Shown in pieces: positions 1 to 64,000 of a stretch of DNA of 64,000 bases. Under the pieces are notes generated by a model. The model was given only the letters and a program-made list of their open reading frames with translations, made no database searches and was not told the DNA's origin. The DNA comes from Ditylenchus dipsaci. Taxonomy: Eukaryota; Nematoda; Chromadorea; Rhabditida; Anguinidae. Every line of letters starts with the position of its first letter. Position 1 is the first letter of the stretch. A program made the translations under genes and the position numbers. The DNA is taken from contig SADC01000197.1 in the NCBI GenBank assembly GCA_004194705.1, forward strand, positions 94,913-158,912, in the 5' to 3' direction.

Positions 1-702
1 GGGTTCGGGTGGGTGAATTCGGGATTAGTATGGGTTGTTTTTTTTAAAATTTATTTTTAATTTTCAGGTCGTCCACGTGGATATATATCTGACCAGGTGT
101 AGAAGATAACAAACGTGAAAGAAACCGTCTCGAACTTATTTTTATGGCATGAACCTTCAAATGCATCGAAATAAATTGTCTTGAGAAAAAGAAAAAAAAT
201 TCGATTTTCATACTTTTGGACAGCAGGGGAACTTTTTCTTGTTTTTACGTTTTTTTTCTTAAAAACACTATCTGGTGCAGTTTTTGTTGTTCTGTCAAAC
301 GGCATTGTCAGTTTCTCCTTATCGTTCACCTAGAAAAAGTTTGGGGCTTTAATGAAAATGTAAAATTTTTCATAATTTTGTAGTTTTTTTTTTGTTGTAA
401 ATAGGCAATATTTTATGACTCTATCTAAATGCATGATGCCTCATTTTAAAGCTTATTTTCTGAGTTTTCTAATAAATTTTATAAAATATGATAATATTTT
501 CTGCATTGTAAGATATGACTTCTCAAAATTTGAGCAACTTTTTTAAAGGGTGGTTTAGTGGCTCTACTAAGCCAATAAGAAAAACTGAAAGCACACTTGT
601 GTTCACCAGGAAAAACTGCATCTATCGTGCACATTACCAATATCGACCAGCTGAGTGTTAAGATCAAGTTTTCCTTTTTGTCATCCATTTTTGCCATATA
701 TA
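1..702. other. Intergenic, no gene seen
   Basis: AT-rich sequence with many short homopolymers. I see no exon with plausible splice sites. Around 62-105 there is a fragment (CAGGTCGTCCACGTGGATAT) resembling pieces at 44528-44552, 51109-51140 and 63838-63860, so it is an old interspersed repeat fragment. Open frames here read through poly-T or poly-A and look random. Confidence 0.5.
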
Positions 703-841
703 TTTTTCTATGGGTAATATTTAATTCTGTCCCCAAATTGCTGAAAAATGTCCCCAAATATTCTGAAATATGTCCCCAAATTTTTATTCTTACCTATTTT
801 TCATAATATCAGCTTTAAGTGTAATTTTTGATGCTTTATTT

Positions 842-1090
842 CTTTTACAGATGTCACTGCAACTGATTGAAGAGCCGAATAAACGTGGGAATCAAATCAA
901 TTACAAAAAGGCTGCAAGCTTTGATGGCGATGATGCTGAAGATGAACTTCAATTGTGGAAACAATGGGTGGAAAAAAAGCGCATTGCAAACACTCTGTGA
1001 TGGTGATGAAATGGCAAGGCCAAACGACTTATCCGCGCCATGCTATTGCTGAGCCGCTGGGAAAAAAGAGAAAAAGAGGACGTCCAAGTC
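842..1090 (+). pseudogene. Gene remnant inside element A (possible transposase fragment)
   Basis: An acceptor-like TTTTACAG at 843-850 precedes ATG at 851. The frame from there carries an acidic stretch and LWKQWVEKK and stops at about 1000. A second frame at 1012-1090 carries a basic AT-hook-like KKRKRGRPSQG before a stop, so at least one frame change separates the two halves. Residues IEEPNKRGNQINYKKA faintly resemble the start of a FLYWCH-type module, but no Cys/His pattern is complete. Its position between two TIRs is the main reason to call it transposon-derived. No catalytic domain remains. Confidence 0.35.
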
Positions 1091-1418
1091 AAGGATAGAG
1101 TGAATTAATATTTCGCCGTTGCACATTGTTATTTGTGGGAGTGTGTTAGAATAAATTTTGTTGCAATCAAGATTTGTGTTGACAAATTAATGCGTATGGA
1201 TTCTAGTACTACATTTAGTGTAGTATGACTGGAATGCGGTGATGGCTATGATTGTAATGACTGGTAGGCGGAATTGGTGCTGTTGGCATAAGCATTTTTA
1301 ACGTAAAAACCACACTCAGCATAAAAAATTACACTTAAAGCTGATAATATGAAAAATAGGTAAGAATAAAAATTTGGGACATATTTCAGAATATTTGGTG
1401 ACATTTTCGGTAACACTA

Positions 1419-2305
1419 TAGAATGCCCCCCCCCCCCAGCTAGCGGAAAATTTACTTTCCTGAAGGGGAAAGGACCCGTCTCATTTTGATTCTCGTGCTC
1501 TGAATAGGCACGGAACACTTTGGTTTCCGAAAAGTCGAAAATTTTTTTTTCTCGATTTGCCTTGGTCCCCAAGGTAAAAAATTTAGGAAAATTCAAAAAA
1601 AATATTTTTTTGAATTCCCGCCAAAACATTTTTTAAGGGATTTAGGGCTGTATTGGGAGGGGAAGGGAATAAAAGGGGCCACCTTCATGGCAAAATTATA
1701 AAAAAGTGAATTCTGGACTATTTCGGATGTCCTGCCATGTTTTTCAACTGGGCCGTTGCAAAAAGAGACTCTATATGCATTTTATGGTCAAGAGTACTTC
1801 TCGGAATCATGTCTAAGGTAAGTGTGCGCGCGCATCTCTAACTCTCAAGCCCCTGCGCCCCCTTCGGGGGCGCAGGGGGCTTGGGGCTTGGAGTTGAGAT
1901 GCGCACACCCACATACCTTAGACACAAATCACTCGAAGTGACTCTGGATGCATGAAAAAGCATGCATACGAGAGTTTATTTATGCGGTAGGCCCAGTATT
2001 CAAAACTATGTTCAACATCTTCTTGTTAATGGGCTCTGTGTGATTAGTGGCCCTCTTTTGTCCCTTCCCCTCCCAATACAGCCCTAATTCCTTTAAAAAT
2101 GTTTTGCGGGAATTCAAAAAAATATTTTTTTTGAATTTTCTTAAATTTTTACCTTGGGGACCAAGGCAAATCGAAAATTTTTTTTTTCGATTTTTCGGAA
2201 ACCAAAGTGTTTCCGTGCCTATTCAGAGCACGAGAATCAAAATGGGACGGGTCCTTTCCCCTCAGGAAAAGTAAATTTTTCGCTAGCTGGGGGGGGGGCA
2301 TTCTA
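1419..2305. mobile_element. Large foldback element with GC-rich hairpin tip (family F1, copy 1)
   Basis: Two arms of about 300 bp (1419-1700 and 2040-2305) are reverse complements, each ending in TAGAATGCCCCC next to a long C or G run. The centre (about 1800-1925) holds a GC-rich hairpin whose tip contains CTGCGCCCCCTTCGGGGGCG, flanked by AGATGCGC and CTTAGACA motifs. TA dinucleotides flank the element, consistent with a TA target. It interrupts the right TIR of element A and is therefore younger. No coding sequence. Relatives are at 35330-35990 and 38540-39650. Confidence 0.8.
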
Positions 2306-2539
2306 TAGTATAGCCCATTTTTCAGAAATTTGGGACATTTTTCAGCAATTTGGGGACATTTCACATTTGGCGACATTTTTCAGCAATTTGGGACAAAATT
2401 AATTACCACCCTTTTTCTATTCACAATGATTTATCCTGGAGTAAATTTGGCTTTTGAAGCCGTGCATTATTCCATAATAATTTTCATTTTTTTTTAATTT
2501 TTGAAAGCTTGTTTTTTTTATTTATAAAATTTATTTCTA

Positions 2540-2964
2540 ATGGCTCATTTATAAACGTTGTCGTTGTCGTCGTCGTCGTCGTTGGAAAAAATGTTTTATA
2601 AAGGCACTTTTACGCCAACGCCAACGACGACGACAACGACAGCGACGACATATTTATAAAAAATCCAACGACAACGCCAACGACAACGAAAATTTTTCTT
2701 CCAAATTAGACAAATTTGCATTTTAAGTCAGAATTTTAAGGATTATCTATATCCTCCACACGTTTTCACTCGAAAGCTCGACTAAAAATGCGAAATTTGT
2801 CGAATTTTGAATAAAAAATTTCGTTGTCCTTGGCGTCGTCGTTGTCGTTGGATTTTTTATAAATAGGTCGTCGTTGGCGTCGTCGTTGGCGAAAAGAAGG
2901 GTTTTATAAAAAAATATTCCATTGACAACGACGACGACAACGACAACGTTTATAAATGAGCCAT
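2540..2964. mobile_element. Foldback MITE with GTCGTT/GACAAC satellite arms
   Basis: The ends are ATGGCTCATTTATAAACGTT and its reverse complement. Each arm is a run of GTCGTT/GTCGTC-type units (2556-2583 and 2610-2695 left; 2822-2900 and 2932-2948 right) mixed with TTTATAAA spacers. The core is about 130 bp of AT-rich DNA with no open frame. I found no clear target duplication. The ATGGCTC end is shared with the element at 11481-11792, whose arms use a different satellite. Confidence 0.7.
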
Positions 2965-3020
2965 AAAACTCAAAATTTGAATTATCAAGTCAGTACGATA
3001 ACTCAAGATTTCTTTTTCTT

Positions 3021-4957
3021 TTAGCCTGTGTAACGGGTTGGTGCTGTCACTCCTCCTACGTCTTCGGCCGTGTCATAGAATTCGTCATGGTCGCCAGTCT
3101 TGCCCATGATTGGAAACATGGCTTGATGGGACAGACCTGGAGCAAATATTTCGACACTCCACAGTCCATAGGGCAGTACTCCGCGATTACTCCGAAGTCC
3201 CCAGGAGTTCCCAAAATACCTATTCTACCCGGCTCACCCGGCTAAATAAATATAGCTTTTGAAAAAATAACAACAGCTAAAATATACGTTTCCAGTCAAT
3301 CCAGGAGCTCCCACTGCACCTTGACTTCCGGGTTTGCCAATTATGTTAGAGGGACGGCCCTAGATTGTAGAAAGTACATTCACACGTCGAAAACAGGTCT
3401 AAACTAACCGGTAGACCTATAGGTCCAGGAAAGCCAGTCACACCGGGTTTTCCTTTTGGTCCTTTGACACCAACTCCAGCTAAAAATACGAACAATTTTT
3501 TTGTAGATAAGTTTGCAATCCACTCACAAACAATGGGATCCCCTGGAGGTCCTTGATGCCCTTTGAGGCCATCCTTGCCTCGATTGCCCCATCTGCCTAT
3601 TTACCTACAACTCCATCCCATCCAGGTTTGCCAGGTGGGCCTGAAATTGGGTGAGCTAATTAATTATTTATATCAACTATGAATATACCTGAATGACCAG
3701 TTGTGCCTGGTGCACCAAGCCAACCCCGCTCTCCTTGCGTGCCTCTAAGGCCAGGAGGCCCTGCAAAAGAACGCTAAAGTGAAAATACTATGGTGGAATG
3801 CCCACCTCCTGGACAAACAGTGCATGGCAGATCGGGGGATAGCTCCAATGGCAGATCATCCCCGTCATGACCAGGTTGGCCTTGTTCTCCTACCTTTCAA
3901 AATTTGTTGTAATTTTAATTTTTCGCTTGTTTAGAATACCTTTCCGGGGATGCCATCATCTCCAGGCATTCCAATCAAACCGATTGGTCCTGCTGGACAG
4001 GCTAGTCGGGAACATTCTAAAAAGCTTAATTTATTTTTCGCAGCTACATAGGCTATGTTTAAACAAACATAAGTATGAAGCTTATTTTTTTATTGTGAAA
4101 GTGTGTATTTTTTGGCTACAGTCAACCCTCGATTTAACTACACCCAAAAATGATCCAATTTGGTTGGCTTTGACTAAAATTTAGTCAAAGTGAATCCCGA
4201 TTTAACGACATCCTCCATTTAAAGACACCCTCAGTCGGTTCCCAGGGACGTCGTTAAACTGAGGGTTCAGTGTATAGGTGGAAACATTCTTCAAATTATG
4301 TGTCGACCTCCTCCAATTTTAAAACTTGTTGTTTTTGCAATTTTCAAAACCGTTTATATATTTTTTGGACTAGCGTGTAACCCCACGATTTTAGTTTCTA
4401 ACGAGGTGTCAACTGGCTTGATGCCATCTATAAAAGTAGGAGAAAAATTGGTTTTCTACAAAACTACTAGTTTTTTTTCAAAGATGACTTTATATGGGAG
4501 GTATAATTTAACTTTTTCGCTGACCAACAAAGCCTGAATAAGATGACCTTTCATCGAGATTTGACTGTTATTTTAAGAAAGTAATTAATAAGACCAACTT
4601 CCGCATTGACTGATGATTTCAGCAAATGGATCCACATTTCGAGAGAAACGAGTGATTGAGGGCGAAGGCAGTAGAGCTTTCACTTTGACTATTTCCGACC
4701 ACACACTGTCTGATTTGAGCTGTAAAACAGAGTATGTTACTGCACTCAAAGTTTTTTGTAAGTAAATGTACTGAAAATGACTCAGCCATAGTGTTGGTTT
4801 GCAGAAGCATTTGATTGGACTTGTTCACCAACACAACCACAGAAATTAGCAGTAGGACAAGACATGTTATACTTGCACCAATGCTTGCATACGCCACTTG
4901 CCGCATGAAATCATTGCGGTGGGAGTGTATGGTCGGTTGGATTACTAATTTAGGCAT
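3021..4957 (-). CDS. Nematode cuticle collagen (multi-exon)
   Basis: A secreted structural collagen of the cuticle. Exon 1 (4772-4957) starts MPKLVIQPTIHSHRNDFMRQ, followed by one membrane segment (ASITCLVLLLISVVVLV), the layout of the nematode cuticle collagen N-terminal domain. Exon 2 (about 4600-4719) has DSVWSEIV. Short exons then encode Gly-X-Y blocks with Cys pairs (3940-4016, 3806-3893 with PCTVCPGG, 3689-3760, 3605-3640, 3532-3596, 3409-3479, 3288-3359) and a Cys-containing C-terminus (3021-3241, EYCPMDCGV). One single-base frame break lies near 3157, after which an acidic tail ends in APTRYTG. An acceptor (TTTATTCTAG) just upstream of the ATG could be a spliced-leader site. A pogo-like MITE sits in the intron at 4119-4272. 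Confidence 0.85.
4119..4272. mobile_element. Pogo/Tigger-like MITE in a collagen intron
   Basis: The ends CAGTCAACCCTCGATTTAAC and the inverse GTTAAACTGAGGGTTCAGTG are flanked by TA. The CAGT-N-(A/G)ACCTC-type ends with TA duplication match pogo/Tigger short elements. Related copies are at 7050-7320, 24961-25140, 42789-42908 and 47458-47549. No coding capacity. Confidence 0.65.
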
Positions 4958-5387
4958 TTGCCCTAGTGAACCACCAACACTTGAACAATATTTTGGTTTG
5001 CTAGAATAAATGCAAATGTGTCGGAGTTGTTGATTCAGCAGGGGAAGATATGCAAATGACGAGACAAAAGACAATTATGACCGATATTATGCAAATGGTT
5101 TGCTTTATTTATGATCACAGCAAACTAGGTCATCTAATATTAATTAGGAAATTATTGAAAGAAGGGGCAATTATAAGTTGAGTCGACAAATTTGGGTCCG
5201 CTGTAAATAAGAATTGATGGTACAGGGTGCTCAATCCTCTTTTACCTTTTCAAACCAAAAACTAATTTTTAGATTTTTTACACAAGCAAGTCGACGATTT
5301 ACCATTTGATAGCTTAAAATTGACACATTGACTCATGTTTTTATTTATTGATCACTAAATAATCGATTAAAAATTGGTTAATTTTAA

Positions 5388-5829
5388 CACTAGAAGAACC
5401 AAGCGTAAACACGGTAGCGTTTTGTAGGGAATTTCATGTAGATTCCGAATCTGCAAAAAAAATCATAAATGTTTTCTTTCTGAGAGTTATGGTCTTTTGA
5501 AGTAAGCTATTTTTACGATTTTTTATAAAAAATATTTTTGATTTTTTGTGTCATATCTTCTTTTTTCAGACAGACACAAATATATCTATTAGAAAGCGCA
5601 TTAAATTCCGCATCTAAAAGGCCTTTAAGCTAAAAATTAAAGCTGTTAAAAAAAAGATATCACACAAAAAATCAAAAATATTTTTTTTATGAAAAATTCG
5701 TAAAAATAGCTTAACTGCAAAAGGACATAACTCTCAGAAAGGAAACATTTGTCAATTTTTTTGCAGATTCGGAATCTACATGAAATTATTTACAAAACGC
5801 CACCCTGTCTACGCTCAGCCCTTCTAGTG
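5388..5829. mobile_element. TTAA-flanked foldback MITE
   Basis: The element is flanked by TTAA (5384-5387 and 5830-5833), with ends CACTAGAAG and CTTCTAGTG. The arms are long imperfect inverted repeats (both contain GATTCCGAATCTGC or its complement and AACTCTCAGAAAG). TTAA target duplications are typical of piggyBac-type elements; that assignment rests only on the target site. No transposase. Confidence 0.65.
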
Positions 5830-5908
5830 TTAACAGATCAAAAAGCATGTTTCTTATTAAAAATTTAAAAGTTTGATCAATTATTGTGAACTGTAACAAC
5901 ATCTAAGA

Positions 5909-7030
5909 CAGGGTTCCCAAGTAGGAGGACCCGAAAATCAGCCAAAAAATGTAAAAAATCAGCATTTGGGTTCAAAAATCAGCCGAAAATTACCAAAATC
6001 AGCCAAAAATTAGCCACACATTAATGGTTACAAAAAGTGCTTTGTTCGGATAAACAAACAACACAACAACACTATATATTATATTTCTCCCAACTGAGAA
6101 CATCATTTAACAATTTTCTATCAGCAGTACGACATTTGTACATTTCCACACAGGTTTGATCGAAATTAACGTTGACCTAGAGGAGACAATGCAGTTTCCA
6201 GCTTGAGCAAAGTCCTGTTGTCCGTTCACTGGTTACCGCGGAGAGAAAAAACGTGCTCTGCAAAAGCATTTGAGATTGTGATTGGACAAATCTTGCTCAC
6301 CAATTCGTTTAGTCCGGGCAAGGTGTCGTTTTCCTTGAAGAAATGAAAATTCGGAACAATAAGAACAATCCATTATTTGGAATTGTAATTAGTTTTTACC
6401 TTCATCCATTTTTCCTCTGCGTTCATTGACTCGTCGCGAGAGTGATCCATCGAATGTTACTTGGGAACTGAACTGAAATTATACTGAAGGACTTACTTCG
6501 CTCTTGCTGCTTTTGGTTACCGTATATTCTCTAATAATCCCCACCCCCACTTTTTGACAAGGATTTAGAGTAAACGCCATTTTCGATTGACAATTTCCGG
6601 ATTTTTCGAGGGTTGAAAAATAATTCCCCATGGGGGATTAATATAGAATATACGATATCCCTCTGATCTTGCTATATTTCGGCTTGAAAAATCTGTCCTT
6701 AAAGGCGTCATAGCTAAAAACAACACACAATGAAAGTAATATCAAATGAATTACCGATGAATAAATGACCGTCAATCATTGACGTCAGAGCACAAATAAA
6801 ATGAATATTTAGCGTAAACTTTCTAATAGAAAGGGCGGGAATTTATCAATTATACCAAAAATTATTAGTCGTTTTATCAATTCTTCACAGAATTAGTCAA
6901 AATCAGCCAAAATCAGCCAAAATTAGCCGAAATCAGCCAAAATCAGCAAATCAGCCGAAAAAAAAATTTCTCAGCATCGAGGGCCCAAAATCAGCCAATG
7001 GCTGAGAAATCAGCCAACTTGGGAACCCTG
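5909..7030. mobile_element. hAT-like foldback with AAATCAGCC satellite arms
   Basis: Perfect 8-bp duplications ATCTAAGA lie at 5901-5908 and 7031-7038. The ends are CAGGGTTCCCAAGT and its inverse. Subterminal sequence is an array of AAATCAGCCAAAATTAGCC-like units, very dense at 6895-7020. The core (6060-6880) is unique-looking, holds no gene I recognise, and contains a CCGTATATTCTCTAATAA-type repeat (6522-6655). An 8-bp duplication with CAGGG ends fits hAT. Confidence 0.75.
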
Positions 7031-7049
7031 ATCTAAGACCTGAAATGTA

Positions 7050-7320
7050 CAGTGGCTCACTTCGGTGATATTCAAAATTTCGAAATTTTTAGCTTTTCTT
7101 AAAACAGCTCTTAAATGGCGGTTTATCGAGGTTTTGCTTTTTTAGAGGGAAATTTTTCATAATTCTGAAAAACGATCGGCAAAATCGGAATCCTCACGAT
7201 ATTTTCAACCGGACTGTCAAAACAGAACTAGCAAAAATATTCAGAAATCGGGGTAAAAAAGTGTCGGACCCCAGGCGGGAACCAACTTTTTAGGGTGGCG
7301 GATTATCGAGGTTTGACTGT
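7050..7320. mobile_element. Pogo-like MITE
   Basis: It starts CAGTGGCTCACTTC after TA and ends GAGGTTTGACTG before TA. Internal motifs (GGCGGTTTATCGAGG near 7116; GGCGGATTATCGAGG near 7300) recur in related repeats such as 8880-8912. No open frame. Confidence 0.5.
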
Positions 7321-7681
7321 ATCTCAACATTTTTACATTTAAAACATCTTTTGTAAAATGGGTTTTGTAGCTCTCATAATACTAAGTTTTACATTGTTAT
7401 CACAGTGCTTGCATGTACAATAAATAGAGAAATCTTAGCTATAAAATAGTAGGTCGAACACTTCCTTGAGTAAAAAATACATTTTTCTGAAACTACTATT
7501 GTAATTCAAAAGATGGCTTTCATGATCTCAAACCATTAAATAAAAAGAACAAGCTGTATAGTTTTTCAATATTTAAGACATTTAGTACGACAAACATTTG
7601 ATTCGGCAAAAAAAAACAATTGACATAAACAAAAGGGATGGCCTATTATTTTATAGTTATTTACATGCCCTAGTTATCCAG

Positions 7682-8646
7682 CTAGGAGTGAAGCTCACTG
7701 TTTTCTTCGTAGTCTTCTTCAGACTCTTCATCTTCATGGTCGTCTTCCTGAGAGTGAAAGTCTTCACAACACTCGTCTCTTCTTTCATCGTGCACCAAAC
7801 CAGTGGGACAAACATCTCGGCGTCTAACGAAAGCACCGCTAAAAAAACCAATTTAACACTTAAAAGACGGCCTATACTAATGCGAGCGTTTTGTTCAGAA
7901 TTTCACTCTGAACAAGATAGGAGAAAAAAAATCTCTGAAAAAGTCCTCTTACCATGGAACCTTCACGGGTCGATTATATGAAATCGGACAGCTTCGGGTT
8001 GTTTTAAATGGTTTTCCAAAAGTCTTTTGCGGACTTTTAAGCTCACTTTTTGAAATACAAATATTACAACTCAAAAATTCCAAATATACAGGGTTGTAGC
8101 CCTGCATCTAATCTTTCAAATGGCATATTGGACTTAGCTTTATTATTTTGGCTAAGTAACCAGTCACCTCCAAACACTTGTGAGTTTATTTTAGGAAGTT
8201 GACCAGCATCTTCATCATTTTCAGTGATAAAATTGTATATTGAATTTGAAGCGTCACAAAAAAATCTTAACGTCATGTTGTAGCGAAGCTCAAGAGCTAC
8301 AGAATCAATGTTACCAAATAATTTTTTAAAATCAGGGTGTTAAGATATGGCATTTTGGAAAAATCAGCTGCTTTAAAAAATGGCCAATATCCGTAAAAAT
8401 TGGGAAAACTCGGACTTCGGCCATTTTTTCAAGCAATTGATTTTTTTCCAAAAGGCCATATCTTAACATTCTGATTTTCAAAAATCATTCGGATCATATC
8501 ATTTTGTAGCTCTTGACTTGCGCTTCATCATGATGATGAAAATGATTGATCTAATCAAAATAAAACTAACGTTCACAATGTTCGAGACTGGCAATTAGCT
8601 GCACAAGGACTCCGAACAAAAATGCTGCCAACCACAATAATTTCAT
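7682..8646 (-). CDS. Small secreted cysteine-rich protein, three exons (model partly uncertain)
   Basis: Exon 1 (8571-8646) encodes a signal peptide (MKLLWLAAFLFGVLVQLIAS) and is preceded about 55-65 bp upstream by a TATAAATAG box. Exon 3 (7682-7838) follows a TTTTTTAG acceptor and reads CGAFVRRRDVCP, then DECCEDF, then an Asp/Glu-rich tail ending in ELHS and a stop. The middle exon (about 7953-8055) has SCPISYNRPVKVPC and a good GTAAGA donor. Cysteines run C...C...C...CC. The phase between exons 1 and 2 does not match any acceptor I can see, so exon 2's 5' edge is unresolved. Intron 1 contains a MITE (about 8088-8540). I do not recognise the family; length and Cys pattern suggest a secreted effector, hormone-like or antimicrobial peptide, but this is only a guess. 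Confidence 0.45.
8088..8540. mobile_element. MITE in an intron, related to 14807-15488
   Basis: Shares blocks with 14895-15320, including GTAGCCCTGCAT, AAATGGCATATTG and TTTAGCTTTATTATTTTGG. The part 8282-8540 is a hairpin whose arms carry GCTCAAGAGCTAC and GGCCATATCTTAACA or their complements. The short open frame across it is repeat-derived, not a gene. Confidence 0.6.
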
Positions 8647-8912
8647 AGTTTTAGCGAAATAATTGAATCACAAGGCTTTGTTAAAAGTTATGAAATTTTG
8701 ACCAGCTATTTATAAGAGACTTTTTGAACAAAGCATATATATTTTTTCTGCACATCTTGGTGCTTTGTTATTTATACAGTCTTTTCTCATTGCTCATTTC
8801 TTTGTGGTTAAATGTGAGTTTAGTTTGGTTAAATAAATCTATTGTTCTAAAGTTTTGCTTTCATATAAAAAGTACTAGTAAGCGAGTGACGGATTATCGA
8901 GAGTTGACTGTA

Positions 8913-9096
8913 TTGCTGAATTAGTTATTTTTCGAAACTCCATATATTCCTCTGACGGGGCATCTAGTTTTTCTGCTACACCAGACCAATACTCGCTCCA
9001 CTTTTCTCTTTTAACCAAACCAATACTCGCCCTACTGTCCTTGTTTAATCCTTTTGATATTGTGAGAACCTTGGCAGTGGGTGAGTTAGTTATCAA
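8913..9096 (-). CDS. Unassigned open frame fragment
   Basis: A 60-residue frame rich in Lys, Glu and Trp (EKWSEYWSGVAEKLD) runs in reverse until it meets a pogo-like MITE end (ATCGAGAGTTGACTG, 8897-8912). Composition looks coding-like, but no start context, splice signal or family is recognisable. It may be a truncated gene or transposon fragment cut by the MITE. Confidence 0.2.
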
Positions 9097-9207
9097 CTTG
9101 TGTTTAGATGGATGATTGAAGGCTGTGTCATGTGAGTGAAGGCCTGTTTTCTGACTTTACCTTTTTGAGATAAGAAGCTTTGTTTAATTTGCATTATTTA
9201 TTTCCAG

Positions 9208-9369
9208 TCACAGTGTCTAACCACTCCTGACCCATTGCCTGAAAACAAGATGATTCTTGTGGACATCCTCTTCGAGACCCTTGAATACCTGAATCGCAAC
9301 GATTGCAGTGTTTTGCTGTGTGCATATAATAAACAACTGTCCAACATCGTTTCCCATTATTGGTGCAAG
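9208..9369 (+). CDS. F-box-like exon (partial gene)
   Basis: The exon follows a strong TTTATTTCCAG acceptor and ends at AAG|GTTGGT. It encodes PLPENKMILVDILFETLEYL followed by a Leu/Cys-rich helix and SHYW. That spacing of Leu/Ile residues resembles an F-box module, which links substrates to SCF ubiquitin ligases. Upstream and downstream exons are not identified; the next 2 kb are transposons. The assignment rests on pattern only. Confidence 0.35.
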
Positions 9370-9629
9370 GTTGGTCAGAAAGTGCTTAATATTTTTACCG
9401 ATAATTTCTGTCTAGAGACGGTTGCTAGACCAGTGAATTTACACGTTTCAAAAACTACGCGTGGTTGTCAAAATATAGCTCTTTTGAAATTGCGCCTAGT
9501 TTGTGTCACATTTCGGTTCGCTGACCTCCTTTTTACCCGGAAACTTTCATTCAGTTAGTTAGTTGGTTGTGTAATATTGCTTTGGCTGATTTTTTTTCAA
9601 ACTTTTGTCCTGTCTGTTCAATACTTACC

Positions 9630-9806
9630 GTATTTTCTCTATTAAGGAACCCTCTCTAATAATGACCCCCCCCTGCTCCCCCCTGCTCCCCCCTCCTATT
9701 TTTGACTAGAATTTTAGAGTTAAGTCCATTTTTGATTGACAATTCTGAGATTTTTCGGGGGTTGAAAAATAATGGACCCGGGTGCGTTAATATAGAAAAT
9801 ACGTTA
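9630..9806. repeat. CCGTATTTTCTCT-type interspersed repeat
   Basis: Starts CCGTATTTTCTCTATTAAGG and ends TTAATATAGAAAATACG. Contains two CCCCCCTGCT copies and the recurrent GAGATTTTTCGGGGGTTGAA block. Relatives in the window include 6522-6655, 16214-16464, 25830-26071, 56054-56199 and 63639-63832. Palindromic ends with TA flanks indicate a MITE. Confidence 0.5.
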
Positions 9807-9880
9807 TCTATTTTCCTCTCGAACAAAGTTCAGTAGCTGAACCTTGACCATTAGACTCATGAGAATTGTAATTGTCACCT

Positions 9881-10237
9881 GGTACTTATGTCGTTTACAT
9901 CCCACCTTCATTTTTCGATTTTTTCTTGTTAAAAATATGCAAATTTTATATATTTTTATTCACATGCATACAATTCAACAATTTGAGACCACAAAAAATA
10001 CATAATATCATTACCAGCAAATTTTCTTATCCATACAAAACCAGAGACATAGCTTTGGAAAACTGATCGATGCGTGCCAAATTCTTTCTGCCAAGACCTC
10101 CGATTTTTGTTGGATTTCTAAAAAAACTCATTTTATGAATTAGCTGTTTCAACAACAACACCTGATAAAGAATTGCTCGCATATCTCCCTAAAAAAAATT
10201 GAGGGGTGGGAGGTGGGATGTAAACGACATAAGTACC
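9881..10237. mobile_element. MITE with 8-bp near-perfect duplication
   Basis: The TIRs GGTACTTATGTCGTTTACAT and the inverse are followed by CCCACCT. Flanks are TGTCACCT (9873-9880) and TGTTACCT (10238-10245), one mismatch. The core is AT-rich and noncoding. Superfamily could be hAT or MULE. Confidence 0.65.
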
Positions 10238-10263
10238 TGTTACCTTACAATAAGACTCATCGT

Positions 10264-11442
10264 CAGTGTTGTTCCAGCGCCGGATCGGCGCCGGCGCCAG
10301 CGCCGGCGCCGACCCTTTCTGAGAAAAGGCCCCAGCGCCAGCGCCGAGCGCCTCCATTAAAAAATTTTGGCTCCGGCGCCAGCGCCGGCGCCGACCTCTT
10401 TTGAAAAAATGCCCCAGCGCCGGCGCCAGCGCCGGCGTTCATGGCAGCGCCGGCGCCGGCTTGATAATTTTGCTTTTGCTGTAAATTTCATGAAAAATTC
10501 CTATTTTTTTCGACAGTATGTTTTTTACAGTGAAAGCGATAATAATTATTTGCTATCTATATCGATATATTTCCTGTATTAGTTCCTCATGATGAGTGAA
10601 TTTTGAAATACAGGGTGTTTTAAAAAATCCGCAGAATTTGAGATGGCTATAACCTTTTTCTAGAACAAATTTCTGTTTCACTAATCGTTTTCTCTTGACG
10701 GGCAATTTCGTTATGAAATTATGAAAATTATGATTTTCGCTTGGTCCCCTGTTGTTTCGGGTTTTAGCCATCTAGGAGCCACCCACAGACCAGGACCACA
10801 AAGGGACCAAGCGAAAACCGTATTTTGACATTATACACCAAATGAATTGCCCGTCAAGGAAAAATGGTTGAAGGAAACAGAAATTAGAAATTCGGTCGCG
10901 AAAACAAGTTATGACCATTTAAAATCCTGTGGATTTCTCGAAACACCCTGTATTTTCCTTATGCTGAGCAATAAGTCCAGATAGGTGGAGTTATTAGAGA
11001 AATGGAAGTTCATGAAAGGAATGGGTAATCCATATTAGTCTTTGTGAAAATAAAAGTTGTGTGAATTACTTTTTTACAAATAGCATAGTATACCCTGGTT
11101 ATGTTACAAAAATAAACTAAAAAATTAAAGAAAATAAATAAAATATTTAAAGAAATGAAAGAAATTGCAGCACAAAACTTCTGATAATTTAATTTAAAAT
11201 TAAGAATAATTGTCTTACTCAATTTTAGGCTGTTAAATTTTAGAAACAGCGCCGGCGCCATAATCGTTCAAAAACAGCGCCGGGGCCAGCGCCGGGACGA
11301 AAATTTTTAGCGCCGGCGCCAGCGCCGGCGCCGACCAAAATTTTTCATTGGCCCCAGCGCCGGCGCCGAGCGCCGGCCCGGCGCTGTTTTTTCCCGGGGC
11401 AGCGCCGGCGCCGGCGCTAGCGCCGGCGCCGGAACAACACTG
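10264..11442. mobile_element. hAT-like foldback with GGCGCC satellite arms
   Basis: Perfect 8-bp duplications CTCATCGT lie at 10256-10263 and 11443-11450. The ends are CAGTGTTGTTCC and its inverse. The arms (10276-10461 and 11249-11432) are dense arrays of GCGCCGGCGCCA-type units, far more GC-rich than the surroundings. A second foldback (10612-10952) with ends ACAGGGTGTTT is nested inside. The Ala/Gly/Pro-rich open frames over the arrays are artefacts of the repeat. Confidence 0.8.
10612..10952. mobile_element. Nested foldback MITE (ACAGGGTGTTT ends)
   Basis: The arms 10612-10750 and 10798-10952 are inverted copies that share AACAGAAATT-like, TGACGGGCAATT and TTTTCGCTTGGTCCC blocks. It lies between the two GGCGCC arms of the larger element. 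No coding sequence. Confidence 0.65.
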
Positions 11443-11480
11443 CTCATCGTACGTTACGCAGAAGCGTACCATTGTACCTG

Positions 11481-11792
11481 ATGGCTCGTTCAAAAACCCG
11501 GAGTTGGATTATTCGGCATCGTGAACACACTTTACTCCAACTCCGACGCCAACTCCGACTCCAACGTGTTTACGAAGTCGGAGTTGGAGTATCTCTGATT
11601 AGTGAACACCTTTATGCCGGCAATCGAGCTGAACAATCAAGAAGTTTGAAAAATAAAAAGTTTTGGCAAAAAACGCGCTCACCCAACTTCGTGAACTCCA
11701 ACTTCGTGAAAATCTTGGAGTTGGAGTATTTTGCATCGTGAACACCCCTTACTCCAACTCCGACTCCAAATCCGGCTTTCTGAACGAGCCAT
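11481..11792. mobile_element. Foldback MITE with CTCCAACTCCGA satellite arms
   Basis: Ends ATGGCTCGTTCA and its inverse. The arms are runs of CAACTCCGACTC-type units interleaved with CATCGTGAACAC. The end motif is shared with 2540-2964, but the satellite differs. A related array with the same CGGAGTCGGAGT core is at 47140-47262. No target duplication is obvious. Confidence 0.65.
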
Positions 11793-11883
11793 AAAGCCTC
11801 ATAAGCTTCTCGGTACATAATTTTAGATTCTGTAAAAATTGTTTTGACAATGTTTTGAAAGGAAAGCCTGCACTCGTTTGTCT

Positions 11884-12064
11884 ATGATTCAGCCAGATGT
11901 TGTTGCGGGAGTTCAGCTTGATCCGGGTGCAGTGAGCAGCTCCGAGGAGATGGCCAGAGAATTTATCCAGTTGGTTGAAGTAAGTTCATTTCACTTTCTT
12001 ACTTTGGCTAAAAGTTTATCTTTTTCAGGAGATCCGTGTCAGAGTGCTTCGTCAATTGCCTTGA
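11884..12064 (+). CDS. Short two-exon gene model, function unknown
   Basis: ATG at 11884; exon 1 to 11979 ends GAAG|GTAAGT-like; exon 2 from 12029 follows TTTTTCAG and stops at 12064. The 43-residue product (MIQPDVVAGVQLDPGAVSSS, then an amphipathic helix EEMAREFIQLVEEIRVRV) looks coding by composition and splice signals. It may be a complete microprotein or the 5' end of a longer gene with a broken frame. I do not recognise it. Confidence 0.35.
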
Positions 12065-12520
12065 AGCATTTATTTGACATCTCCTCTCGCTGCGCGACTT
12101 TGTTGCTTTTGTTGTTTTTAAAACCCCTGTAGATGGCCCTGGCGGGCATCCATCCAAACACAACTCCCCTCTTCCTTTTCCCTCCCACACAATTCTTTGA
12201 CTTCCTTTTCCCTTCCTTGTCGCTTATCATACAACTTGCACTGTTATTTAGCCAATTAAATAATCCACATAGAGAATGCAGTAGTTGAAGGAGTGCTTTT
12301 GGATTTTGGTATTTGCTTGATCGGTATGAACCTTCTGGAAAACGGTTTTGCTAATTTACGTTGTTTTAGAAACCCTCTATTCCACATCTGACAGGAGCTC
12401 TATGAAAAATGGTCTTTACTAATTTATGGTTACTGTTTCAGAAAAATTCTACTCTAGATCTTGCTTTAATTTCAACCCGCTCACTTCACAACAACTGCCA
12501 TTTGGTGCAGAATTAAGTGA

Positions 12521-12733
12521 ATGGAAGACTTAAGCATGTGTAATTCCTTTCCGAGCAACTCATTGGGAAATCTACAATGGCAATCGCTGTTGTGTGTAAG
12601 TTTTTTTACGATTTATCTGGGTGAAATAACAAATAATTTGCAGCCCACTCTTTTCGAACTGTTCACATCTCCACCGCTAAGATACTACGGGAATGAACCA
12701 ACCAACAACAAAGCCCATTTCACATTCACCTAG
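12521..12733 (+). CDS. Two-exon 3' gene fragment, function unknown
   Basis: Exon 12521-12595 (MEDLSMCNSFPSNSLGNLQW) has a TGT|GTAAGT donor. Exon 12644-12733 follows AATTTGCAG and reads PTLFELFTSPPLRYYGNEPT, then ends in HFTFT and a stop. The acceptor, donor and shared phase make it plausible. The first exon may extend upstream. It may belong with the model at 11884-12064, but I cannot show that. Confidence 0.3.
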   Translation: MEDLSMCNSFPSNSLGNLQWQSLLCVSFFTIYLGEITNNLQPTLFELFTSPPLRYYGNEPTNNKAHFTFT

Positions 12734-12739
12734 AAAAAC

Positions 12740-13700
12740 AACCCTAGGAAGTCGAGGACTGTAAGGCTGCAGAGGGCGGAAAAACACCCTGTCAATTGTT
12801 GCTAGAGTAAGAGTCGGACCTCATTTCGAACTCGATTATCCAAAATTCTACAATTGAAAAATTAAGATTTCGTTTTCTTAATCATAATTAAAAGAAAAAA
12901 GATACAAAAATAATAATAATAATAAATTAGAAAACCTCAAAATAAAGTTTTAAAATAGAAATAAATATAATACTATTAACAATTTCCTACACATTATTTT
13001 TACGATGCTAAGTTGCTTCAACAATACCAGCTAATAGTAAGCCGACCATACTTTTTCAACTAGTAATAAGCAAATGATAATAATAAGTATAAGCAATGAA
13101 GATTATTTGCAGCAGTTGTATAGATTATTATAATAAACAAGCCAATTCTTTTGTTGTAATCCTTCATTTTTGTTACTTGTAAAAACAAATGGTCATGTAT
13201 TATATCTGAAAGTATATTGTATACTATTTCATTTTGGGGACAATCCATCAACCTTCAGTAACTAAATTTACCTTAATTTTGTATAAAATTGTTAAATAAA
13301 AGCAAAATAAATATTTTTTGAGACTTTTAAAGGTAAACAAAAGTAAAAAAAAACTCAAAAATTCAAAGAAATTGCCTTGGTCTAAGAAATTGTATGTTTA
13401 GAAATTGTACAATAGTCGTTAAAAGAGTTTGACTGAGCCTAAGACCTAAATGTCGCTTGACCAGCTTTAGTGGCTGGGCAAATATGGCTGAGTTGATGGT
13501 CTTTTCATTTGTCTTCAACCCACTTACAACAAACATGACTATAAACCAGTCAGAGGTAAAATATCCAACCTCTCCTTTCTTTTCTAAAAGGGTGGTCCAG
13601 CCCTCGAAATTTTCGAGATCTCGGCTCGGCTCAAGGCTCGAAAGCCTAAAAATCGAGCCGAACTCGTTGCCTTACAAATTAGAAATTTTTATTAGCTATC
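12740..13700. other. AT-rich intergenic, no gene seen
   Basis: Very AT-rich (12900-13420 especially). At 13600-13665 there is a short GCTCGGCTCAAGGCTCGAAA repeat that resembles one arm of the satellite-foldback class; no opposing arm was found. Nothing else to report. Confidence 0.4.
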
Positions 13701-13740
13701 CAATTAAAAATGGAGCATAAACATAACGATAATAGCTTCA

Positions 13741-14141
13741 TTAATTTGGGGCACTCTGCAAGGGGCTTGATAGACTAGAGGAATTGGCTAGCTGTTTCAA
13801 CACTGGCTTCTTGAACATAGGCATGCTTTTTTCGGTCTTTTCTTGGATCTAAAAATCATAGGTTATAAATCAGATCAGCTTTTTCTGAAGCAAGTGATCA
13901 AAATACCTTCATAATAGGACCTTGACCACCAGAATAGCCTACTAGACTAGATGTTGTGGAAGATGATCCACTTGTTTTTTTCTTGAACATTTCCATTTGA
14001 TGGGCAGTAGAACTGAATTTTCAGAAATTCAAATTTTCAAAAAAAATTTAGTCTCGTCAAACACCACCAACCTTCCAGTGGAGCAAGTGGTTGACTGGAA
14101 CTTGCCCGTCGTTTCATTCATCTTTGTCCACGTGAATCCCT
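13741..14141 (-). CDS. 3' exons of a Ser/Thr-rich protein gene, family unknown
   Basis: Three exons with clean splice sites and compatible phase: 14072-14141 (GFTWTKMNETTGKFQ), 13907-14012 (HQMEMFKKKTSGSSSTTSSL) and 13741-13848 (KTEKSMPMFKKPVLKQLANS, ending SAPN and a stop). A MxMFKK motif appears twice. The 5' part is not identified. The sequence looks like a disordered C-terminal tail. I do not recognise the family. Confidence 0.5.
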
Positions 14142-14152
14142 CTAAAAAATCA

Positions 14153-14350
14153 TCATAAAAGTATAAACAGTAGGACGAATAACATATATAGCGAAGGGCA
14201 TGAGATGTATAAACAAAACATCCTTGTGGCGCTGTAGCAGAAACACAGCCATACCAGCAGGCTATTTAAAAGGATAATTGAGAAAGCGATACTGTTCCGC
14301 AAGGTCTTCAGACCACTAGCAACCTCTGCTTGCTCTGTTGTCGTTAACAA
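14153..14350 (-). CDS. Membrane-protein exon candidate upstream of the Ser-rich exons
   Basis: A reverse frame reads LTTTEQAEVASGLKTLRNSI followed by a hydrophobic segment (AFSIILLNSLLVWLCF). The LRNSIAF...N spacing resembles the conserved region before a late membrane segment in animal chitin synthases, but the match is short. Phase does not join simply to the exon at 14072-14141. It could be an exon of the same gene or an unrelated remnant. Confidence 0.25.
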   Translation of the reverse strand: MLTTTEQAEVASGLKTLRNSIAFSIILLNSLLVWLCFCYSATRMFCLYISCPSLYMLFVLLFILL

Positions 14351-14806
14351 AAGCTCTGTTGTCGTTGACAGGTCTTGTCAGGACAGAATAAATATTTCAA
14401 ATGGCCGCAAGTCGGGGAAGCTATGGTTTTAGGAAACAAAATTGTCAAAGGCTAGAGTGTTTAGAACGGTTGGATTAACCGACTGGCCCTGGGTTATAAT
14501 ATTACTTAGTTTTCCAATACAGTTTTAACTTGATAAAATGTCATAGTTAATATTATTTGATAATTATATTAATTTAAATTCAATAATTATGTTACAACAT
14601 TGATCACTCTGAACAGCTTTGTTTTGTACACACCTGTTTCAAAAAGTTTGTCTTTTAAGGTTTGTCGCTTATATTGTGGTCAAAATAGTGAAAAAAAGTA
14701 TTTAATTTTTAGCTTTCATACTAAATTTGCAGAAAATGTACAAATCAGATTGCAGATTCTGATTCTACATAAAAAAGGTCCTTGAATTATATTCCTTGTT
14801 TTTCTA

Positions 14807-15488
14807 TCAGGTTGTTCGATAAGTTCGTAGCATTTTTTCAAAGCCTTATTTCTCAATAATGTTGCAACCTTATCTCTCTTTTAAAATACTATTTTGTAGC
14901 CCTGCATTTCTTCTTGCAAATGGCATATTGATTTTAGCTTTATTATTTTGGATAAGTCACCATTTGGCTCCAAAAGCTTGTCAGGTCATTTTGAGAAGTT
15001 GACCAGCGTTTTCATCACTTTAACGGGTCAAATGTTTTATTGAATTCTAACGTTACGGCAAATTTTATCACTTTGTTTTAGCGCAGCTTAAGAGCTACAT
15101 GATCCATTTTACAGAATAATTTTTGGAAATCTGAGTGTTGAGATATGGTCTTTTGAAAAAACCAGTTTCTTGAAAAAACGACCAAAATTCAAAAAATTGG
15201 GAAAATTTGGATTTTGGCCATTTTTTGTTTATTTCAAAAAGCCATATCTCAACACTCAGATTTCCAAAAATTATTCTGTAAAATGGATCGTGTAGCTCTC
15301 GAGCTGCGCTACAACATGACGTTGTTAATAAACAAACAAGGGCTACTAAATAGAATTTTAAAAAGAGAGATAAGGTTGCAACATTATTGAGAAATAAGGC
15401 TTTGAAAAAACTAGGGTTGTCGAGTACTCGAAATTTTGAGTACTCGACAACCCTAGAAAAAACGCTACGAACTTATCGAACAACCTGA
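14807..15488. mobile_element. Mariner-type foldback MITE, TA duplication
   Basis: TIRs TCAGGTTGTTCGATAAGTTC and the inverse are flanked by TA (14805-14806, 15489-15490). The arms contain ATTTCTCAATAATGTTGCAA and complements. A second perfect palindrome (TAGGGTTGTCGAGTACTCGA, 15410-15458) sits just inside the right end. The TIR resembles mariner ends (TTAGGTTG-like). Copy of the same repeat family is in the intron at 8088-8540. Confidence 0.7.
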
Positions 15489-15748
15489 TAAAACACATTG
15501 AAATATTAAAATTTAAAACAGAGTTGCACACATGTCAATCACTGTATAAAGATTTCACTTTCTATGCGAAAATAACTGCATGCATGTATGCAACAATTTA
15601 CTGCCTTGTTTGACCCACAAACTTGCTACTACTCTGTTTGAGTAGTGAAAGGGAATGGAAAATGTATTCCTCCAAAAATCATTTTCTTGGAGTTTTAATT
15701 ACCCTTTCTGAGTTCGGGTTACCTCATTCTGAGAGTTTTAAAACAAAC

Positions 15749-18700
15749 ATGGAGCGAGATACTTTCTCTTTTTTATTCTTTCTTCTGCTAGTTGCTTGTG
15801 TAGTCAAGGGTAGGGTTGATTTTTATGATCTTTTTAAAATATTTATTAATATACAGCTCAAATTCGGGTTTCCTCCGATCTGGACTGCAACTTCTCATCC
15901 CACTGCCGTTGGAGTAATGGCTCAATGGCAGGCTCAACGCTGCCCGAAAATATAGGATGGGGATTGATCGGTGACGCCCAAGCTGATGATAGATTCCCTC
16001 TGTCCGATGGAAAAGCTGGTAGAGAAATTTTAAAATGAGGTCCGGTATTGGGGTGCCTTTAACATAAGTATTTTTGGAACCAGTGTAATTAGAGGCGGGG
16101 ATGCCAAAAAATATTAGTCAGAAAAATAAAAAGGTACATTAAATATACTACAAGCTGAATGCCTGACAATTTCCTAATTAATTATCTCAATAAATATATA
16201 CATAATTTAGATACCGTATTTCCTCTAATATAACCACCGGTGGGTTTATTTTTCAAACCCCTTCTGAGGGGTGGGTTTATTAAAGTCATTTTGAGATTTT
16301 TGTGGCTTCAACCAAAATCCAAAAGCGGAATCGGTAGAGCTCGTGGGAACTAAGAAAACGCAAAAAACAGCTTTGCAGAATATTTACTCTGTTCCGAGAT
16401 ACAGACACTGGAAGTTGAGGGGGTGGGTTTATTAGAGCGGGTGGTTATATTAGAGGAAATACGGTAGCCTTTGTTTGGTAAATAAGTTAAAGAAAACATT
16501 TGATTTTCAAACTTACTGATCTATGTGGAAGGCGAGACGATTATATATATATGAGGTTATCGGGAAATTTTCGCGTAGGAATTTAGACCTCTCACCGATA
16601 CTAGTTCCATATTTTTTATTTTGAAAAAGGGGAATTGCTGTAGTTGTTTTACCCCGTCAAATTTTTTAATTGAGCGCAAAGATTTGACGGTTTAAATAAC
16701 TTTTTAAAATTTTAAATTCCCGGGCAGCACCTCTTATTAGCGCGGGCATGCCCCTTTAAAGGAGGGCAGAGGGGGGGGAATATTGACTAGAAAATGGGAT
16801 TTTTCTAACCTCAGTTAATTTTATTTTTCTTTTTAGCCTTTCTTTTTAACTATTAAATCATTTCTAGAGCCGCGTTATATCAAGTATCACGTAACATCGA
16901 GACTTGACTGTATGCGTATTTAGCGGATCGATAATTATGTATATATATCTCAAGTTTTTAGAATAAAAACGCATACTACCTCGAGTAGATGCGAAAACAG
17001 GCGAAAATCGGATTTGCTACAAAAAGAGTAAATTTGTCACAAAAAATTAAATTAGACACAGAATTTTTTTTGCCACAAAAGAGTAAATTTGCTACAGAAA
17101 AATGATTAATCTTTAATTTATTACTTATTAGTTGGAGTTGTGGAAACTCTTTACCTTAGACATGATACCGAGAATTTATAAGAACAAATTCACACTCCGT
17201 CCCACCAATTTGAATCCGGCAAATTTTCATTGAAACTCGTGGATATGACCCTTTAAAGTAAAATTTTAGAAGCATAATTTAGAAAACACATTTGCTTTCA
17301 CATCAGCCCCAGGTGGTAGACATGAAATTTGGCTGGTGTCCGATGTTATTGGCTGTCAATTGGGTGGAGCTCGTCTCAAGTTCTGGTACTACTTTACTGG
17401 AAAAAATGGCAAGTTGGATGTGTGCACGAGGTTTCCGCCAGGCACTCTGGACATGAGCAAGATTCATTGTTATGAACCAGCTTCCAATTCCAGGCTCAGC
17501 AATGGACTCTGGCTAGTGGGTTTTATTTCCAATGCACATTTTACTTTTTGAATACGACAATAATTTATTCTTTTACCGATAAACTCACCAACAGAACTTA
17601 GATTCACATTCTGCTTTTTTCTCAAAAGTTTTCAGGTTTGCTACTTCCCCAATGTCACAATCGATGGAGGTATATCTTAGAAAAAGTTATCACACAAATA
17701 TCAGAACTCATCTTTCGGCCAAAATTTTTCTGAGAATTTTAATTTTTGAACTTTTGCATTGAAATTATTTCATATCTAATGTCAAAATTACGATTCTCGC
17801 TCAGCCACTGGCTGTGGTTTATGGTGAATTGTCTATTATGGTGCTGCACTGATCATTTTTAAACACCTCGAAAATCCGAGAATTTTCGGGTCAGGTTCTC
17901 AACCAAAATATGAAAATGGAAGCTGTAGCGCTCGAGTTTAGAAAACGCAAAAAACAACCAAAAAAAAATTAAACATAATCGCCCAGAGTAACTTTACATT
18001 TTAAAAATAAGCTATTGTAAGTTTATGTGTTATTGTCTAGATTCTTATAAAAGCTACATTTGAATCACCAAATGACCTCATTGCCATCGATGATATTACT
18101 TATGAAGCCATTCTTTGCGGTATTTTGTAACATTATTATTATTTCTCAAAATATTTCATTCTTAGAAAGCGTATCCAGTGGAATGGCCCAAGGAGCTGGA
18201 GGAAAAATAGACCAAGTGTTGGGAGATGAAACATACACCATACAACAGATCATGTCTTCTATAGACGATAGAAAGTTGAATGTGCACAAGACACCGTCTT
18301 CACTGCTTAAGGTGAATAATTTTAACAAATTTGTTAGGCTGAATTTCGATATAAGGGAAAAAACCTCACACACACAGTTTGGGTGAGCAAATAAAAAATC
18401 AAACTTTTTAAAACTTCATTTACACAAAAACCCCAGAGAATTCGATAAAGACTTTGATTCCTGTCGCATACCTATATAACACGCCTCCAGATAAATTTTT
18501 TAATTTCTTTCTGACTCAAGATAAGTGTTTCCAATTTTGACAGTGACACTGACAATGACAGTGACATCAAAATGACAGTGACACTCGATTAAATACTCGA
18601 GTGTCACTGTCATTCTGAAGTCACTGTCATTGTCAGTGTTAAAATTGGAAACACTGCTCATGATGAACACTCATTCTTACTTCTGCGAGAAATTCTGCAG

Positions 18701-20434
18701 TTATTCATCCGGTTCTCAATGAGTGAGTTTCACCTGAGTCAGCATGTATACCTTGGAACGAAAACTACTAAAAAAATAACGTCAAAAGTTAGCGAAAAAA
18801 AAGTTTAGTCGGAGACGTTTTATATCACCAGATTCTTCAAAACTGTTCAAAAATGATCCTGCCAGTGGAATAATATAATAGAAACACTGTCTAAATATGA
18901 CCATTTATATATTTTGTGATTCAGGAGTTTTCAAATGTTCGCTCTGCTCCTACACCAACTTCTCTTCACAACTCCAAATACCAAGCACAATATTCCAACG
19001 GCGAGATCAGCTCCAACTGTGGGCTTGACTGTGACTTTGACACCAATGTAGCCGTTATTTTATTTTATTTTTATTATTTTATTTAAATGATAACAAATTT
19101 TTACAATTCTCAGCACTTATGCAACTACCAATCACTAGAAAAAGAAGGTACTTCTCAAAAAGCTTGGACTCTATCTAATAGACCAGTCTCCAATCCTTTA
19201 ACTGGCATTCAACAAGATAGTAGAGGCAAAGGTATAATTAACAACAAAAATTACTTTCTAATATTTTGCTCCCACCTTCACAGGTGGTTACTTTGCATAT
19301 GCTGGCAACTCCAACAATGCTGAACACATATTTGTGCTCAAATCTAATAAAAAGCTCATCCAATCCCTAGGATCCAACAATACAACCCTTCATTTCGACT
19401 ATTACTTGGCTGGTGTTAGAGGGCGACTGCTGGTTTGCTTTGCAACACATGACCAGGAAGATGACCTCGACATTTCTTCAATAATAGCTGCTGGCGCAAG
19501 ACTTTGTCACTTCGAGCAGAATGGAGTGCACATGAGGACTGACTCCAGACAGTGGAAGACTGCTTCTGTAGTTCTGCCTGAAAGCGTTCAACAAGTCAGT
19601 TTGGTTTAGATTTTTGATTTAGATCAAGCCTCACATGTCAGAGTTTACAAATATCGAAAGTTTTGGTTTTGTAGACAAGAGAAGACAGCCAGCTTGTTTA
19701 GTATGGTCTCATTGTTAATCCAATATGTGGCTTTTGGTAAAATTAGTTGAGATCCCGGGTCCTTAGCCAAATGAGTTAAGGCACGTGCAAAATAAGTGTC
19801 GACCTAAGCGTTATTTCATTAAGGGTTACAAAAAAAATTCCGTTGAATTTTTTTTCTGTTGGTATCTTGTAGCTAAGGTGCGGTGCATCTGATTGAAATT
19901 TTCAATTTGAAAAATGTTGAATACGATGTTTAGGTCCGCACTCAGGTTGAAACTGGGTCTACACTCGACCCAGAAGCATTTTTATCCATTATTTTTCAAT
20001 CAGATGTAGCTTGTTTATGTCTCATTTTGAAGCTTTGAATTTTAGCTATAAGATGGTAATAACACCATGAAAATTCAAAAGAGAAAAAATTGCGGCTCTT
20101 CTGCTATTAAAACTGTCGACACTTGAATAGACACTTACTAACGATAAAAAACACTAGTATAAGGTATTAAAAAACCTCGTTAAAAATGTCTTGCTTCCCT
20201 TGTGGTTTTTCAGTAAGTTTTATTTTGCAGATCTTGTTCATAGCTGACAACTTGCCCAAAAATTACATTATCGGATTGGACGAAATTCACTTGATGGACA
20301 AGTATGGAAGAATCCCAGCCAGTTGTGTTTCAACAAGAAGCGTTAGCAGTAGCACTCCTCCACATCCATCAATGTGGAAGATTATTTCCAGTGAACTTCT
20401 CTTCCAACTCAAAATTGTTCTTCTCTTAATGTAA
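15749..20434 (+). CDS. Two-MAM-domain secreted or GPI-anchored surface protein
   Basis: Ten exons in phase: 15749-15809, 15857-16018, 17307-17515, 17637-17670, 18054-18119, 18166-18311, 18925-19047, 19114-19231, 19284-19594, 20231-20434. A signal peptide (MERDTFSFLFFLLLVACVVK) is followed by two MAM modules. The first starts LDCNFSSHCRW and ends DLIAIDDITYEAILC. The second starts CGLDCDFDTN and ends GLDEIHL. Both keep the Cys pattern and the final (I/L)D(D/E)I signature. Between them lies a Ser/Gln-containing linker (exon 6). The C-terminus is a Ser-rich stretch and a hydrophobic tail (ELLFQLKIVLLLM), consistent with a GPI signal. MAM domains mediate adhesion at the cell surface; the partner is unknown. 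No frame break, unlike the neighbours. AATAAA follows at about 20452. Introns hold MITEs (16214-16464, 18523-18656). Confidence 0.85.
16214..16464. mobile_element. CCGTATTTCCTCTAATA MITE in an intron
   Basis: Ends CCGTATTTCCTCTAATATAA and the inverse TTATATTAGAGGAAATACGG with TA on both sides. Internal GGTGGGTTTATT appears in both orientations. It lies in intron 2 of the MAM gene. Confidence 0.7.
18523..18656. mobile_element. Tiny hAT-like foldback with GACAGTGACACT satellite
   Basis: 134 bp. The right end reads CAGTGTTTCCAATTTT inward; the left end is the same except A for the first C. Flanks CTCAAGAT and CTCATGAT form an 8-bp duplication with one mismatch. The interior is an inverted array of GACAGTGACACTGACAATGA units. 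It lies in an intron of the MAM gene. Confidence 0.75.
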
Positions 20435-20876
20435 ATGGATATAAAAGTTGAATAAAGTGGCTGACGTGCAGCTTAAGCTCTTCAGCAACCTAAGCTCATT
20501 TACAAACACACAGCTCCTGTGTCTTTGTTGTGAGTCAGCCGCCAAGCAACCCAACCCTGTTTGTTTGTTCACTCAAAAACAAGCTGCTCCACCCCAGAAT
20601 AGTTGTTTTCAATCAGAAATTCACCAGTAGGTAAAGCGATCGCCTTCATTTAGCTTGATTAAGGTTGGGAGAGGGGATATCCATTTTATTTGTCTTATTT
20701 TGTGTAATTTTAACTTCTTCGAAGTTTAAGCATCCAATTCTCAAGTCTGTGTCATTCTAAAAGAATTTGTTTCACATTTAGTTCTGCAAAAAAATTAATG
20801 TGCTTTAAATAGTGGGCTTCATATCGAAATTTGTTTGCCGCAAATAATCTGAATTTTGCCGCAAATTGAGAAAAAA

Positions 20877-21787
20877 CGGCCTGGTGACCGATGAGGGCTA
20901 ACAAGTGCGGATTTTTCTTTTCAGACTGTCGAATTATCAATTTGACATTTGCGACCGGTTATGTGCTAGTCGGCATTACCACTGCGGCATTTGCAGGTAT
21001 AACTTTTGCAGATGCGACATATGCAGTCTAACATTTGCGACTTAAAATTTCCATTACGACATTTACGGTGCGACACTAACAGATGTAACATTTCACAGCT
21101 TAATATTTGTGGATTGTATTTCATAGAGTATACATTCACAAAAGTTATATTCACACGTTGACATTTAGAAACGCGATAATCGCAGACTGAAAATCGCAGA
21201 CGCGACATTTTCAGACCGACATCCACAGACGTGACATTTGCAGACTAATGTTTGTCGCAGTAACGGGAAACTGATTGTTATTTGATGTAAATAACAACAT
21301 AAAGGTGGAAACCAATGTCAAAAGGTGACCGAAAATGCCCTTCTTCCCTGTAAAAGAACAAATGTCAGTCTGCAAATGTCGAGTCTGCGGATGTCGCATC
21401 TGCGAGTGTCCAGTTTGCAAATGTCAGTCTGGGAATGTCGCATCTGTAAATGTGGGTTTGACAATTTTGTTTTCTAAATGTTGCTTTCTCAAATAATTAG
21501 TCTGTTATTGTCAGCCTACAAATTTAGAGACTGCAATTGTCGATCTACATTTGTCTGATCAGCGGTGTCTGAACATGTCTAGTTGAGAAATGTTGAAACT
21601 GTTAATGTCGAGACGTCAATGACAGTAATTTACTATCTATATGTAATTTTCCGCGTGCATCTGACGAGATGCATACGAGGGGGTTCAATAGTCTAACGGC
21701 AAAATTCTAGAAGCAAAAGTATCAAATGCTGCAATAAATCTTCAAATGTCTTGTCTGCCTTTTTAGCTCTCATTTGTCACCAGGCCG
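20877..21787. mobile_element. Foldback with GCAGACNNNACATTTGC satellite
   Basis: Ends CGGCCTGGTGAC and the inverse GTCACCAGGCCG. Both arms carry many copies of a unit of 15-17 bp built on ACATTTGCAGAC/GTCTGCAAATGT (20940-21250 and 21350-21770). About 900 bp overall. Short open frames rich in Cys and Arg over the array are repeat artefacts. Confidence 0.65.
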
Positions 21788-22364
21788 AAAAACAACTTTT
21801 TTAAATAAAAACAAAAGAAAAAATTTGGCGCCAAATTTCACTTTTTACGGCAAAAGTACGACATGCTTTTAAAAATCGTGCATAAATTTTTAAGTTTTCC
21901 TACAAGTTTTTTTTATAAATTCACTGTTTTATGTGGCTAAATAAGCATTTTCCTTAGATTTACAGTTGACCGTCTATTTAGCATCTTCCTCGGGACCTAT
22001 CCAATCGAGACGCTATAGGAAACAACTTTTGGCTCAGGTTGCCTAATTTTAAGGTAAAATCAACCAAACTGGTACTACCAAACCTATATGCAATAAATAG
22101 GGTTGCTATATAGAGACACCTTTCTGCTAATGGTTATAAATTTTTTCGATAATAATAATAATAATTTGAAAAAAAACTTGACCTACAAGTTTCAGAGCTG
22201 GATATCTTATTTCATAATTTTCAACCATTTAATTTTTAAATGTGCATGATACCCTTTTGCAAGTGCTGGAGACCTTCCTCTTGCTATGCTAGACAGACTA
22301 TATCTGCTGTGTGAGCTAAAGAAATGGATGTGGTGAGGTGCTTGAGCCAAGGGTCTTCTTGATG

Positions 22365-22544
22365 TTATGTGATGGAGTGTTGTTGTTCCTCTCTAATGTC
22401 TTGGGTACATAGAGGGGTGGCGGCAGGAACATTATGCTCTTTCTGAACAAAATAACAATACAACAACCAGCCAGGAACTACTAATACAATTGCTGCAACA
22501 CGCTTTTTATTGCTCTTTGCCTTGATTTGGCCGCTTTTGCGCAT
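22365..22544 (-). CDS. 59-residue single-pass membrane microprotein
   Basis: A complete frame from ATG at 22544 to TAA at 22365. The N-terminus is strongly basic (MRKSGQIKAKSNKKR), then one hydrophobic helix (VAAIVLVVPGWLLYCYFVQ), then a polar tail (ATPLCTQDIREEQQHSIT). TCTATCTAG at about 22579 lies 35 bp upstream and could accept a spliced leader. A basic N-terminus plus one helix resembles small mitochondrial inner-membrane assembly factors, but I do not recognise a family. Composition and the clean frame argue against chance. Confidence 0.45.
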   Translation of the reverse strand: MRKSGQIKAKSNKKRVAAIVLVVPGWLLYCYFVQKEHNVPAATPLCTQDIREEQQHSIT

Positions 22545-23129
22545 GTTTTTGCTTGTAACAATCTTGGAGCACTTGTTGCTAGATAGATATATTGGTTATG
22601 TTTTTTCTTTTTGTGGTTGCCCGCCTGGAACCACACAAGAATGATGATTAAGCTGGAAGTTGAGGAATTAGTTGTGCTTGCGATATTTTCCTGACTCTTT
22701 TTGCCAATTACTTAGTGTTGGTGGTGGGGGTATGAGTAAACCGATCTATTCTTGTAGAAGCTTATAGAGGCAAGTAATACGGCAAAAAAAGTCTGACTTG
22801 ATTTATTTTTGTTGTGCATGTGTCCCTTCTTACCTCTGTCTATATATTAATCAAGTAAAGAGTTTATTTTCGCAGTTATTTAGGCTTTATTTTTGATTTC
22901 TTAATCCTTTATTTGTGCTTTTCTTAAGCTGTGTTTCGAGCGACTGTTTTGTTTATATAAGTAATTGGTGAAAATTTTATTTGTGATAGAATTTATTTTG
23001 TGTGGTTAATTATTTGATTTTCCAAGATTCTGTAGGATTTTTCGAATTTTTTTTAGTTGAAAACTTCTCAGTGTTCAGAAGCAGAACTTTTTTTTGAAAT
23101 TTTGACTGCAATGCAAGTGGGAACATTTT

Positions 23130-23368
23130 ATATGTTTCTTAAAGTGAAATGACCACGCTATTACACGTGGTGCCCGCCAATTCAAAATGATTTGCCTAAT
23201 CATTTAACTTGTGTACGGATTTTTCAACTTGGTTTCTAACAAAACCATACCTAAAATTAGATTCTAGGCTTTGCTTTGTTAGAAACCAAGTTAAACAATC
23301 CGTACAGAAGTTCAACTATCAGGAAAAAAATTGGTGGGCATCACCTGTAATAGCGTAGGCATGCCTCT
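23130..23368. mobile_element. Foldback with GTGGTGCCCGCCAATTC arms
   Basis: The arms at about 23145-23230 and 23270-23360 contain CACGTGGTGCCCGCCAATTC-like and TGGTTTCTAACAAAAC blocks or their complements. The right end reads AGGCATGCCTCTTTAAAGGA. Related copies are at 34088-34330 and 51957-52197. No coding sequence. Confidence 0.6.
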
Positions 23369-23501
23369 TTAAAGGACCATACTTGTTGATGACAATGGGA
23401 ATTTGGCGAATTCAAATGCGCGCGGGACACTTTTTTTTATTCCGAAATTATTTTTCAAAATCGTTTATTATGCATCAGGATAAATGATCAAAAATAACAG
23501 A

Positions 23502-23573
23502 GCAGACACGGGATCGAACCTAAGGTCGACGGTCACACGCAACGCTACTATATCACTGAGCTATCTGGACTTG
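23502..23573 (-). repeat. tRNA-like sequence (SINE head or tRNA pseudogene)
   Basis: Read in reverse, it has TAGCTCAGTGATATAGT (A-box-like) and GGTTCGATCCC (B box) at tRNA spacing. The acceptor stem pairs only 5 of 7 positions and the anticodon stem is poor, so it is unlikely to be functional. It lies in an insert present in only one arm of the inverted duplication. Similar B-box sequences occur at 26373-26432 (reverse), 30955-31012 (forward) and 46215-46260 (reverse). Confidence 0.45.
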
Positions 23574-24960
23574 TTATGTAAGTTATCGTTTTTTATTTTT
23601 ATAAACTGATAACCATGGTTCGCAAAAACAGCAAATTTGCTGAAATGCAGCAAAAATATTTGGCGTTGTGTGGTTTTTGAAAACAGCAAAATTGCAGCAA
23701 AAATGCAGCAAAAATTTTGCTGCATTTCAGCAAAATTTTGCTGCATTTCTTTGTTCCCTACTTATTACGCATCTTTCATTTTTTTAACTATTTTTTTTCT
23801 TTTTTCTATCTGGTGTCAAAAAATGTATGAACCACCCGTATAAAAGCAGTACCTGGGCTACATGCAGCCCGTAAAAGTCACTCTTAAAGGGGAGGGAGGG
23901 ATTTTCATATAAGCATCGTCTAGGTCACAGGTTCAGATCCCCCTGGATGCAAGCCCTATTTTTCACTTTATTTTTCATATTTTATTTTCAAGTTTGGTAT
24001 GAAAATAATGCTCATTCTCATGGCTATCCGACAAGATGGACTTCTGGTACCCAAAAGTGGGCTCTCCCACCTGGGTACCCCTCCTGTGAACAGGGTGGTC
24101 CGAAAAAATTCGGAAAATTATGAAAAAGTTTAAGTTTGAATTTCATCCATCTGCAACTCATTCATATTGTTTTAAATGAAAATGTTTTGTGTTTTGTATA
24201 GAAGAGCTCGCAGGTAGCTTAACTACTGTCACAGATTTTTCCAGGAAATCGATGGGGCAAGGAGCTACCTAGCAAAATTTTCAATATTTGCCGAATCTTT
24301 TTGGCCACTCTGTACTCCTCCACCTCGATACTTCTCTTCTGCGTAGCTCCGTCCTGTGTACTCTCCCACCTCTGTACCACCACTTGAGTACCACCACATG
24401 GGTATTTCCTCCCTAGGTACTTCTCATATTGGTATCCTCACCTGAGTAACTCCACCTGGGTCAACCAACTACTTAACCACGAGGATCGGGCCACCTGAGT
24501 ACTGATCGTGAGCAATGGTAAACTTATAATCATCTTCAGATTTTTGCCCTTTAGATTGGCGACTTAGAGCGTTTTTTTGTTTGATAGACTTAATCTAAGT
24601 CAATCCTAGAAGCTTTTCCTAGAAGCTTTTATCCTAGAAGCTTTAAGCTCTGTCCTTATATTTTGCTTTTGTTTGTTTTTTAAAGTCAGAGTTGAACGAT
24701 GAATCAAATATAAATGTTTTTACATTAAAATTACTTGCTTGCGAAGGTTTGACCAAGCGAAAAAAGAGTATGTTCGACGGCTAGGATGGCCCTACATTGG
24801 AAATTTTGAAATTTTAATTTTCATTTCAATTTACAGCTTTATTATAGTCTAGATATATGAGCGATAGCCTATAATCATGGCTACACATTGGTATGCAAAA
24901 CGTGCAATTGTAAAAAAAAATACAGAAAATATCAATCAAGGAAAAACCCAAAATAAGTTA

Positions 24961-25140
24961 CAGTCGACCCTCGATTTAACATACGCTCGATTTAACGTAC
25001 GGTTGGAAAATATTGGTTGGTCTAATTAAAATTAAACCAAGGCGACACTCGATGCAACATACGCTCGATTCAACATACGCGCGGTTCAACATACGGTTAG
25101 GGTCAGTCCCCAGGCCGTATGTTAAATCGAGCGTCGACTG
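24961..25140. mobile_element. Pogo-like MITE
   Basis: Ends CAGTCGACCCTCGATTTAAC and the inverse GTTAAATCGAGCGTCGACTG with TA flanks on both sides. Interior repeats of CGATTCAACATACGC. Sits in the spacer of the inverted duplication. Confidence 0.7.
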
Positions 25141-25829
25141 TAGCTAATTCAGGTAGACTTCAGCCTTTAACTCAGCTGTTATAGTTGTTTAACCATGCGC
25201 TCATAGTCTTGTCGGATAGCCATGAAAATGAGCATTATTTTCATACCAAACTTGAAAATAAAATATGAAAAATAAAGTGAAAAATAGGGCTTGCATCCAG
25301 GGGGATCTGAACCTGTGACTTAGACGATGCTTATATGAAAATCCCTCCCTCCCCTTTAAGAGTGACTTTTACGGGCTGTATGTAGCCCAGTACTGCTTTT
25401 ATACGGGTGGTTCATACATTTTTTGACACCAGATAGAAAAAAAGCAAAAAAAAATAGTTAAAAAAATGAAAGATGCGTAATAAGTAGGGAACAAAGAAAT
25501 GCAGCAAAATTTTGCTGAAATGCAGCAAAATTTTTGCTGCAATTTTGCTGTTTTCAAAAACCACACAACGCCAAATATTTTTGCTGCATTTCAGCAAATT
25601 TGCTGTTTTTGCGAACCATGCTGATAACACACAATTCAAAAAGAATTTTCGGAGTAAAAAAAGTGTCCCGCGCGCATTTGAATTTGCCAAATTCTCATTG
25701 TCATCAACAAGTATGGTCCTTCAAGCATTACCCTTTTTTAATTTATTTTCATGATTCACAAAATAAGGAATAAGGCTTGGAAAACAGCTAAATAAGCGCT
25801 CTCAGAAAAAAATTATTTATTTACAAATA

Positions 25830-26071
25830 CCGTATTCACTCTATTTATCGCCCACCCTCTAATAAACGCCCACCCTTAAGGACCTATATCTCAGTTTAAA
25901 AAAATATTTTGCAAATCTGTTCTTTGCGTTTTCTTAGTTACCACGAGTTTACCTGATTCCACTTTTTAAATTTTGGTTGAGCACCCAAAAATCTCAAAAT
26001 CGAAATATTTTTTTCCGATTTTTTAAGGGTTGAAAAATAAACGCTCATGGCGATTAAAAGAGTGAATACGG
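25830..26071. mobile_element. CCGTATTCACTCT MITE
   Basis: Ends CCGTATTCACTCTATTTATC and inverse AGAGTGAATACGG flanked by TA. Interior has CGCCCACCCTCTAATAAACG and a TTTTTAAGGGTTGAAAAATA block common to this family. Confidence 0.6.
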
Positions 26072-26250
26072 TAGCTGAAAACCCACTTTTGGGGTAAAAA
26101 GTCTGATTATCGTATTTTCTTTGAGCTATTAGAGAAAATACGGTAATCAAATTTGTCGCGTTTCCCTTGTATTTTATTGGACACTGATTTCAGAAGGATT
26201 TCAAAAATAAACCATTTTACAAAACAAAAAATATACAAACCACGCTGAAT

Positions 26251-26571
26251 TTAAAGGGGCATGCTCGTCGCCGATGGAAATATTTTGAAAGGCGGGTACC
26301 AGCGAAATTCAAAAGAGAATTAATTTGATGAAATTTTGGAAAAGTCGAGGAAAAATCATACCTCCAGTGGGAATCGAACCGACGACCGACTTTCACAGTC
26401 CGCTGCCGCTTCACCACTAGGCCACCGATGCAATTAAACTCAGCCAATGTTTTTGACTACTTATTCCCCCTCAAATACTCAACAAAAATGTTTTTGAAAA
26501 TAATTCTTTTTTGAATTGACCTGGTACCCGCCTTTTGAAATATTCCATCGGCGGCGAGCATGCCCCTTTAA
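26251..26571. mobile_element. Foldback with AAGGGGCATGCTCG ends, carrying a tRNA-like insert
   Basis: TIRs AAGGGGCATGCTCGTCGCCG and the inverse continue into GATGGAAATATTT(T)GAAAGGCGGGTACC on the left. The core contains a reverse-strand tRNA-like sequence (26373-26432; GGCCTAGTGG and GGTTCGATTCCC boxes). TTTAAA flanks the ends, as in several other foldbacks here. Confidence 0.6.
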
Positions 26572-26775
26572 GTCTTTAAGTCGATGCTAAGACACAGGGA
26601 TAGAAACTGTACTTATTTTAAGTCACAAATTACCGTAATGTTTAAGCTTCAATATTCAAATTCAATGCCATGTCTTTTTTGTGCAAGCAAATCTCCAAAG
26701 TAAATAAAAAATTTCATAAAGTTTATTTGCGTCGACTAGCTTTTGAAATTTTATTTTGAATGAATTAGACTGTTT

Positions 26776-27206
26776 TTTGGTACTTTCCTGTTATCTCGAA
26801 TCATTTTTGGATGTATTAGTTAACGTTCTCAAGTATTTCACCCTGAAATACGAACTTATTTTTTCCTATCCCTTGCAATGTGGAGTGTGCTGGTCTTGGC
26901 CGCGAAGCGGCCAACCCTTGGTCGTGTACAACAATCTGTACCCATACCACAATATGATATCCCGCTTCATACTTTCAGAATATAATAACATTATTGTAGA
27001 GCATTGTAGGGCTGTTCTTAATTTTAATAAAAAATTTATAAAATTTCGGATGTTGTACACGACCAAGGGTTGGCCGCTTCGCGGCCAAGACCAGCACACT
27101 CCACATTGCAAGGGAAAGGGAAAAATAAGTTCGTATTTCAGGGTGAAATACTTGAGAATGTTAACTAATACATCCAAAAATGATTGGAGATAACAGAAAG
27201 TACCGT
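26776..27206. mobile_element. Foldback with GGCCGCGAAGCGGCC tips
   Basis: The arms 26776-26937 and 27048-27206 are near-perfect reverse complements from GTACTTTC to GTTGTACACGACCAAGGGTT. Because of this, both strands show similar open frames of 120-145 codons; these are copies of the arm, not genes. A 110-bp AT-rich core separates the arms. Confidence 0.75.
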
Positions 27207-27377
27207 TTTTTATTAGTAGACTGTTAATCAAAAAATTTCTGCTCGCTACATTTCTGACAATTTATTGAAGGTTTCCGGTTGCCGTTAAACGTGAGTAATT
27301 GAGCAGCATAAATCCAACTAGTTTTCAGCAAAATATTGGTAAACTGTGTTGCTAATAAGGTTTATTGCTAAAGAAAA

Positions 27378-27948
27378 ATGCGACAAAAATCGCTGTTCCT
27401 GCTTCTCCTGCTGCTGCTGCCTCTGATCTCAGCAAATGCCGAAAGCACCAACGAGCAAGAACATTCTCAGCAGCAACGTAGCATCACCTATTCTCCCTTC
27501 AGCACTAACCAACAATATGGACAACAGCAGCCCTACAACAGCAATACACTCAACCCTCAATTGCCGCAACAACTGCAAATCCAGCCTGCTCCAAATCCCT
27601 ACCTCCAGAACCAGCAGCAATACGATCCACAGCAAAGATACTTGCAGCAGGGTCAACAACAACAACAGCAGCAATACCCCCGACCCCAATATCCCTGCCG
27701 GGACAATACCCCCAGCAACCAGGACAGTACCCCCAGCAGCCTGGCAGCCAGCCGTACAATCCCCAACCACCTCCGCCATATGTGCTATTCCGCCTACACA
27801 ATCTAACAACAACAATGGTTACAGAGGCCAGCAACAGTACGATCCCAACAACAGACCCTACAATGCAGCAGGGGCTATCAACTGTGTCTCCCTCGCTGCA
27901 ATGACCCTTTTGACGGTGTTTTTGATGAAGTTTGCTCTACTGTTATAA
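27378..27948 (+). CDS. Gln/Pro-rich secreted protein, probably GPI-anchored
   Basis: A start at 27378 opens a signal peptide (LFLLLLLLLPLISANA). The body is Gln/Pro/Tyr-rich low complexity (QQYDPQQRYLQQGQQQQQQQ), with PGQYPQQPGQYPQQPG repeats in the next frame, then NNNNGYRGQQQYDPNNRPY and a hydrophobic C-terminus (MTLLTVFLMKFALLL) in the third. Two single-base losses (near 27694 and 27785) separate the three pieces; each is restored by one added base. Single exon. Composition resembles cell-wall or eggshell-type surface proteins. No enzymatic domain. Family not identified. Confidence 0.55.
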
Positions 27949-27954
27949 ACCTAT

Positions 27955-28690
27955 AAAATTATGCTCGATGATCTTTTTATAGGCACACTCAGAAATACAA
28001 CTCTCCACTGGGTCATTTATTTTAAACCAAGGTTCCAATCGTCTTTTTCAAAGATTTTTTTGGGCCCCAAATCTTTTTTATTTTTAAAATTTTCACTCAA
28101 AATCTTTTTTTTTTAATTTTATGATCCCTTGACTTTTTGATATGCATTTTCGTGGAGTCGAAATTGGCAAGCATCATGATTTAAAAAAAACTAGAAATGC
28201 TGGTTTTAATATGAAATGTGGGCATATTTGATTTCGAATATTATGATCTTTTGAATGTTGAATATCGACTCGACTCAAATATTTGAAAATTTCGAATAGT
28301 TGACAACCCTAGTATAAACAAGAAAACGGAACCTTTGCATTCTTTAGTTTAGACTCTAGAGATATAAATATAAGAACAGTCAAAAAGCACAAATGTTCTG
28401 CTAAAACTGCCCGATCCCGCGATGAGTTGAAACCTTTGAGTGTCCGTTTTTAGATTGTTATAATTGAGATTTTATTATGTATGTATTATTCTGAAACCGA
28501 GATAGACAATAAATTTTAAAAGTCATATTTTTTTATAAAAATACCCCCTTCCTTGTTGTCTGTCCTCCTTCAAGCCTTTACATACCACGACGCAATAGTT
28601 TTTATTTGTAAGCGGTTTTCAAAAACTTTGTACTGACCGGTGATTTTTTTTTAACTTCAACTTTTCGCTTTACATTTGTATTTAATCCAG
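27955..28690. other. Intergenic, no gene seen
   Basis: AT-rich, with CGAATATT/GACTCGACTC repeats (28225-28310) that resemble the palindrome at 15410-15458. No supported exon. Confidence 0.4.
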
Positions 28691-28711
28691 GTTTATACAT
28701 CTTTTGACTTG

Positions 28712-28948
28712 AAGGGCATACCAGCGCATTACGCTGCAATTAAGGTGAGGACCAGCAATTAATTTTCTCATAACCGTTTTCTATAAGCGTACTACTCGAT
28801 CCGACGAAAGTTTTCTGCCTAATTTTTAAAACTAGGACAAGGTCATAAATATTAGATTTGACATGAATGAGTGAAAACAAGGGCGATTTTTGAAAACTTG
28901 CTGGTCCCCGGCTTAATTTGCGGTGTAACGCACTGGTATGCCCCTTAA
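28712..28948. mobile_element. Foldback with AAGGGCATACCAGCGCATTA ends
   Basis: TIRs GAAGGGCATACCAGCGCATT and the inverse AATGC-type end (GCACTGGTATGCCCCTTAAA) with inner GGACCAGCAATTAA and its complement. Same general class as the other AAGGG(G/C)CAT foldbacks. Confidence 0.55.
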
Positions 28949-28980
28949 ATCTTACTGTGAAATAAAGAGTTTTAAAAACG

Positions 28981-30340
28981 TTGCTTGTGTATCAACAGAT
29001 AGAAAAAACAAACAAGCCAAAAAAAGTCGTATCGACGTTATGCACCTTTTATCCCATTCTAGTCAAAATATATAAGGGATTAAAATATATACATAAGTCA
29101 AAAATTTGTGATATAGATTTCAAAGTCCACAAAATTTACAACCTTTTGCGAAGACTACCAAATCGGAATTTAACCTCTGCTGATAATATCCCATATATTC
29201 TGCTAAAAGATTGTGCGTTAAATCTAGCTGAAGCTGTTACGACCAGATATGTAGTGTTGCGATTTTTCGCCCCGACTCTGGCTCTGAAATCTTAGTTCAA
29301 AAAAATTCGCTCCGGCTTTTGCTCCGGTCTCTCAAGTTTGAAAAATTTGCTCCGCCTCTGGCTCCGAGAGAAAGCCAGAACCAGAAAATTATACGTATAT
29401 ACTCGTTATACGCATATAAAATATGAATATATGATTTGAATTTTCTCTAAATATGGCTCCGAGCTCTTTATTTGAAAAATTTTGCTCCGGCTCTTGCTCC
29501 GGGCTCTCAAGTTTTAAAAATTTGCTCTAGCTCTGGCTCCCGCTCGGAGCCAGAGATTTATACATCACTGATTACGACCTTATTTAGAACAATTTTGGAT
29601 CAAAAACAAATATCGAGTATTTTGAAAACCTCAATTGTATTACCTATTTTCAAAAAGGCGATAAATCAAACCCATCAAATTATAGGCCTATTTCATTAAC
29701 TTGCACCTTATGCCGCTTTTTTGAACAAAATGTTACTCTAAAATTGGTGAATTTTTTAACACATAGAAACTACTTTTCAGAAGAACCGTTTGGTTTTATA
29801 AAAAAAATCTGCGGCCACACAACTTCTAGCTACCCTCAATGATTTTTTTAAAGCTAAAGAGCAAAAGAAAGATATTGATATAATATACATTGACTACTCA
29901 AAAGCTTTTGCCTCTGTTCCTCACGACAAAACTGCTTCTCACGACGAAATATCAATAAAAATGTTTGCTTATGATGTTCAAATTTATCACAGCTACAGTC
30001 CCAAAAACCAATCGACCAAGTTAGAGGAATCCCTAAACGGGTTGTCTCCTGGTATACTAAATGGGGTCTTACAGGTCTTACACCTTGGGACTTATATCGA
30101 CTCCAACCTTAAGTTTCGAGAACACATTTCGAAAATTACAAAGTCGAGAAATCGCTTATGCTATCAAATTTTACGTGCCCTAAAAACCAAAAACTTAGAA
30201 ACTCTTATTATGGCTTATAAATCCTATATCCAACCTCTCCTAGAGTATACGACTTCAGTATGGAACCCAAAATTTATACAAGATTCGAATAAATTAGAAA
30301 AGGGTCGGAAATTCGGCGATAGTAGCGAACCTTGTAACTT
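28981..30340 (+). pseudogene. Decayed non-LTR retrotransposon (reverse transcriptase)
   Basis: Fragments of a reverse transcriptase in order. First PNRNLTSADNIPYILLKDCA (29160-29220), then SSILKTSIVLPIFKK with YRPISLTC-like sequence (29610-29700). Next IDIIYIDYSKAFASVPHDK (29875-29930), FAYDVQIY (the catalytic YADD box altered) and TYIDSNLKFREHISKITKSR, then LLEYTTSVWNPK (29961-30290). The order and the SKAF(D)xVPH and YADD-like boxes are typical of Jockey/CR1/L2-type elements. A piece between VPH and the DD box is missing, several frames are used, and a foldback is inserted at 29245-29571. Not functional. Confidence 0.7.
29245..29571. mobile_element. Foldback with GCTCCGGCTCT satellite, inserted in the retrotransposon
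   Basis: Perfect 8-bp duplications TTACGACC lie at 29237-29244 and 29572-29579, and the host frame resumes on the far side. The arms hold GCTCCGGCTCTTGCTCC-like units. The right end read inward begins TCAGTGATGTATAAATC, close to the CAGTG ends of hAT elements. Confidence 0.75.
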
Positions 30341-30491
30341 TTTTTGAAGAACAAGTTTAGGCTTGGCCAGTGTTTGAGTGAGAATTTGGAAATTGTATTA
30401 TAAGTTTTTTAAAAAGGAAATTTCAGTTTTTAATATTTATGATGTTTACCTAATTTTTATTGGCTGAAATTGATTTCACGCAGTAAAATAC

Positions 30492-31259
30492 GGCTGTAGG
30501 AAGTTTCGTAACAAGACAATTTCGTAAGAGCGAAGTTTCGTAAGAACGAACTTTTGTAAGAAACATTTTCGTAAGAAGCAGTTTCGTAACAGCAAAAATT
30601 CGTAAGAAACTTTTTCGTAACAGCGTATTTTCGTAACAAATTTCTTTCGTAAGAGGAAATCTTCGAATTTTTTTCACCTTTAATCAATTTTTCTAATTCA
30701 GGATGTCATCTGATTCATTCGTTTTGGCCTTTCTGTCACTTTTTGACACTTCGAACAGTTAATTATATGACTATTAACTGTATGAGCACAAAAGTTGGTA
30801 AGCATAGGTCATATGACTGATAATTTTGATAATTAGTTGCTCCCCAGATTTTTCATACGTTAGGAGACCAGCAGAAATACCCAAAAGCATGGTGAAAAAC
30901 TCCGAGCTAGAATTCATATATTATATACTGCACATAGCTGAATCACTATCAGTGGCATGAATGGTGTAGTAGGCAAGTTGATGGGATGAATTTTTTTCAC
31001 CGTCGGTTCGATTCCACCCTCTCACTGTTTTCTTTTTCTTGACTATTTTTGGTCAAAAAATCACAGAAGTTATAAGAAACATCAAGGAGGATTAAAAAGC
31101 AACAAAAAGCCACTTAGCGTATCACTAATGTTACTGAAAAGTGCGTTACGAAAGAGTTTGTTACGAAAATTTGCTCTTACGAAAAAGTTTCTTACGAAAA
31201 TTCGTTTTTACGAAAATTCGCTCTTACGAAATTGTCTCGTTACGAAACTTCCTACGGCC
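30492..31259. mobile_element. MULE-type foldback with TTCGTAAGA satellite TIRs
   Basis: Perfect 9-bp duplications GTAAAATAC lie at 30483-30491 and 31260-31268. The ends are GGCTGTAGGAAGTTTCGTAA and, from the right, GGCCGTAGGAAGTTTCGTAA. The arms are arrays of TTCGTAAGAGCGAA-type units (30505-30665; 31137-31250). The core has no transposase but includes a tRNA-like stretch (30955-31012). G-rich ends with 9-bp duplication match Mutator-type elements. Confidence 0.75.
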
Positions 31260-31344
31260 GTAAAATACTAATTTCCCGCAGTAAATTTATTTTTTCCCGC
31301 AGTAAATTTGAATTTTAAACAAAATACTGATTTCCTGCAGCAAA

Positions 31345-31770
31345 TTACGACAAATTACTAAATATTAGAGATGGTGGACACCAATATTTACAAAAACCAA
31401 TATTAGAATTTTTAGCGCTGTTTTCATTAATGAATCGCAAATCTGATATAGATGACATATACCCAAAATCCAAATATATGTAATGATCATCGATATCAGA
31501 ATTGACAAATTGTTTTAAAAATCTCGAAAAAAAATCCAAATATTGGGTTTGATATTGTTTTTCATAAACCCAATATCAAAACCCAATATTTGGATTTTTT
31601 TCGAGATTTTCAAAACAATTTGTCAATCCTGATATGGATGATCATTACATACATTTGGATTACGGGTATATGTCATCTATATCAGATTCGCGATTTACTA
31701 ATAAAAACCGCGCTAAAAATTCTAATATTGGTTTTTGTAAATATTGGTGTCCACCATCTCTACTAAATAT
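31345..31770. mobile_element. Foldback MITE (GAGATGGTGGACACCAATAT ends)
   Basis: The arms 31368-31560 and 31561-31763 are reverse complements meeting almost without a loop near 31560. The ends are GAGATGGTGGACACCAATAT and its inverse. The two 64-residue frames on opposite strands are the same sequence read twice. Confidence 0.7.
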
Positions 31771-31837
31771 TGTATCCGCCGCAGTAAATTTGCGGGAATT
31801 TAAATTTTCAGTCAGAAAATATGTTTAACTGGTCAAA

Positions 31838-33462
31838 ATCCCACCCCATAGTAGCCGGAAGCCCCTAAAAGTTGTTTTTTTCGGGGTTGACTAGAGGGGA
31901 GTAAAGTTTTTGCGAAAATTCGATTGAGCGGATCAGAATTCCAGTCTGATGGGCTTAATCGCTCAGAATTTCAGGTTTATTTTGAAAGTGCGCCTACAAG
32001 TTCTTGACGAAAAACCGAAAAATAGGCGTATCATATATATAGACGCAGTTGGAGAACGGCAACAAATTATGTTGCCTCGTCTTTATTTCGTGTGTTTATT
32101 CGGCTAACTCATGATTTTCAGATAATTCCTCGTGGTGCAGAGCTCTCTGATTTCGAAAAAGGGGAAATCGTTGCGTTGAGAAGCGAAGGGAAGGGTCTCC
32201 GTGCCATTGCTCGCCAGGTGCAGCGTTCCGACCATGTCGTACGAAATTTTCTCTCCGATCAGCAGCATTATGGCAAGAAGAAACGAAAGGGTCGCAAGAG
32301 GAAGCTGAGCAAGCGGGATGAGCGTCAAATCGGGAAGCGAGCATCGAAATCTTCCAGCAGTCTCAACACCATGAAGGCGGATCTCGGATTGGGGGTATCG
32401 TCACATCGAAGCTAGACTTGAATTCGGGCGAAATAACATGGGCCGCGACTGGAAACACGTGATTTTTTGCAATTTTTGTTCTCGAAATTCGTTATCTTTC
32501 GTTATGTTTTTAAGTGATCTTTTCCGATGAGAAAAAGTTCAATTTGGACGGTCCGGACGGGTTCAACGGATACTGGAGGGACTTGCGCAAAGAGCCTCGT
32601 TACTTTTCGAAACGAAATTTTGGCGGCGGAAGTGTGATGGTGTGGGCTGCTTTCAGTCACTACGGCAAGGTCGTTATCGCTTTCACCTCCTCGAAGATGA
32701 AGAGTGCGGAATATGTCAAGGTTGGCTACATTTAAACATGTTTTATGTGTTACCATAGACTTTTACAGATTCTCATAGACAAACTACTGCCGTGGCTCCG
32801 TCACATTCATCACATTCCGTTCGTCTACCAGCAGGATAACGCCTCAATCCACAAAAGCCGGGAAACTACTGCGTGGTTCGTGTCCGAAGGAATCAGCGTC
32901 TTGCCTTGGCCAGCTTGTTCACCCGACCTCAATCCGGTAGAAAATCTCTGGGGTATCATTGTGCGTCGTATCTATGCCGAGAACCGTCAATTTGCGACCG
33001 TGGAAGATCTCAAAGAGGCAATTCTGGAAGCTTGGCGCGGGCTGGAGTTTGCGCTTTTGGAGAAACTGGCGAATAGCATGAACAATCGAATTTTCTATGT
33101 TATAAATCGTTCTGGTAGTGTGACGGATTATTAAAATGTCGTTCCTCGTCGAAATAAATAGAGAATATGGGTTGCAATAATGGTTTTGTTGCCGTTCTCC
33201 AACTGCGTCTATATATATGATACGCCTATTTTTCGGTTTTTCGTCAAGAACTTGTAGGCGCACTTTCAAAATAACTTATTTTTCGCACGAAACAACTTTT
33301 TTAGCCGTTTTAGATGCTACGGTAAAAAAAACCTATGCATTACAGTTTCAAAAACAGGCTTAACTGCAAAAAATCAGGGTGCGTCTATAAATATGATACG
33401 GAGTGTAAACCTCCGAAAAACCAACTTTCAGAGGCTTCTGGCCACACCAGGGTGGGATTCTG
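31838..33462. mobile_element. Tc3-like transposon with long, layered inverted repeats
   Basis: Inner ITRs of about 80 bp (31983-32066 and 33184-33270; GTGCGCCTACAAGTTCTTGA) flank the transposase. A further inverted pair outside (31840-31895 and 33400-33460; AATCCCACC...AGCC) extends it. Inside the right flank, CCGTATCATATTTATAGACG (33385-33405) echoes the inner ITR, so an older element may have been invaded by a younger one. Long ITRs are known for the Tc3 branch of Tc1/mariner. Confidence 0.7.
32122..33134 (+). pseudogene. Tc3-like DD34E transposase, internally deleted
   Basis: The first part has an N-terminal paired-type helix-turn-helix (PRGAELSDFEKGEIVALRSE) and a basic GRKRKLSKRDERQI linker. 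After an intron (about 32459-32514) comes [15 protein letters not shown] with the first catalytic Asp. After a second intron (32720-32768) comes QQDNASIHKSR (second Asp) and SPDLNPVENLWG (Glu), with 34 residues between them. The C-terminus is complete to 33134. About 35 residues between the HTH and the first Asp are missing and the frame changes near 32395, so this copy is probably inactive. Confidence 0.75.
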
Positions 33463-33574
33463 AGCAATCCAAGTCTTTTTTAGGCTAACAAATTTGAATT
33501 CTTTCAAAATTATGCAAATTTGGTTGGTCTTGGACAGAAAATTAAATTGCGGTGAGAAAAGAGTATTTTTGCGG

Positions 33575-33808
33575 CAGTGTTTTCGAAACTCACATTCACA
33601 CTCACAGTGTGATCTCACGTCACACCCTCACAGTCACACTCACACTTGATATGAGTGTGAGTTTTACAAAATGTGAGTTCGAAAAATCGTATTTCCTTGA
33701 CAAAAACTCACACTCACATCAGGTGTGAGTGTGAATGTGAGTGTGAGTTTAGGTGTGATGTGAGATGTGAGGCTCACTGTGAGGTGAGTGTGAGTTTCGA
33801 AAACACTG
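33575..33808. mobile_element. hAT-like foldback with GTGTGAGTGTGA satellite
   Basis: Perfect 8-bp duplications TTTTGCGG lie at 33567-33574 and 33809-33816. Ends CAGTGTTTTCGAAACTCAC and its inverse. The inside is an inverted array of CACTCACACT-type units. It split an older tandem array (unit TTGCGGTGAGAAAAAAGTAT, 33535-33930). Confidence 0.8.
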
Positions 33809-34087
33809 TTTTGCGGTGAGAAAAAAGTATTTTGCGGTGAGAAAAAAGTATTTTGCGGGAAGATCAAATTGCGGTGAGAAAAAAAATGTTTTGTGGCGCA
33901 TTTGCAGTGTATTTGCGGTGAGAAAAAATATTAACTTTTAAAAATAATTACATCGGTTTTATAAAGTCATTTTAAATTGGCGTTTTTAGCTATAGTAAAT
34001 TCAAATAAAAAATTTCCTTGCAATGTTTTTTTATTATTTTTTTCATTGAAGGTTTTAAAAACTTATATCTCACTAGCAAGCTACTTT

Positions 34088-34330
34088 TTTCAAAGGGCAT
34101 GCCCACGCTAATAAGAGGTGGTGCCCAGGAATTCAAAATTTTTTCCTAATGATTGGACCTCTGTACAGATTTTTCAAATTGGTTTGCTAACAAAACCATA
34201 CCTAAAATTAAATTCTAGACCTTGTTTTGTTAGAAACTAAGTTGAAAATCCTTACAAAAGTTCAGTGATTCGAAAAAAATTTAAATTCTCGGGCACTACC
34301 TCTTATTGACGTGGTCATCCCCCTTTAACA
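34088..34330. mobile_element. Foldback (GGGCATGCCCACGCTAATAA ends)
   Basis: Arms carry GGTGGTGCCC(A/G)GGAATTC-like and TTTGCTAACAAAACCATACC or complements. Related to 23130-23368 and 51957-52197. Confidence 0.55.
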
Positions 34331-34367
34331 AGGATCTTAATTGATCTCACCTTCCAAAATACCGATT

Positions 34368-35124
34368 TATCCCTTTAAAGGACCATTGCCACCTGTTTTG
34401 AATTATCCCCCGTGACAATTTATCCCCCGTGACAATTTATCCAGCGTGACAATTCATCCCCGGGACAGTTCATTCCCAGGACAATTCATACCCAGAACAG
34501 ACACGGACACAATATCCTCGCGCCGCGATATTCGCGCGGCCACAATCCCCACGGCCACAATTAATTGTTGTACCCAGGTGGACAACACAGGTAGTGTAGT
34601 CGTACCCGGGTAGTAATATTTTCGTCTTGTAATGTCGACTACTTGGTTTGGCTGGTTCAGACTAAAAAAATTTAAATCACTGCGAAATTTGCACTCATTG
34701 GGTACACTGAAAGTGAGAGTGAAAGAAAGACTGAGGGCAATTTTTTCCTATTGGGTACACACTGAGAGTGAGAGCGCAAGTCAGAGTGAGAGTGAAAGGA
34801 AATCCCCTAATCGGATACGGGCTTGAATACCTATAGCTGGTCAATGCCTTGATATTACCACCTGAGTACCACTTTATTGGTGCTACCACCTCCATACTAC
34901 TATCTCCACCCCGTATGGAGTGCGGAAGTACTTTGGAACTGGGGTCCAATGAAAACGGAAGAACAAGTTTTTACTTCAAAATATTCCGTTCGGGACAAAT
35001 AGAATTCAAAAAAACTTTACTATCGTTTTGGGGGTGGATTGTCCCTGAGGATGAGTTGTCCTGGGATGAATTGTCTCAGGGATGAATTGTCCCTGTCCCG
35101 TCGTAGACGGCAATGGCCCTTTAA
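34368..35124. mobile_element. Foldback with GGGACAATTCATCCC satellite
   Basis: The ends TTTAAAGGACCATTGCC and inverse GGCAATGGCCCTTTAAA are followed by arrays of GACAATTCATCCCCGGGACA-like units (34410-34495; 35040-35095). The core has TACCACCTGAGTACC units and a degenerate CAAGTGG...CCACTTGG repeat. A related GGACAATTCACAGTCTG array is at 43815-43935. Confidence 0.6.
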
Positions 35125-35329
35125 ATTCACACCTCTCTGGCCTCTCACAATAAGGATCAATAAAATTTTTAGGGTTAAATCAAGGTAAATATAAACACTT
35201 GTGATATCTTCTTCTCACCCCTGAAAAAATCTTACAAGTGCAGCTCACCATGTGTTAATCCTCATAGGGTATGCCGATTAAAATTCTAATTCAGGAGAGT
35301 CTGTATAATTCGCGAATCAAAGCCGTACT

Positions 35330-35990
35330 TTCTTTGTAGCCCTATTCATAGTCCCGTGGAACATGGGACACGTGTCAATTGATCGAAAATCTACGGGACA
35401 CACACATTTTTCAAACCTGGCGACAAACTTCAAGGTAAATAGACGCTGCTCTGTGCGATAGAACGAGTGCGCGACAATTCGCCCCAAGACAAAAAAGCAC
35501 GTTTCACCATGCTTTTCAACATGAGACTTGGCAAAAAGAACCTCTAAATGCATTTTCGATCAAGAGTCTACCTTGGATTATGTCTAAGATAAATAAGTGC
35601 GCGCATCTCTAACCAACCAAGTCGTCTTCGCTTGGTTGCTTGGGATAGAGATGCGCAAACCCACATACCTTAGACACTAATCACTCGAAAGTGACTCTGG
35701 ATGCATAACACATGTATGCATACGGGAGTTAATTTATACAGCAGGCCCCCGTTAACAAAACTATGTTCAACATCTTTCTTTTGGTACTAAATTGGCCTCT
35801 TTTCAGTCCCTTTTTACCCCAATACAGCCCTAAATCCCTTTAATAAAGGGTCAAAAACGGTTCTTTTGGGTGGCCTCGAAACTTGATTTTTTATAGACCA
35901 GAGCTCAAAAATAATTCCTTTTTAAACTACTGAGCTGTTGTTTTAAATTGGAAAATCCGTGTAAAGAATAATAGTGATGGACTATAGCTG
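35330..35990. mobile_element. F1 foldback relative, copy 2 (partly degraded)
   Basis: Carries the hairpin tip with GCGCGCATCTCTAACCAACC and GTTGCTTGGGATAGAGATGC, flanked by GTCTAAGATAA-like and CCTTAGACACTAATCACTCG motifs as in 1419-2305 and 38540-39650. The arms are less well matched. Partial relatives appear at 51890-52265 and 55230-55490. Confidence 0.6.
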
Positions 35991-36117
35991 GGGGCGAATC
36001 GACCAGGAGTGAATAGAATAGGGCCTGTCAAACTGAAATAACATGGTTAGCTCTAACAACAATTTAATGAAATAAGGAACACAACAGCATCAACATATGG
36101 GATCATCTACAATGTCT

Positions 36118-37875
36118 TTACAAAAAAGAAGAAGTAGATAGATCATTGGGCAGGATACTCGGACCACCGCAACGGTAACACTTTGAGAACAGGCGACTGA
36201 CATCTCTCAGATCAATGAAGCTGATAATGCCACCCTTGTCATCTGGACCCAAACGCATCTCCTTCATTCTGCAATAATTAAACGACGCTGCTTAACCAAT
36301 AAGCAAAAGTAGTTTTAAAGTCTCACCTCTTGTTGAAGAAGTCACGGTTGCTTGGCAAATTAAAATGCACGATCAGAGTCACTGATAATGGGTCACCAAA
36401 CGGACATTCTCGTAGGCTAAAATCATATCGGTGACAAAAATAATAACCAGCAAGAAAATTACTGATGACAATGACGCCACACTTAGCCGAATTGAATTCC
36501 TTGATGTACTCGGTCATACGTGTGTCCTTACCCTCAGGCTAGAAAGAAGGAAGATCAATCAAAACTAAATACCAACAAAATCTTCATACCTTGTAGAAAA
36601 ACTCGAGCGTTTTATCAGCCAGGATTTTAGCGACGCTGTCTGCGACTTCAGAAGACTTGCAAATGATCATTGACTTGTGCTGCATAGCGATATCGTGCAG
36701 CTTAAGCAACTGCGCCTCCTTTTGATCCTAAAACTGATCACGATTAACTATGAATTCAAAAGGGTGATATGATAATTCACATCATTTTCGGTAAAGACAA
36801 AATAGAGTTTGGCTTTCTTTTGCTCGATAGGTCCCGAGTCTTCCACAACCGCTACAGCCTGAGAAGTGCTAGTTTCTTGCTTCAACTTCTTCTTGTACGA
36901 CGACTTGCCGCTACGACCACCCTTTCTAATCTTGTCCCCTGTTTGAAGAGATCACTGAGCGCATCGACATTGGGTTCCTTGATGAACAGTTCCACAGCCG
37001 GAGTAACCTTCTGGACAAGCAACATGTACTGAACCTCAGGATCAAGCAGAGTGAAAATTGATGAATTGCGCTTCAGGCCACCTTCAAATAACTTTTCAGC
37101 CGCGTCCACAAGCAGCAAGCGCACTTTCTCTGTATCTAAAATTCACCAGGTTAAGAGGCCAACGAGCAATCAATCAAATTACTAATCAGCTTCTGCTTGA
37201 TGCAATCAACAACACGTCCGGGAGTTCCAATAACGATCTGTGCATTCTCCTGCCTCAAGCTTTTACGATCGGATTGAATGGGAACTCCAGCATTGCACAA
37301 CTGAATCTTGTAACCGAGAGAAGAATTGAACTTTTTCATATCCGACAGGATCTATAACTTTTAATTACACAGGTATCCTATGAAAATGTGAACTTGAATA
37401 CCTCAGAAGAGTCGTGACGGAAGGGAGAAATGACAATGACTTGCAGCGCATCTTCTTCCTTCACAACTTGATTCAGAGCACAGAGGACAAGGGCACGAAA
37501 ACGCTCCTTCCCCTGATCAGCTTGCACCATCACATGACCTCCTAAAATGAAAGAGTTCAAATAGTTCTGAAAAAAGGCAAATAAAAACAAACCTTCTGCA
37601 TAGGCTTTCACAGAGTTTTCAAGAAAAGCATTAGCGTTGAGCGTCCCGTCAGCCTTGATGACCTCAATGATCTCTTTCTTCAACTTGAGCGAGTCGATTG
37701 GAATCAAATCCAACTATATTGAAAACGTAGTAAAAACTTCTCACTGGGAAAAAAAAACAAATATTACCGAATTGGCGCTTGCATAGTCGCTTCCAGAGTT
37801 GCTCTCCGATCCACTAACCAAGCCACCGTTTTCGGAAGATTCGCTAGAAGCAGCTTCAGCTTTGACATTCTCCAT
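36118..37875 (-). CDS. eIF4A/UAP56-like DEAD-box protein with degenerate motifs
   Basis: Nine exons: 37768-37875, 37593-37713, 37402-37541, 37183-37351, 36781-37135, 36590-36727, 36448-36538, 36327-36416, 36118-36268. Homology to the eIF4A fold is visible in AQIVIGTPGRVVDCIKQKLI, RLLLVDAAEKLF and VTLIVHFNLPSNRDFF. The motif I region reads ADQGKERF instead of AxxGxGKT; DEAD is DAAE; SAT is not visible; HRxGRxxR is missing. ATP-driven unwinding is therefore unlikely; a pseudo-helicase or scaffold role is an inference. An acidic Ser-rich N-terminus and a Lys-rich insert (RKGGRSGKSSYKKKLKQE) between the two RecA-like halves are unusual. Two single-base losses (near 36930 in a G run and near 36395) break the frame. 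Confidence 0.65.
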
Positions 37876-38098
37876 TCTTCAAGCGACTTCAGTTTTCGAT
37901 TTCAAGCTAAAGTTGAATAGGAAAGGACTACAGGGACTTAATTATCTGGGCGCAGTCAAATAAAAATGAAAGAATTTGACATGGGCGGAGCGATAACACG
38001 GGCTTATAATATAAAATCACGACTTTTCAAAGCACCAAGCTGATAAATCAACTTGTGAAGTACAGTCGAGTGATCCATGTTACAGTCTACTCTCGATA

Positions 38099-38514
38099 GG
38101 CTGTAAGTGAAATGCAGCGGTAAAACTGTGAATTTCAACGGTAAATTAATTTTTTCAACGGTATTTTCAAATTTGCCATAAAACAATGAAATCCAACGGT
38201 AAATTTGTGAAATTCAGCGGTAAATTTATCGTAATGTCAACTTTACAGTCCGTTGCCTTATTTGTATATCAATGTTTGTGAATTGTTCAGGCAGAAATAA
38301 CTTTAGCACTATTTCAGATGCAATCTCAAGTCGGTCAAAGGGCTCATTTCTATGAGGCAAAGGACTGTAAAGTTGACATTACGATAAATTTACCGCTGAA
38401 TTTCACAAATTTACCGTTGGATTTCATTGTTTTATGGCAAATTTGAAAATACCGTTGAAAAAAATTAATTTACAGTTGAAATTCACAGTTTTACCGCTGC
38501 AATTCAATTTGAGC
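38099..38514. mobile_element. MULE-type foldback with AACGGTAAATT satellite
   Basis: Perfect 9-bp duplications CTCTCGATA lie at 38090-38098 and 38515-38523. Ends GGCTGTAAGTGAAATGCAGC and, from the right, GCTCAAATTGAATTGCAGC. Arms repeat GCGGTAAA(A/T)TTGTGAAATTC-like units. It sits inside a pogo-like repeat (CAGTCTACTCTCGATA...). Confidence 0.75.
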
Positions 38515-38539
38515 CTCTCGATATACTATAGGAGCACAA

Positions 38540-39650
38540 AGTTGGCGCTACTTGGTATACCCCCCCCAAATCAACTTTTTTCAAAGTGTTTCCAAACACC
38601 CTATATCGACCTAAAATGGCCTCAGGAGTTCAAAAAAGGCATTATTTTTGAGTTCTGGTCAATAAAAAACTGAGTTTTGGGACCACCCAAAATCACCCAT
38701 TTTGACCATTTTTAAAGGGATTTAGGTCTGTATTTGGGTGGAAATGGACCAAAAAGGTGCCGATTCCTAACAAAAAGAAAGATGTTGAACATAGTTTTGT
38801 TGACTGGGGCCTACCGCACAAATAAACTCTGGTATGCATACATTTTTTATGCATCCAGAGTTACTTTCGAGTGATTAGTTACTTTCGCGTCTAAGGTATG
38901 TGGGTGTGCGCATCTCAACCCCAAGCAACCAAGCCCCCTGCGCCCCCGAAGGGGCTTGGTTGCTTGGGTTGAGATGCGCGGATTCACTTACCTTAGACAT
39001 AATTCCAAGCAAGACTCTTGAACAAAAATGCATTTAGAGCAGGGCTACCATATTGGCAAAAAAATCAGACACAAATCAGACACTACCAGAGCCCACAACT
39101 TTTGATTTACAAGACAAAATAGTCTGATTTTTTTTCTGTGTATAACTATAATGCACAGGTACACCCTGAAAAAAGTTGTCACCCTTCACTCCATCTTTTT
39201 TACAAGTTTTTGACTTTTAAAGTGTCTGATTTTCTGTTTTAGGCCACAAGTAGTCAAAAACTTGTGAAAAAGATGGAGTGAAGGGTGACAACTTTTTTCA
39301 GGGTGTCCCTGTGCATTATAGTTATACACAGAAAAAAAATCAGACTTTTTTGTCTTGTAAATCAAAACTTGTGGGCTCTGGTAGTGTCTGATTTGTGTCT
39401 GATTTTTTTGCCAATATGGCAGCCCTGATTTAGAGACTATTTTTGCCCAGCTCCAGTGACCAAAACATGATAAAACAGGTAAAAAGTCAAAACTCAAAAG
39501 TGTCCAAAACTCGATTTTTTATTGAACATAACTTAAAAATAATGTCTTTTTTGAACTTCTGAGGCCATTTTAGGTCGATATAAGTTGTTTGGAAACACTT
39601 TTAAAAAAGTTGATTTGGGGGGGGGGGTATATCCAAGTAGGGTCAAAAAG
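38540..39650. mobile_element. F1 foldback, copy 3, with a nested hAT-like foldback
   Basis: Arms 38555-38870 and 39430-39640 end in C and G runs (TATACCCCCCCC / GGGGGGGGTATA), with the GC-rich hairpin (38885-39000; CCCCCTGCGCCCCCGAAGGG) between. The right arm is interrupted by the element at 39040-39427. Removing that insert restores pairing across the arms. Confidence 0.75.
39040..39427. mobile_element. hAT-like foldback MITE nested in F1
   Basis: Perfect 8-bp duplications ATTTAGAG lie at 39032-39039 and 39428-39435. Ends CAGGGCTACCATATTGGC and, from the right, CAGGGCTGCCATATTGGC. The two halves are nearly perfect reverse complements with a short loop near 39230. Unit CAGACACAAATCAGACAC near the ends. 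Confidence 0.85.
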
Positions 39651-40292
39651 ATTGTTCCCACCTACACTTTCTTATTACACTTTCTTAACACTTATTTTTT
39701 AAAAATATTTTGCCATATTTGATGCGTCTGTCTAGGCTGTACACCGAAATATACGCGCCAGTTTGGTACTTGGTCGTTTTGGTAAATTTTTTTAGTAAGA
39801 ATTGTCTTGGTAGGAATTGTTCTGGTGAGAAATTTTTTGATGGAGGAAGCTTTTTTCTGCCACCTTTTGCTTTTTTCTGCCACTTTTTGCTTTTTTCTGC
39901 CACCTTTTGATTTTTCTGCCACCTTCTAGCTTTTTTCTGCCACCTTTTACTTTTTATATAATATTATGTCATAATTTAATTGATCGGTTAGAAATTTATT
40001 CACATATCATTGATCAACAATCCTCTCTCTACTCTTTTTTTCACAGCTTTTCTTTCGTAAGGTGCTTTATTCAAATTAACCTAACTGATAACATCAACCG
40101 CGAAAACAATAATAACGAAGAACATTTTTTACTCATCAACAACCAGTGCTTCTCCTTCTCTAGCTCTTTGTTTTCTTCCTATCTTTCGCTTGCTCTCAAT
40201 CGTAATGTCTGTGATCTCCTCCGGATACGCTTCTCTTTAATTGGCACACATGAGAGTGTAGAAGAATATTAATAGCATCAATATAAATGAAC

Positions 40293-42462
40293 GGTAAAAG
40301 GACAACTGCCGACCATTCTAACTGCCGACCCCCAACTGCCGACCATCCCAACTGCCGACCCCCAACTGCCGACCAATTATCAAATGCTGAAAATTGCTCT
40401 GTCTTTACATTATATTCTTCTGCGATCTGTTTAAATTTTTTGCCTAGGTGTTTGCGTGCTACTGCGTTTATGACGTGTTTATTTTCAGATGGCAACAATA
40501 GAGTTTATTTACAGCCAGCGCGTCGGCAGTAAAAAAATGGCAATCACTGAGTTCACGGAAGATTCCAATAAGTGCTATACATGGTCGATTCTCACAACCA
40601 AAAGAAAGGTGGATGGGGCTAGAATTGTCTACTATATGTGTACTGAATGCGACGCGAAGCAAAAGAAGTGGAAGAAGCAGGCCTTACCTCTGGATGAACA
40701 CCCATTGCCCACTATGAAAGCAGACTGTATTGCAGATATATGAATTGAAATAGAGCCAAACCATTCCTATTTTTGTTACGGTAAGAAGCGCAGTGAGGTA
40801 AGCCTTCTAATTGCTAGGACTTGTGGCTTTATAAAAATAATTAGGTGGATGGACTTAGAGCACGCCGTAGTATGCAAGTACAACTGGCCAGCGGAACTCA
40901 AGAAAACACTGCTTCAGCCGTCGTCAGAACTGAGAAAAAGATCCTAATTAAATTTGCTGGAAAGAGCAATGGTTTGTAACGCTTTTATGAGGTTCATGTC
41001 GACTTCTGATAATATATTTTCAGTGTACCGGATACATTCGGTGCCGTTGGTCACTGTGCTACTAAAAAACAGAGACAAGAAGACATCTTAGGAAGATGTG
41101 GAGAAAAAGTGGGGTTTTTGATAGAGTTTTGTTTTTATGCGGTTTTATTCAGTTGCTAGTGCGTTGGACCAACATGACAAATCGCTGCAATGTGAATTCG
41201 CTCATTTTGATCATGAACCTGCTGTTTGGAAAGCGTTCGAGCGCCAGTTTCCTGATATTAAAGCAAAGATGTGCAGTTTTCATGTAAAGCAAGCTCTTAA
41301 CAGAATGGTAGATCATACTTTGTATTATTTTTGTGATTTCCCGTTTTAGGTGCAAGACAAAGGCCTCGCTGCGCTGTACGAGAACAAGAGGATGTGCAGA
41401 ATGTAGTCAGAATGATAGGAGCTCTTCAATTGGCTCCTCCTGAAGTGTTGTACTATTCGCTCAATATTATCCGCTCTTATATCCAAGCCACTTTCGGACA
41501 TTTGCATGATACGGCAAACCAGTTAGATCAGTTAGTTGATTACTACAGGTAGTCTTTTCTTCTACTTGGTATTCACATGTTCAATTCATATGTTTTCAGG
41601 TACACTTGGATATCTCTCGGAGCTTTCTTTTCTCTTTTTGGAATGCAAGGTCAGAGGACTACGAATACGGCAGAGTCATATCATGGAAAGTTGCGACACC
41701 ACTTCAGAACCAATTGCTTGGAGAATGGATCGCTCGCTTCAAAGAGGTTTTTTTTATGTATGGAAAGAAATCTAAAGCAATGTTCAGTTGCATCACGCAG
41801 AAGAAGAGAATGCAAGTGGTGTCGCACACGCACGCCAGCCTCCTCGCCAGCAATCTCAAGACTTGGCCGCGCTCTCATCTCGGATTCTTGCAGCTCAGCA
41901 AGATTTTGAGGTGGTTCTCAACAATCAAGTGAATGATCAAGATTTTGACGAAAAACTGTCTGCGTTCTTGCTCCAAATTGGTTTCCTGATGGGCTACTCC
42001 AGTGAAAACGCAGTGGCTGATGAAACTGATGAGGATGAGCTAGTAATAGATGACGAAATTGAAGAGGCAAATGATGATCAGAACTTTGAAAACCCAGCTT
42101 ACATTAACCTTTATTGAAACCTTATTTTGTTGATTCAAAGATATGTTTACTGTCTTTGTTATGTTATGAATAAATGAACCTTTGAAGATATGTAAAAAAT
42201 TTCAAATTACGGATGAAAGTTGACACCGTCTTACTACTTTTTAAAAATGGTATAATGAAATAGCAAATTTTCGCATAGCACGAATCAATTTAACTCTGTA
42301 AACACTTTAAGATTTGAAGTATCATTTTCACACTTTTCATAAACCTTCGATCTATACTCTTTTACTTTATTTTTCGATAAATCTTCGAACTAGAACAAAA
42401 TTCAAAAATTGGTCGGCAGTTGGGGGTCGGCAGTTGGGATGGTCGGCAGTTGACCCTCGTTC
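40293..42462 (+). mobile_element. MULE transposon with AACTGCCGACC-array TIRs (element B)
   Basis: Perfect 8-bp duplications AAATGAAC lie at 40285-40292 and 42463-42470. Left TIR is 40303-40376 (units of AACTGCCGACC with CCC or ATCCC spacers) and the right TIR 42409-42453 holds the inverse in the same order of spacers. A transposase gene runs left to right between them. The TIR has no other component, so the array itself must serve as the recognition sequence (inferred). Confidence 0.8.
40489..42117 (+). pseudogene. MULE transposase with FLYWCH-like N-terminus, element B
   Basis: An N-terminal exon from ATG at 40489 has a FLYWCH-like pattern (FIYSQRVGSKKM, CYTW, YMCTECDA, Lys-rich). Later exons contain LLKNRDKKTS (41066-41095), FDHEPAVWKAFERQFPDIKA then CSFHVKQALNRM (second catalytic Asp and the C-x-FH box, 41190-41310), and FGMQGQRTTNTAESYHGKLR (the RTxNxxES-H region with Glu, 41637-41700). 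An acidic C-terminal tail (ETDEDELVIDDEIEEANDD) stops at 42117. The first catalytic Asp region (usually DGTFK) is not visible, and frames shift between exons, so this copy seems defective or badly sequenced. Confidence 0.7.
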
Positions 42463-42788
42463 AAATGAACAATTAACTAAAAAATTACTAATGAGTGCTT
42501 GCAAAACACGCGATCCTTCATTCCCTTGAAGCAGCTGCAAATGTAGAGACCATTAAAAAGCTGAGATGGCTGCACCTTGTAGACACTTGAGCGAAGCTTC
42601 TTATACCTAGTCCATCCTGCTCAGCAGTGAAATTTCGAAAATTATGACATAATGCTACATAAGAGCAAAAAGGTAGCAGAAAAAAGTAAAAGATTGCAGA
42701 AAAAAGTAAAAGGTGGCAGAAAAAAGCTAGAAGGTGGCAGAAAAAGGCCAAAAGGTGGCGAAAAAAAAGATTTATCCATTTTTTGGTA

Positions 42789-42908
42789 CAGTCGAGTCGA
42801 CTCACTCTATAACGTACCCCTCTATAACGAACTCCTCCATAACGAACACCCTCCATAACGAACACCTAAGACCGGTCCCAGGGTGTTCGTCATAAATGGA
42901 GTCGACTG
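42789..42908. mobile_element. Pogo-like MITE
   Basis: Ends CAGTCGAGTCGACTC and inverse GAGTCGACTG with ATAACGAAC repeats inside. Sits in the right arm of the outer element 39735-43018. Confidence 0.6.
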
Positions 42909-43814
42909 TGCGCGGTTATTTTGGGTTATTTCACGGTTATTTTTAAAAAATTCTTATCGGAATAACTGCGTACCAAAAACGACCGAGTACCAAATTGGCG
43001 CGTATATTTCTGTGTACAGCCTCAGTCTTATCAGAATTTTCACAAGGATTCCGTTGTAAATGACAATGTCTGCAAATTTCACTAAAATTTAAAGTTCCGA
43101 AAATTTTCGGAATCTTGGATTATTTTTCAGAATTTTGTTTTTTTAAGCTACGTACACATACTGCGACTCCGCTATGAGGCTAAATTGGAGTGAGAAACCC
43201 AATTTTTTGAGCTAAGCATAGTTTTTTTGCGAGTTTTACGAGTTAACACAGCCATTTTCAAAATGAGTACCACTTTTACACCGAACTATTCCAAACGTCT
43301 CAAATTAGAATAAATCATCCGAAACCACCTTAAACAGGGTTCTCATCTCAAAATTTTGAACTCAAGTGAATTCGGCAAAATAAAGTACAATTTGGGCCTT
43401 TTTCGTCAAAAAATGCCATTTTATCCAGTGCTTGTTAAGATTTGAGCATCAAAAATAAAGATTTTGACGTAAAATGTTAAAAATTCTGAAGATTTAGGGT
43501 GCCAAATAAAGTACAAAAAATTAAATGAAGTACAGATGAGAAGTTTGACCCTAAACCATTTCAAAATGCCCTTAAAATTGCAAATACCGTATTTCCTCTA
43601 ATTGCCACCCCCACCCTCTAATTGCCGCCCCCCCCCACCCCGCCTAACTTCAAGTGGTCTGAAAAGGGCGTAATCGTTTCGCCAATGAAACTTTCTCCAA
43701 TGCGATCTCTTCGCCAACTGCATCTTTTCGCCAATGGCATCTCTTCGCCAATAATCTCTTTTCGCGTATACTCTTGATTTTGTTGGCAAATAAACAATGA
43801 GAAGTGTAAATGGG

Positions 43815-43945
43815 GACACGGACAATTCACAGTCTGGACAATTCACAGTCTGGGACAGTTCACAGTATGGGACAATTCACAGTCTAGGACAATTCACAGT
43901 ATGGACCTTTCACAGTCTGAGACAATTCACAGTCTGATCAAATTC
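43815..43945. repeat. Tandem array GGACAATTCACAGTCTG
   Basis: Seven to eight degenerate copies of a 17-19 bp unit. No opposite arm found. Related to the GACAATTCATCCC arrays at 34410-34495 and 35040-35095. Confidence 0.65.
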
Positions 43946-44551
43946 ACAAAAAAGCATCCAAAAATGCCTGAATATTAATGCATCAGGAAATTAAGTACGC
44001 AAAGCTGATTCTTTTTTTCTTCTTCTGGACTTTTTGATACCTTTTTTTCGAGATTCAATCAAAATTTCCATGTTGTAGAGGGGTGCGTAGAAGTCCATAT
44101 AAGAATTATTAAGGAAAGTCTACCCAAATTTCAGGCCTCGTAATTCCTATTCATCATCTACCCGCCCTACTGGCGCACCCGTTTACTTACACTGAGACCT
44201 ATCCCCATAGAGGTATACCTAATCTTCTGGTATAGGTATACACCTGATTTAAAGCTAGCTAACTCAGTTTGGTGGTCCGTCTTGTCAAACTGGATTTTCC
44301 ATTCAATTTTAAATCAGTAAAAATGATTTGTTTCTAACGTTGACCAAATTTTTTTATGGCCATTTTGCCGGATTTTCATCTCTGTTCATCTCAGTCAAGA
44401 GTACCCAATCTATATTTAGGGCTCGGGTGACTAAAATCGGAATTCAAGCATTATTGAATCAAATTCCCTGCACATTTTTAGGTATTATAGCACTATAACT
44501 TTTTTAATTTATTTATCTTTTATCTTTAAGCCGTCCAAGTGGATATCCACC

Positions 44552-45631
44552 TGGGGCCTATTCCAACAGTTGAAAGTTGAAAGTGTAAAGTTGAAAGTTG
44601 AAAGTGAAAGTGTTCCAAGAGTTGAAAGTTGAAAGTAGAAAGTGAAAGTTGAAAGTTGAAAGTGAAAGTTGAAAGTTGATGGTGTTCCAACAATTGAAAG
44701 TGACTCACTTCCAACTTTCACTTTCAACTGTCAACTTTCACTTCCTCCTATATATTTCTAAATTTTTAAATTCGTACATTTTGCGGAAATTCAAATTTTA
44801 CAGTTTGAACCAACCAAACCAAGTGGTCGTCCACTTGGTGCGAAAAATTTTTTTACGTTTTTCATGTTCCAAAACCTGTTTTCTGGACTAATTCGGGCAT
44901 GCTGAAGATGGTTTGATAATAGTAAAATGGCGTCTTCTCGGGTATTTTTTGAGTTTTGGTAAAGTCGAGTTTTGGTAAAATCAATTATACGTCAAAACTC
45001 AAAAAATACCCGAGAAAACGGAATTTTACCACTATCAAACCATCTTCAGCACCCCCGAATTAGTCCAGAAAACAGGTTTTGGAAAATTAAAAACGTGAAA
45101 AAAAAAATTTGATCCAAGTGGACGACCACTTGGTTTGGTTGGTTCAAACTAAGAAATTTAAATTCCGCAATTCCGCCTAAATGGGACCCCATGGTTACTG
45201 ATAATGGATTAAGACAAGGGTACTGTGGGTAAATTGATAACAATAATGATGTGTGGGTACCACTTTATAGGTATTCCCTGTTACTACTCGAGGTTGAAAA
45301 TAATGAAAAGATCCGAATTACATATCGAAATCGTAAAAAATACCCACAAATTTGGATTCTACGCAAAAATTGCATCTAGAAATGACCAAAACCGAAAAAA
45401 TTTTACTTTCAACTTTCACAAAAAATCGGACCACCTATTTCAACCCACCGATTTTTACCATCTACTTTCAACTTTCAACTTTACACTTTCAAGTGTTGGA
45501 GCACTTTCACTTTCAACTTTCTACTTTCAACTTTCAACTTTCACAAATTTCACTTTCAAGTGTTGGAACACTTTCACTTTCAACTTTCAACTTTCTACTT
45601 TCAACTTTCAACTGTTGGAATAGGCCCCTGT
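44552..45631. mobile_element. Foldback with CTTTCAACTTT satellite TIRs
   Basis: Perfect 24-bp terminal match beginning GGGGCCTATTCCAACAGTTG on both sides. Arms are arrays of AACTTTCAACTTTCAAGTG-like units (44568-44740; 45405-45617). A second foldback (44790-45175; CAAACCAAGTGGTCGTCCAC tips) is nested within. The core between holds no transposase. No clear target duplication. Confidence 0.7.
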
Positions 45632-45902
45632 TCAGGTTGTACCTATGCTGAGTTTTAGAGTTTGAGTAGCTAAAACCACAATTTCAGTTCAGACAAACAT
45701 TACTCCATTACTTTTAGGTTAGAAAAACGGTTTGTTTTATTTGCAAAAAAAAAGGGCCGATGAACTGGGAGAATCCAAGTCTCCTAAAAGAATCCCATTG
45801 TATGTCTCGTGTTGATTGTGGTGTGGTTCAGAATAAAGTGTTGACTGTTGTATCTCCCCTGTCCGGTGCCGGAGGATTCTTGTAAAACCTTACTGTATCC
45901 AC

Positions 45903-46205
45903 CAGTGTTTTGCTGAGGAGACTTTTTGTGAGTGAGAGTGAGTGAGAATGACATTTGTCCTCAGAGCCTGTGAGATTCTCACTAAAAGTGAGAATTACCG
46001 TATTTCCTCTAATAGGAGCCCTTGGGCGCTTATTTTTCAAACCCCCAAAAATCTGAAAATTTTGGGGTTGATCTCGAAAATTTTGATTGCTCAATCAAAA
46101 TCTGAAACGCGGAATCAGTAAAGTTTGTGGGAGTTAAGAAAACGCACTAAACATGTCAGAAAAATGAGTGAGATTCTCACTCGGAGTGAGCTCAGTGAAA
46201 CACTA
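45903..46205. mobile_element. hAT-like element with GAGTGAGAATCTCAC satellite
   Basis: Ends CAGTGTTTTGCTGAG and, from the right, TAGTGTTTCACTGAG. Flanks GTATCCAC (45895-45902) and GTATTCAC (46206-46213) form an 8-bp duplication with one mismatch. Holds a CCGTATTTCCTCTAATAGGA block of the other MITE family. Confidence 0.7.
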
Positions 46206-46749
46206 GTATTCACCCACTGGGTATCGAACCTGAGAGATCATCTATTCGCTATCAGATGTGTACCTCATTCAAAGAATTAAATCACATTTACACTTCTCAT
46301 CGCTTATTTGCCGAAGAAATCAAGAGTATACGCGAAAAGATGCATTGGCGAAAAGATTCCATTGGCGAAAAGATTCCATTGGCGAAAATATGCATTGGCG
46401 AAATGATCTCATTGGCGGAAAGATGCTCTTTGCGAAATGGTTTCATTGGCGAAAAGATGCAGTCTCAATTGAGGTAATTTTTTAGAGGTCTAGGCCAGTT
46501 TGGTGCAGCTTTGAATGTTTGGTTAATGGTGTGGGAGAGGGCGGTTGTTAAGTAGTAGGTTTTGGGTGGATTGAGGTGATAAAACTATAAAAATTTGCGA
46601 ATAGAACTTTAATCAGGTCAACAATTGCTCAACTTTTCAGAAAAATCACTAGTAACTCGTGATCCAGAACTCTATAAAGTTGTCGCATAAGTTCGTTTGT
46701 TTTTTTGTAAAAAGTGTATAAATCTTCATTTTTAAAATGAATAAACAAA

Positions 46750-47095
46750 ATGTTATATGCCGTTTAGTGACTCTGTTTCTCCTATTTCGGATAATACATC
46801 ACACTTTATTTTTCAAAACAATTTTCAGAAAAAAAACAATGAAACCACACTGGAATACACTGGAATAGCTTTTTTTGGGAAGGAGGGGGGGGGTACAATG
46901 GAATAGGTCCTTATTTTTGGGGGGGGATACACTGGAATAGCTTTTGGGGGGGGGGGGGGATGTACAATGGAATAGCGGCAAATTATCAATTAAATTGTTT
47001 CATTGTTTTTTCTGAAAATTGTTGTGAAAAATGAAGTGTGATATATCATTCGAAAGAGGAGAAACAGAGCTACCAAACGGATATAACATTTTTTT
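46750..47095. mobile_element. Foldback with G-run/TACACTGGAATAGC core
   Basis: Arms ATAACATTTTGT... are imperfect; the better inverted block contains TTTTTCTGAAAATTGTTGTG (46805-46845; 46995-47035). The core is 3-4 copies of a unit with TACAATGGAATAGC and a G run of 8-12. Confidence 0.5.
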
Positions 47096-47457
47096 TTTAT
47101 TCGATGAAAAGAATTATCCTGCGTACGCCACTGGTGTTCACAATGGCGTCGGAGTCGGAGTCACAGTATGTGAACAGTTGCACGAAATCGTAGTTGGAGG
47201 CGGAAATTCACATACTCCTGAGTAGTCGGAGGCGGAGTCGCAGTATGTGAACGTAGCTTTAGTAAAATTTGCAAACATGCTCATTTACAACCTTATACGC
47301 AAAAACAGCCTTTTCTCTGGCATCAATTTGAGTATTAACATGTACATGATAATGTCCACGAAATTACTTAGAAAACCCAACGTAGCAAACTAATTTATCA
47401 AAAATGTAACTGTTTTGGTTATTACGATTTTCGGCGGAAACAGGGTACAGTCAAACT

Positions 47458-47549
47458 TCTCTATAAGCTACACCTCGGGACCGGACTCAGGTGTAGCATA
47501 TAAGGAGGTGTAGCTTATATGGAGTGTAGCTTCTAAAGAAGTTTGACTG
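47458..47549. mobile_element. Pogo-like MITE upstream of the IleRS gene
   Basis: Ends CAGTCAAACTTCT and inverse AGAAGTTTGACTG with TA on both sides; internal GTGTAGCTTATA repeats. It lies about 200 bp before the synthetase start. Confidence 0.7.
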
Positions 47550-47749
47550 TAGAGCCATTTTATGAATTTTTAATTGACTTCTTGTGGTTAAGCAAAAACT
47601 GAGAATACTCGTTTTTTTAATAGAAGTTGTTCCGCAAGCGCTTGCTTTTATGATAAAAGTTTTATCACGGTTTTATAATCAGTTGTGGGAATGCACAAGA
47701 AAGTCTAAAAAGTCCACCTGAAAATTTCAGGTTATTGAACCATTGTTCC

Positions 47750-50700
47750 ATGTCATCAAAAGCAAAAGTATTTCTGCCAAAACATCATTTTTGGACAAAG
47801 TCAAAGCTGTTGAGCGAGCAGCGAGGGATGCTAATCTTGCAAAGTGGGTAAAATAGGCGAATTCTACCAATGGCAACAGAAGAGACTAGGCAGCAACAAC
47901 ACGAAATCGTAAAATTTTTCTTTAATAAACGACTTATTCTACTGTTTCTTCTTTAGCTTTTGCTTGCTAGATGGTCCTCCTTATGCAAATGGTCAATTAC
48001 ACGTAGGGCACGCAATCAACAAAATTCTGAAAGACTTCATTGTGAGAAGTAAAGTGGCTACAGACGGATGTCGTGTTCTATTTCGGCCAGGATGGTAAAT
48101 GTTTTGGTTTTCAAAGTCTTCACTAAACCTTCTGGTTTTAGGGACTGTCATGGTCTCCCGATTGAGCTTAAAATAAAAAAAGATGACGCATCGGTAGTAC
48201 ATTTTAAGCACTCTTATACATCATCTAGCATGTAAGTGAAACATTTTCAGAATAGTACTGAGCCGTTAAAGATTCAAGAAAAAGCAGGCGAAGTGGCGCG
48301 AAGCTTCATCCAATCTCAAATGGGCACCTTCAAAAAGTGGGTGTTTCAGCGATTGGGGTAACTACTATTACACGATGGATCGCCAATACATAGTCAATCA
48401 GCTGAGAATTTTTGCTAACATTTATGAAAATGGTTACGTATTTCGGTCTTACAAGCCTGTCTATTGGTTAGCTGTTTTTTACTACGGTCATTGTATTCCC
48501 TATTTCAAAAATTCAGGTCTCCCAGTTCAAAAACTGCATTAGCTGAATCAGAGTTAGTCTACAAAGATGGTTTCAAATGCAAATCGGTCTATTTCCGCTT
48601 CCAGGTGTGTGTGTGTGTTATGCAGTAGAGTTGGCCCGGAGTTCCGGTTACCTGGAATTCCGGTCTTTTTGGATTCCGGTTCCGGTCGCGAAAAGTATGC
48701 AATTCTGTTCCGGTTTTCACAAAACTAAAATTCCGGTTCCGGTCCAAACATCAATTCCGAGCCCAACTGTATCATAATTTTGCTCTTGCTCGGCTGATTT
48801 CTAACGCCCATTTTTAACTTTGAACGAATTTTTTGTGTTAAATATCAATAAACTAGGTCTGCAGGCGCCTATCGGCGCCTATGCCGTTCGGGAGCATTAG
48901 TTGTTCGGGCACTATTCTTGGAGTTCGCGAACATAAGTGGTTTATTTACATTAGTAATTCGGGTAGATTAATCTTTCGAGTGCGTTAATGGTCAAGGTAG
49001 ATCATTCACCCTACCTACTCTATCTTCTTTACCCTTGCCTACCCTCGCCTATGCTCGACTATCCTCGTCTACTATAACGTACACCTGACCTGGTCCCAGG
49101 GTGTACGTTATATCAAAGTTTTACTATAGAGATTCCACCTGAACACTCAACTGTACTATCTGGCTACCTACCACCCTAACTGGTCATACACCCACCCTAC
49201 TTTGCAGGAAAGTGGGCTTGAACACAAAAATTCATCTTAAATACAGGCTAAAATGCAACATCACCAATTTGGAGGGAAGAAAAAAATTTTTAGAAGCAAT
49301 TTCAAGTATACGTGTTTGTGCTTAAAGGACCATTGCTGTCTACGGCTACGGAAATTTGGACTTTTTGAATTGGCGGGGGACAGCTAAATTACTGCGAAAT
49401 ATTTTTTGAATTATTTTTTTATTTTCTTTTTAAGTTATAATTTATGTGAATTGGTCGAAGCGAGTATCATAATTAAGTTGTAGTGCAGTGGCTGTGTTAG
49501 ATCTTGTCCGATCTGGCAATGTCAAGCAACGTCGGGCTCGACTAGTAGATTGTTCAAAATTTTGGAAAATTTTAATTCGCAAAAAAAAAATTCAAAAAAT
49601 ATTTCGCAGTAATTTAGCTGCCCCCGCCAATTCAAAAAGTCCAAATTTCCGTTGCCGTAGACGGCAATGGTCCTTTAAGAGAAAGCCAAGATGTTGTACT
49701 TGAGGGTTCTGCAAAGATATCCTACATTAATTCGCCAAAATGGCAGAAAAGTGGCCTTCAAAACGAAAATTTACCCAATATCCAGGCGAAAATACACCAT
49801 CTCCAATTTGAAGGACTTAAAAACTTTTATAAAGCCATCTCATTTTTCCGGTTACGTGCTTAAAAGACTGCCAAGAAGTTTAATTTTAGGGTTTTGGAAA
49901 GATACCGTAACCACTCTATTAACTCCCCACCCTCTAATGAGCTTAAAGCAAACATTTTGCAAATCCGTTTTTTGCGTTTTCTTAGTTATTACTAGATTAC
50001 CTAATTGCGGGCGACGGTCTTTTTTGTCCCCGGTCATTTCGTCCCCTGGCCTTTTCGTCCCCAAAGCCGCCAATTTGAAATTTCAAACAGGTTCAGATCC
50101 ATGTGGTAGCAGACATTTTTTTCTTGAATGACAGTCATATATTTGTATTTATAAGACCCGTGAGCCTCAGGATGATAGTGTAATCCCTGGTACCTCCTCT
50201 AAATGGGTATCCACCTCCAGAATCCGAAATATTTTTAATTGAAAGTAACTAAAAATTATTGTACCTATCCATAATTAGTTACTGAACGCTGTTTTATAAT
50301 GCTATAACATCAGGAACCCTAGTTCTGGAGTTTTTTCCTATGAATAGTTTTCTATCCTGTAGGGAATCCGCGTGATAGTATGAAGGTTGTAGTACCGAGA
50401 AAGTAGTACTTAGTGGTAGTAACAAGGCAGTGACTATGAATCGGTACTCAGGTGGAAGTGCCTCGGTGATGGTACTTGGGTGGTGGTAGATAGTAATTTC
50501 TAGTTAGTGGTACTTAAATGGCAGTACTTAGTCGACAATAGCTAGATTGTATATTAGACTATTTTTTGCAAAGCATCTGACCATGCTAGCAGCTGGATCA
50601 TTCGGATCTGCCATGCACCAACTAAACCAAGTGGTCGTCCACTTGGATCGAATTTTTTTTACGCTATTGGGAAATCCAAACTTGTTTTTCGCACTAATTC

Positions 50701-53700
50701 AAGCATTCTAAAGATGGTATGACAGTGCTAAAATTACGTTTTGCAAGATTTACGAAAACTGTGATAATACCGTCAAAACGTAGTTTTACTACTTTCAAAT
50801 CATCTTTAGACTGCTCGAATAGGTACAGAAAATAAGTTTTGGAACCCGAAAACGAAAAAAAAAATTTTGACCCAAAAAAATTTAAATAGACGACTACTTG
50901 GTTTGTTGGTACATTTGCCATCCAGCAAAACTGCGGTTGGTTCATAGAATGATATTCAAAATATTCAAAATATTCACCCACCCGAGTGATAATTACCCGA
51001 GGATTTTGGTTGATGGAAATCTCAATTTGTTTCCAACAAACTTGACTCCCTAGACGATTTTAAGGCAATAAAGAGGTTTGTTATGAATTCGAACTAAATT
51101 TTGATTTTCAGGCTATCCAGGTGTATATTCACCTGACCAGAAGGTACCTACCCTATGTATGGAGTCGGGGTGGGTAAAATTACAAATTTGGTCCTAACAA
51201 ACCGTGGTGCGCAAAACAGATAAATTTATCTGAACGATAAATTTATCTACCAGATACAATTTTATCTGACAGATAAAACTTATCTGCCAGATAAAATTTT
51301 ATCTGATAGATAAAATTTTATCGGTTAGATAAAATTCGATGTTTAAATGAAAATCATTAAAAAAATAAATATTGGGTTGCACACTTGCAAATCTATAGAA
51401 ATTTTTAAGCACAATAGTGATTAAAATAGCTAATGGGTTTCCATATTTTTCAGCTAGGATTTCTGGCGAAACCATTAAATATTTTAGTCACTATTATTCT
51501 TCCAAATTTCTATAGATTTGCAACAGTGAAACCCATTTTTTAATTTTCTAATGATTTTTATTTAAAATTCGAATTTTATCTGACCGATAAAATTTTATCT
51601 ATCAGATAAAATTTTATCTGGCAGATAAAATTGTATCTGGCAGATAAGTATATCGGTTCAGATAAATTTATCTGTTTTGCGCACCACGTAACAAACCCAA
51701 TTCCTGACACAATTTTAAGTTAGAAAAAGTGTTTACTATCCCCATATTTGAACCTGTTTGAAAATTTCAAATTGGCGGTTTTCGGGGACGAAATGACCGG
51801 GACGAAATGACCTAGTGCTCCTAATCATGATTTTTTGGGGGTGTCTAAAAACCATTTTTATGCAACAATTTTGCTACAAAAAGACTAGAAATGCAATTTT
51901 TAAAGGGATAAGGGCTGTATTGGAAGGGGAAGGGAATAATATAGGGGCCACTTTTTAAAGGGCCTGACCTCTTCCTACTCGGTGGTCCCCCGCCAATTCA
52001 AAAATTTTCCCTTGATCATTGGACTTCTGTACGGATTTTTCCGCTACGTTTCTAACAAAACTAAGCCTAAAATCAAATTTTAGGCTTAGTTTTGTTAGAA
52101 ACGTGGCGGAAAAATCCGTACAGAAGTCCAATGATCACGGGAAAATTTTTGAATTGGCGGGGACCACCAAGTAGGAAGAGGTCAGGCCCTTTAAAGCCAT
52201 GTTTGGCCATTTTTTCACTGTTTACCATGTTCTTAAACTGGGCCGTGGCAAAAGTTATTCGCTACTAGCGCCAATGTGATCTATTTTCAATAGCTTTTAG
52301 GTCCTTAATTTTGACAAGGCAAATATTGCTGGTTTGGATGACCTGCCTACCTCGACATCTAAGAATCCGGTGCATGTTTATGCTCTAGTCTGGACAACCA
52401 CTCCTTGGAATTTGCCTATGAATAACGCCATTGCCTATTCGTCAAATTTTCAATATTCCGCTATAGAGATAATAGGTTCAAGCGAGTTAGTGATTTTATC
52501 TATTATTTGTTGGTCTTATGCAAACATTTTAGTGGCCCCATTCGTGAGATCTACATAGTTGCTTCTGAATGCGTTGAAAATCTTAGAAAAACATTGAACA
52601 AGGATATTAGGACTTTTGGCACATTTGCTAGCTCTGCTCTTCAAGGACTCTTCTACAGGTCTCAACTGCATAATGAACTAGCGCTTCCTTTTTTGTCTTC
52701 AAGTAATGTCAAAAGGTCGAAAGGTACTGGCTTGGTTCATACTAGTTATGCACATGGATTGGATGATTACAATGTAAGATTCGTCTCTTACGAATTTGTT
52801 AGCCAAGTGGTTCTAGGTGTCCTTTCTCATAAAGAAATGCTGAATGCTACGTGGATGAGGAAGGTCGCTATATGCGTCACATGGGCCACATATTAGAAGG
52901 CAAAGAAGTATTATCGGAAGAAACTTCGCTTGTTGTTTTGGAATCGTTTAAGAAGAATGTGCTTAAAGTAACAGATTTTTTCAAAAGCAGACCATGTGAC
53001 TGGAGAACAGGCAAGGTTGCTGTGTTTGAATCGTTCTGTCTCTATTCTACGAATAAACATTTTTTAGCCGGTGCTCATTCGTAGTTCAGAACAGTGGTTT
53101 TTTGATGTCTCCAAAGTCGGAATACAGTGCGCTGAGAGAATGTCTTCCAATGAAATTGAAATTTCAAGCGGCAAAACAGGTTTTCCTTGTTGTTCTATTT
53201 TCTAATGCTTAAAAATTGGTTGAATTTATAGGTCTAAGAGAGAAACTGATAAGTCAACTTGTGACTAGGCCTTTTTGGTGCATCTCTCGTCAACGAGTCT
53301 GGGGAGTTCCTATTCCCTATCTTGTCGACAAAGAAAGTGGTGAAACAAAGACTAGTACAGAATTTATTCGTTTTGTTGCTGATCTCATTTTGAACAATGG
53401 TACTCAAGTACCTGGGGAACATCCTACAAATCTCTGGTGGAAGATTTCACTAGAGGACCTCCTAAAGCATGAGGTAAATGTGTCTTTTTTGTTCGTCATT
53501 TACATTTTTTAGTGTTGCCCAAAAGATTTTTCTGCCCTTGCGAGTGCTAACTTCAAGAAAGGAACTGATATCATGGACGTTTGGCTGGATAGTGGCGTTG
53601 CATGGCACACTGCTCTTTCTGGTTGGACAAACCGAAGCATGCTTTCGTCGACGTTGTATTGGAAGGAGAGGATCAATTTCAAGGGTGGTTCCAAACATCT

Positions 53701-55161
53701 CTGCTTACTTCTATGGCTGTTAATGTGATAATTTGTCCTTCTCTCCACTTTACATTTAAAACATTTAGGGTGTCGTTCCATTCAAGAAATTTTGGTGCAT
53801 GGAATGGCACACGATGATCAAGGGCGCAAGATGTCCAAATCAGTAGGAAATGTTGTTTCGCCAGAAAATGCAAGTTTTCTTCTCTCGCTATTTTTATAAG
53901 TTTCTCTTAGTTTAGGTAACCGACGGGTCAGATACAATAAGTGCAATTGGTGTCGATGGACTTCGCTTCTGGGTGGCTTCTTCGTGTGGTTCATTAGATG
54001 CTCCTTCAATCAGTAAAAATGTCCTAAAAGCAATCGAGCAGAAGCTTTACGTAATACGTCGGACACTGAAGTACCTACTTGGAGTCATGGATAATATGGA
54101 GATAAAAGAAGTTTCTCAGAGGGTATTGATGGTTAAAAAACTTCGTACCATCGATAGGGTGAGAACTATTCATTAGTTGTGGTTCGGTGTCCAATCACCT
54201 AGTCTATTATACTTTAGTATATTCTCTTGAGGCTGAGGCAGTATCTGTCTTCTGTGAGCAAAAATACAGAGATTATCAATTCAATAAGGTGGTCAGCGAT
54301 TTTTTCGATTTCCTTGGAAACCCGTTGAGCTCACTATATGTGGTTAGTTAGCAAGGGTTAATACGACAAATTTCATCTAATTTTCACTATTTTTTCTGTT
54401 TAGAAGCGCCTCAGGGACCGCATGTATTGCTACAGCCTAGGATCTCAAGAGCGGGATGCTGCACTATTCACGTTCCTAATTGTTGGACATCGTCTTGTAG
54501 GAAGCATTGCTCCTATTTTGCCCCATCTAGCTGTCGAATTCTTCCAGGTAAATAAGTATTCCTTTTATTTTAAGAAAGGTCAAATTTCTAAGTTGTAAAA
54601 CTTTTATGTGGGGTGATTTTTGAGGCATCGCATACATTTTTCGATGATTATTAGTTCTTTCAGCATCATCCATTGTACAAAGATGAAATTGAGCTTGCTA
54701 CACGTCTTACCTTTGATGATTTGAAGTTAAACGACGAGTGGATTGGTGACGAACTTCATTTGAATAGAACGATGGGTCTCGTCTTTCAATTGCGAGAGAA
54801 TCTCAATATTAAAAATGATCGCGAACTTGAAATGAAGGTTAGGTCATTTTTTTAGCAATCCGACATTACTATTTTTATTTTGGGGCCTTGCTATCAGTGT
54901 GTGTGATGAAGGAGTATTCGATACATTGGAAAAGCTATACAAGAGAGATGATCCTACCTGCGAACTCATTGAGCTGCTAGGTGTTTCTTATATAGTGCTT
55001 GAAAAAGTGATCCGTCGACAAATGGAGTGTCATGGGAAGTGAGGATCATAGATCCCCCGGAAGATCGTGCTTATTGTCCAAGATGTAGGAAAATGAATAG
55101 ATTAAAGGAATTTTCTGAAGACCTGTGCCTACGTTGTTCCGAAGCGGTAGCTTTTTGTTGA
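47750..55161 (+). CDS. IARS2: Isoleucyl-tRNA synthetase, mitochondrial/bacterial type
   Basis: Charges tRNA-Ile with isoleucine. Sixteen exons: 47750-47847, 47957-48094, 48142-48193, 48251-48466, 48517-48603, 52301-52485, 52533-53015, 53068-53179, 53232-53473, 53513-53718, 53769-53869, 53916-54158, 54218-54342, 54404-54547, 54664-54837, 54898-55161. Landmarks: [20 protein letters not shown] (HIGH box reads HVGH), [61 protein letters not shown] (KMSKS) and a C-terminal zinc site CPRC...CLRC. The terminal zinc site and the short N-terminus are bacterial/mitochondrial features. Intron 11 uses a GC-AG site. At least six single-base losses (two near 48338-48350, then 52853, 53628, 53787, 55004) break the frame while motifs stay intact. 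TTTCAG at 47730 may be a spliced-leader acceptor. AATAAA at about 55210. Confidence 0.85.
49322..49680. mobile_element. Foldback (TTAAAGGACCATTGC ends)
   Basis: Ends TTAAAGGACCATTGC(T/C)GTCTACG and the inverse, with GAAATTTGGACTTTTTGAAT next and its complement. The same end type occurs at 34368-35124 and 60106-60316. Confidence 0.65.
50008..51820. mobile_element. Foldback with GGTCATTTCGTCCCC satellite TIRs
   Basis: Left arm 50008-50100 and right arm 51700-51820 share GGTCATTTCGTCCCC units followed by CGCCAATTTGAAATTT and a further matching AACAGGTTC block. Another left arm of the same family is at 63389-63600 (right arm beyond the window). Two younger foldbacks lie inside. Confidence 0.6.
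51203..51688. mobile_element. Foldback with GATAAAATTTTATCT satellite
   Basis: Perfect 8-bp duplications TAACAAAC lie at 51195-51202 and 51689-51696. TIR CGTGGTGCGCAAAACAGATA on both ends. Arms are dense arrays of AGATAAA/TTTATCT units, more than a dozen WGATAR sites per arm. The core is a perfect-looking hairpin with CAAATCTATAGAAATTT. No coding. Confidence 0.8.
51957..52197. mobile_element. Foldback (TTTAAAGGGCCTGACC ends) nested in an F1 fragment
   Basis: Near-perfect inverted halves from TTAAAGGGCCTGACCTCTTC to the inverse, joined near 52080. The flanking sequence on both sides (TGTATTGGAAGGGGAAGGGA left; TTCTTAAACTGGGCCGTGGC right) belongs to the F1 family, so this element is inserted in an F1 remnant. 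Confidence 0.7.
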
Positions 55162-55199
55162 TAGTGTGTAGGTTTTCTTGTAATTTTGTTAATATGTCG

Positions 55200-56385
55200 T
55201 TTGTTAGTAATAAATAATTTCATCGTGTTACGTTTTTTTTGGTTTTTTTACATGGCTTCTGGTGTGCCCCACTTTTGACCTATTTTTGTCGGCGGGTAAC
55301 GACCTTGCCAAAGATTGAGTTACTCCTCTGTGGATATTTTCCAATTCTGGCAGACTTTAAGACACTTTACTATGCTTATTATGACCTAAAACAACAAAAA
55401 GAGAAAGACTCACTATTATTATATGCATATAGAGTCTCTTTTTGCGCAGCTCCAGTGACCAAAAGGGATAGAATAGCCTTCAGTTGAGCACTTAACTACT
55501 GTTTATACATAAAACGAGCATGCTTAAACGGGCATGCCATATCTAGAATTATTTTCTGGTAGAAAGGTCTGTAAACGAAGCATGGTCCTGGTCGTCTGTT
55601 CGAAATTTTATTCGGATCCTAGAATTTGGTTAAGTTTTTTTTCGAAACGTTCTTGAAACTTGAAAAAAAATAGTTTAATAGAGGTTCGCACAAAGCGCTC
55701 ATTTTCTTCGAAAATAACTGAGGATGAATCATGAAGTTTCATGTTCAAGAAAATTTGGCGCCCAAAGATCAAAAAACTTGGAAGGTACAATTTCAAACTG
55801 TTCGATATTAGAGATATCCGGTATTTCACGTCGTAATAGTCAAGCCATATGTGTAGATTTTCAGTGTTAATCTCAAACAAAAATATTGTTAATCATGTAA
55901 AATGTACAGGCAATTAAACTCCGAAAATCCTGTACTCAACCAAAAATAATCTGGGGGTGGACAGACTATAAGTCCTGAAATCCGTATCTAAATTTCAGTA
56001 TGTTAAGAAATTGTAAAAAATGGCAAAATTTCAAAAATGGTCGATTTAAGACTACCGTATTTCGAAGCCATGGGCTTCTATTTTTCTCTCAAATCTTGAA
56101 ATTGTTAATCAAAAATGACCTTAACTCCGAAACCTTAGTCAAAAAATAGGGGGGTGGGCTTCTATTAGAGCATGGGCTTATATTAGAGGAAGTACGGTAT
56201 TTTTTATTTCGTGTTCCTCATCGAATTTTTCTCTTTAGCCATTGCATATTTATAGCCACAATATTCCTTACACTAAGGGCTTTCGAATGAGCCATCACTT
56301 GCCGATAAAACATGCAAAATTTGAAAGCTATAATTGATTTCTGTGAAAATTTCCAAGAAATTTTTTTCATCTAGTCGACTCGATT
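55200..56385. other. Intergenic with repeat fragments
   Basis: 55230-55490 resembles part of an F1 arm (AGAGTCTCTTTTTGCGCAGC and CAGTGACCAAAA). 56054-56199 is a CCGTATTTCGAAGCCATGGG MITE with inverse end TTAGAGGAAGTACGG. No supported exon. Confidence 0.45.
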
Positions 56386-56395
56386 GAGATTCTAG

Positions 56396-56826
56396 GTACA
56401 ATTCTGATATACCCCAGCACTCACTTCTGGTATACCCCAGCACTCAATTATGGTATACCCCAGCACTTAATTTAGGATACACTCCTCATGTTACCCACGA
56501 TTGAGAGCTGAGGATGTTAGCTACACGATGGTGTAAAAATTTCTTAGTTCAGTTTAAAAAAATGCACATCTTTTAATTAAAATGGAACTGAATCATCTTT
56601 GAGTATTCAATTTTCATTCGAAATGATTCAATTCTATTTTAATTAGAAGATGCACATTTTTGTGAACTAAACTAAGAAATTTTTACGCCATCATGTAGCT
56701 AACATCCTCAGCTCTCAATCCTGGGGTAACATGAGGAGTGTATCCCAAATTAAGTGCTGGGGTATACCATAATTGAGTGCTCGGGGTATACCAGAAGTGA
56801 GTGCTGGGGTATACCAGAATTTAGCC
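56396..56826. mobile_element. Foldback with TCTGGTATACCCCAGCACT satellite
   Basis: Perfect 8-bp duplications GATTCTAG lie at 56388-56395 and 56827-56834. Ends GTACAATTCTGATATACCCC and, from the right, GGCTAAATTCTGGTATACCC. Three to four copies of a 21-24 bp unit per arm, then a long inverted block (GAGCTGAGGATGTTAGCTAC) and an AT-rich core. G-starting ends suggest MULE type. Confidence 0.75.
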
Positions 56827-57260
56827 GATTCTAGCACTATTTTTTTGTCGAGGTTTCCTGAAACGCAACTGGAGGCTCGATAGAGGAGTGAATTTTCTGC
56901 ATTTTGTTACCAAGGACGTATACAAAAAATGCAAATTTTAGGTATTTATGCAAAAGTTAGATGGAAAACGCAAAAACCCCTATTTTTACTCGGAAAATGC
57001 CAGTTGTTTGCTGTTGATGGTCTCTCGTTTGTAAAACTAGTGGTTTTGAAAATTCTATTTTGGTTAAAAGATAGAAGATAATTAATCTTAGCTTTCTTTT
57101 GGTATATAAAAATGCTCAAAAAATGCAAAATTTGAGGTTTTCAATGCAAAAGAAACTTAGTATAATTCCAGTGCTGAAGATGGTCTCCACCAGAAGAACG
57201 TGCCTCAAGCATAGCGTAAGGTCTTTCTCCGAAACTCGTTCAGCTGTAGCTAAGACAAGA

Positions 57261-58155
57261 TGGTAAAAAAGAAGGGCCGAAAAAAGCTAAAGCAAATCGG
57301 AGACAAAACACAAGCTGCTGAACAAGCAAACATGAGGAGTAGAGCTCGTCTATGTGAGTCAAATTTTCATTGTGCCTTTTTTCGATGTCTACCGAACTTT
57401 TTAATTCTAGTGAGCTGCGTTTAGGGAATAAACAGCCAATACGAAGAACGTGCGACACTGCAAGTGCAATCAAGAAGTTTCATGGAAAGCAAAATAAAGC
57501 AATGGCTACTGGAAATGGATTTGTCGTACCGGATCAATACAAGTACTACCAATGTGGAGCAAACGAACCGGAATAATTTTTGCTCAGTGATTTAACAGAT
57601 GAAATCGGAAAAGGGTATTCATTTTTTAATTATATGTTTTTGACATAGAATTATATTTAGCATTATGCTCTTTGGTCGATAAAGCAACAAGGATCGGGCT
57701 GAAAAAAAGGTATGAAGGTTATCTTTGTGGACGGCACGTTCAAAATCACGCCTGCGCCATTCTACCAAGTAAGAGTATCTTTCTTTCATTTGCTTTAAGT
57801 ATTATGTGTTTAGGTCTACGTGATTCTAGCTGAAAGAGGAGGATACGTCTTTCCGGTCTTATATGCTCTTCTGCCGGATAAAACGAAGGGATCGTACTGC
57901 CGAATGTTTCGAATGATCCGAGAAATATGGCCAGATTTTGATCCGACAAGCTGCTCAATGAACTTCGAAAGGGGAGCAATCCGGGCGGTTCAAATTATCT
58001 TTCCGGAATGCAATATATGGGGTTGCCTGTTCCATCTGGTTCAGAACATGAAAAAGACGCTGGCCAACTGAAGCGTCTCTATGTAACAAATGCTGAATTT
58101 GCTCTTAAATGCCTTTTGTTTTGTTCTGAATAAGCTTTTGTTATGGAAATGTTGT
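57261..58155 (+). pseudogene. MULE transposase fragment (element D), broken
   Basis: Pieces in order: a basic start MVKKKGRKKLKQIGDKTQAA (57261), RTCDTASAIKKFHGKQNKAM and QYKYYQCGANEPE (57440-57575), then a stop and frame changes. VIFVDGTFKITPAPFYQ follows (57717-57768; first catalytic Asp). An intron leads to VYVILAERGGYVFPVLYALL and an unusual NFERGAIRAVQ (second Asp replaced by Asn) with GCLFHLVQNMKKTLAN (57814-58071). A shifted frame continues KRLYVTNAEFALKC to about 58130. The C-terminal part with Glu is absent; element C begins at 58166, immediately after. Confidence 0.7.
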
Positions 58156-58165
58156 CTTTTGTTTG

Positions 58166-59945
58166 GGACACGGTCGTTTGTTTGAAAGTTCGTTTGTTCG
58201 AAAGCGTCGTTTGTTCGAAAAGTTCGTTTGTTCGAAAAGTTCGTTTGTTCGAAAAGTTCGTTTGTTCGAAAAATGTTCGAAAAGTTTGTTTGTTCGAAAA
58301 ATGTTTCTTTGACCGAAAATTATAAAAGTATTTTCAAATAATATTTATCTTGAGCGGAAGAACTTTGATTTTTGTTGCTTGTTCATTTTTTCGCTGTTCC
58401 GTTAGTTGTAGCTGGTTCTCTCTTATTTTTTGTTTGGCAATTTATTTCTGGGACAAGTTAGACAAGACAAGCTTTATAATTGATTTCAGAAATTGCGATG
58501 TCTGTCCGAAATGTGCTAGAAGCAATTGGTGGTTACTATTCCGACTCTGATGATGATGGTGAAGAAGATCAGCAAGTATTGATGGTGGAGCCAGCCGAGC
58601 AGCAAGAAATCGCCGTTGAGCCTCTTGTGGTGGTGGAGCCAGTCATTCCGGTGGGTTTTAATTTATAGTTGGCAATCATTTCAAGTTTATTTTCAGAGTT
58701 TCCTCAAATCGGTGCAGGTCAAGGATGGTCAAGGATGGTCAAGGATGGATTCTCAATTTGGACGGTCGTTTCTTCTGGAAGAACAAGCAGCACAAAACCA
58801 CAGCTTACTGGAAGTGTGTCAAGGCAAACGATTTAGACTGCAAAGCTCGCATCAACACAAACATTCAGACTGGAGCTGTCATCAAGACCAAGGGGATTCA
58901 CAATCATGACAAGTGTGCTACGTCTCTGCCAGTTCGAAATTTCAAGAATGCCGTCAAAGAAAAAGCCGGTGAGACAATGGAGATTTGAATTTGTTTATTT
59001 GTTTGATTCTTCCTTATGATTAATTGTTTAGAAGCCGTCACAGATCTTTAATCAATTGTTCAAGAATGTTCCGGGAGCTGTGCAGTCGTTGGTGGACAAA
59101 AGTGCAGAAAGGCTCGTCATTGGAAGAACAAGAAAGCGTGGCAGAGTGGAACCGGCGACTATCAATGGAATGGACTTTGAAATTGGAGATGAAATTGATG
59201 AAGAAGGAAACAGGTTAGTGCTTTTTATTCACAGATGGCCACTGGCAATGAATTTGTTTTAGGATTTTGCATTTTGGTCGAGCCAGCAACAAGAATTTGT
59301 CGAGTCAAATGAAGGTCGTCTTTATGGATGGAACGTTTAAAATCACACCTTTTCCATTTTATCAGGTTTGCTTAAATATTTTCATTGTTATACAGAGGAT
59401 GTATATATATTTTCAGGTCTACGTGATTCTGGCTGAAAGGGATGGCTACGTTTTTCCAGTTCTCTACGCTCTTCTTCCAACCAAGCAGCAGATGGTCTAT
59501 GAAAAACTCTTTTGAATGGTGCGCGGGATCTGGACCCCCCTGGACTCTACAACTTCGTGAATTGCCTTAAAACGGTGCAGCAAGGACGTGATCAGAAGTA
59601 TTTGCAGTGGCAGCTTGGCAACAAACCAAAAGGGAAGAGAACCAAGTACAAGGACGCCGATGCCCGCATTCTCACAATCGTTCAAGCTTACGAGGAAATA
59701 AGCACTGATGAATATCTCAAAGGAATTGCTAACAATTTTGTGATGGATAGTTAAATTGTTGTTGAATGGTTGTCTCATTTATTTTTGTTTGTATTCTACC
59801 TATAAAATCATTTGTTCATAAAATCGTTACAAATGAACAGAGAATAAAACGAACAGACGCTTTCCGTACAAACAAACTTTTCGAACAACTTTCGAATAAA
59901 CGAACTTTTCGAACAAACGAACTTTTCGAACAAACGACGCGTACC
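58166..59945 (+). mobile_element. MULE transposon with AAAGTTCGTTTGTTCG-array TIRs (element C)
   Basis: Ends GGACACGGTCGTTTGTTTGA and, from the right, GGTACGCGTCGTTTGTTCGA. A 10-bp duplication CTTTTGTTTG lies at 58156-58165 and 59946-59955. Left TIR holds about seven copies of a 16-bp unit AAAGTTCGTTTGTTCG (58175-58300); right TIR about four to five (59860-59940). The enclosed gene lies in the same orientation. Confidence 0.85.
58498..59754 (+). pseudogene. FLYWCH-MULE transposase, internally deleted (element C)
   Basis: Exon 1 (58498-58650) has an acidic N-terminus (MSVRNVLEAIGGYYSDSDDD). Exon 2 (58697-58968) encodes a clear FLYWCH domain: GRFFWKNKQHKTTAYWKC, then CKAR and HNHDKC. A 10-bp unit (GGTCAAGGAT) is triplicated at 58720-58750 and shifts the frame just before it. 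Exon 3 (59033-59212) has GRTRKRGRVEP. Exon 4 starts at 59262 with FGRASNKN and VVFMDGTFKITPFPFYQ (first Asp). Exon 5 runs from 59418 (VYVILAERDGYVFPVLYALL) to a stop after MVYEKLF (59515). The final part (59520-59754; YLQWQLGNKPKG and ending NNFVMDS) matches a MULE C-terminus. The segment with the second Asp, C-x-FH and Glu is deleted, so this copy depends on another source of transposase. Confidence 0.75.
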
Positions 59946-59999
59946 CTTTTGTTTGATAGATCTTTTTGTGCTCATATATGAACTTTTAAATGAGGTTAG

Positions 60000-60100
60000 C
60001 ATGTATTTTAACAGTAAAAATAATTTTTCGGGGAAAAGACTCATTCGGGGAAAAGATGATTTCGGGGAAAAGAACTTTACGGGGAAAAGAGGTGTACCCC
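60000..60100. repeat. Tandem array TTCGGGGAAAAGA
   Basis: Four degenerate units of about 20-23 bp, each with CGGGGAAAAGA. No opposing arm within the window. It is directly followed by the AAAGGGCCAT foldback. Confidence 0.5.
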
Positions 60101-60105
60101 ACGGG

Positions 60106-60316
60106 CATGCTCCTTTAAAGGGCCATAGCCATCTCCGACAACGAGAATTTCAAATGTTTTAATTCGCGCGGGACAGTTCTCTTTCGTCTTTCATTGTACT
60201 CTTTTGAGTCATTCGAAGCAAGTCAAAAGAATACTGTGCGAGACGAAAGAGAACTGTCTCGCGCGAATTCAAACATTTGAAATTCTCGTTGTCGGAGACG
60301 GCTATGGTCCTTTAAG
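60106..60316. mobile_element. Foldback (TTTAAAGGGCCATAGCC ends)
   Basis: Perfect-looking inverted halves: TTAAAGGGCCATAGCCATCT / AGACGGCTATGGTCCTTTAA, then CGACAACGAGAATTTCAAAT and its complement, and CGCGCGGGACAG-type. Loop near 60205. Confidence 0.7.
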
Positions 60317-60719
60317 TGAGAAAAAATTTACATAAAGGTATTTTGAGCATGAGTTGTTGAAGGGCGGAACGATTATTTTAGTTTATGTTATATAATAAGA
60401 ACTGAGGACGTAACGTCCTGAGGACAACATTCAACATTTTACGAATCAACATTTTGTTGACCCTAATATTGGGACATTGAAATGTTGACCCTCAACATTT
60501 TTGACCTCAACATTTTTCAGTCAAAAGTGTACAGGGTGTATCACAAAAACTGGTGCAATTTTAAAAAATTTGTGTACGTAACCTCTCGCCCAGCCGATTT
60601 CCGATTTTTTCGGAAGTCTCCACAGTGTAAAATTTTGATTTCAGCCATAAATCGGTCTTTTCCCATATATAGTTTTTTCTGTTCTGTTACTTCCTGGGGT
60701 AGTATTCAGGTCGGTTAGT

Positions 60720-61500
60720 AAAGTCAGTAGATCAAGAGTTACTCTTGATCCTACTCGCACTTGAAACGGGTTGAGTAGAGTTTAGGATCATGAGTTACTC
60801 GTGATCCTACTCACCCATCTGAAACGAGTTGAGTAGAGTTTTGGATCAAAAGTTACTCGCGATCCTACTCGAGCAGCGAGTAATTTTTGATCCGAGTAGA
60901 ATTTATATTGTACTAGCTATACTAGAGTTTTACTCGCCGAACTCGAGTTCTTTTCCCTAAATCGAGGTATCTTCGCGAGTTTCACGAGTAAACTCGTTTT
61001 TTCGCGTTGAGTTGAGTTCTACTCGCTGAACTCGAGTTTTACTGCCCTAACTCAGCTTTCTACTCGCGAGTTTAACGAGTTTACTCGATTATTATGGATT
61101 AACTTGAGTTCTACTCGCCAACTCGAGTTCTACTCGCCCAACTCGGGTTTTACTCACCCAACTCGGGCTCTACTCGCCCAACTCGGGCTCTACTCGCCAA
61201 CTCGGCTTCTGACCTTCGAGTTTTACGAGTGAATCAAATTTTTTTAAATTTTTTCGAGTTCTACTCGTTAACACGGCTTCCAACCCCGAGTTTTACAAGT
61301 AAATTAATTTTTTTTTAATTTTTTCGAATTCTACTCGCCCAACTCGGGTTCTACTCCACCAACTCGAGTTCTACTCGCCCAATTCGAGTTTTACTCGCCC
61401 AACTCGGCTTCCAACCCATGAGTTTCACGAGTAAATTAATTTTTTTAAATTTTTCGTGAGTTCTACTCGCCCAACTCGCGCTCTCTAACCCGCGGGTTAC
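60720..61500. repeat. Long tandem array TTCTACTCGCCCAACTCGGG
   Basis: Begins with inverted GATCAAGAGTTACTCTTGAT-like units (60730-60900), then about 25 degenerate copies of a 19-20 bp unit, with an intermixed CGAGTTTTACGAGTAAA variant. It looks like a single giant satellite arm; no complementary arm lies within the window. Confidence 0.6.
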
Positions 61501-62360
61501 AAGGCAATGTCGATGTCGAAGTGATGTCGATGTCTATGTCGATGTTGTCGAGTCATGAGTAATCAGGCAAAATAAGGTATGCCCCGAGAAATTCAACTGA
61601 TTGCAAACATTCACAACTGCTTTTCTCAATGCTATTTCAAAATTTTGTAAATGCATAAAGACTAACTTTCGATAAAAAAAATTTAGTGCGTAAAATCGAA
61701 AACACGAGTGGTTCCCTTGAGGCTTAGACTTTACCTTTCCAGAAGCTATCTATAAACCAGGACCTAAACTACTAGAGGGGAATCAAGCAAAAGTAGTGTT
61801 TGTTACTTTATAGAAGAATATTTACAGAAAGATTTGCTAGAAAATTATAACCGCAAGCTTTGTTTACGAAATATTGAATTCACTTCACGACAAAAAGTTA
61901 TAAACGTCTAAAATCGGTGAAATTGTTTGGGACATCCTTTTCGCATAAATTGCCGTAACACAGAACGAAAAATGATTAAACCTGATAAAATAATCAGCAA
62001 AACCTGTCAGCCTCAAAATTCGTCCGAAAAAGAGAAAATAAATTTAAAAAAGTTGCAAAATCATGCAAAAATAAAAATATTTTTGGCCAAAAATGCTTTT
62101 GAAAACGCTCATCGAGATTTGGCAATTTTCCGAATCGAGATCGGGATTCAGCACCAAATCTTCGGAATCGGGATCCCGATCGGGAGGGATCCGATCCGTG
62201 CGCACCTCTAAATTATATGCTATTTTTTCTATTTTTGACTATTTTTTTTATTTTTAGTGATTGAATTTAATTTTAATTTTCGGACCTACCCAATGGGTAC
62301 CAATTTTGGTGGTTCCCCTTGTTGTTTTTTGCTAAAATTTGGCATGAAATTCTCTTTTTT
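61500..62360. other. Intergenic, no gene seen
   Basis: A GATGTCGATGTC microsatellite (61505-61550) and, at 62125-62200, GAATCGGGATCCCGATCGGG-like short satellite resembling the other arms. No exon supported. Confidence 0.4.
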
Positions 62361-62369
62361 ATCGTGAAT

Positions 62370-62650
62370 TTTAGGATATATTAATTCAGAAAAACAAAAG
62401 GGGCCGTAAGCAGGTTGTTGAAGTGAAAGAAGTCATCAATGCTGTCATCCTTTACTCTTACTTTAGGTATCTTCTCTGTTTTGTTCCTTTTTTCAGCCTT
62501 TGTTTAAATCTGTTACTTTTAATTTTCCCTGTGCAGCTTAGATGCATCCGCGCTGGTATTAGTTCATCTCCAGGATCACCACGAACCACACAAGCTACTC
62601 AAGCCACCCCAAACACTCAAAACAATAATAAACCACCGAAAGCATCATAA
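62370..62650 (+). CDS. Possible two-exon gene fragment, unknown
   Basis: A stretch after GTGAATTTTAG reads QKNKRGRKQVVEVKEVINAV to a donor at ACTTTAG|GTATCT; a second piece after CCTGTGCAG starts LRCIRAGISSSPGSPRT and ends in a Thr/Gln/Asn-rich tail at 62650. The tail merges into a CACCTCAAACCA-type repeat (62640-62760), so part of this may be repeat. Low support. Confidence 0.2.
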
Positions 62651-62800
62651 ATCTCCTGAAATCGCCCTAACCACCCAAACCATCATGAATCACTCCAAAT
62701 CACCTCAAACCATCCCAAACTACCCAAATTACCTCAAACCACCCAAAATCACCCGAGACCATTTAAGACTATAAACACTCTAAACCATTCCAAATTGACT
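62580..62800. repeat. Degenerate tandem repeat ACCACCCAAACCATC
   Basis: Many imperfect copies of CACCTCAAACCATC-type units of 10-15 bp. Similar sequence at 43300-43335 (CATCCGAAACCACCTTAAAC). Confidence 0.5.
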
Positions 62801-63064
62801 CAAACAATTACTAGTGGTGACTTTGGTTGGTTCGAGGTGGTTTGGAGTGCTTACGGCTATCCTCGCAAAAAATTCGGTAAAGACCATCTGATCCACTTAA
62901 TTGCTGAAAATCTCACCCTAAACTATTACAAACACCTCCACCCCGTGCTTAAGGTGGTTCAGGCTAGTTAAAAGTTTTCTGGAGATGCTTATGTGCGTAA
63001 AAAGTTTACACCTCTTTAGTGAACCCCGAAAGACGAGTTTCGAGTGGCTTACTATTATTAGGGT

Positions 63065-63170
63065 TGTCGGCCGGCCGAAATTTTCGGTTTTCGGCTCGGC
63101 CGGCCGCAGAAAGTTTGGCTTTCGGTTCAGCCGGCCGAAATTTTCAGTTTTTGGCTCGACCGGCTACTTT
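63065..63170. repeat. Short satellite GGCCGGCCGAAATTTTCGG
   Basis: Four copies of a unit of about 25-30 bp containing CGGCCGGCCGAAATTTTC. GC-rich island like the arms of satellite foldbacks; only one arm is visible. Confidence 0.5.
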
Positions 63171-63638
63171 TTTTGACGCGTTATGTAGTCTACTCTACAT
63201 ATTTCGCATCCATGTGATTTTTTGTTCTTATGTAAATTTCGATCATTGCGCCAATAAATGTGTGGAAGTATTTCAATATAGTGAGATGAAGAGGAGCCCA
63301 GTCCAGGCTTTGCAGTTTTTGAAACGTACAGTATGCCAACAACCTCCCTATTAGCATTTTCAAAAGTTTGAAAAATGCTAGTTAAAACCGGCACTAGGTC
63401 ATTTTGTCCCAGGTCATTTCGTCCCCGGTCATTTCGTCTCCTGGTCTTTTCGTCTCCGGTCATTTCGTCCCCAAAACCGCCAATTTGAAATGTTCAAACA
63501 GGTTCAAATACTGGGGATAGCAAACACTTTTTCTAACTTAAAATTGTGTCAGGAATTGGGCTTTTTAGGACCGAAATTGTAATTTTACCCACCCCAGCTC
63601 TACACATAGGCTGGGTAGCTCCTAGTCAGGTGTATATA

Positions 63639-63832
63639 CCGTATATCTTCTAATAAGGACCCATGGGGCTTTTTTTCAACCCCTCTTTGGAGGTGGGGCC
63701 TTATTAGAAGATGTCTTTTTGCCTTACTAGGCCTTATTTGAGCTGGGGCTTATTTTTCAACACCTCTCAGAGGTGGGGCTTATTAGAAGGTGGGGTCTCA
63801 ATAGAAGATGGGACTTATTAGAAGATATACGG
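63639..63832. mobile_element. CCGTATATCTTCTAATAAGG MITE
   Basis: Ends CCGTATATCTTCTAATAAGG and the inverse TTATTAGAAGATATACGG with TA flanks. Interior repeats GGGGCTTATTAGAAG. It separates a CATTTCGTCCCC arm (63389-63600) from sequence like 51000-51150. Confidence 0.65.
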
Positions 63833-64000
63833 TACAGCTGGATGACCTGAAAATCAAAATTTAGTTCAAATTCATAACAACCTCTTTTTGACTTAAAATC
63901 GTGTAGGGAGTCAAGTTTGTTAGTAAAAAATTGAGATTTATAGATCTCATAGAAGATATGAAGATAGAGAATTTAAATACCTATTTTTCTATGAACCAAC

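Follow-up and report, generated by a model that had tools for sequence, protein, structure and literature searches.

Transposons of the Mutator superfamily in the genome of Ditylenchus dipsaci possess terminal inverted repeats (TIRs) composed of a short terminal sequence that the families have in common (the cap) and, after it, tandem copies of a unit private to the transposase clade, and comparison of sequences suggests that this array is probably the docking site of the clade's own FLYWCH finger. The layout manifests itself in the arrays and their inward polarity, in target duplications and empty sites, in the restriction of each unit to one clade, and in a unit pattern and caps common to the families. 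In the following we describe these features for one window, i.e. the whole analysed stretch of 64,000 nucleotides, and for a sample of loci from the 227 Mb genome.

Array elements of the window

An earlier note had described three elements of the window as lying between perfect 9-, 8- and 10-bp target duplications and as having TIRs made of arrays of a unit of their own, and both descriptions proved exact (Table 1). Dimer patterns of the units occur 24+27 (element 1), 313+308 (element 2) and 32+24 times (element 3) in the genome, versus 0 for each pattern read backwards. When joined flanks were compared with the genome, an uninterrupted empty site was found for elements 2 and 3 and none for element 1, so that the duplications are backed by empty sites in two of the three cases. 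Two elements had been thought to enclose exons of a MULE transposase, which holds for element 3, although its gene is regarded as internally deleted because only the first 32 of the 78 columns remain; in element 2 the match stays below the cut-off. Element 1 contains a second inverted repeat (arms 1428-1515 / 2211-2298) and no transposase match with the HMMs of this analysis.

The nearest relatives of the FLYWCH domain of element 3 are those of loci L002 and L011, both of which carry the unit of element 3; against PDB sequences nothing relevant was obtained for this finger by sequence match, and a fold search did better. Element 3 has likely inserted into another element, the right end of which would be the array to the right of element 3. 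Element 2 yielded no FLYWCH match. A possible alternative reader of its unit, RYYR-CCHC, has 3 matches in the genome, none of them inside arrays of this unit among the 100 of 621 matches listed.

Gene-less foldbacks of the same design had likewise been proposed, and two of them stand (30492-31259 and 56396-56826). The former matches in 9 of its 10 terminal bases and carries a unit similar to the one at MULE locus L008. The region at 38.1-38.5 kb possesses ordinary long arms (38143-38261 / 38352-38470) in which a 21-mer is present about twice, which can scarcely be called an array, and at 51.2-51.7 kb the unit itself is palindromic and no target duplication could be fixed. The window also harbours a DDE_3 element with ordinary 90-bp TIRs; no Rfam or tRNA matches were found in the window.

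Table 1. Array elements, foldbacks and associated features of the window.
Feature	Position	Strand	Remarks
Element 1	712..2411	.	array-TIR foldback; arrays 728-782 / 2316-2395
Element 1, target duplication	703..711 left, 2412-2420 right	.	9 bp, TTTTTCTAT; exact copies
Foldback	30492..31259	.	TTTCGTAA-type arrays; 9-bp duplication GTAAAATAC; ends GGCTGTAGGAAG / GGCCGTAGGAAG
Outer inverted pair, 20-bp array	39849..42766 (39849-39955 / 42668-42766)	.	holds element 2; flank copies without element 2 exist
Element 2	40293..42462	+	arrays of AACTGCCGACC with 3-5 bp spacer, 40303-40375 / 42410-42452
Element 2, target duplication	40285..40292 left, 42463-42470 right	.	8 bp, AAATGAAC; exact copies, empty site
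Element 2, N-terminal piece	40492..40740	+	weak RYYR-CCHC match, 17.7 bits (cut-off 27)
Element 2, MULE-domain piece	41167..41292	+	sub-threshold, 22.7 bits (cut-off 27.6)
Foldback	56396..56826	.	23-bp arrays; 8-bp duplication GATTCTAG; just 4 of the 10 terminal bases match
MULE domain to the immediate left of element 3 (another element)	57814..58047	+	32.5 bits
Element 3	58166..59945	+	arrays of TCGTTTGTTCGAAAAGT, 58173-58300 / 59887-59937; transposase gene internally deleted
Element 3, caps			GGACACGGTC left / GGTACGCGTC right (right end read inward)
Element 3, target duplication	58156..58165 left, 59946-59955 right	.	10 bp, CTTTTGTTTG; exact copies, empty site
Element 3, FLYWCH domain (exon)	58752..58907	+	44.0 bits
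Element 3, MULE domain	59417..59512	+	first 32/78 columns
Array of another MULE unit	60026..60099	-	TTTTCGGGGAAAA type, ending in cap GGGTACACC read inward

Distribution in the genome

The MULE transposase domain (PF10551) has at least 115 matches in the genome at E 0.001, nearly all above cut-off, which together with target duplications of 8-11 bp bears out the assignment to Mutator-like elements. The MULE search scored 150 of its 504 candidates and the FLYWCH search 150 of 429; our sample comprised 80 of the 259 listed MULE/FLYWCH sites, mostly the best-scoring, and 73 loci were examined after 7 overlapping ones had been left out. FLYWCH lies upstream of MULE on the same strand at many of these loci, both domains being well covered at 40, while at several MULE loci the FLYWCH match is absent or weak. 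An array of a 13-18-bp unit was present at 71 of the 73 loci. The arrays are not placed at random relative to MULE genes, a placement that the earlier note had named as speaking against its proposal: matched inverted arrays bracket 31 of the 73 MULE/FLYWCH loci versus 0 of 9 DDE_3 loci. Arms were paired at a unit distance of 0.20, since a distance of 0.35 had passed 178 of 1439 swapped halves as pairs.

Target duplications of 8-11 bp flank 22 of the 31 closed elements, versus 5.4% when flanks were swapped, and were not obtained for the other 9. The inverted pairs, which adjoin the cut ends, point inward, 44 to 0, and short copies without transposase still have both arrays. Viral contigs were searched for relatives (arrays, one protein and one alignment) and yielded none. 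We rejected an assembly artefact in view of the empty sites and because many contigs have inverted pairs, and ordinary microsatellites in view of the paired polarity. A trait of all DNA transposons was rejected from the DDE_3 loci and the ordinary TIRs of the DDE_3 element in the window.

Unit families, common pattern and caps

Before the unit analyses, L034 (arrays not bracketing the locus) and L057 (AT-rich) were excluded. Complete linkage at 0.20 grouped the units of the sample into 30 families; single linkage at 0.25 was dropped because it chained most units together. Most units share the pattern N-G-M-C-R-W-W-W-N-N-Y-Y, whose strand is fixed across the 30 families, and units of different lineages are therefore not wholly unrelated. 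Motif C, the repeat of Tm1 from Meloidogyne, scores 9.70 on this pattern, a value reached by 0.35% of shuffles, and -0.09 on the reverse strand. Within the window the pattern is fitted weakly by the unit of element 1, and not by those of element 2, the 20-bp outer pair at 39.8 kb and the 56396-56826 foldback.

Outside the private arrays, the caps are common to the families. One end bears a sequence of the type GGGTACNYGAC and the other GGGACACGGAC or GGGATCCGGAC, with one end of each type in 16 of 18 cap pairs as judged by eye. The duplications of L015, L065, L068 and L074 (4 of the 22) do not abut a cap, and these loci were for this reason kept off the cap list.

Covariation of unit and transposase

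The units are private to transposase clades. On the MULE tree (64 loci) the unit label changes 28 times, the minimum being 27 and the shuffled mean 53.2, which upholds the earlier proposal that each lineage has its own array; on the FLYWCH tree (45 loci) there are 19 changes, equal to the minimum, versus 35.6 after shuffling. No closed element mixing two units and no unit jump between distant transposase clades was seen in the sample, while L045 and L051 form a close pair whose repeat has just changed. The FLYWCH domain of L034 is at 0.02 from that of L031, yet lies beside arrays of another unit; it was set aside because these arrays do not bracket L034.

The two domains are less easily separated. 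At the 40 loci with both, either tree is at its minimum of 16 changes, and nearest neighbours predict the unit equally well from MULE (33/40) and FLYWCH (32/40), or, with close copies excluded, at 14/40 versus 12/40, so that common descent by itself accounts for most of the association. The arrays could thus be private by descent only, serving a sequence-independent purpose such as hairpin formation, repeat-driven recombination or end spacing, with a unit that hitchhikes and drifts and a FLYWCH domain that does not read it; elements without detectable FLYWCH do have arrays of the same form. We nevertheless consider this unlikely, because freely drifting units would not be expected to share a fixed-strand pattern across 30 families that a Meloidogyne repeat also fits, nor to keep within 14-18 bp in 32 of 33 pairs. 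Moreover, in partial Mantel tests over pairs that are not independent, unit distance is correlated with FLYWCH distance over and above the catalytic domain (partial r 0.42-0.53), and the reverse is not so. Such tests are known to be liberal. Covariation ranks FLYWCH columns 9, 36, 35 and 22 first, an order in which the presumed recognition strand does not stand out. The idea that FLYWCH recognises the unit is favoured by the Mantel tests, while trees and nearest neighbours do not tell the two domains apart; from the sequences, FLYWCH likely reads the unit, although as far as can be seen this does not extend to element 2, with its missing FLYWCH match and divergent unit.

Alternatively, the caps alone could define the end, one transposase moving all families and the arrays only tuning efficiency, so that the families would not be separate systems. 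The shared caps would agree with this, as would Galileo, where the THAP domain of one subfamily is described as binding the TIRs of foreign subfamilies unequally: with one the binding was weaker, with one there was none, and with the rest it varied (PMC3688188). Freely shared transposases should, however, have left closed elements with two units and unit jumps between distant clades, and we regard this explanation as improbable.

Comparison with known systems

The cap-plus-array layout is already known from Tm1 and Muta1, as their published descriptions indicate. Tm1 (Mutator/Foldback, Meloidogyne) likewise combines FLYWCH with a MULE transposase, has non-autonomous foldback copies, asymmetric 7-bp ends followed by 13-15-bp tandem repeats, and mostly 9-bp duplications (PMC3169594), and its Motif C fits the common pattern learnt in this genome; the finger of Tm1-A is without the last histidine (PMC3169594). 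It differs in that the account concerns one family with one repeat, compared in its relevant passages with no transposase clades (PMC3169594), versus 30 unit families here. In Aedes aegypti, Muta1 and Muta5 of the Phantom clade possess, respectively, a 10-bp terminal motif with 9 copies of a 12-bp repeat and an 8-bp motif with 9 copies of a 15-bp repeat; FLYWCH is reported for 13 of 14 families, with 8-9-bp duplications, and Muta1 moves in yeast (PMC5225508). Clade-private repeats, a shared pattern or FLYWCH covariation are not stated in the passages on Muta1 and Muta5 (PMC5225508). The N-terminal FLYWCH joined to a MULE domain, a feature of the Phantom subclass, is found here too, a likeness in domain layout.

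Galileo, a foldback of the P superfamily in Drosophila, also has TIRs with tandem repeats outside a terminal segment that several families share, and these repeats are reported to hold several sites bound by the DNA-binding domain of the transposase, in this case a THAP domain of a P-type transposase, unlike here (PMC3688188). The VANDAL elements of Arabidopsis, Mutator-like and with short private tandem motifs, resemble ours in that respect, their motifs being bound by a private element protein, VANC, with which they evolve together; they differ in having these motifs in non-coding regions rather than long TIRs and, as reader, a separate anti-silencing protein (PMC5735166). As long inverted array TIRs were found here, at the 31 loci given above, we do not file our elements as VANDAL. 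That the arrays serve mainly to bind a VANC-like protein against silencing rather than to mark ends for cutting is, by this analogy, conceivable, since VANC targets too are short private tandem motifs that differ among related Mutator-like elements (PMC5735166), but very improbable, given arrays that adjoin the cut ends as inward pairs, their retention on both sides of short transposase-less copies, and VANDALs described as being without long TIRs (PMC6446971).

Long TIRs of tandem repeats are a feature of the FB/NOF elements of Drosophila, as also cited in PMC3169594. The likeness to our elements is one of description.

Proposed mechanism and significance

Most sampled elements have a FLYWCH finger and a MULE catalytic domain, and the TIR comprises the short shared end sequence and then a tandem array of a 14-17-bp clade-private unit. 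According to the docking-site reading, the catalytic domain common to the families would cleave at the caps. The private array, being read by the FLYWCH finger of its clade, would assign each element, together with its non-autonomous copies, to one transposase. Units change step by step around the common pattern, and homogenisation keeps them alike throughout an element and across both arms; reader and array would in this way drift together into separate pairs. More tentatively, at chances a little short of even, this one genome would hold about 30 mutually exclusive transposase-satellite pairs with a common catalytic domain and caps, in which a fast-changing FLYWCH domain of WRKY fold reads a private 15-bp address in which the C-R-W-W-W core is fixed and some 4 bases form a variable block.

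In the literature searched, no precedent was found for a set of this size, for the pattern that the units share or for their covariation with FLYWCH. The function of the tandem repeats in foldback TIRs is an open question that this set addresses; as binding sites, those of Foldback and Phantom elements were called untested in 2013 (PMC3688188). With tens of lineages in one genome, each with matched reader and repeat and including close pairs such as L045/L051, the question becomes directly testable. If the pairs are exclusive, they would constitute transposition systems that are related yet work separately, and would provide data on how the FLYWCH/WRKY fold recognises DNA. At least 28 families each have a repeat of their own, which their transposase likely reads; they would thus represent separate protein-DNA address codes that arose naturally and, if the proposal is true, would document how the specificity of a DNA-reading fold shifts, the tandem arrays allowing reader and address to move jointly, one step at a time.

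Transposons in the window

Elements 1 to 3 had been described in the earlier note as Mutator-like transposons lying between perfect target duplications. The duplications are present as described (Table), and the element ends are formed by inverted arrays of three different units. When the flanks were joined with a single copy of the duplication and queried against the genome, 8 of 22 matches ran uninterrupted across the junction of element 2 (best 96% over 1-210) and 14 of 39 across that of element 3 (best 93% over 10-210), but none of the three genome matches to the element 1 junction crosses it; comparison with empty sites thus bears out the duplications of elements 2 and 3, no such site having been found for element 1. 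Element 3 was probably inserted into another MULE, and its flank is present elsewhere in the genome without it.

Table. Positions of the features in the window
Feature	Position	Transposase domain	Ends, arrays and other features
Element 1	712-2411	none recognised	9-bp target duplication
DDE_3 element	31977-33274	DDE_3, 32835-33014	ordinary TIRs; arms 90 nt, perfectly complementary
Inverted array pair	34403-35092		other units; no duplication found when looked for
Element 2	40293-42462	MULE match below threshold; no FLYWCH match	8-bp target duplication
Inverted array pair	43678-46458		other units; no duplication found when looked for
Large inverted pair	44568-45613		7-bp arrays (AGTTGAA / ACTTTCA); similar array within sampled locus L058
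Surroundings of element 3	57814-60099	MULE domain left of element 3	array of a different unit and cap right of element 3
Element 3	58166-59945	FLYWCH exon; MULE, first 32 of 78 columns only	10-bp target duplication
Array cluster	60730-61406		GAGTTCTACTCG type, period 20-91

Arrays, duplications and caps across the genome

The genome searched (226,978,389 bases in 1359 contigs) holds at least 115 matches to PF10551 and at least 144 to PF04500. Two of its loci, L006/L007, match a UniRef protein of Ditylenchus dipsaci with 100% identity along 74 and 26 residues, which makes this species the very likely source. Flanks were sampled at 80 of these 259 sites, or 73 loci once overlaps were dropped, and arrays of a 13-18-bp unit occur at 71 of them: matched and inverted on both sides at 31 (closed elements), on the left only at 33 and on the right only at 7, many being one-sided because the flank examined stops short of the other arm. 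The unit measures 14-18 bp in 32 of 33 array pairs, periods of 11-24 having been allowed. A duplication of 8-11 bp was found in 22 of the 31 closed elements; pairing the flanks of one element with those of another yields one in 5.4% on average (maximum 20%). Array bracketing was seen at none of nine control DDE_3 transposase loci, including that of the window.

In 18 of the 22 closed elements with a duplication, the latter adjoins a short shared cap, and 16 of the 18 cap pairs, judged by eye, combine one GGGTAC-type with one GGGA-type end. The side of each cap type relative to transposase direction varies among families, as if the interior and the ends of an element could be flipped relative to each other.

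Four unit patterns were searched genome-wide, two with complete listings and the others with the first 100 of 106 and the first 100 of 621 matches. Among the matches listed, neighbouring arrays at most 6.5 kb apart face inward 44 times, never outward, and share a direction twice. A MULE or FLYWCH match lies inside 19 of these 44 closed elements (6/9, 5/15, 8/13 and 0/7 per pattern), and some of those listed without one are short, about 0.8-1.3 kb.

Unit families and transposase clades

Grouping at a cyclic edit distance of at most 0.20, with loci L034 and L057 left out, placed 69 loci in 30 unit families. On the tree of the catalytic MULE domain (64 loci, 28 families) these require 28 label changes, where the minimum is 27 and shuffled labels give a mean of 53.2 (lowest 50); on that of the N-terminal FLYWCH finger (45 loci, 20 families) they require 19, the minimum itself (shuffled 35.6). 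Each unit is therefore confined to one transposase clade, as the earlier note had proposed. L058, whose arrays lie beyond the sampled locus, is closest to the CRTTTCCCCGAAAAGT family in FLYWCH as well as MULE, and it proved to be flanked on both sides by arrays of the CRTTTCCCCGAAAAGT unit.

Two further loci deserve mention. The FLYWCH domain of L034 (C229:31540), a locus with no MULE domain, lies 0.02 from that of L031, but the adjoining arrays are built from a different unit and fail to enclose the locus. At L050 (C89:22002) a FLYWCH domain sits within a 286-aa open frame with no array nearby; this locus is a candidate for a host gene derived from a transposase.

The suggestion that the FLYWCH domain in particular tracks the unit is supported in part. 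Across 64 loci, unit distance correlates with MULE distance at r 0.48; for FLYWCH distance, across 45 loci, r is 0.63. At the 40 loci with both domains, the partial (Mantel) correlation is 0.53 for FLYWCH given MULE (p 0.0005) and -0.14 for MULE given FLYWCH; 20 representatives give 0.43 and -0.06, and stricter coverage leaves the former at 0.53 (37 loci) and 0.42 (19 representatives). As a control, one MULE half given the other yields 0.05-0.30. It is the N-terminal half of FLYWCH that bears the signal, at 0.44-0.47 once the C-terminal half is accounted for; the latter contributes 0.02-0.06. Comparison of L045/L046 with L051 shows 5% divergence in the catalytic domain, 18% in FLYWCH and 33% in the unit. 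However, FLYWCH equals MULE both in nearest-neighbour prediction of the unit and in tree fit on the 40 loci with both domains, and ranking of FLYWCH columns singled out no recognition column.

Relation to known systems and a common pattern

The reports on Tm1 (PMC3169594) and Muta1/Muta5 (PMC5225508) describe the same layout, a short end followed by tandem repeats, along with FLYWCH and MULE domains and 8-10-bp duplications. The VANDAL/VANC system (PMC5735166) also has private tandem motifs with private readers, but their location and function differ, and a transposase domain of Galileo binds TIR repeats (PMC3688188). The layout is thus already known, whereas the literature searched yielded no paper linking repeat families to FLYWCH clades and none giving a common pattern of units.

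Such a pattern, N-G-M-C-R-W-W-W-N-N-Y-Y, emerged when the 30 units were aligned by rotation only, with the strand set by the inward direction of the arrays. It carries 8.36 bits per unit, compared with 4.82 for letter shuffles (maximum 5.64 in 100) and 6.26 with half of the units reversed (maximum 7.42). On leaving one unit out, its own strand outscores the opposite strand in 25 of 30 cases, and 21 of 30 exceed their own shuffles at 5%. The unit of element 1 fits weakly; those of element 2, of the 20-bp inverted arrays around it (39.8-kb pair) and of the 56.4-kb foldback with 23-bp arrays do not fit. Motif C of Tm1 from Meloidogyne, which lay outside the training set, scores 9.70, a value reached by 0.35% of its shuffles.
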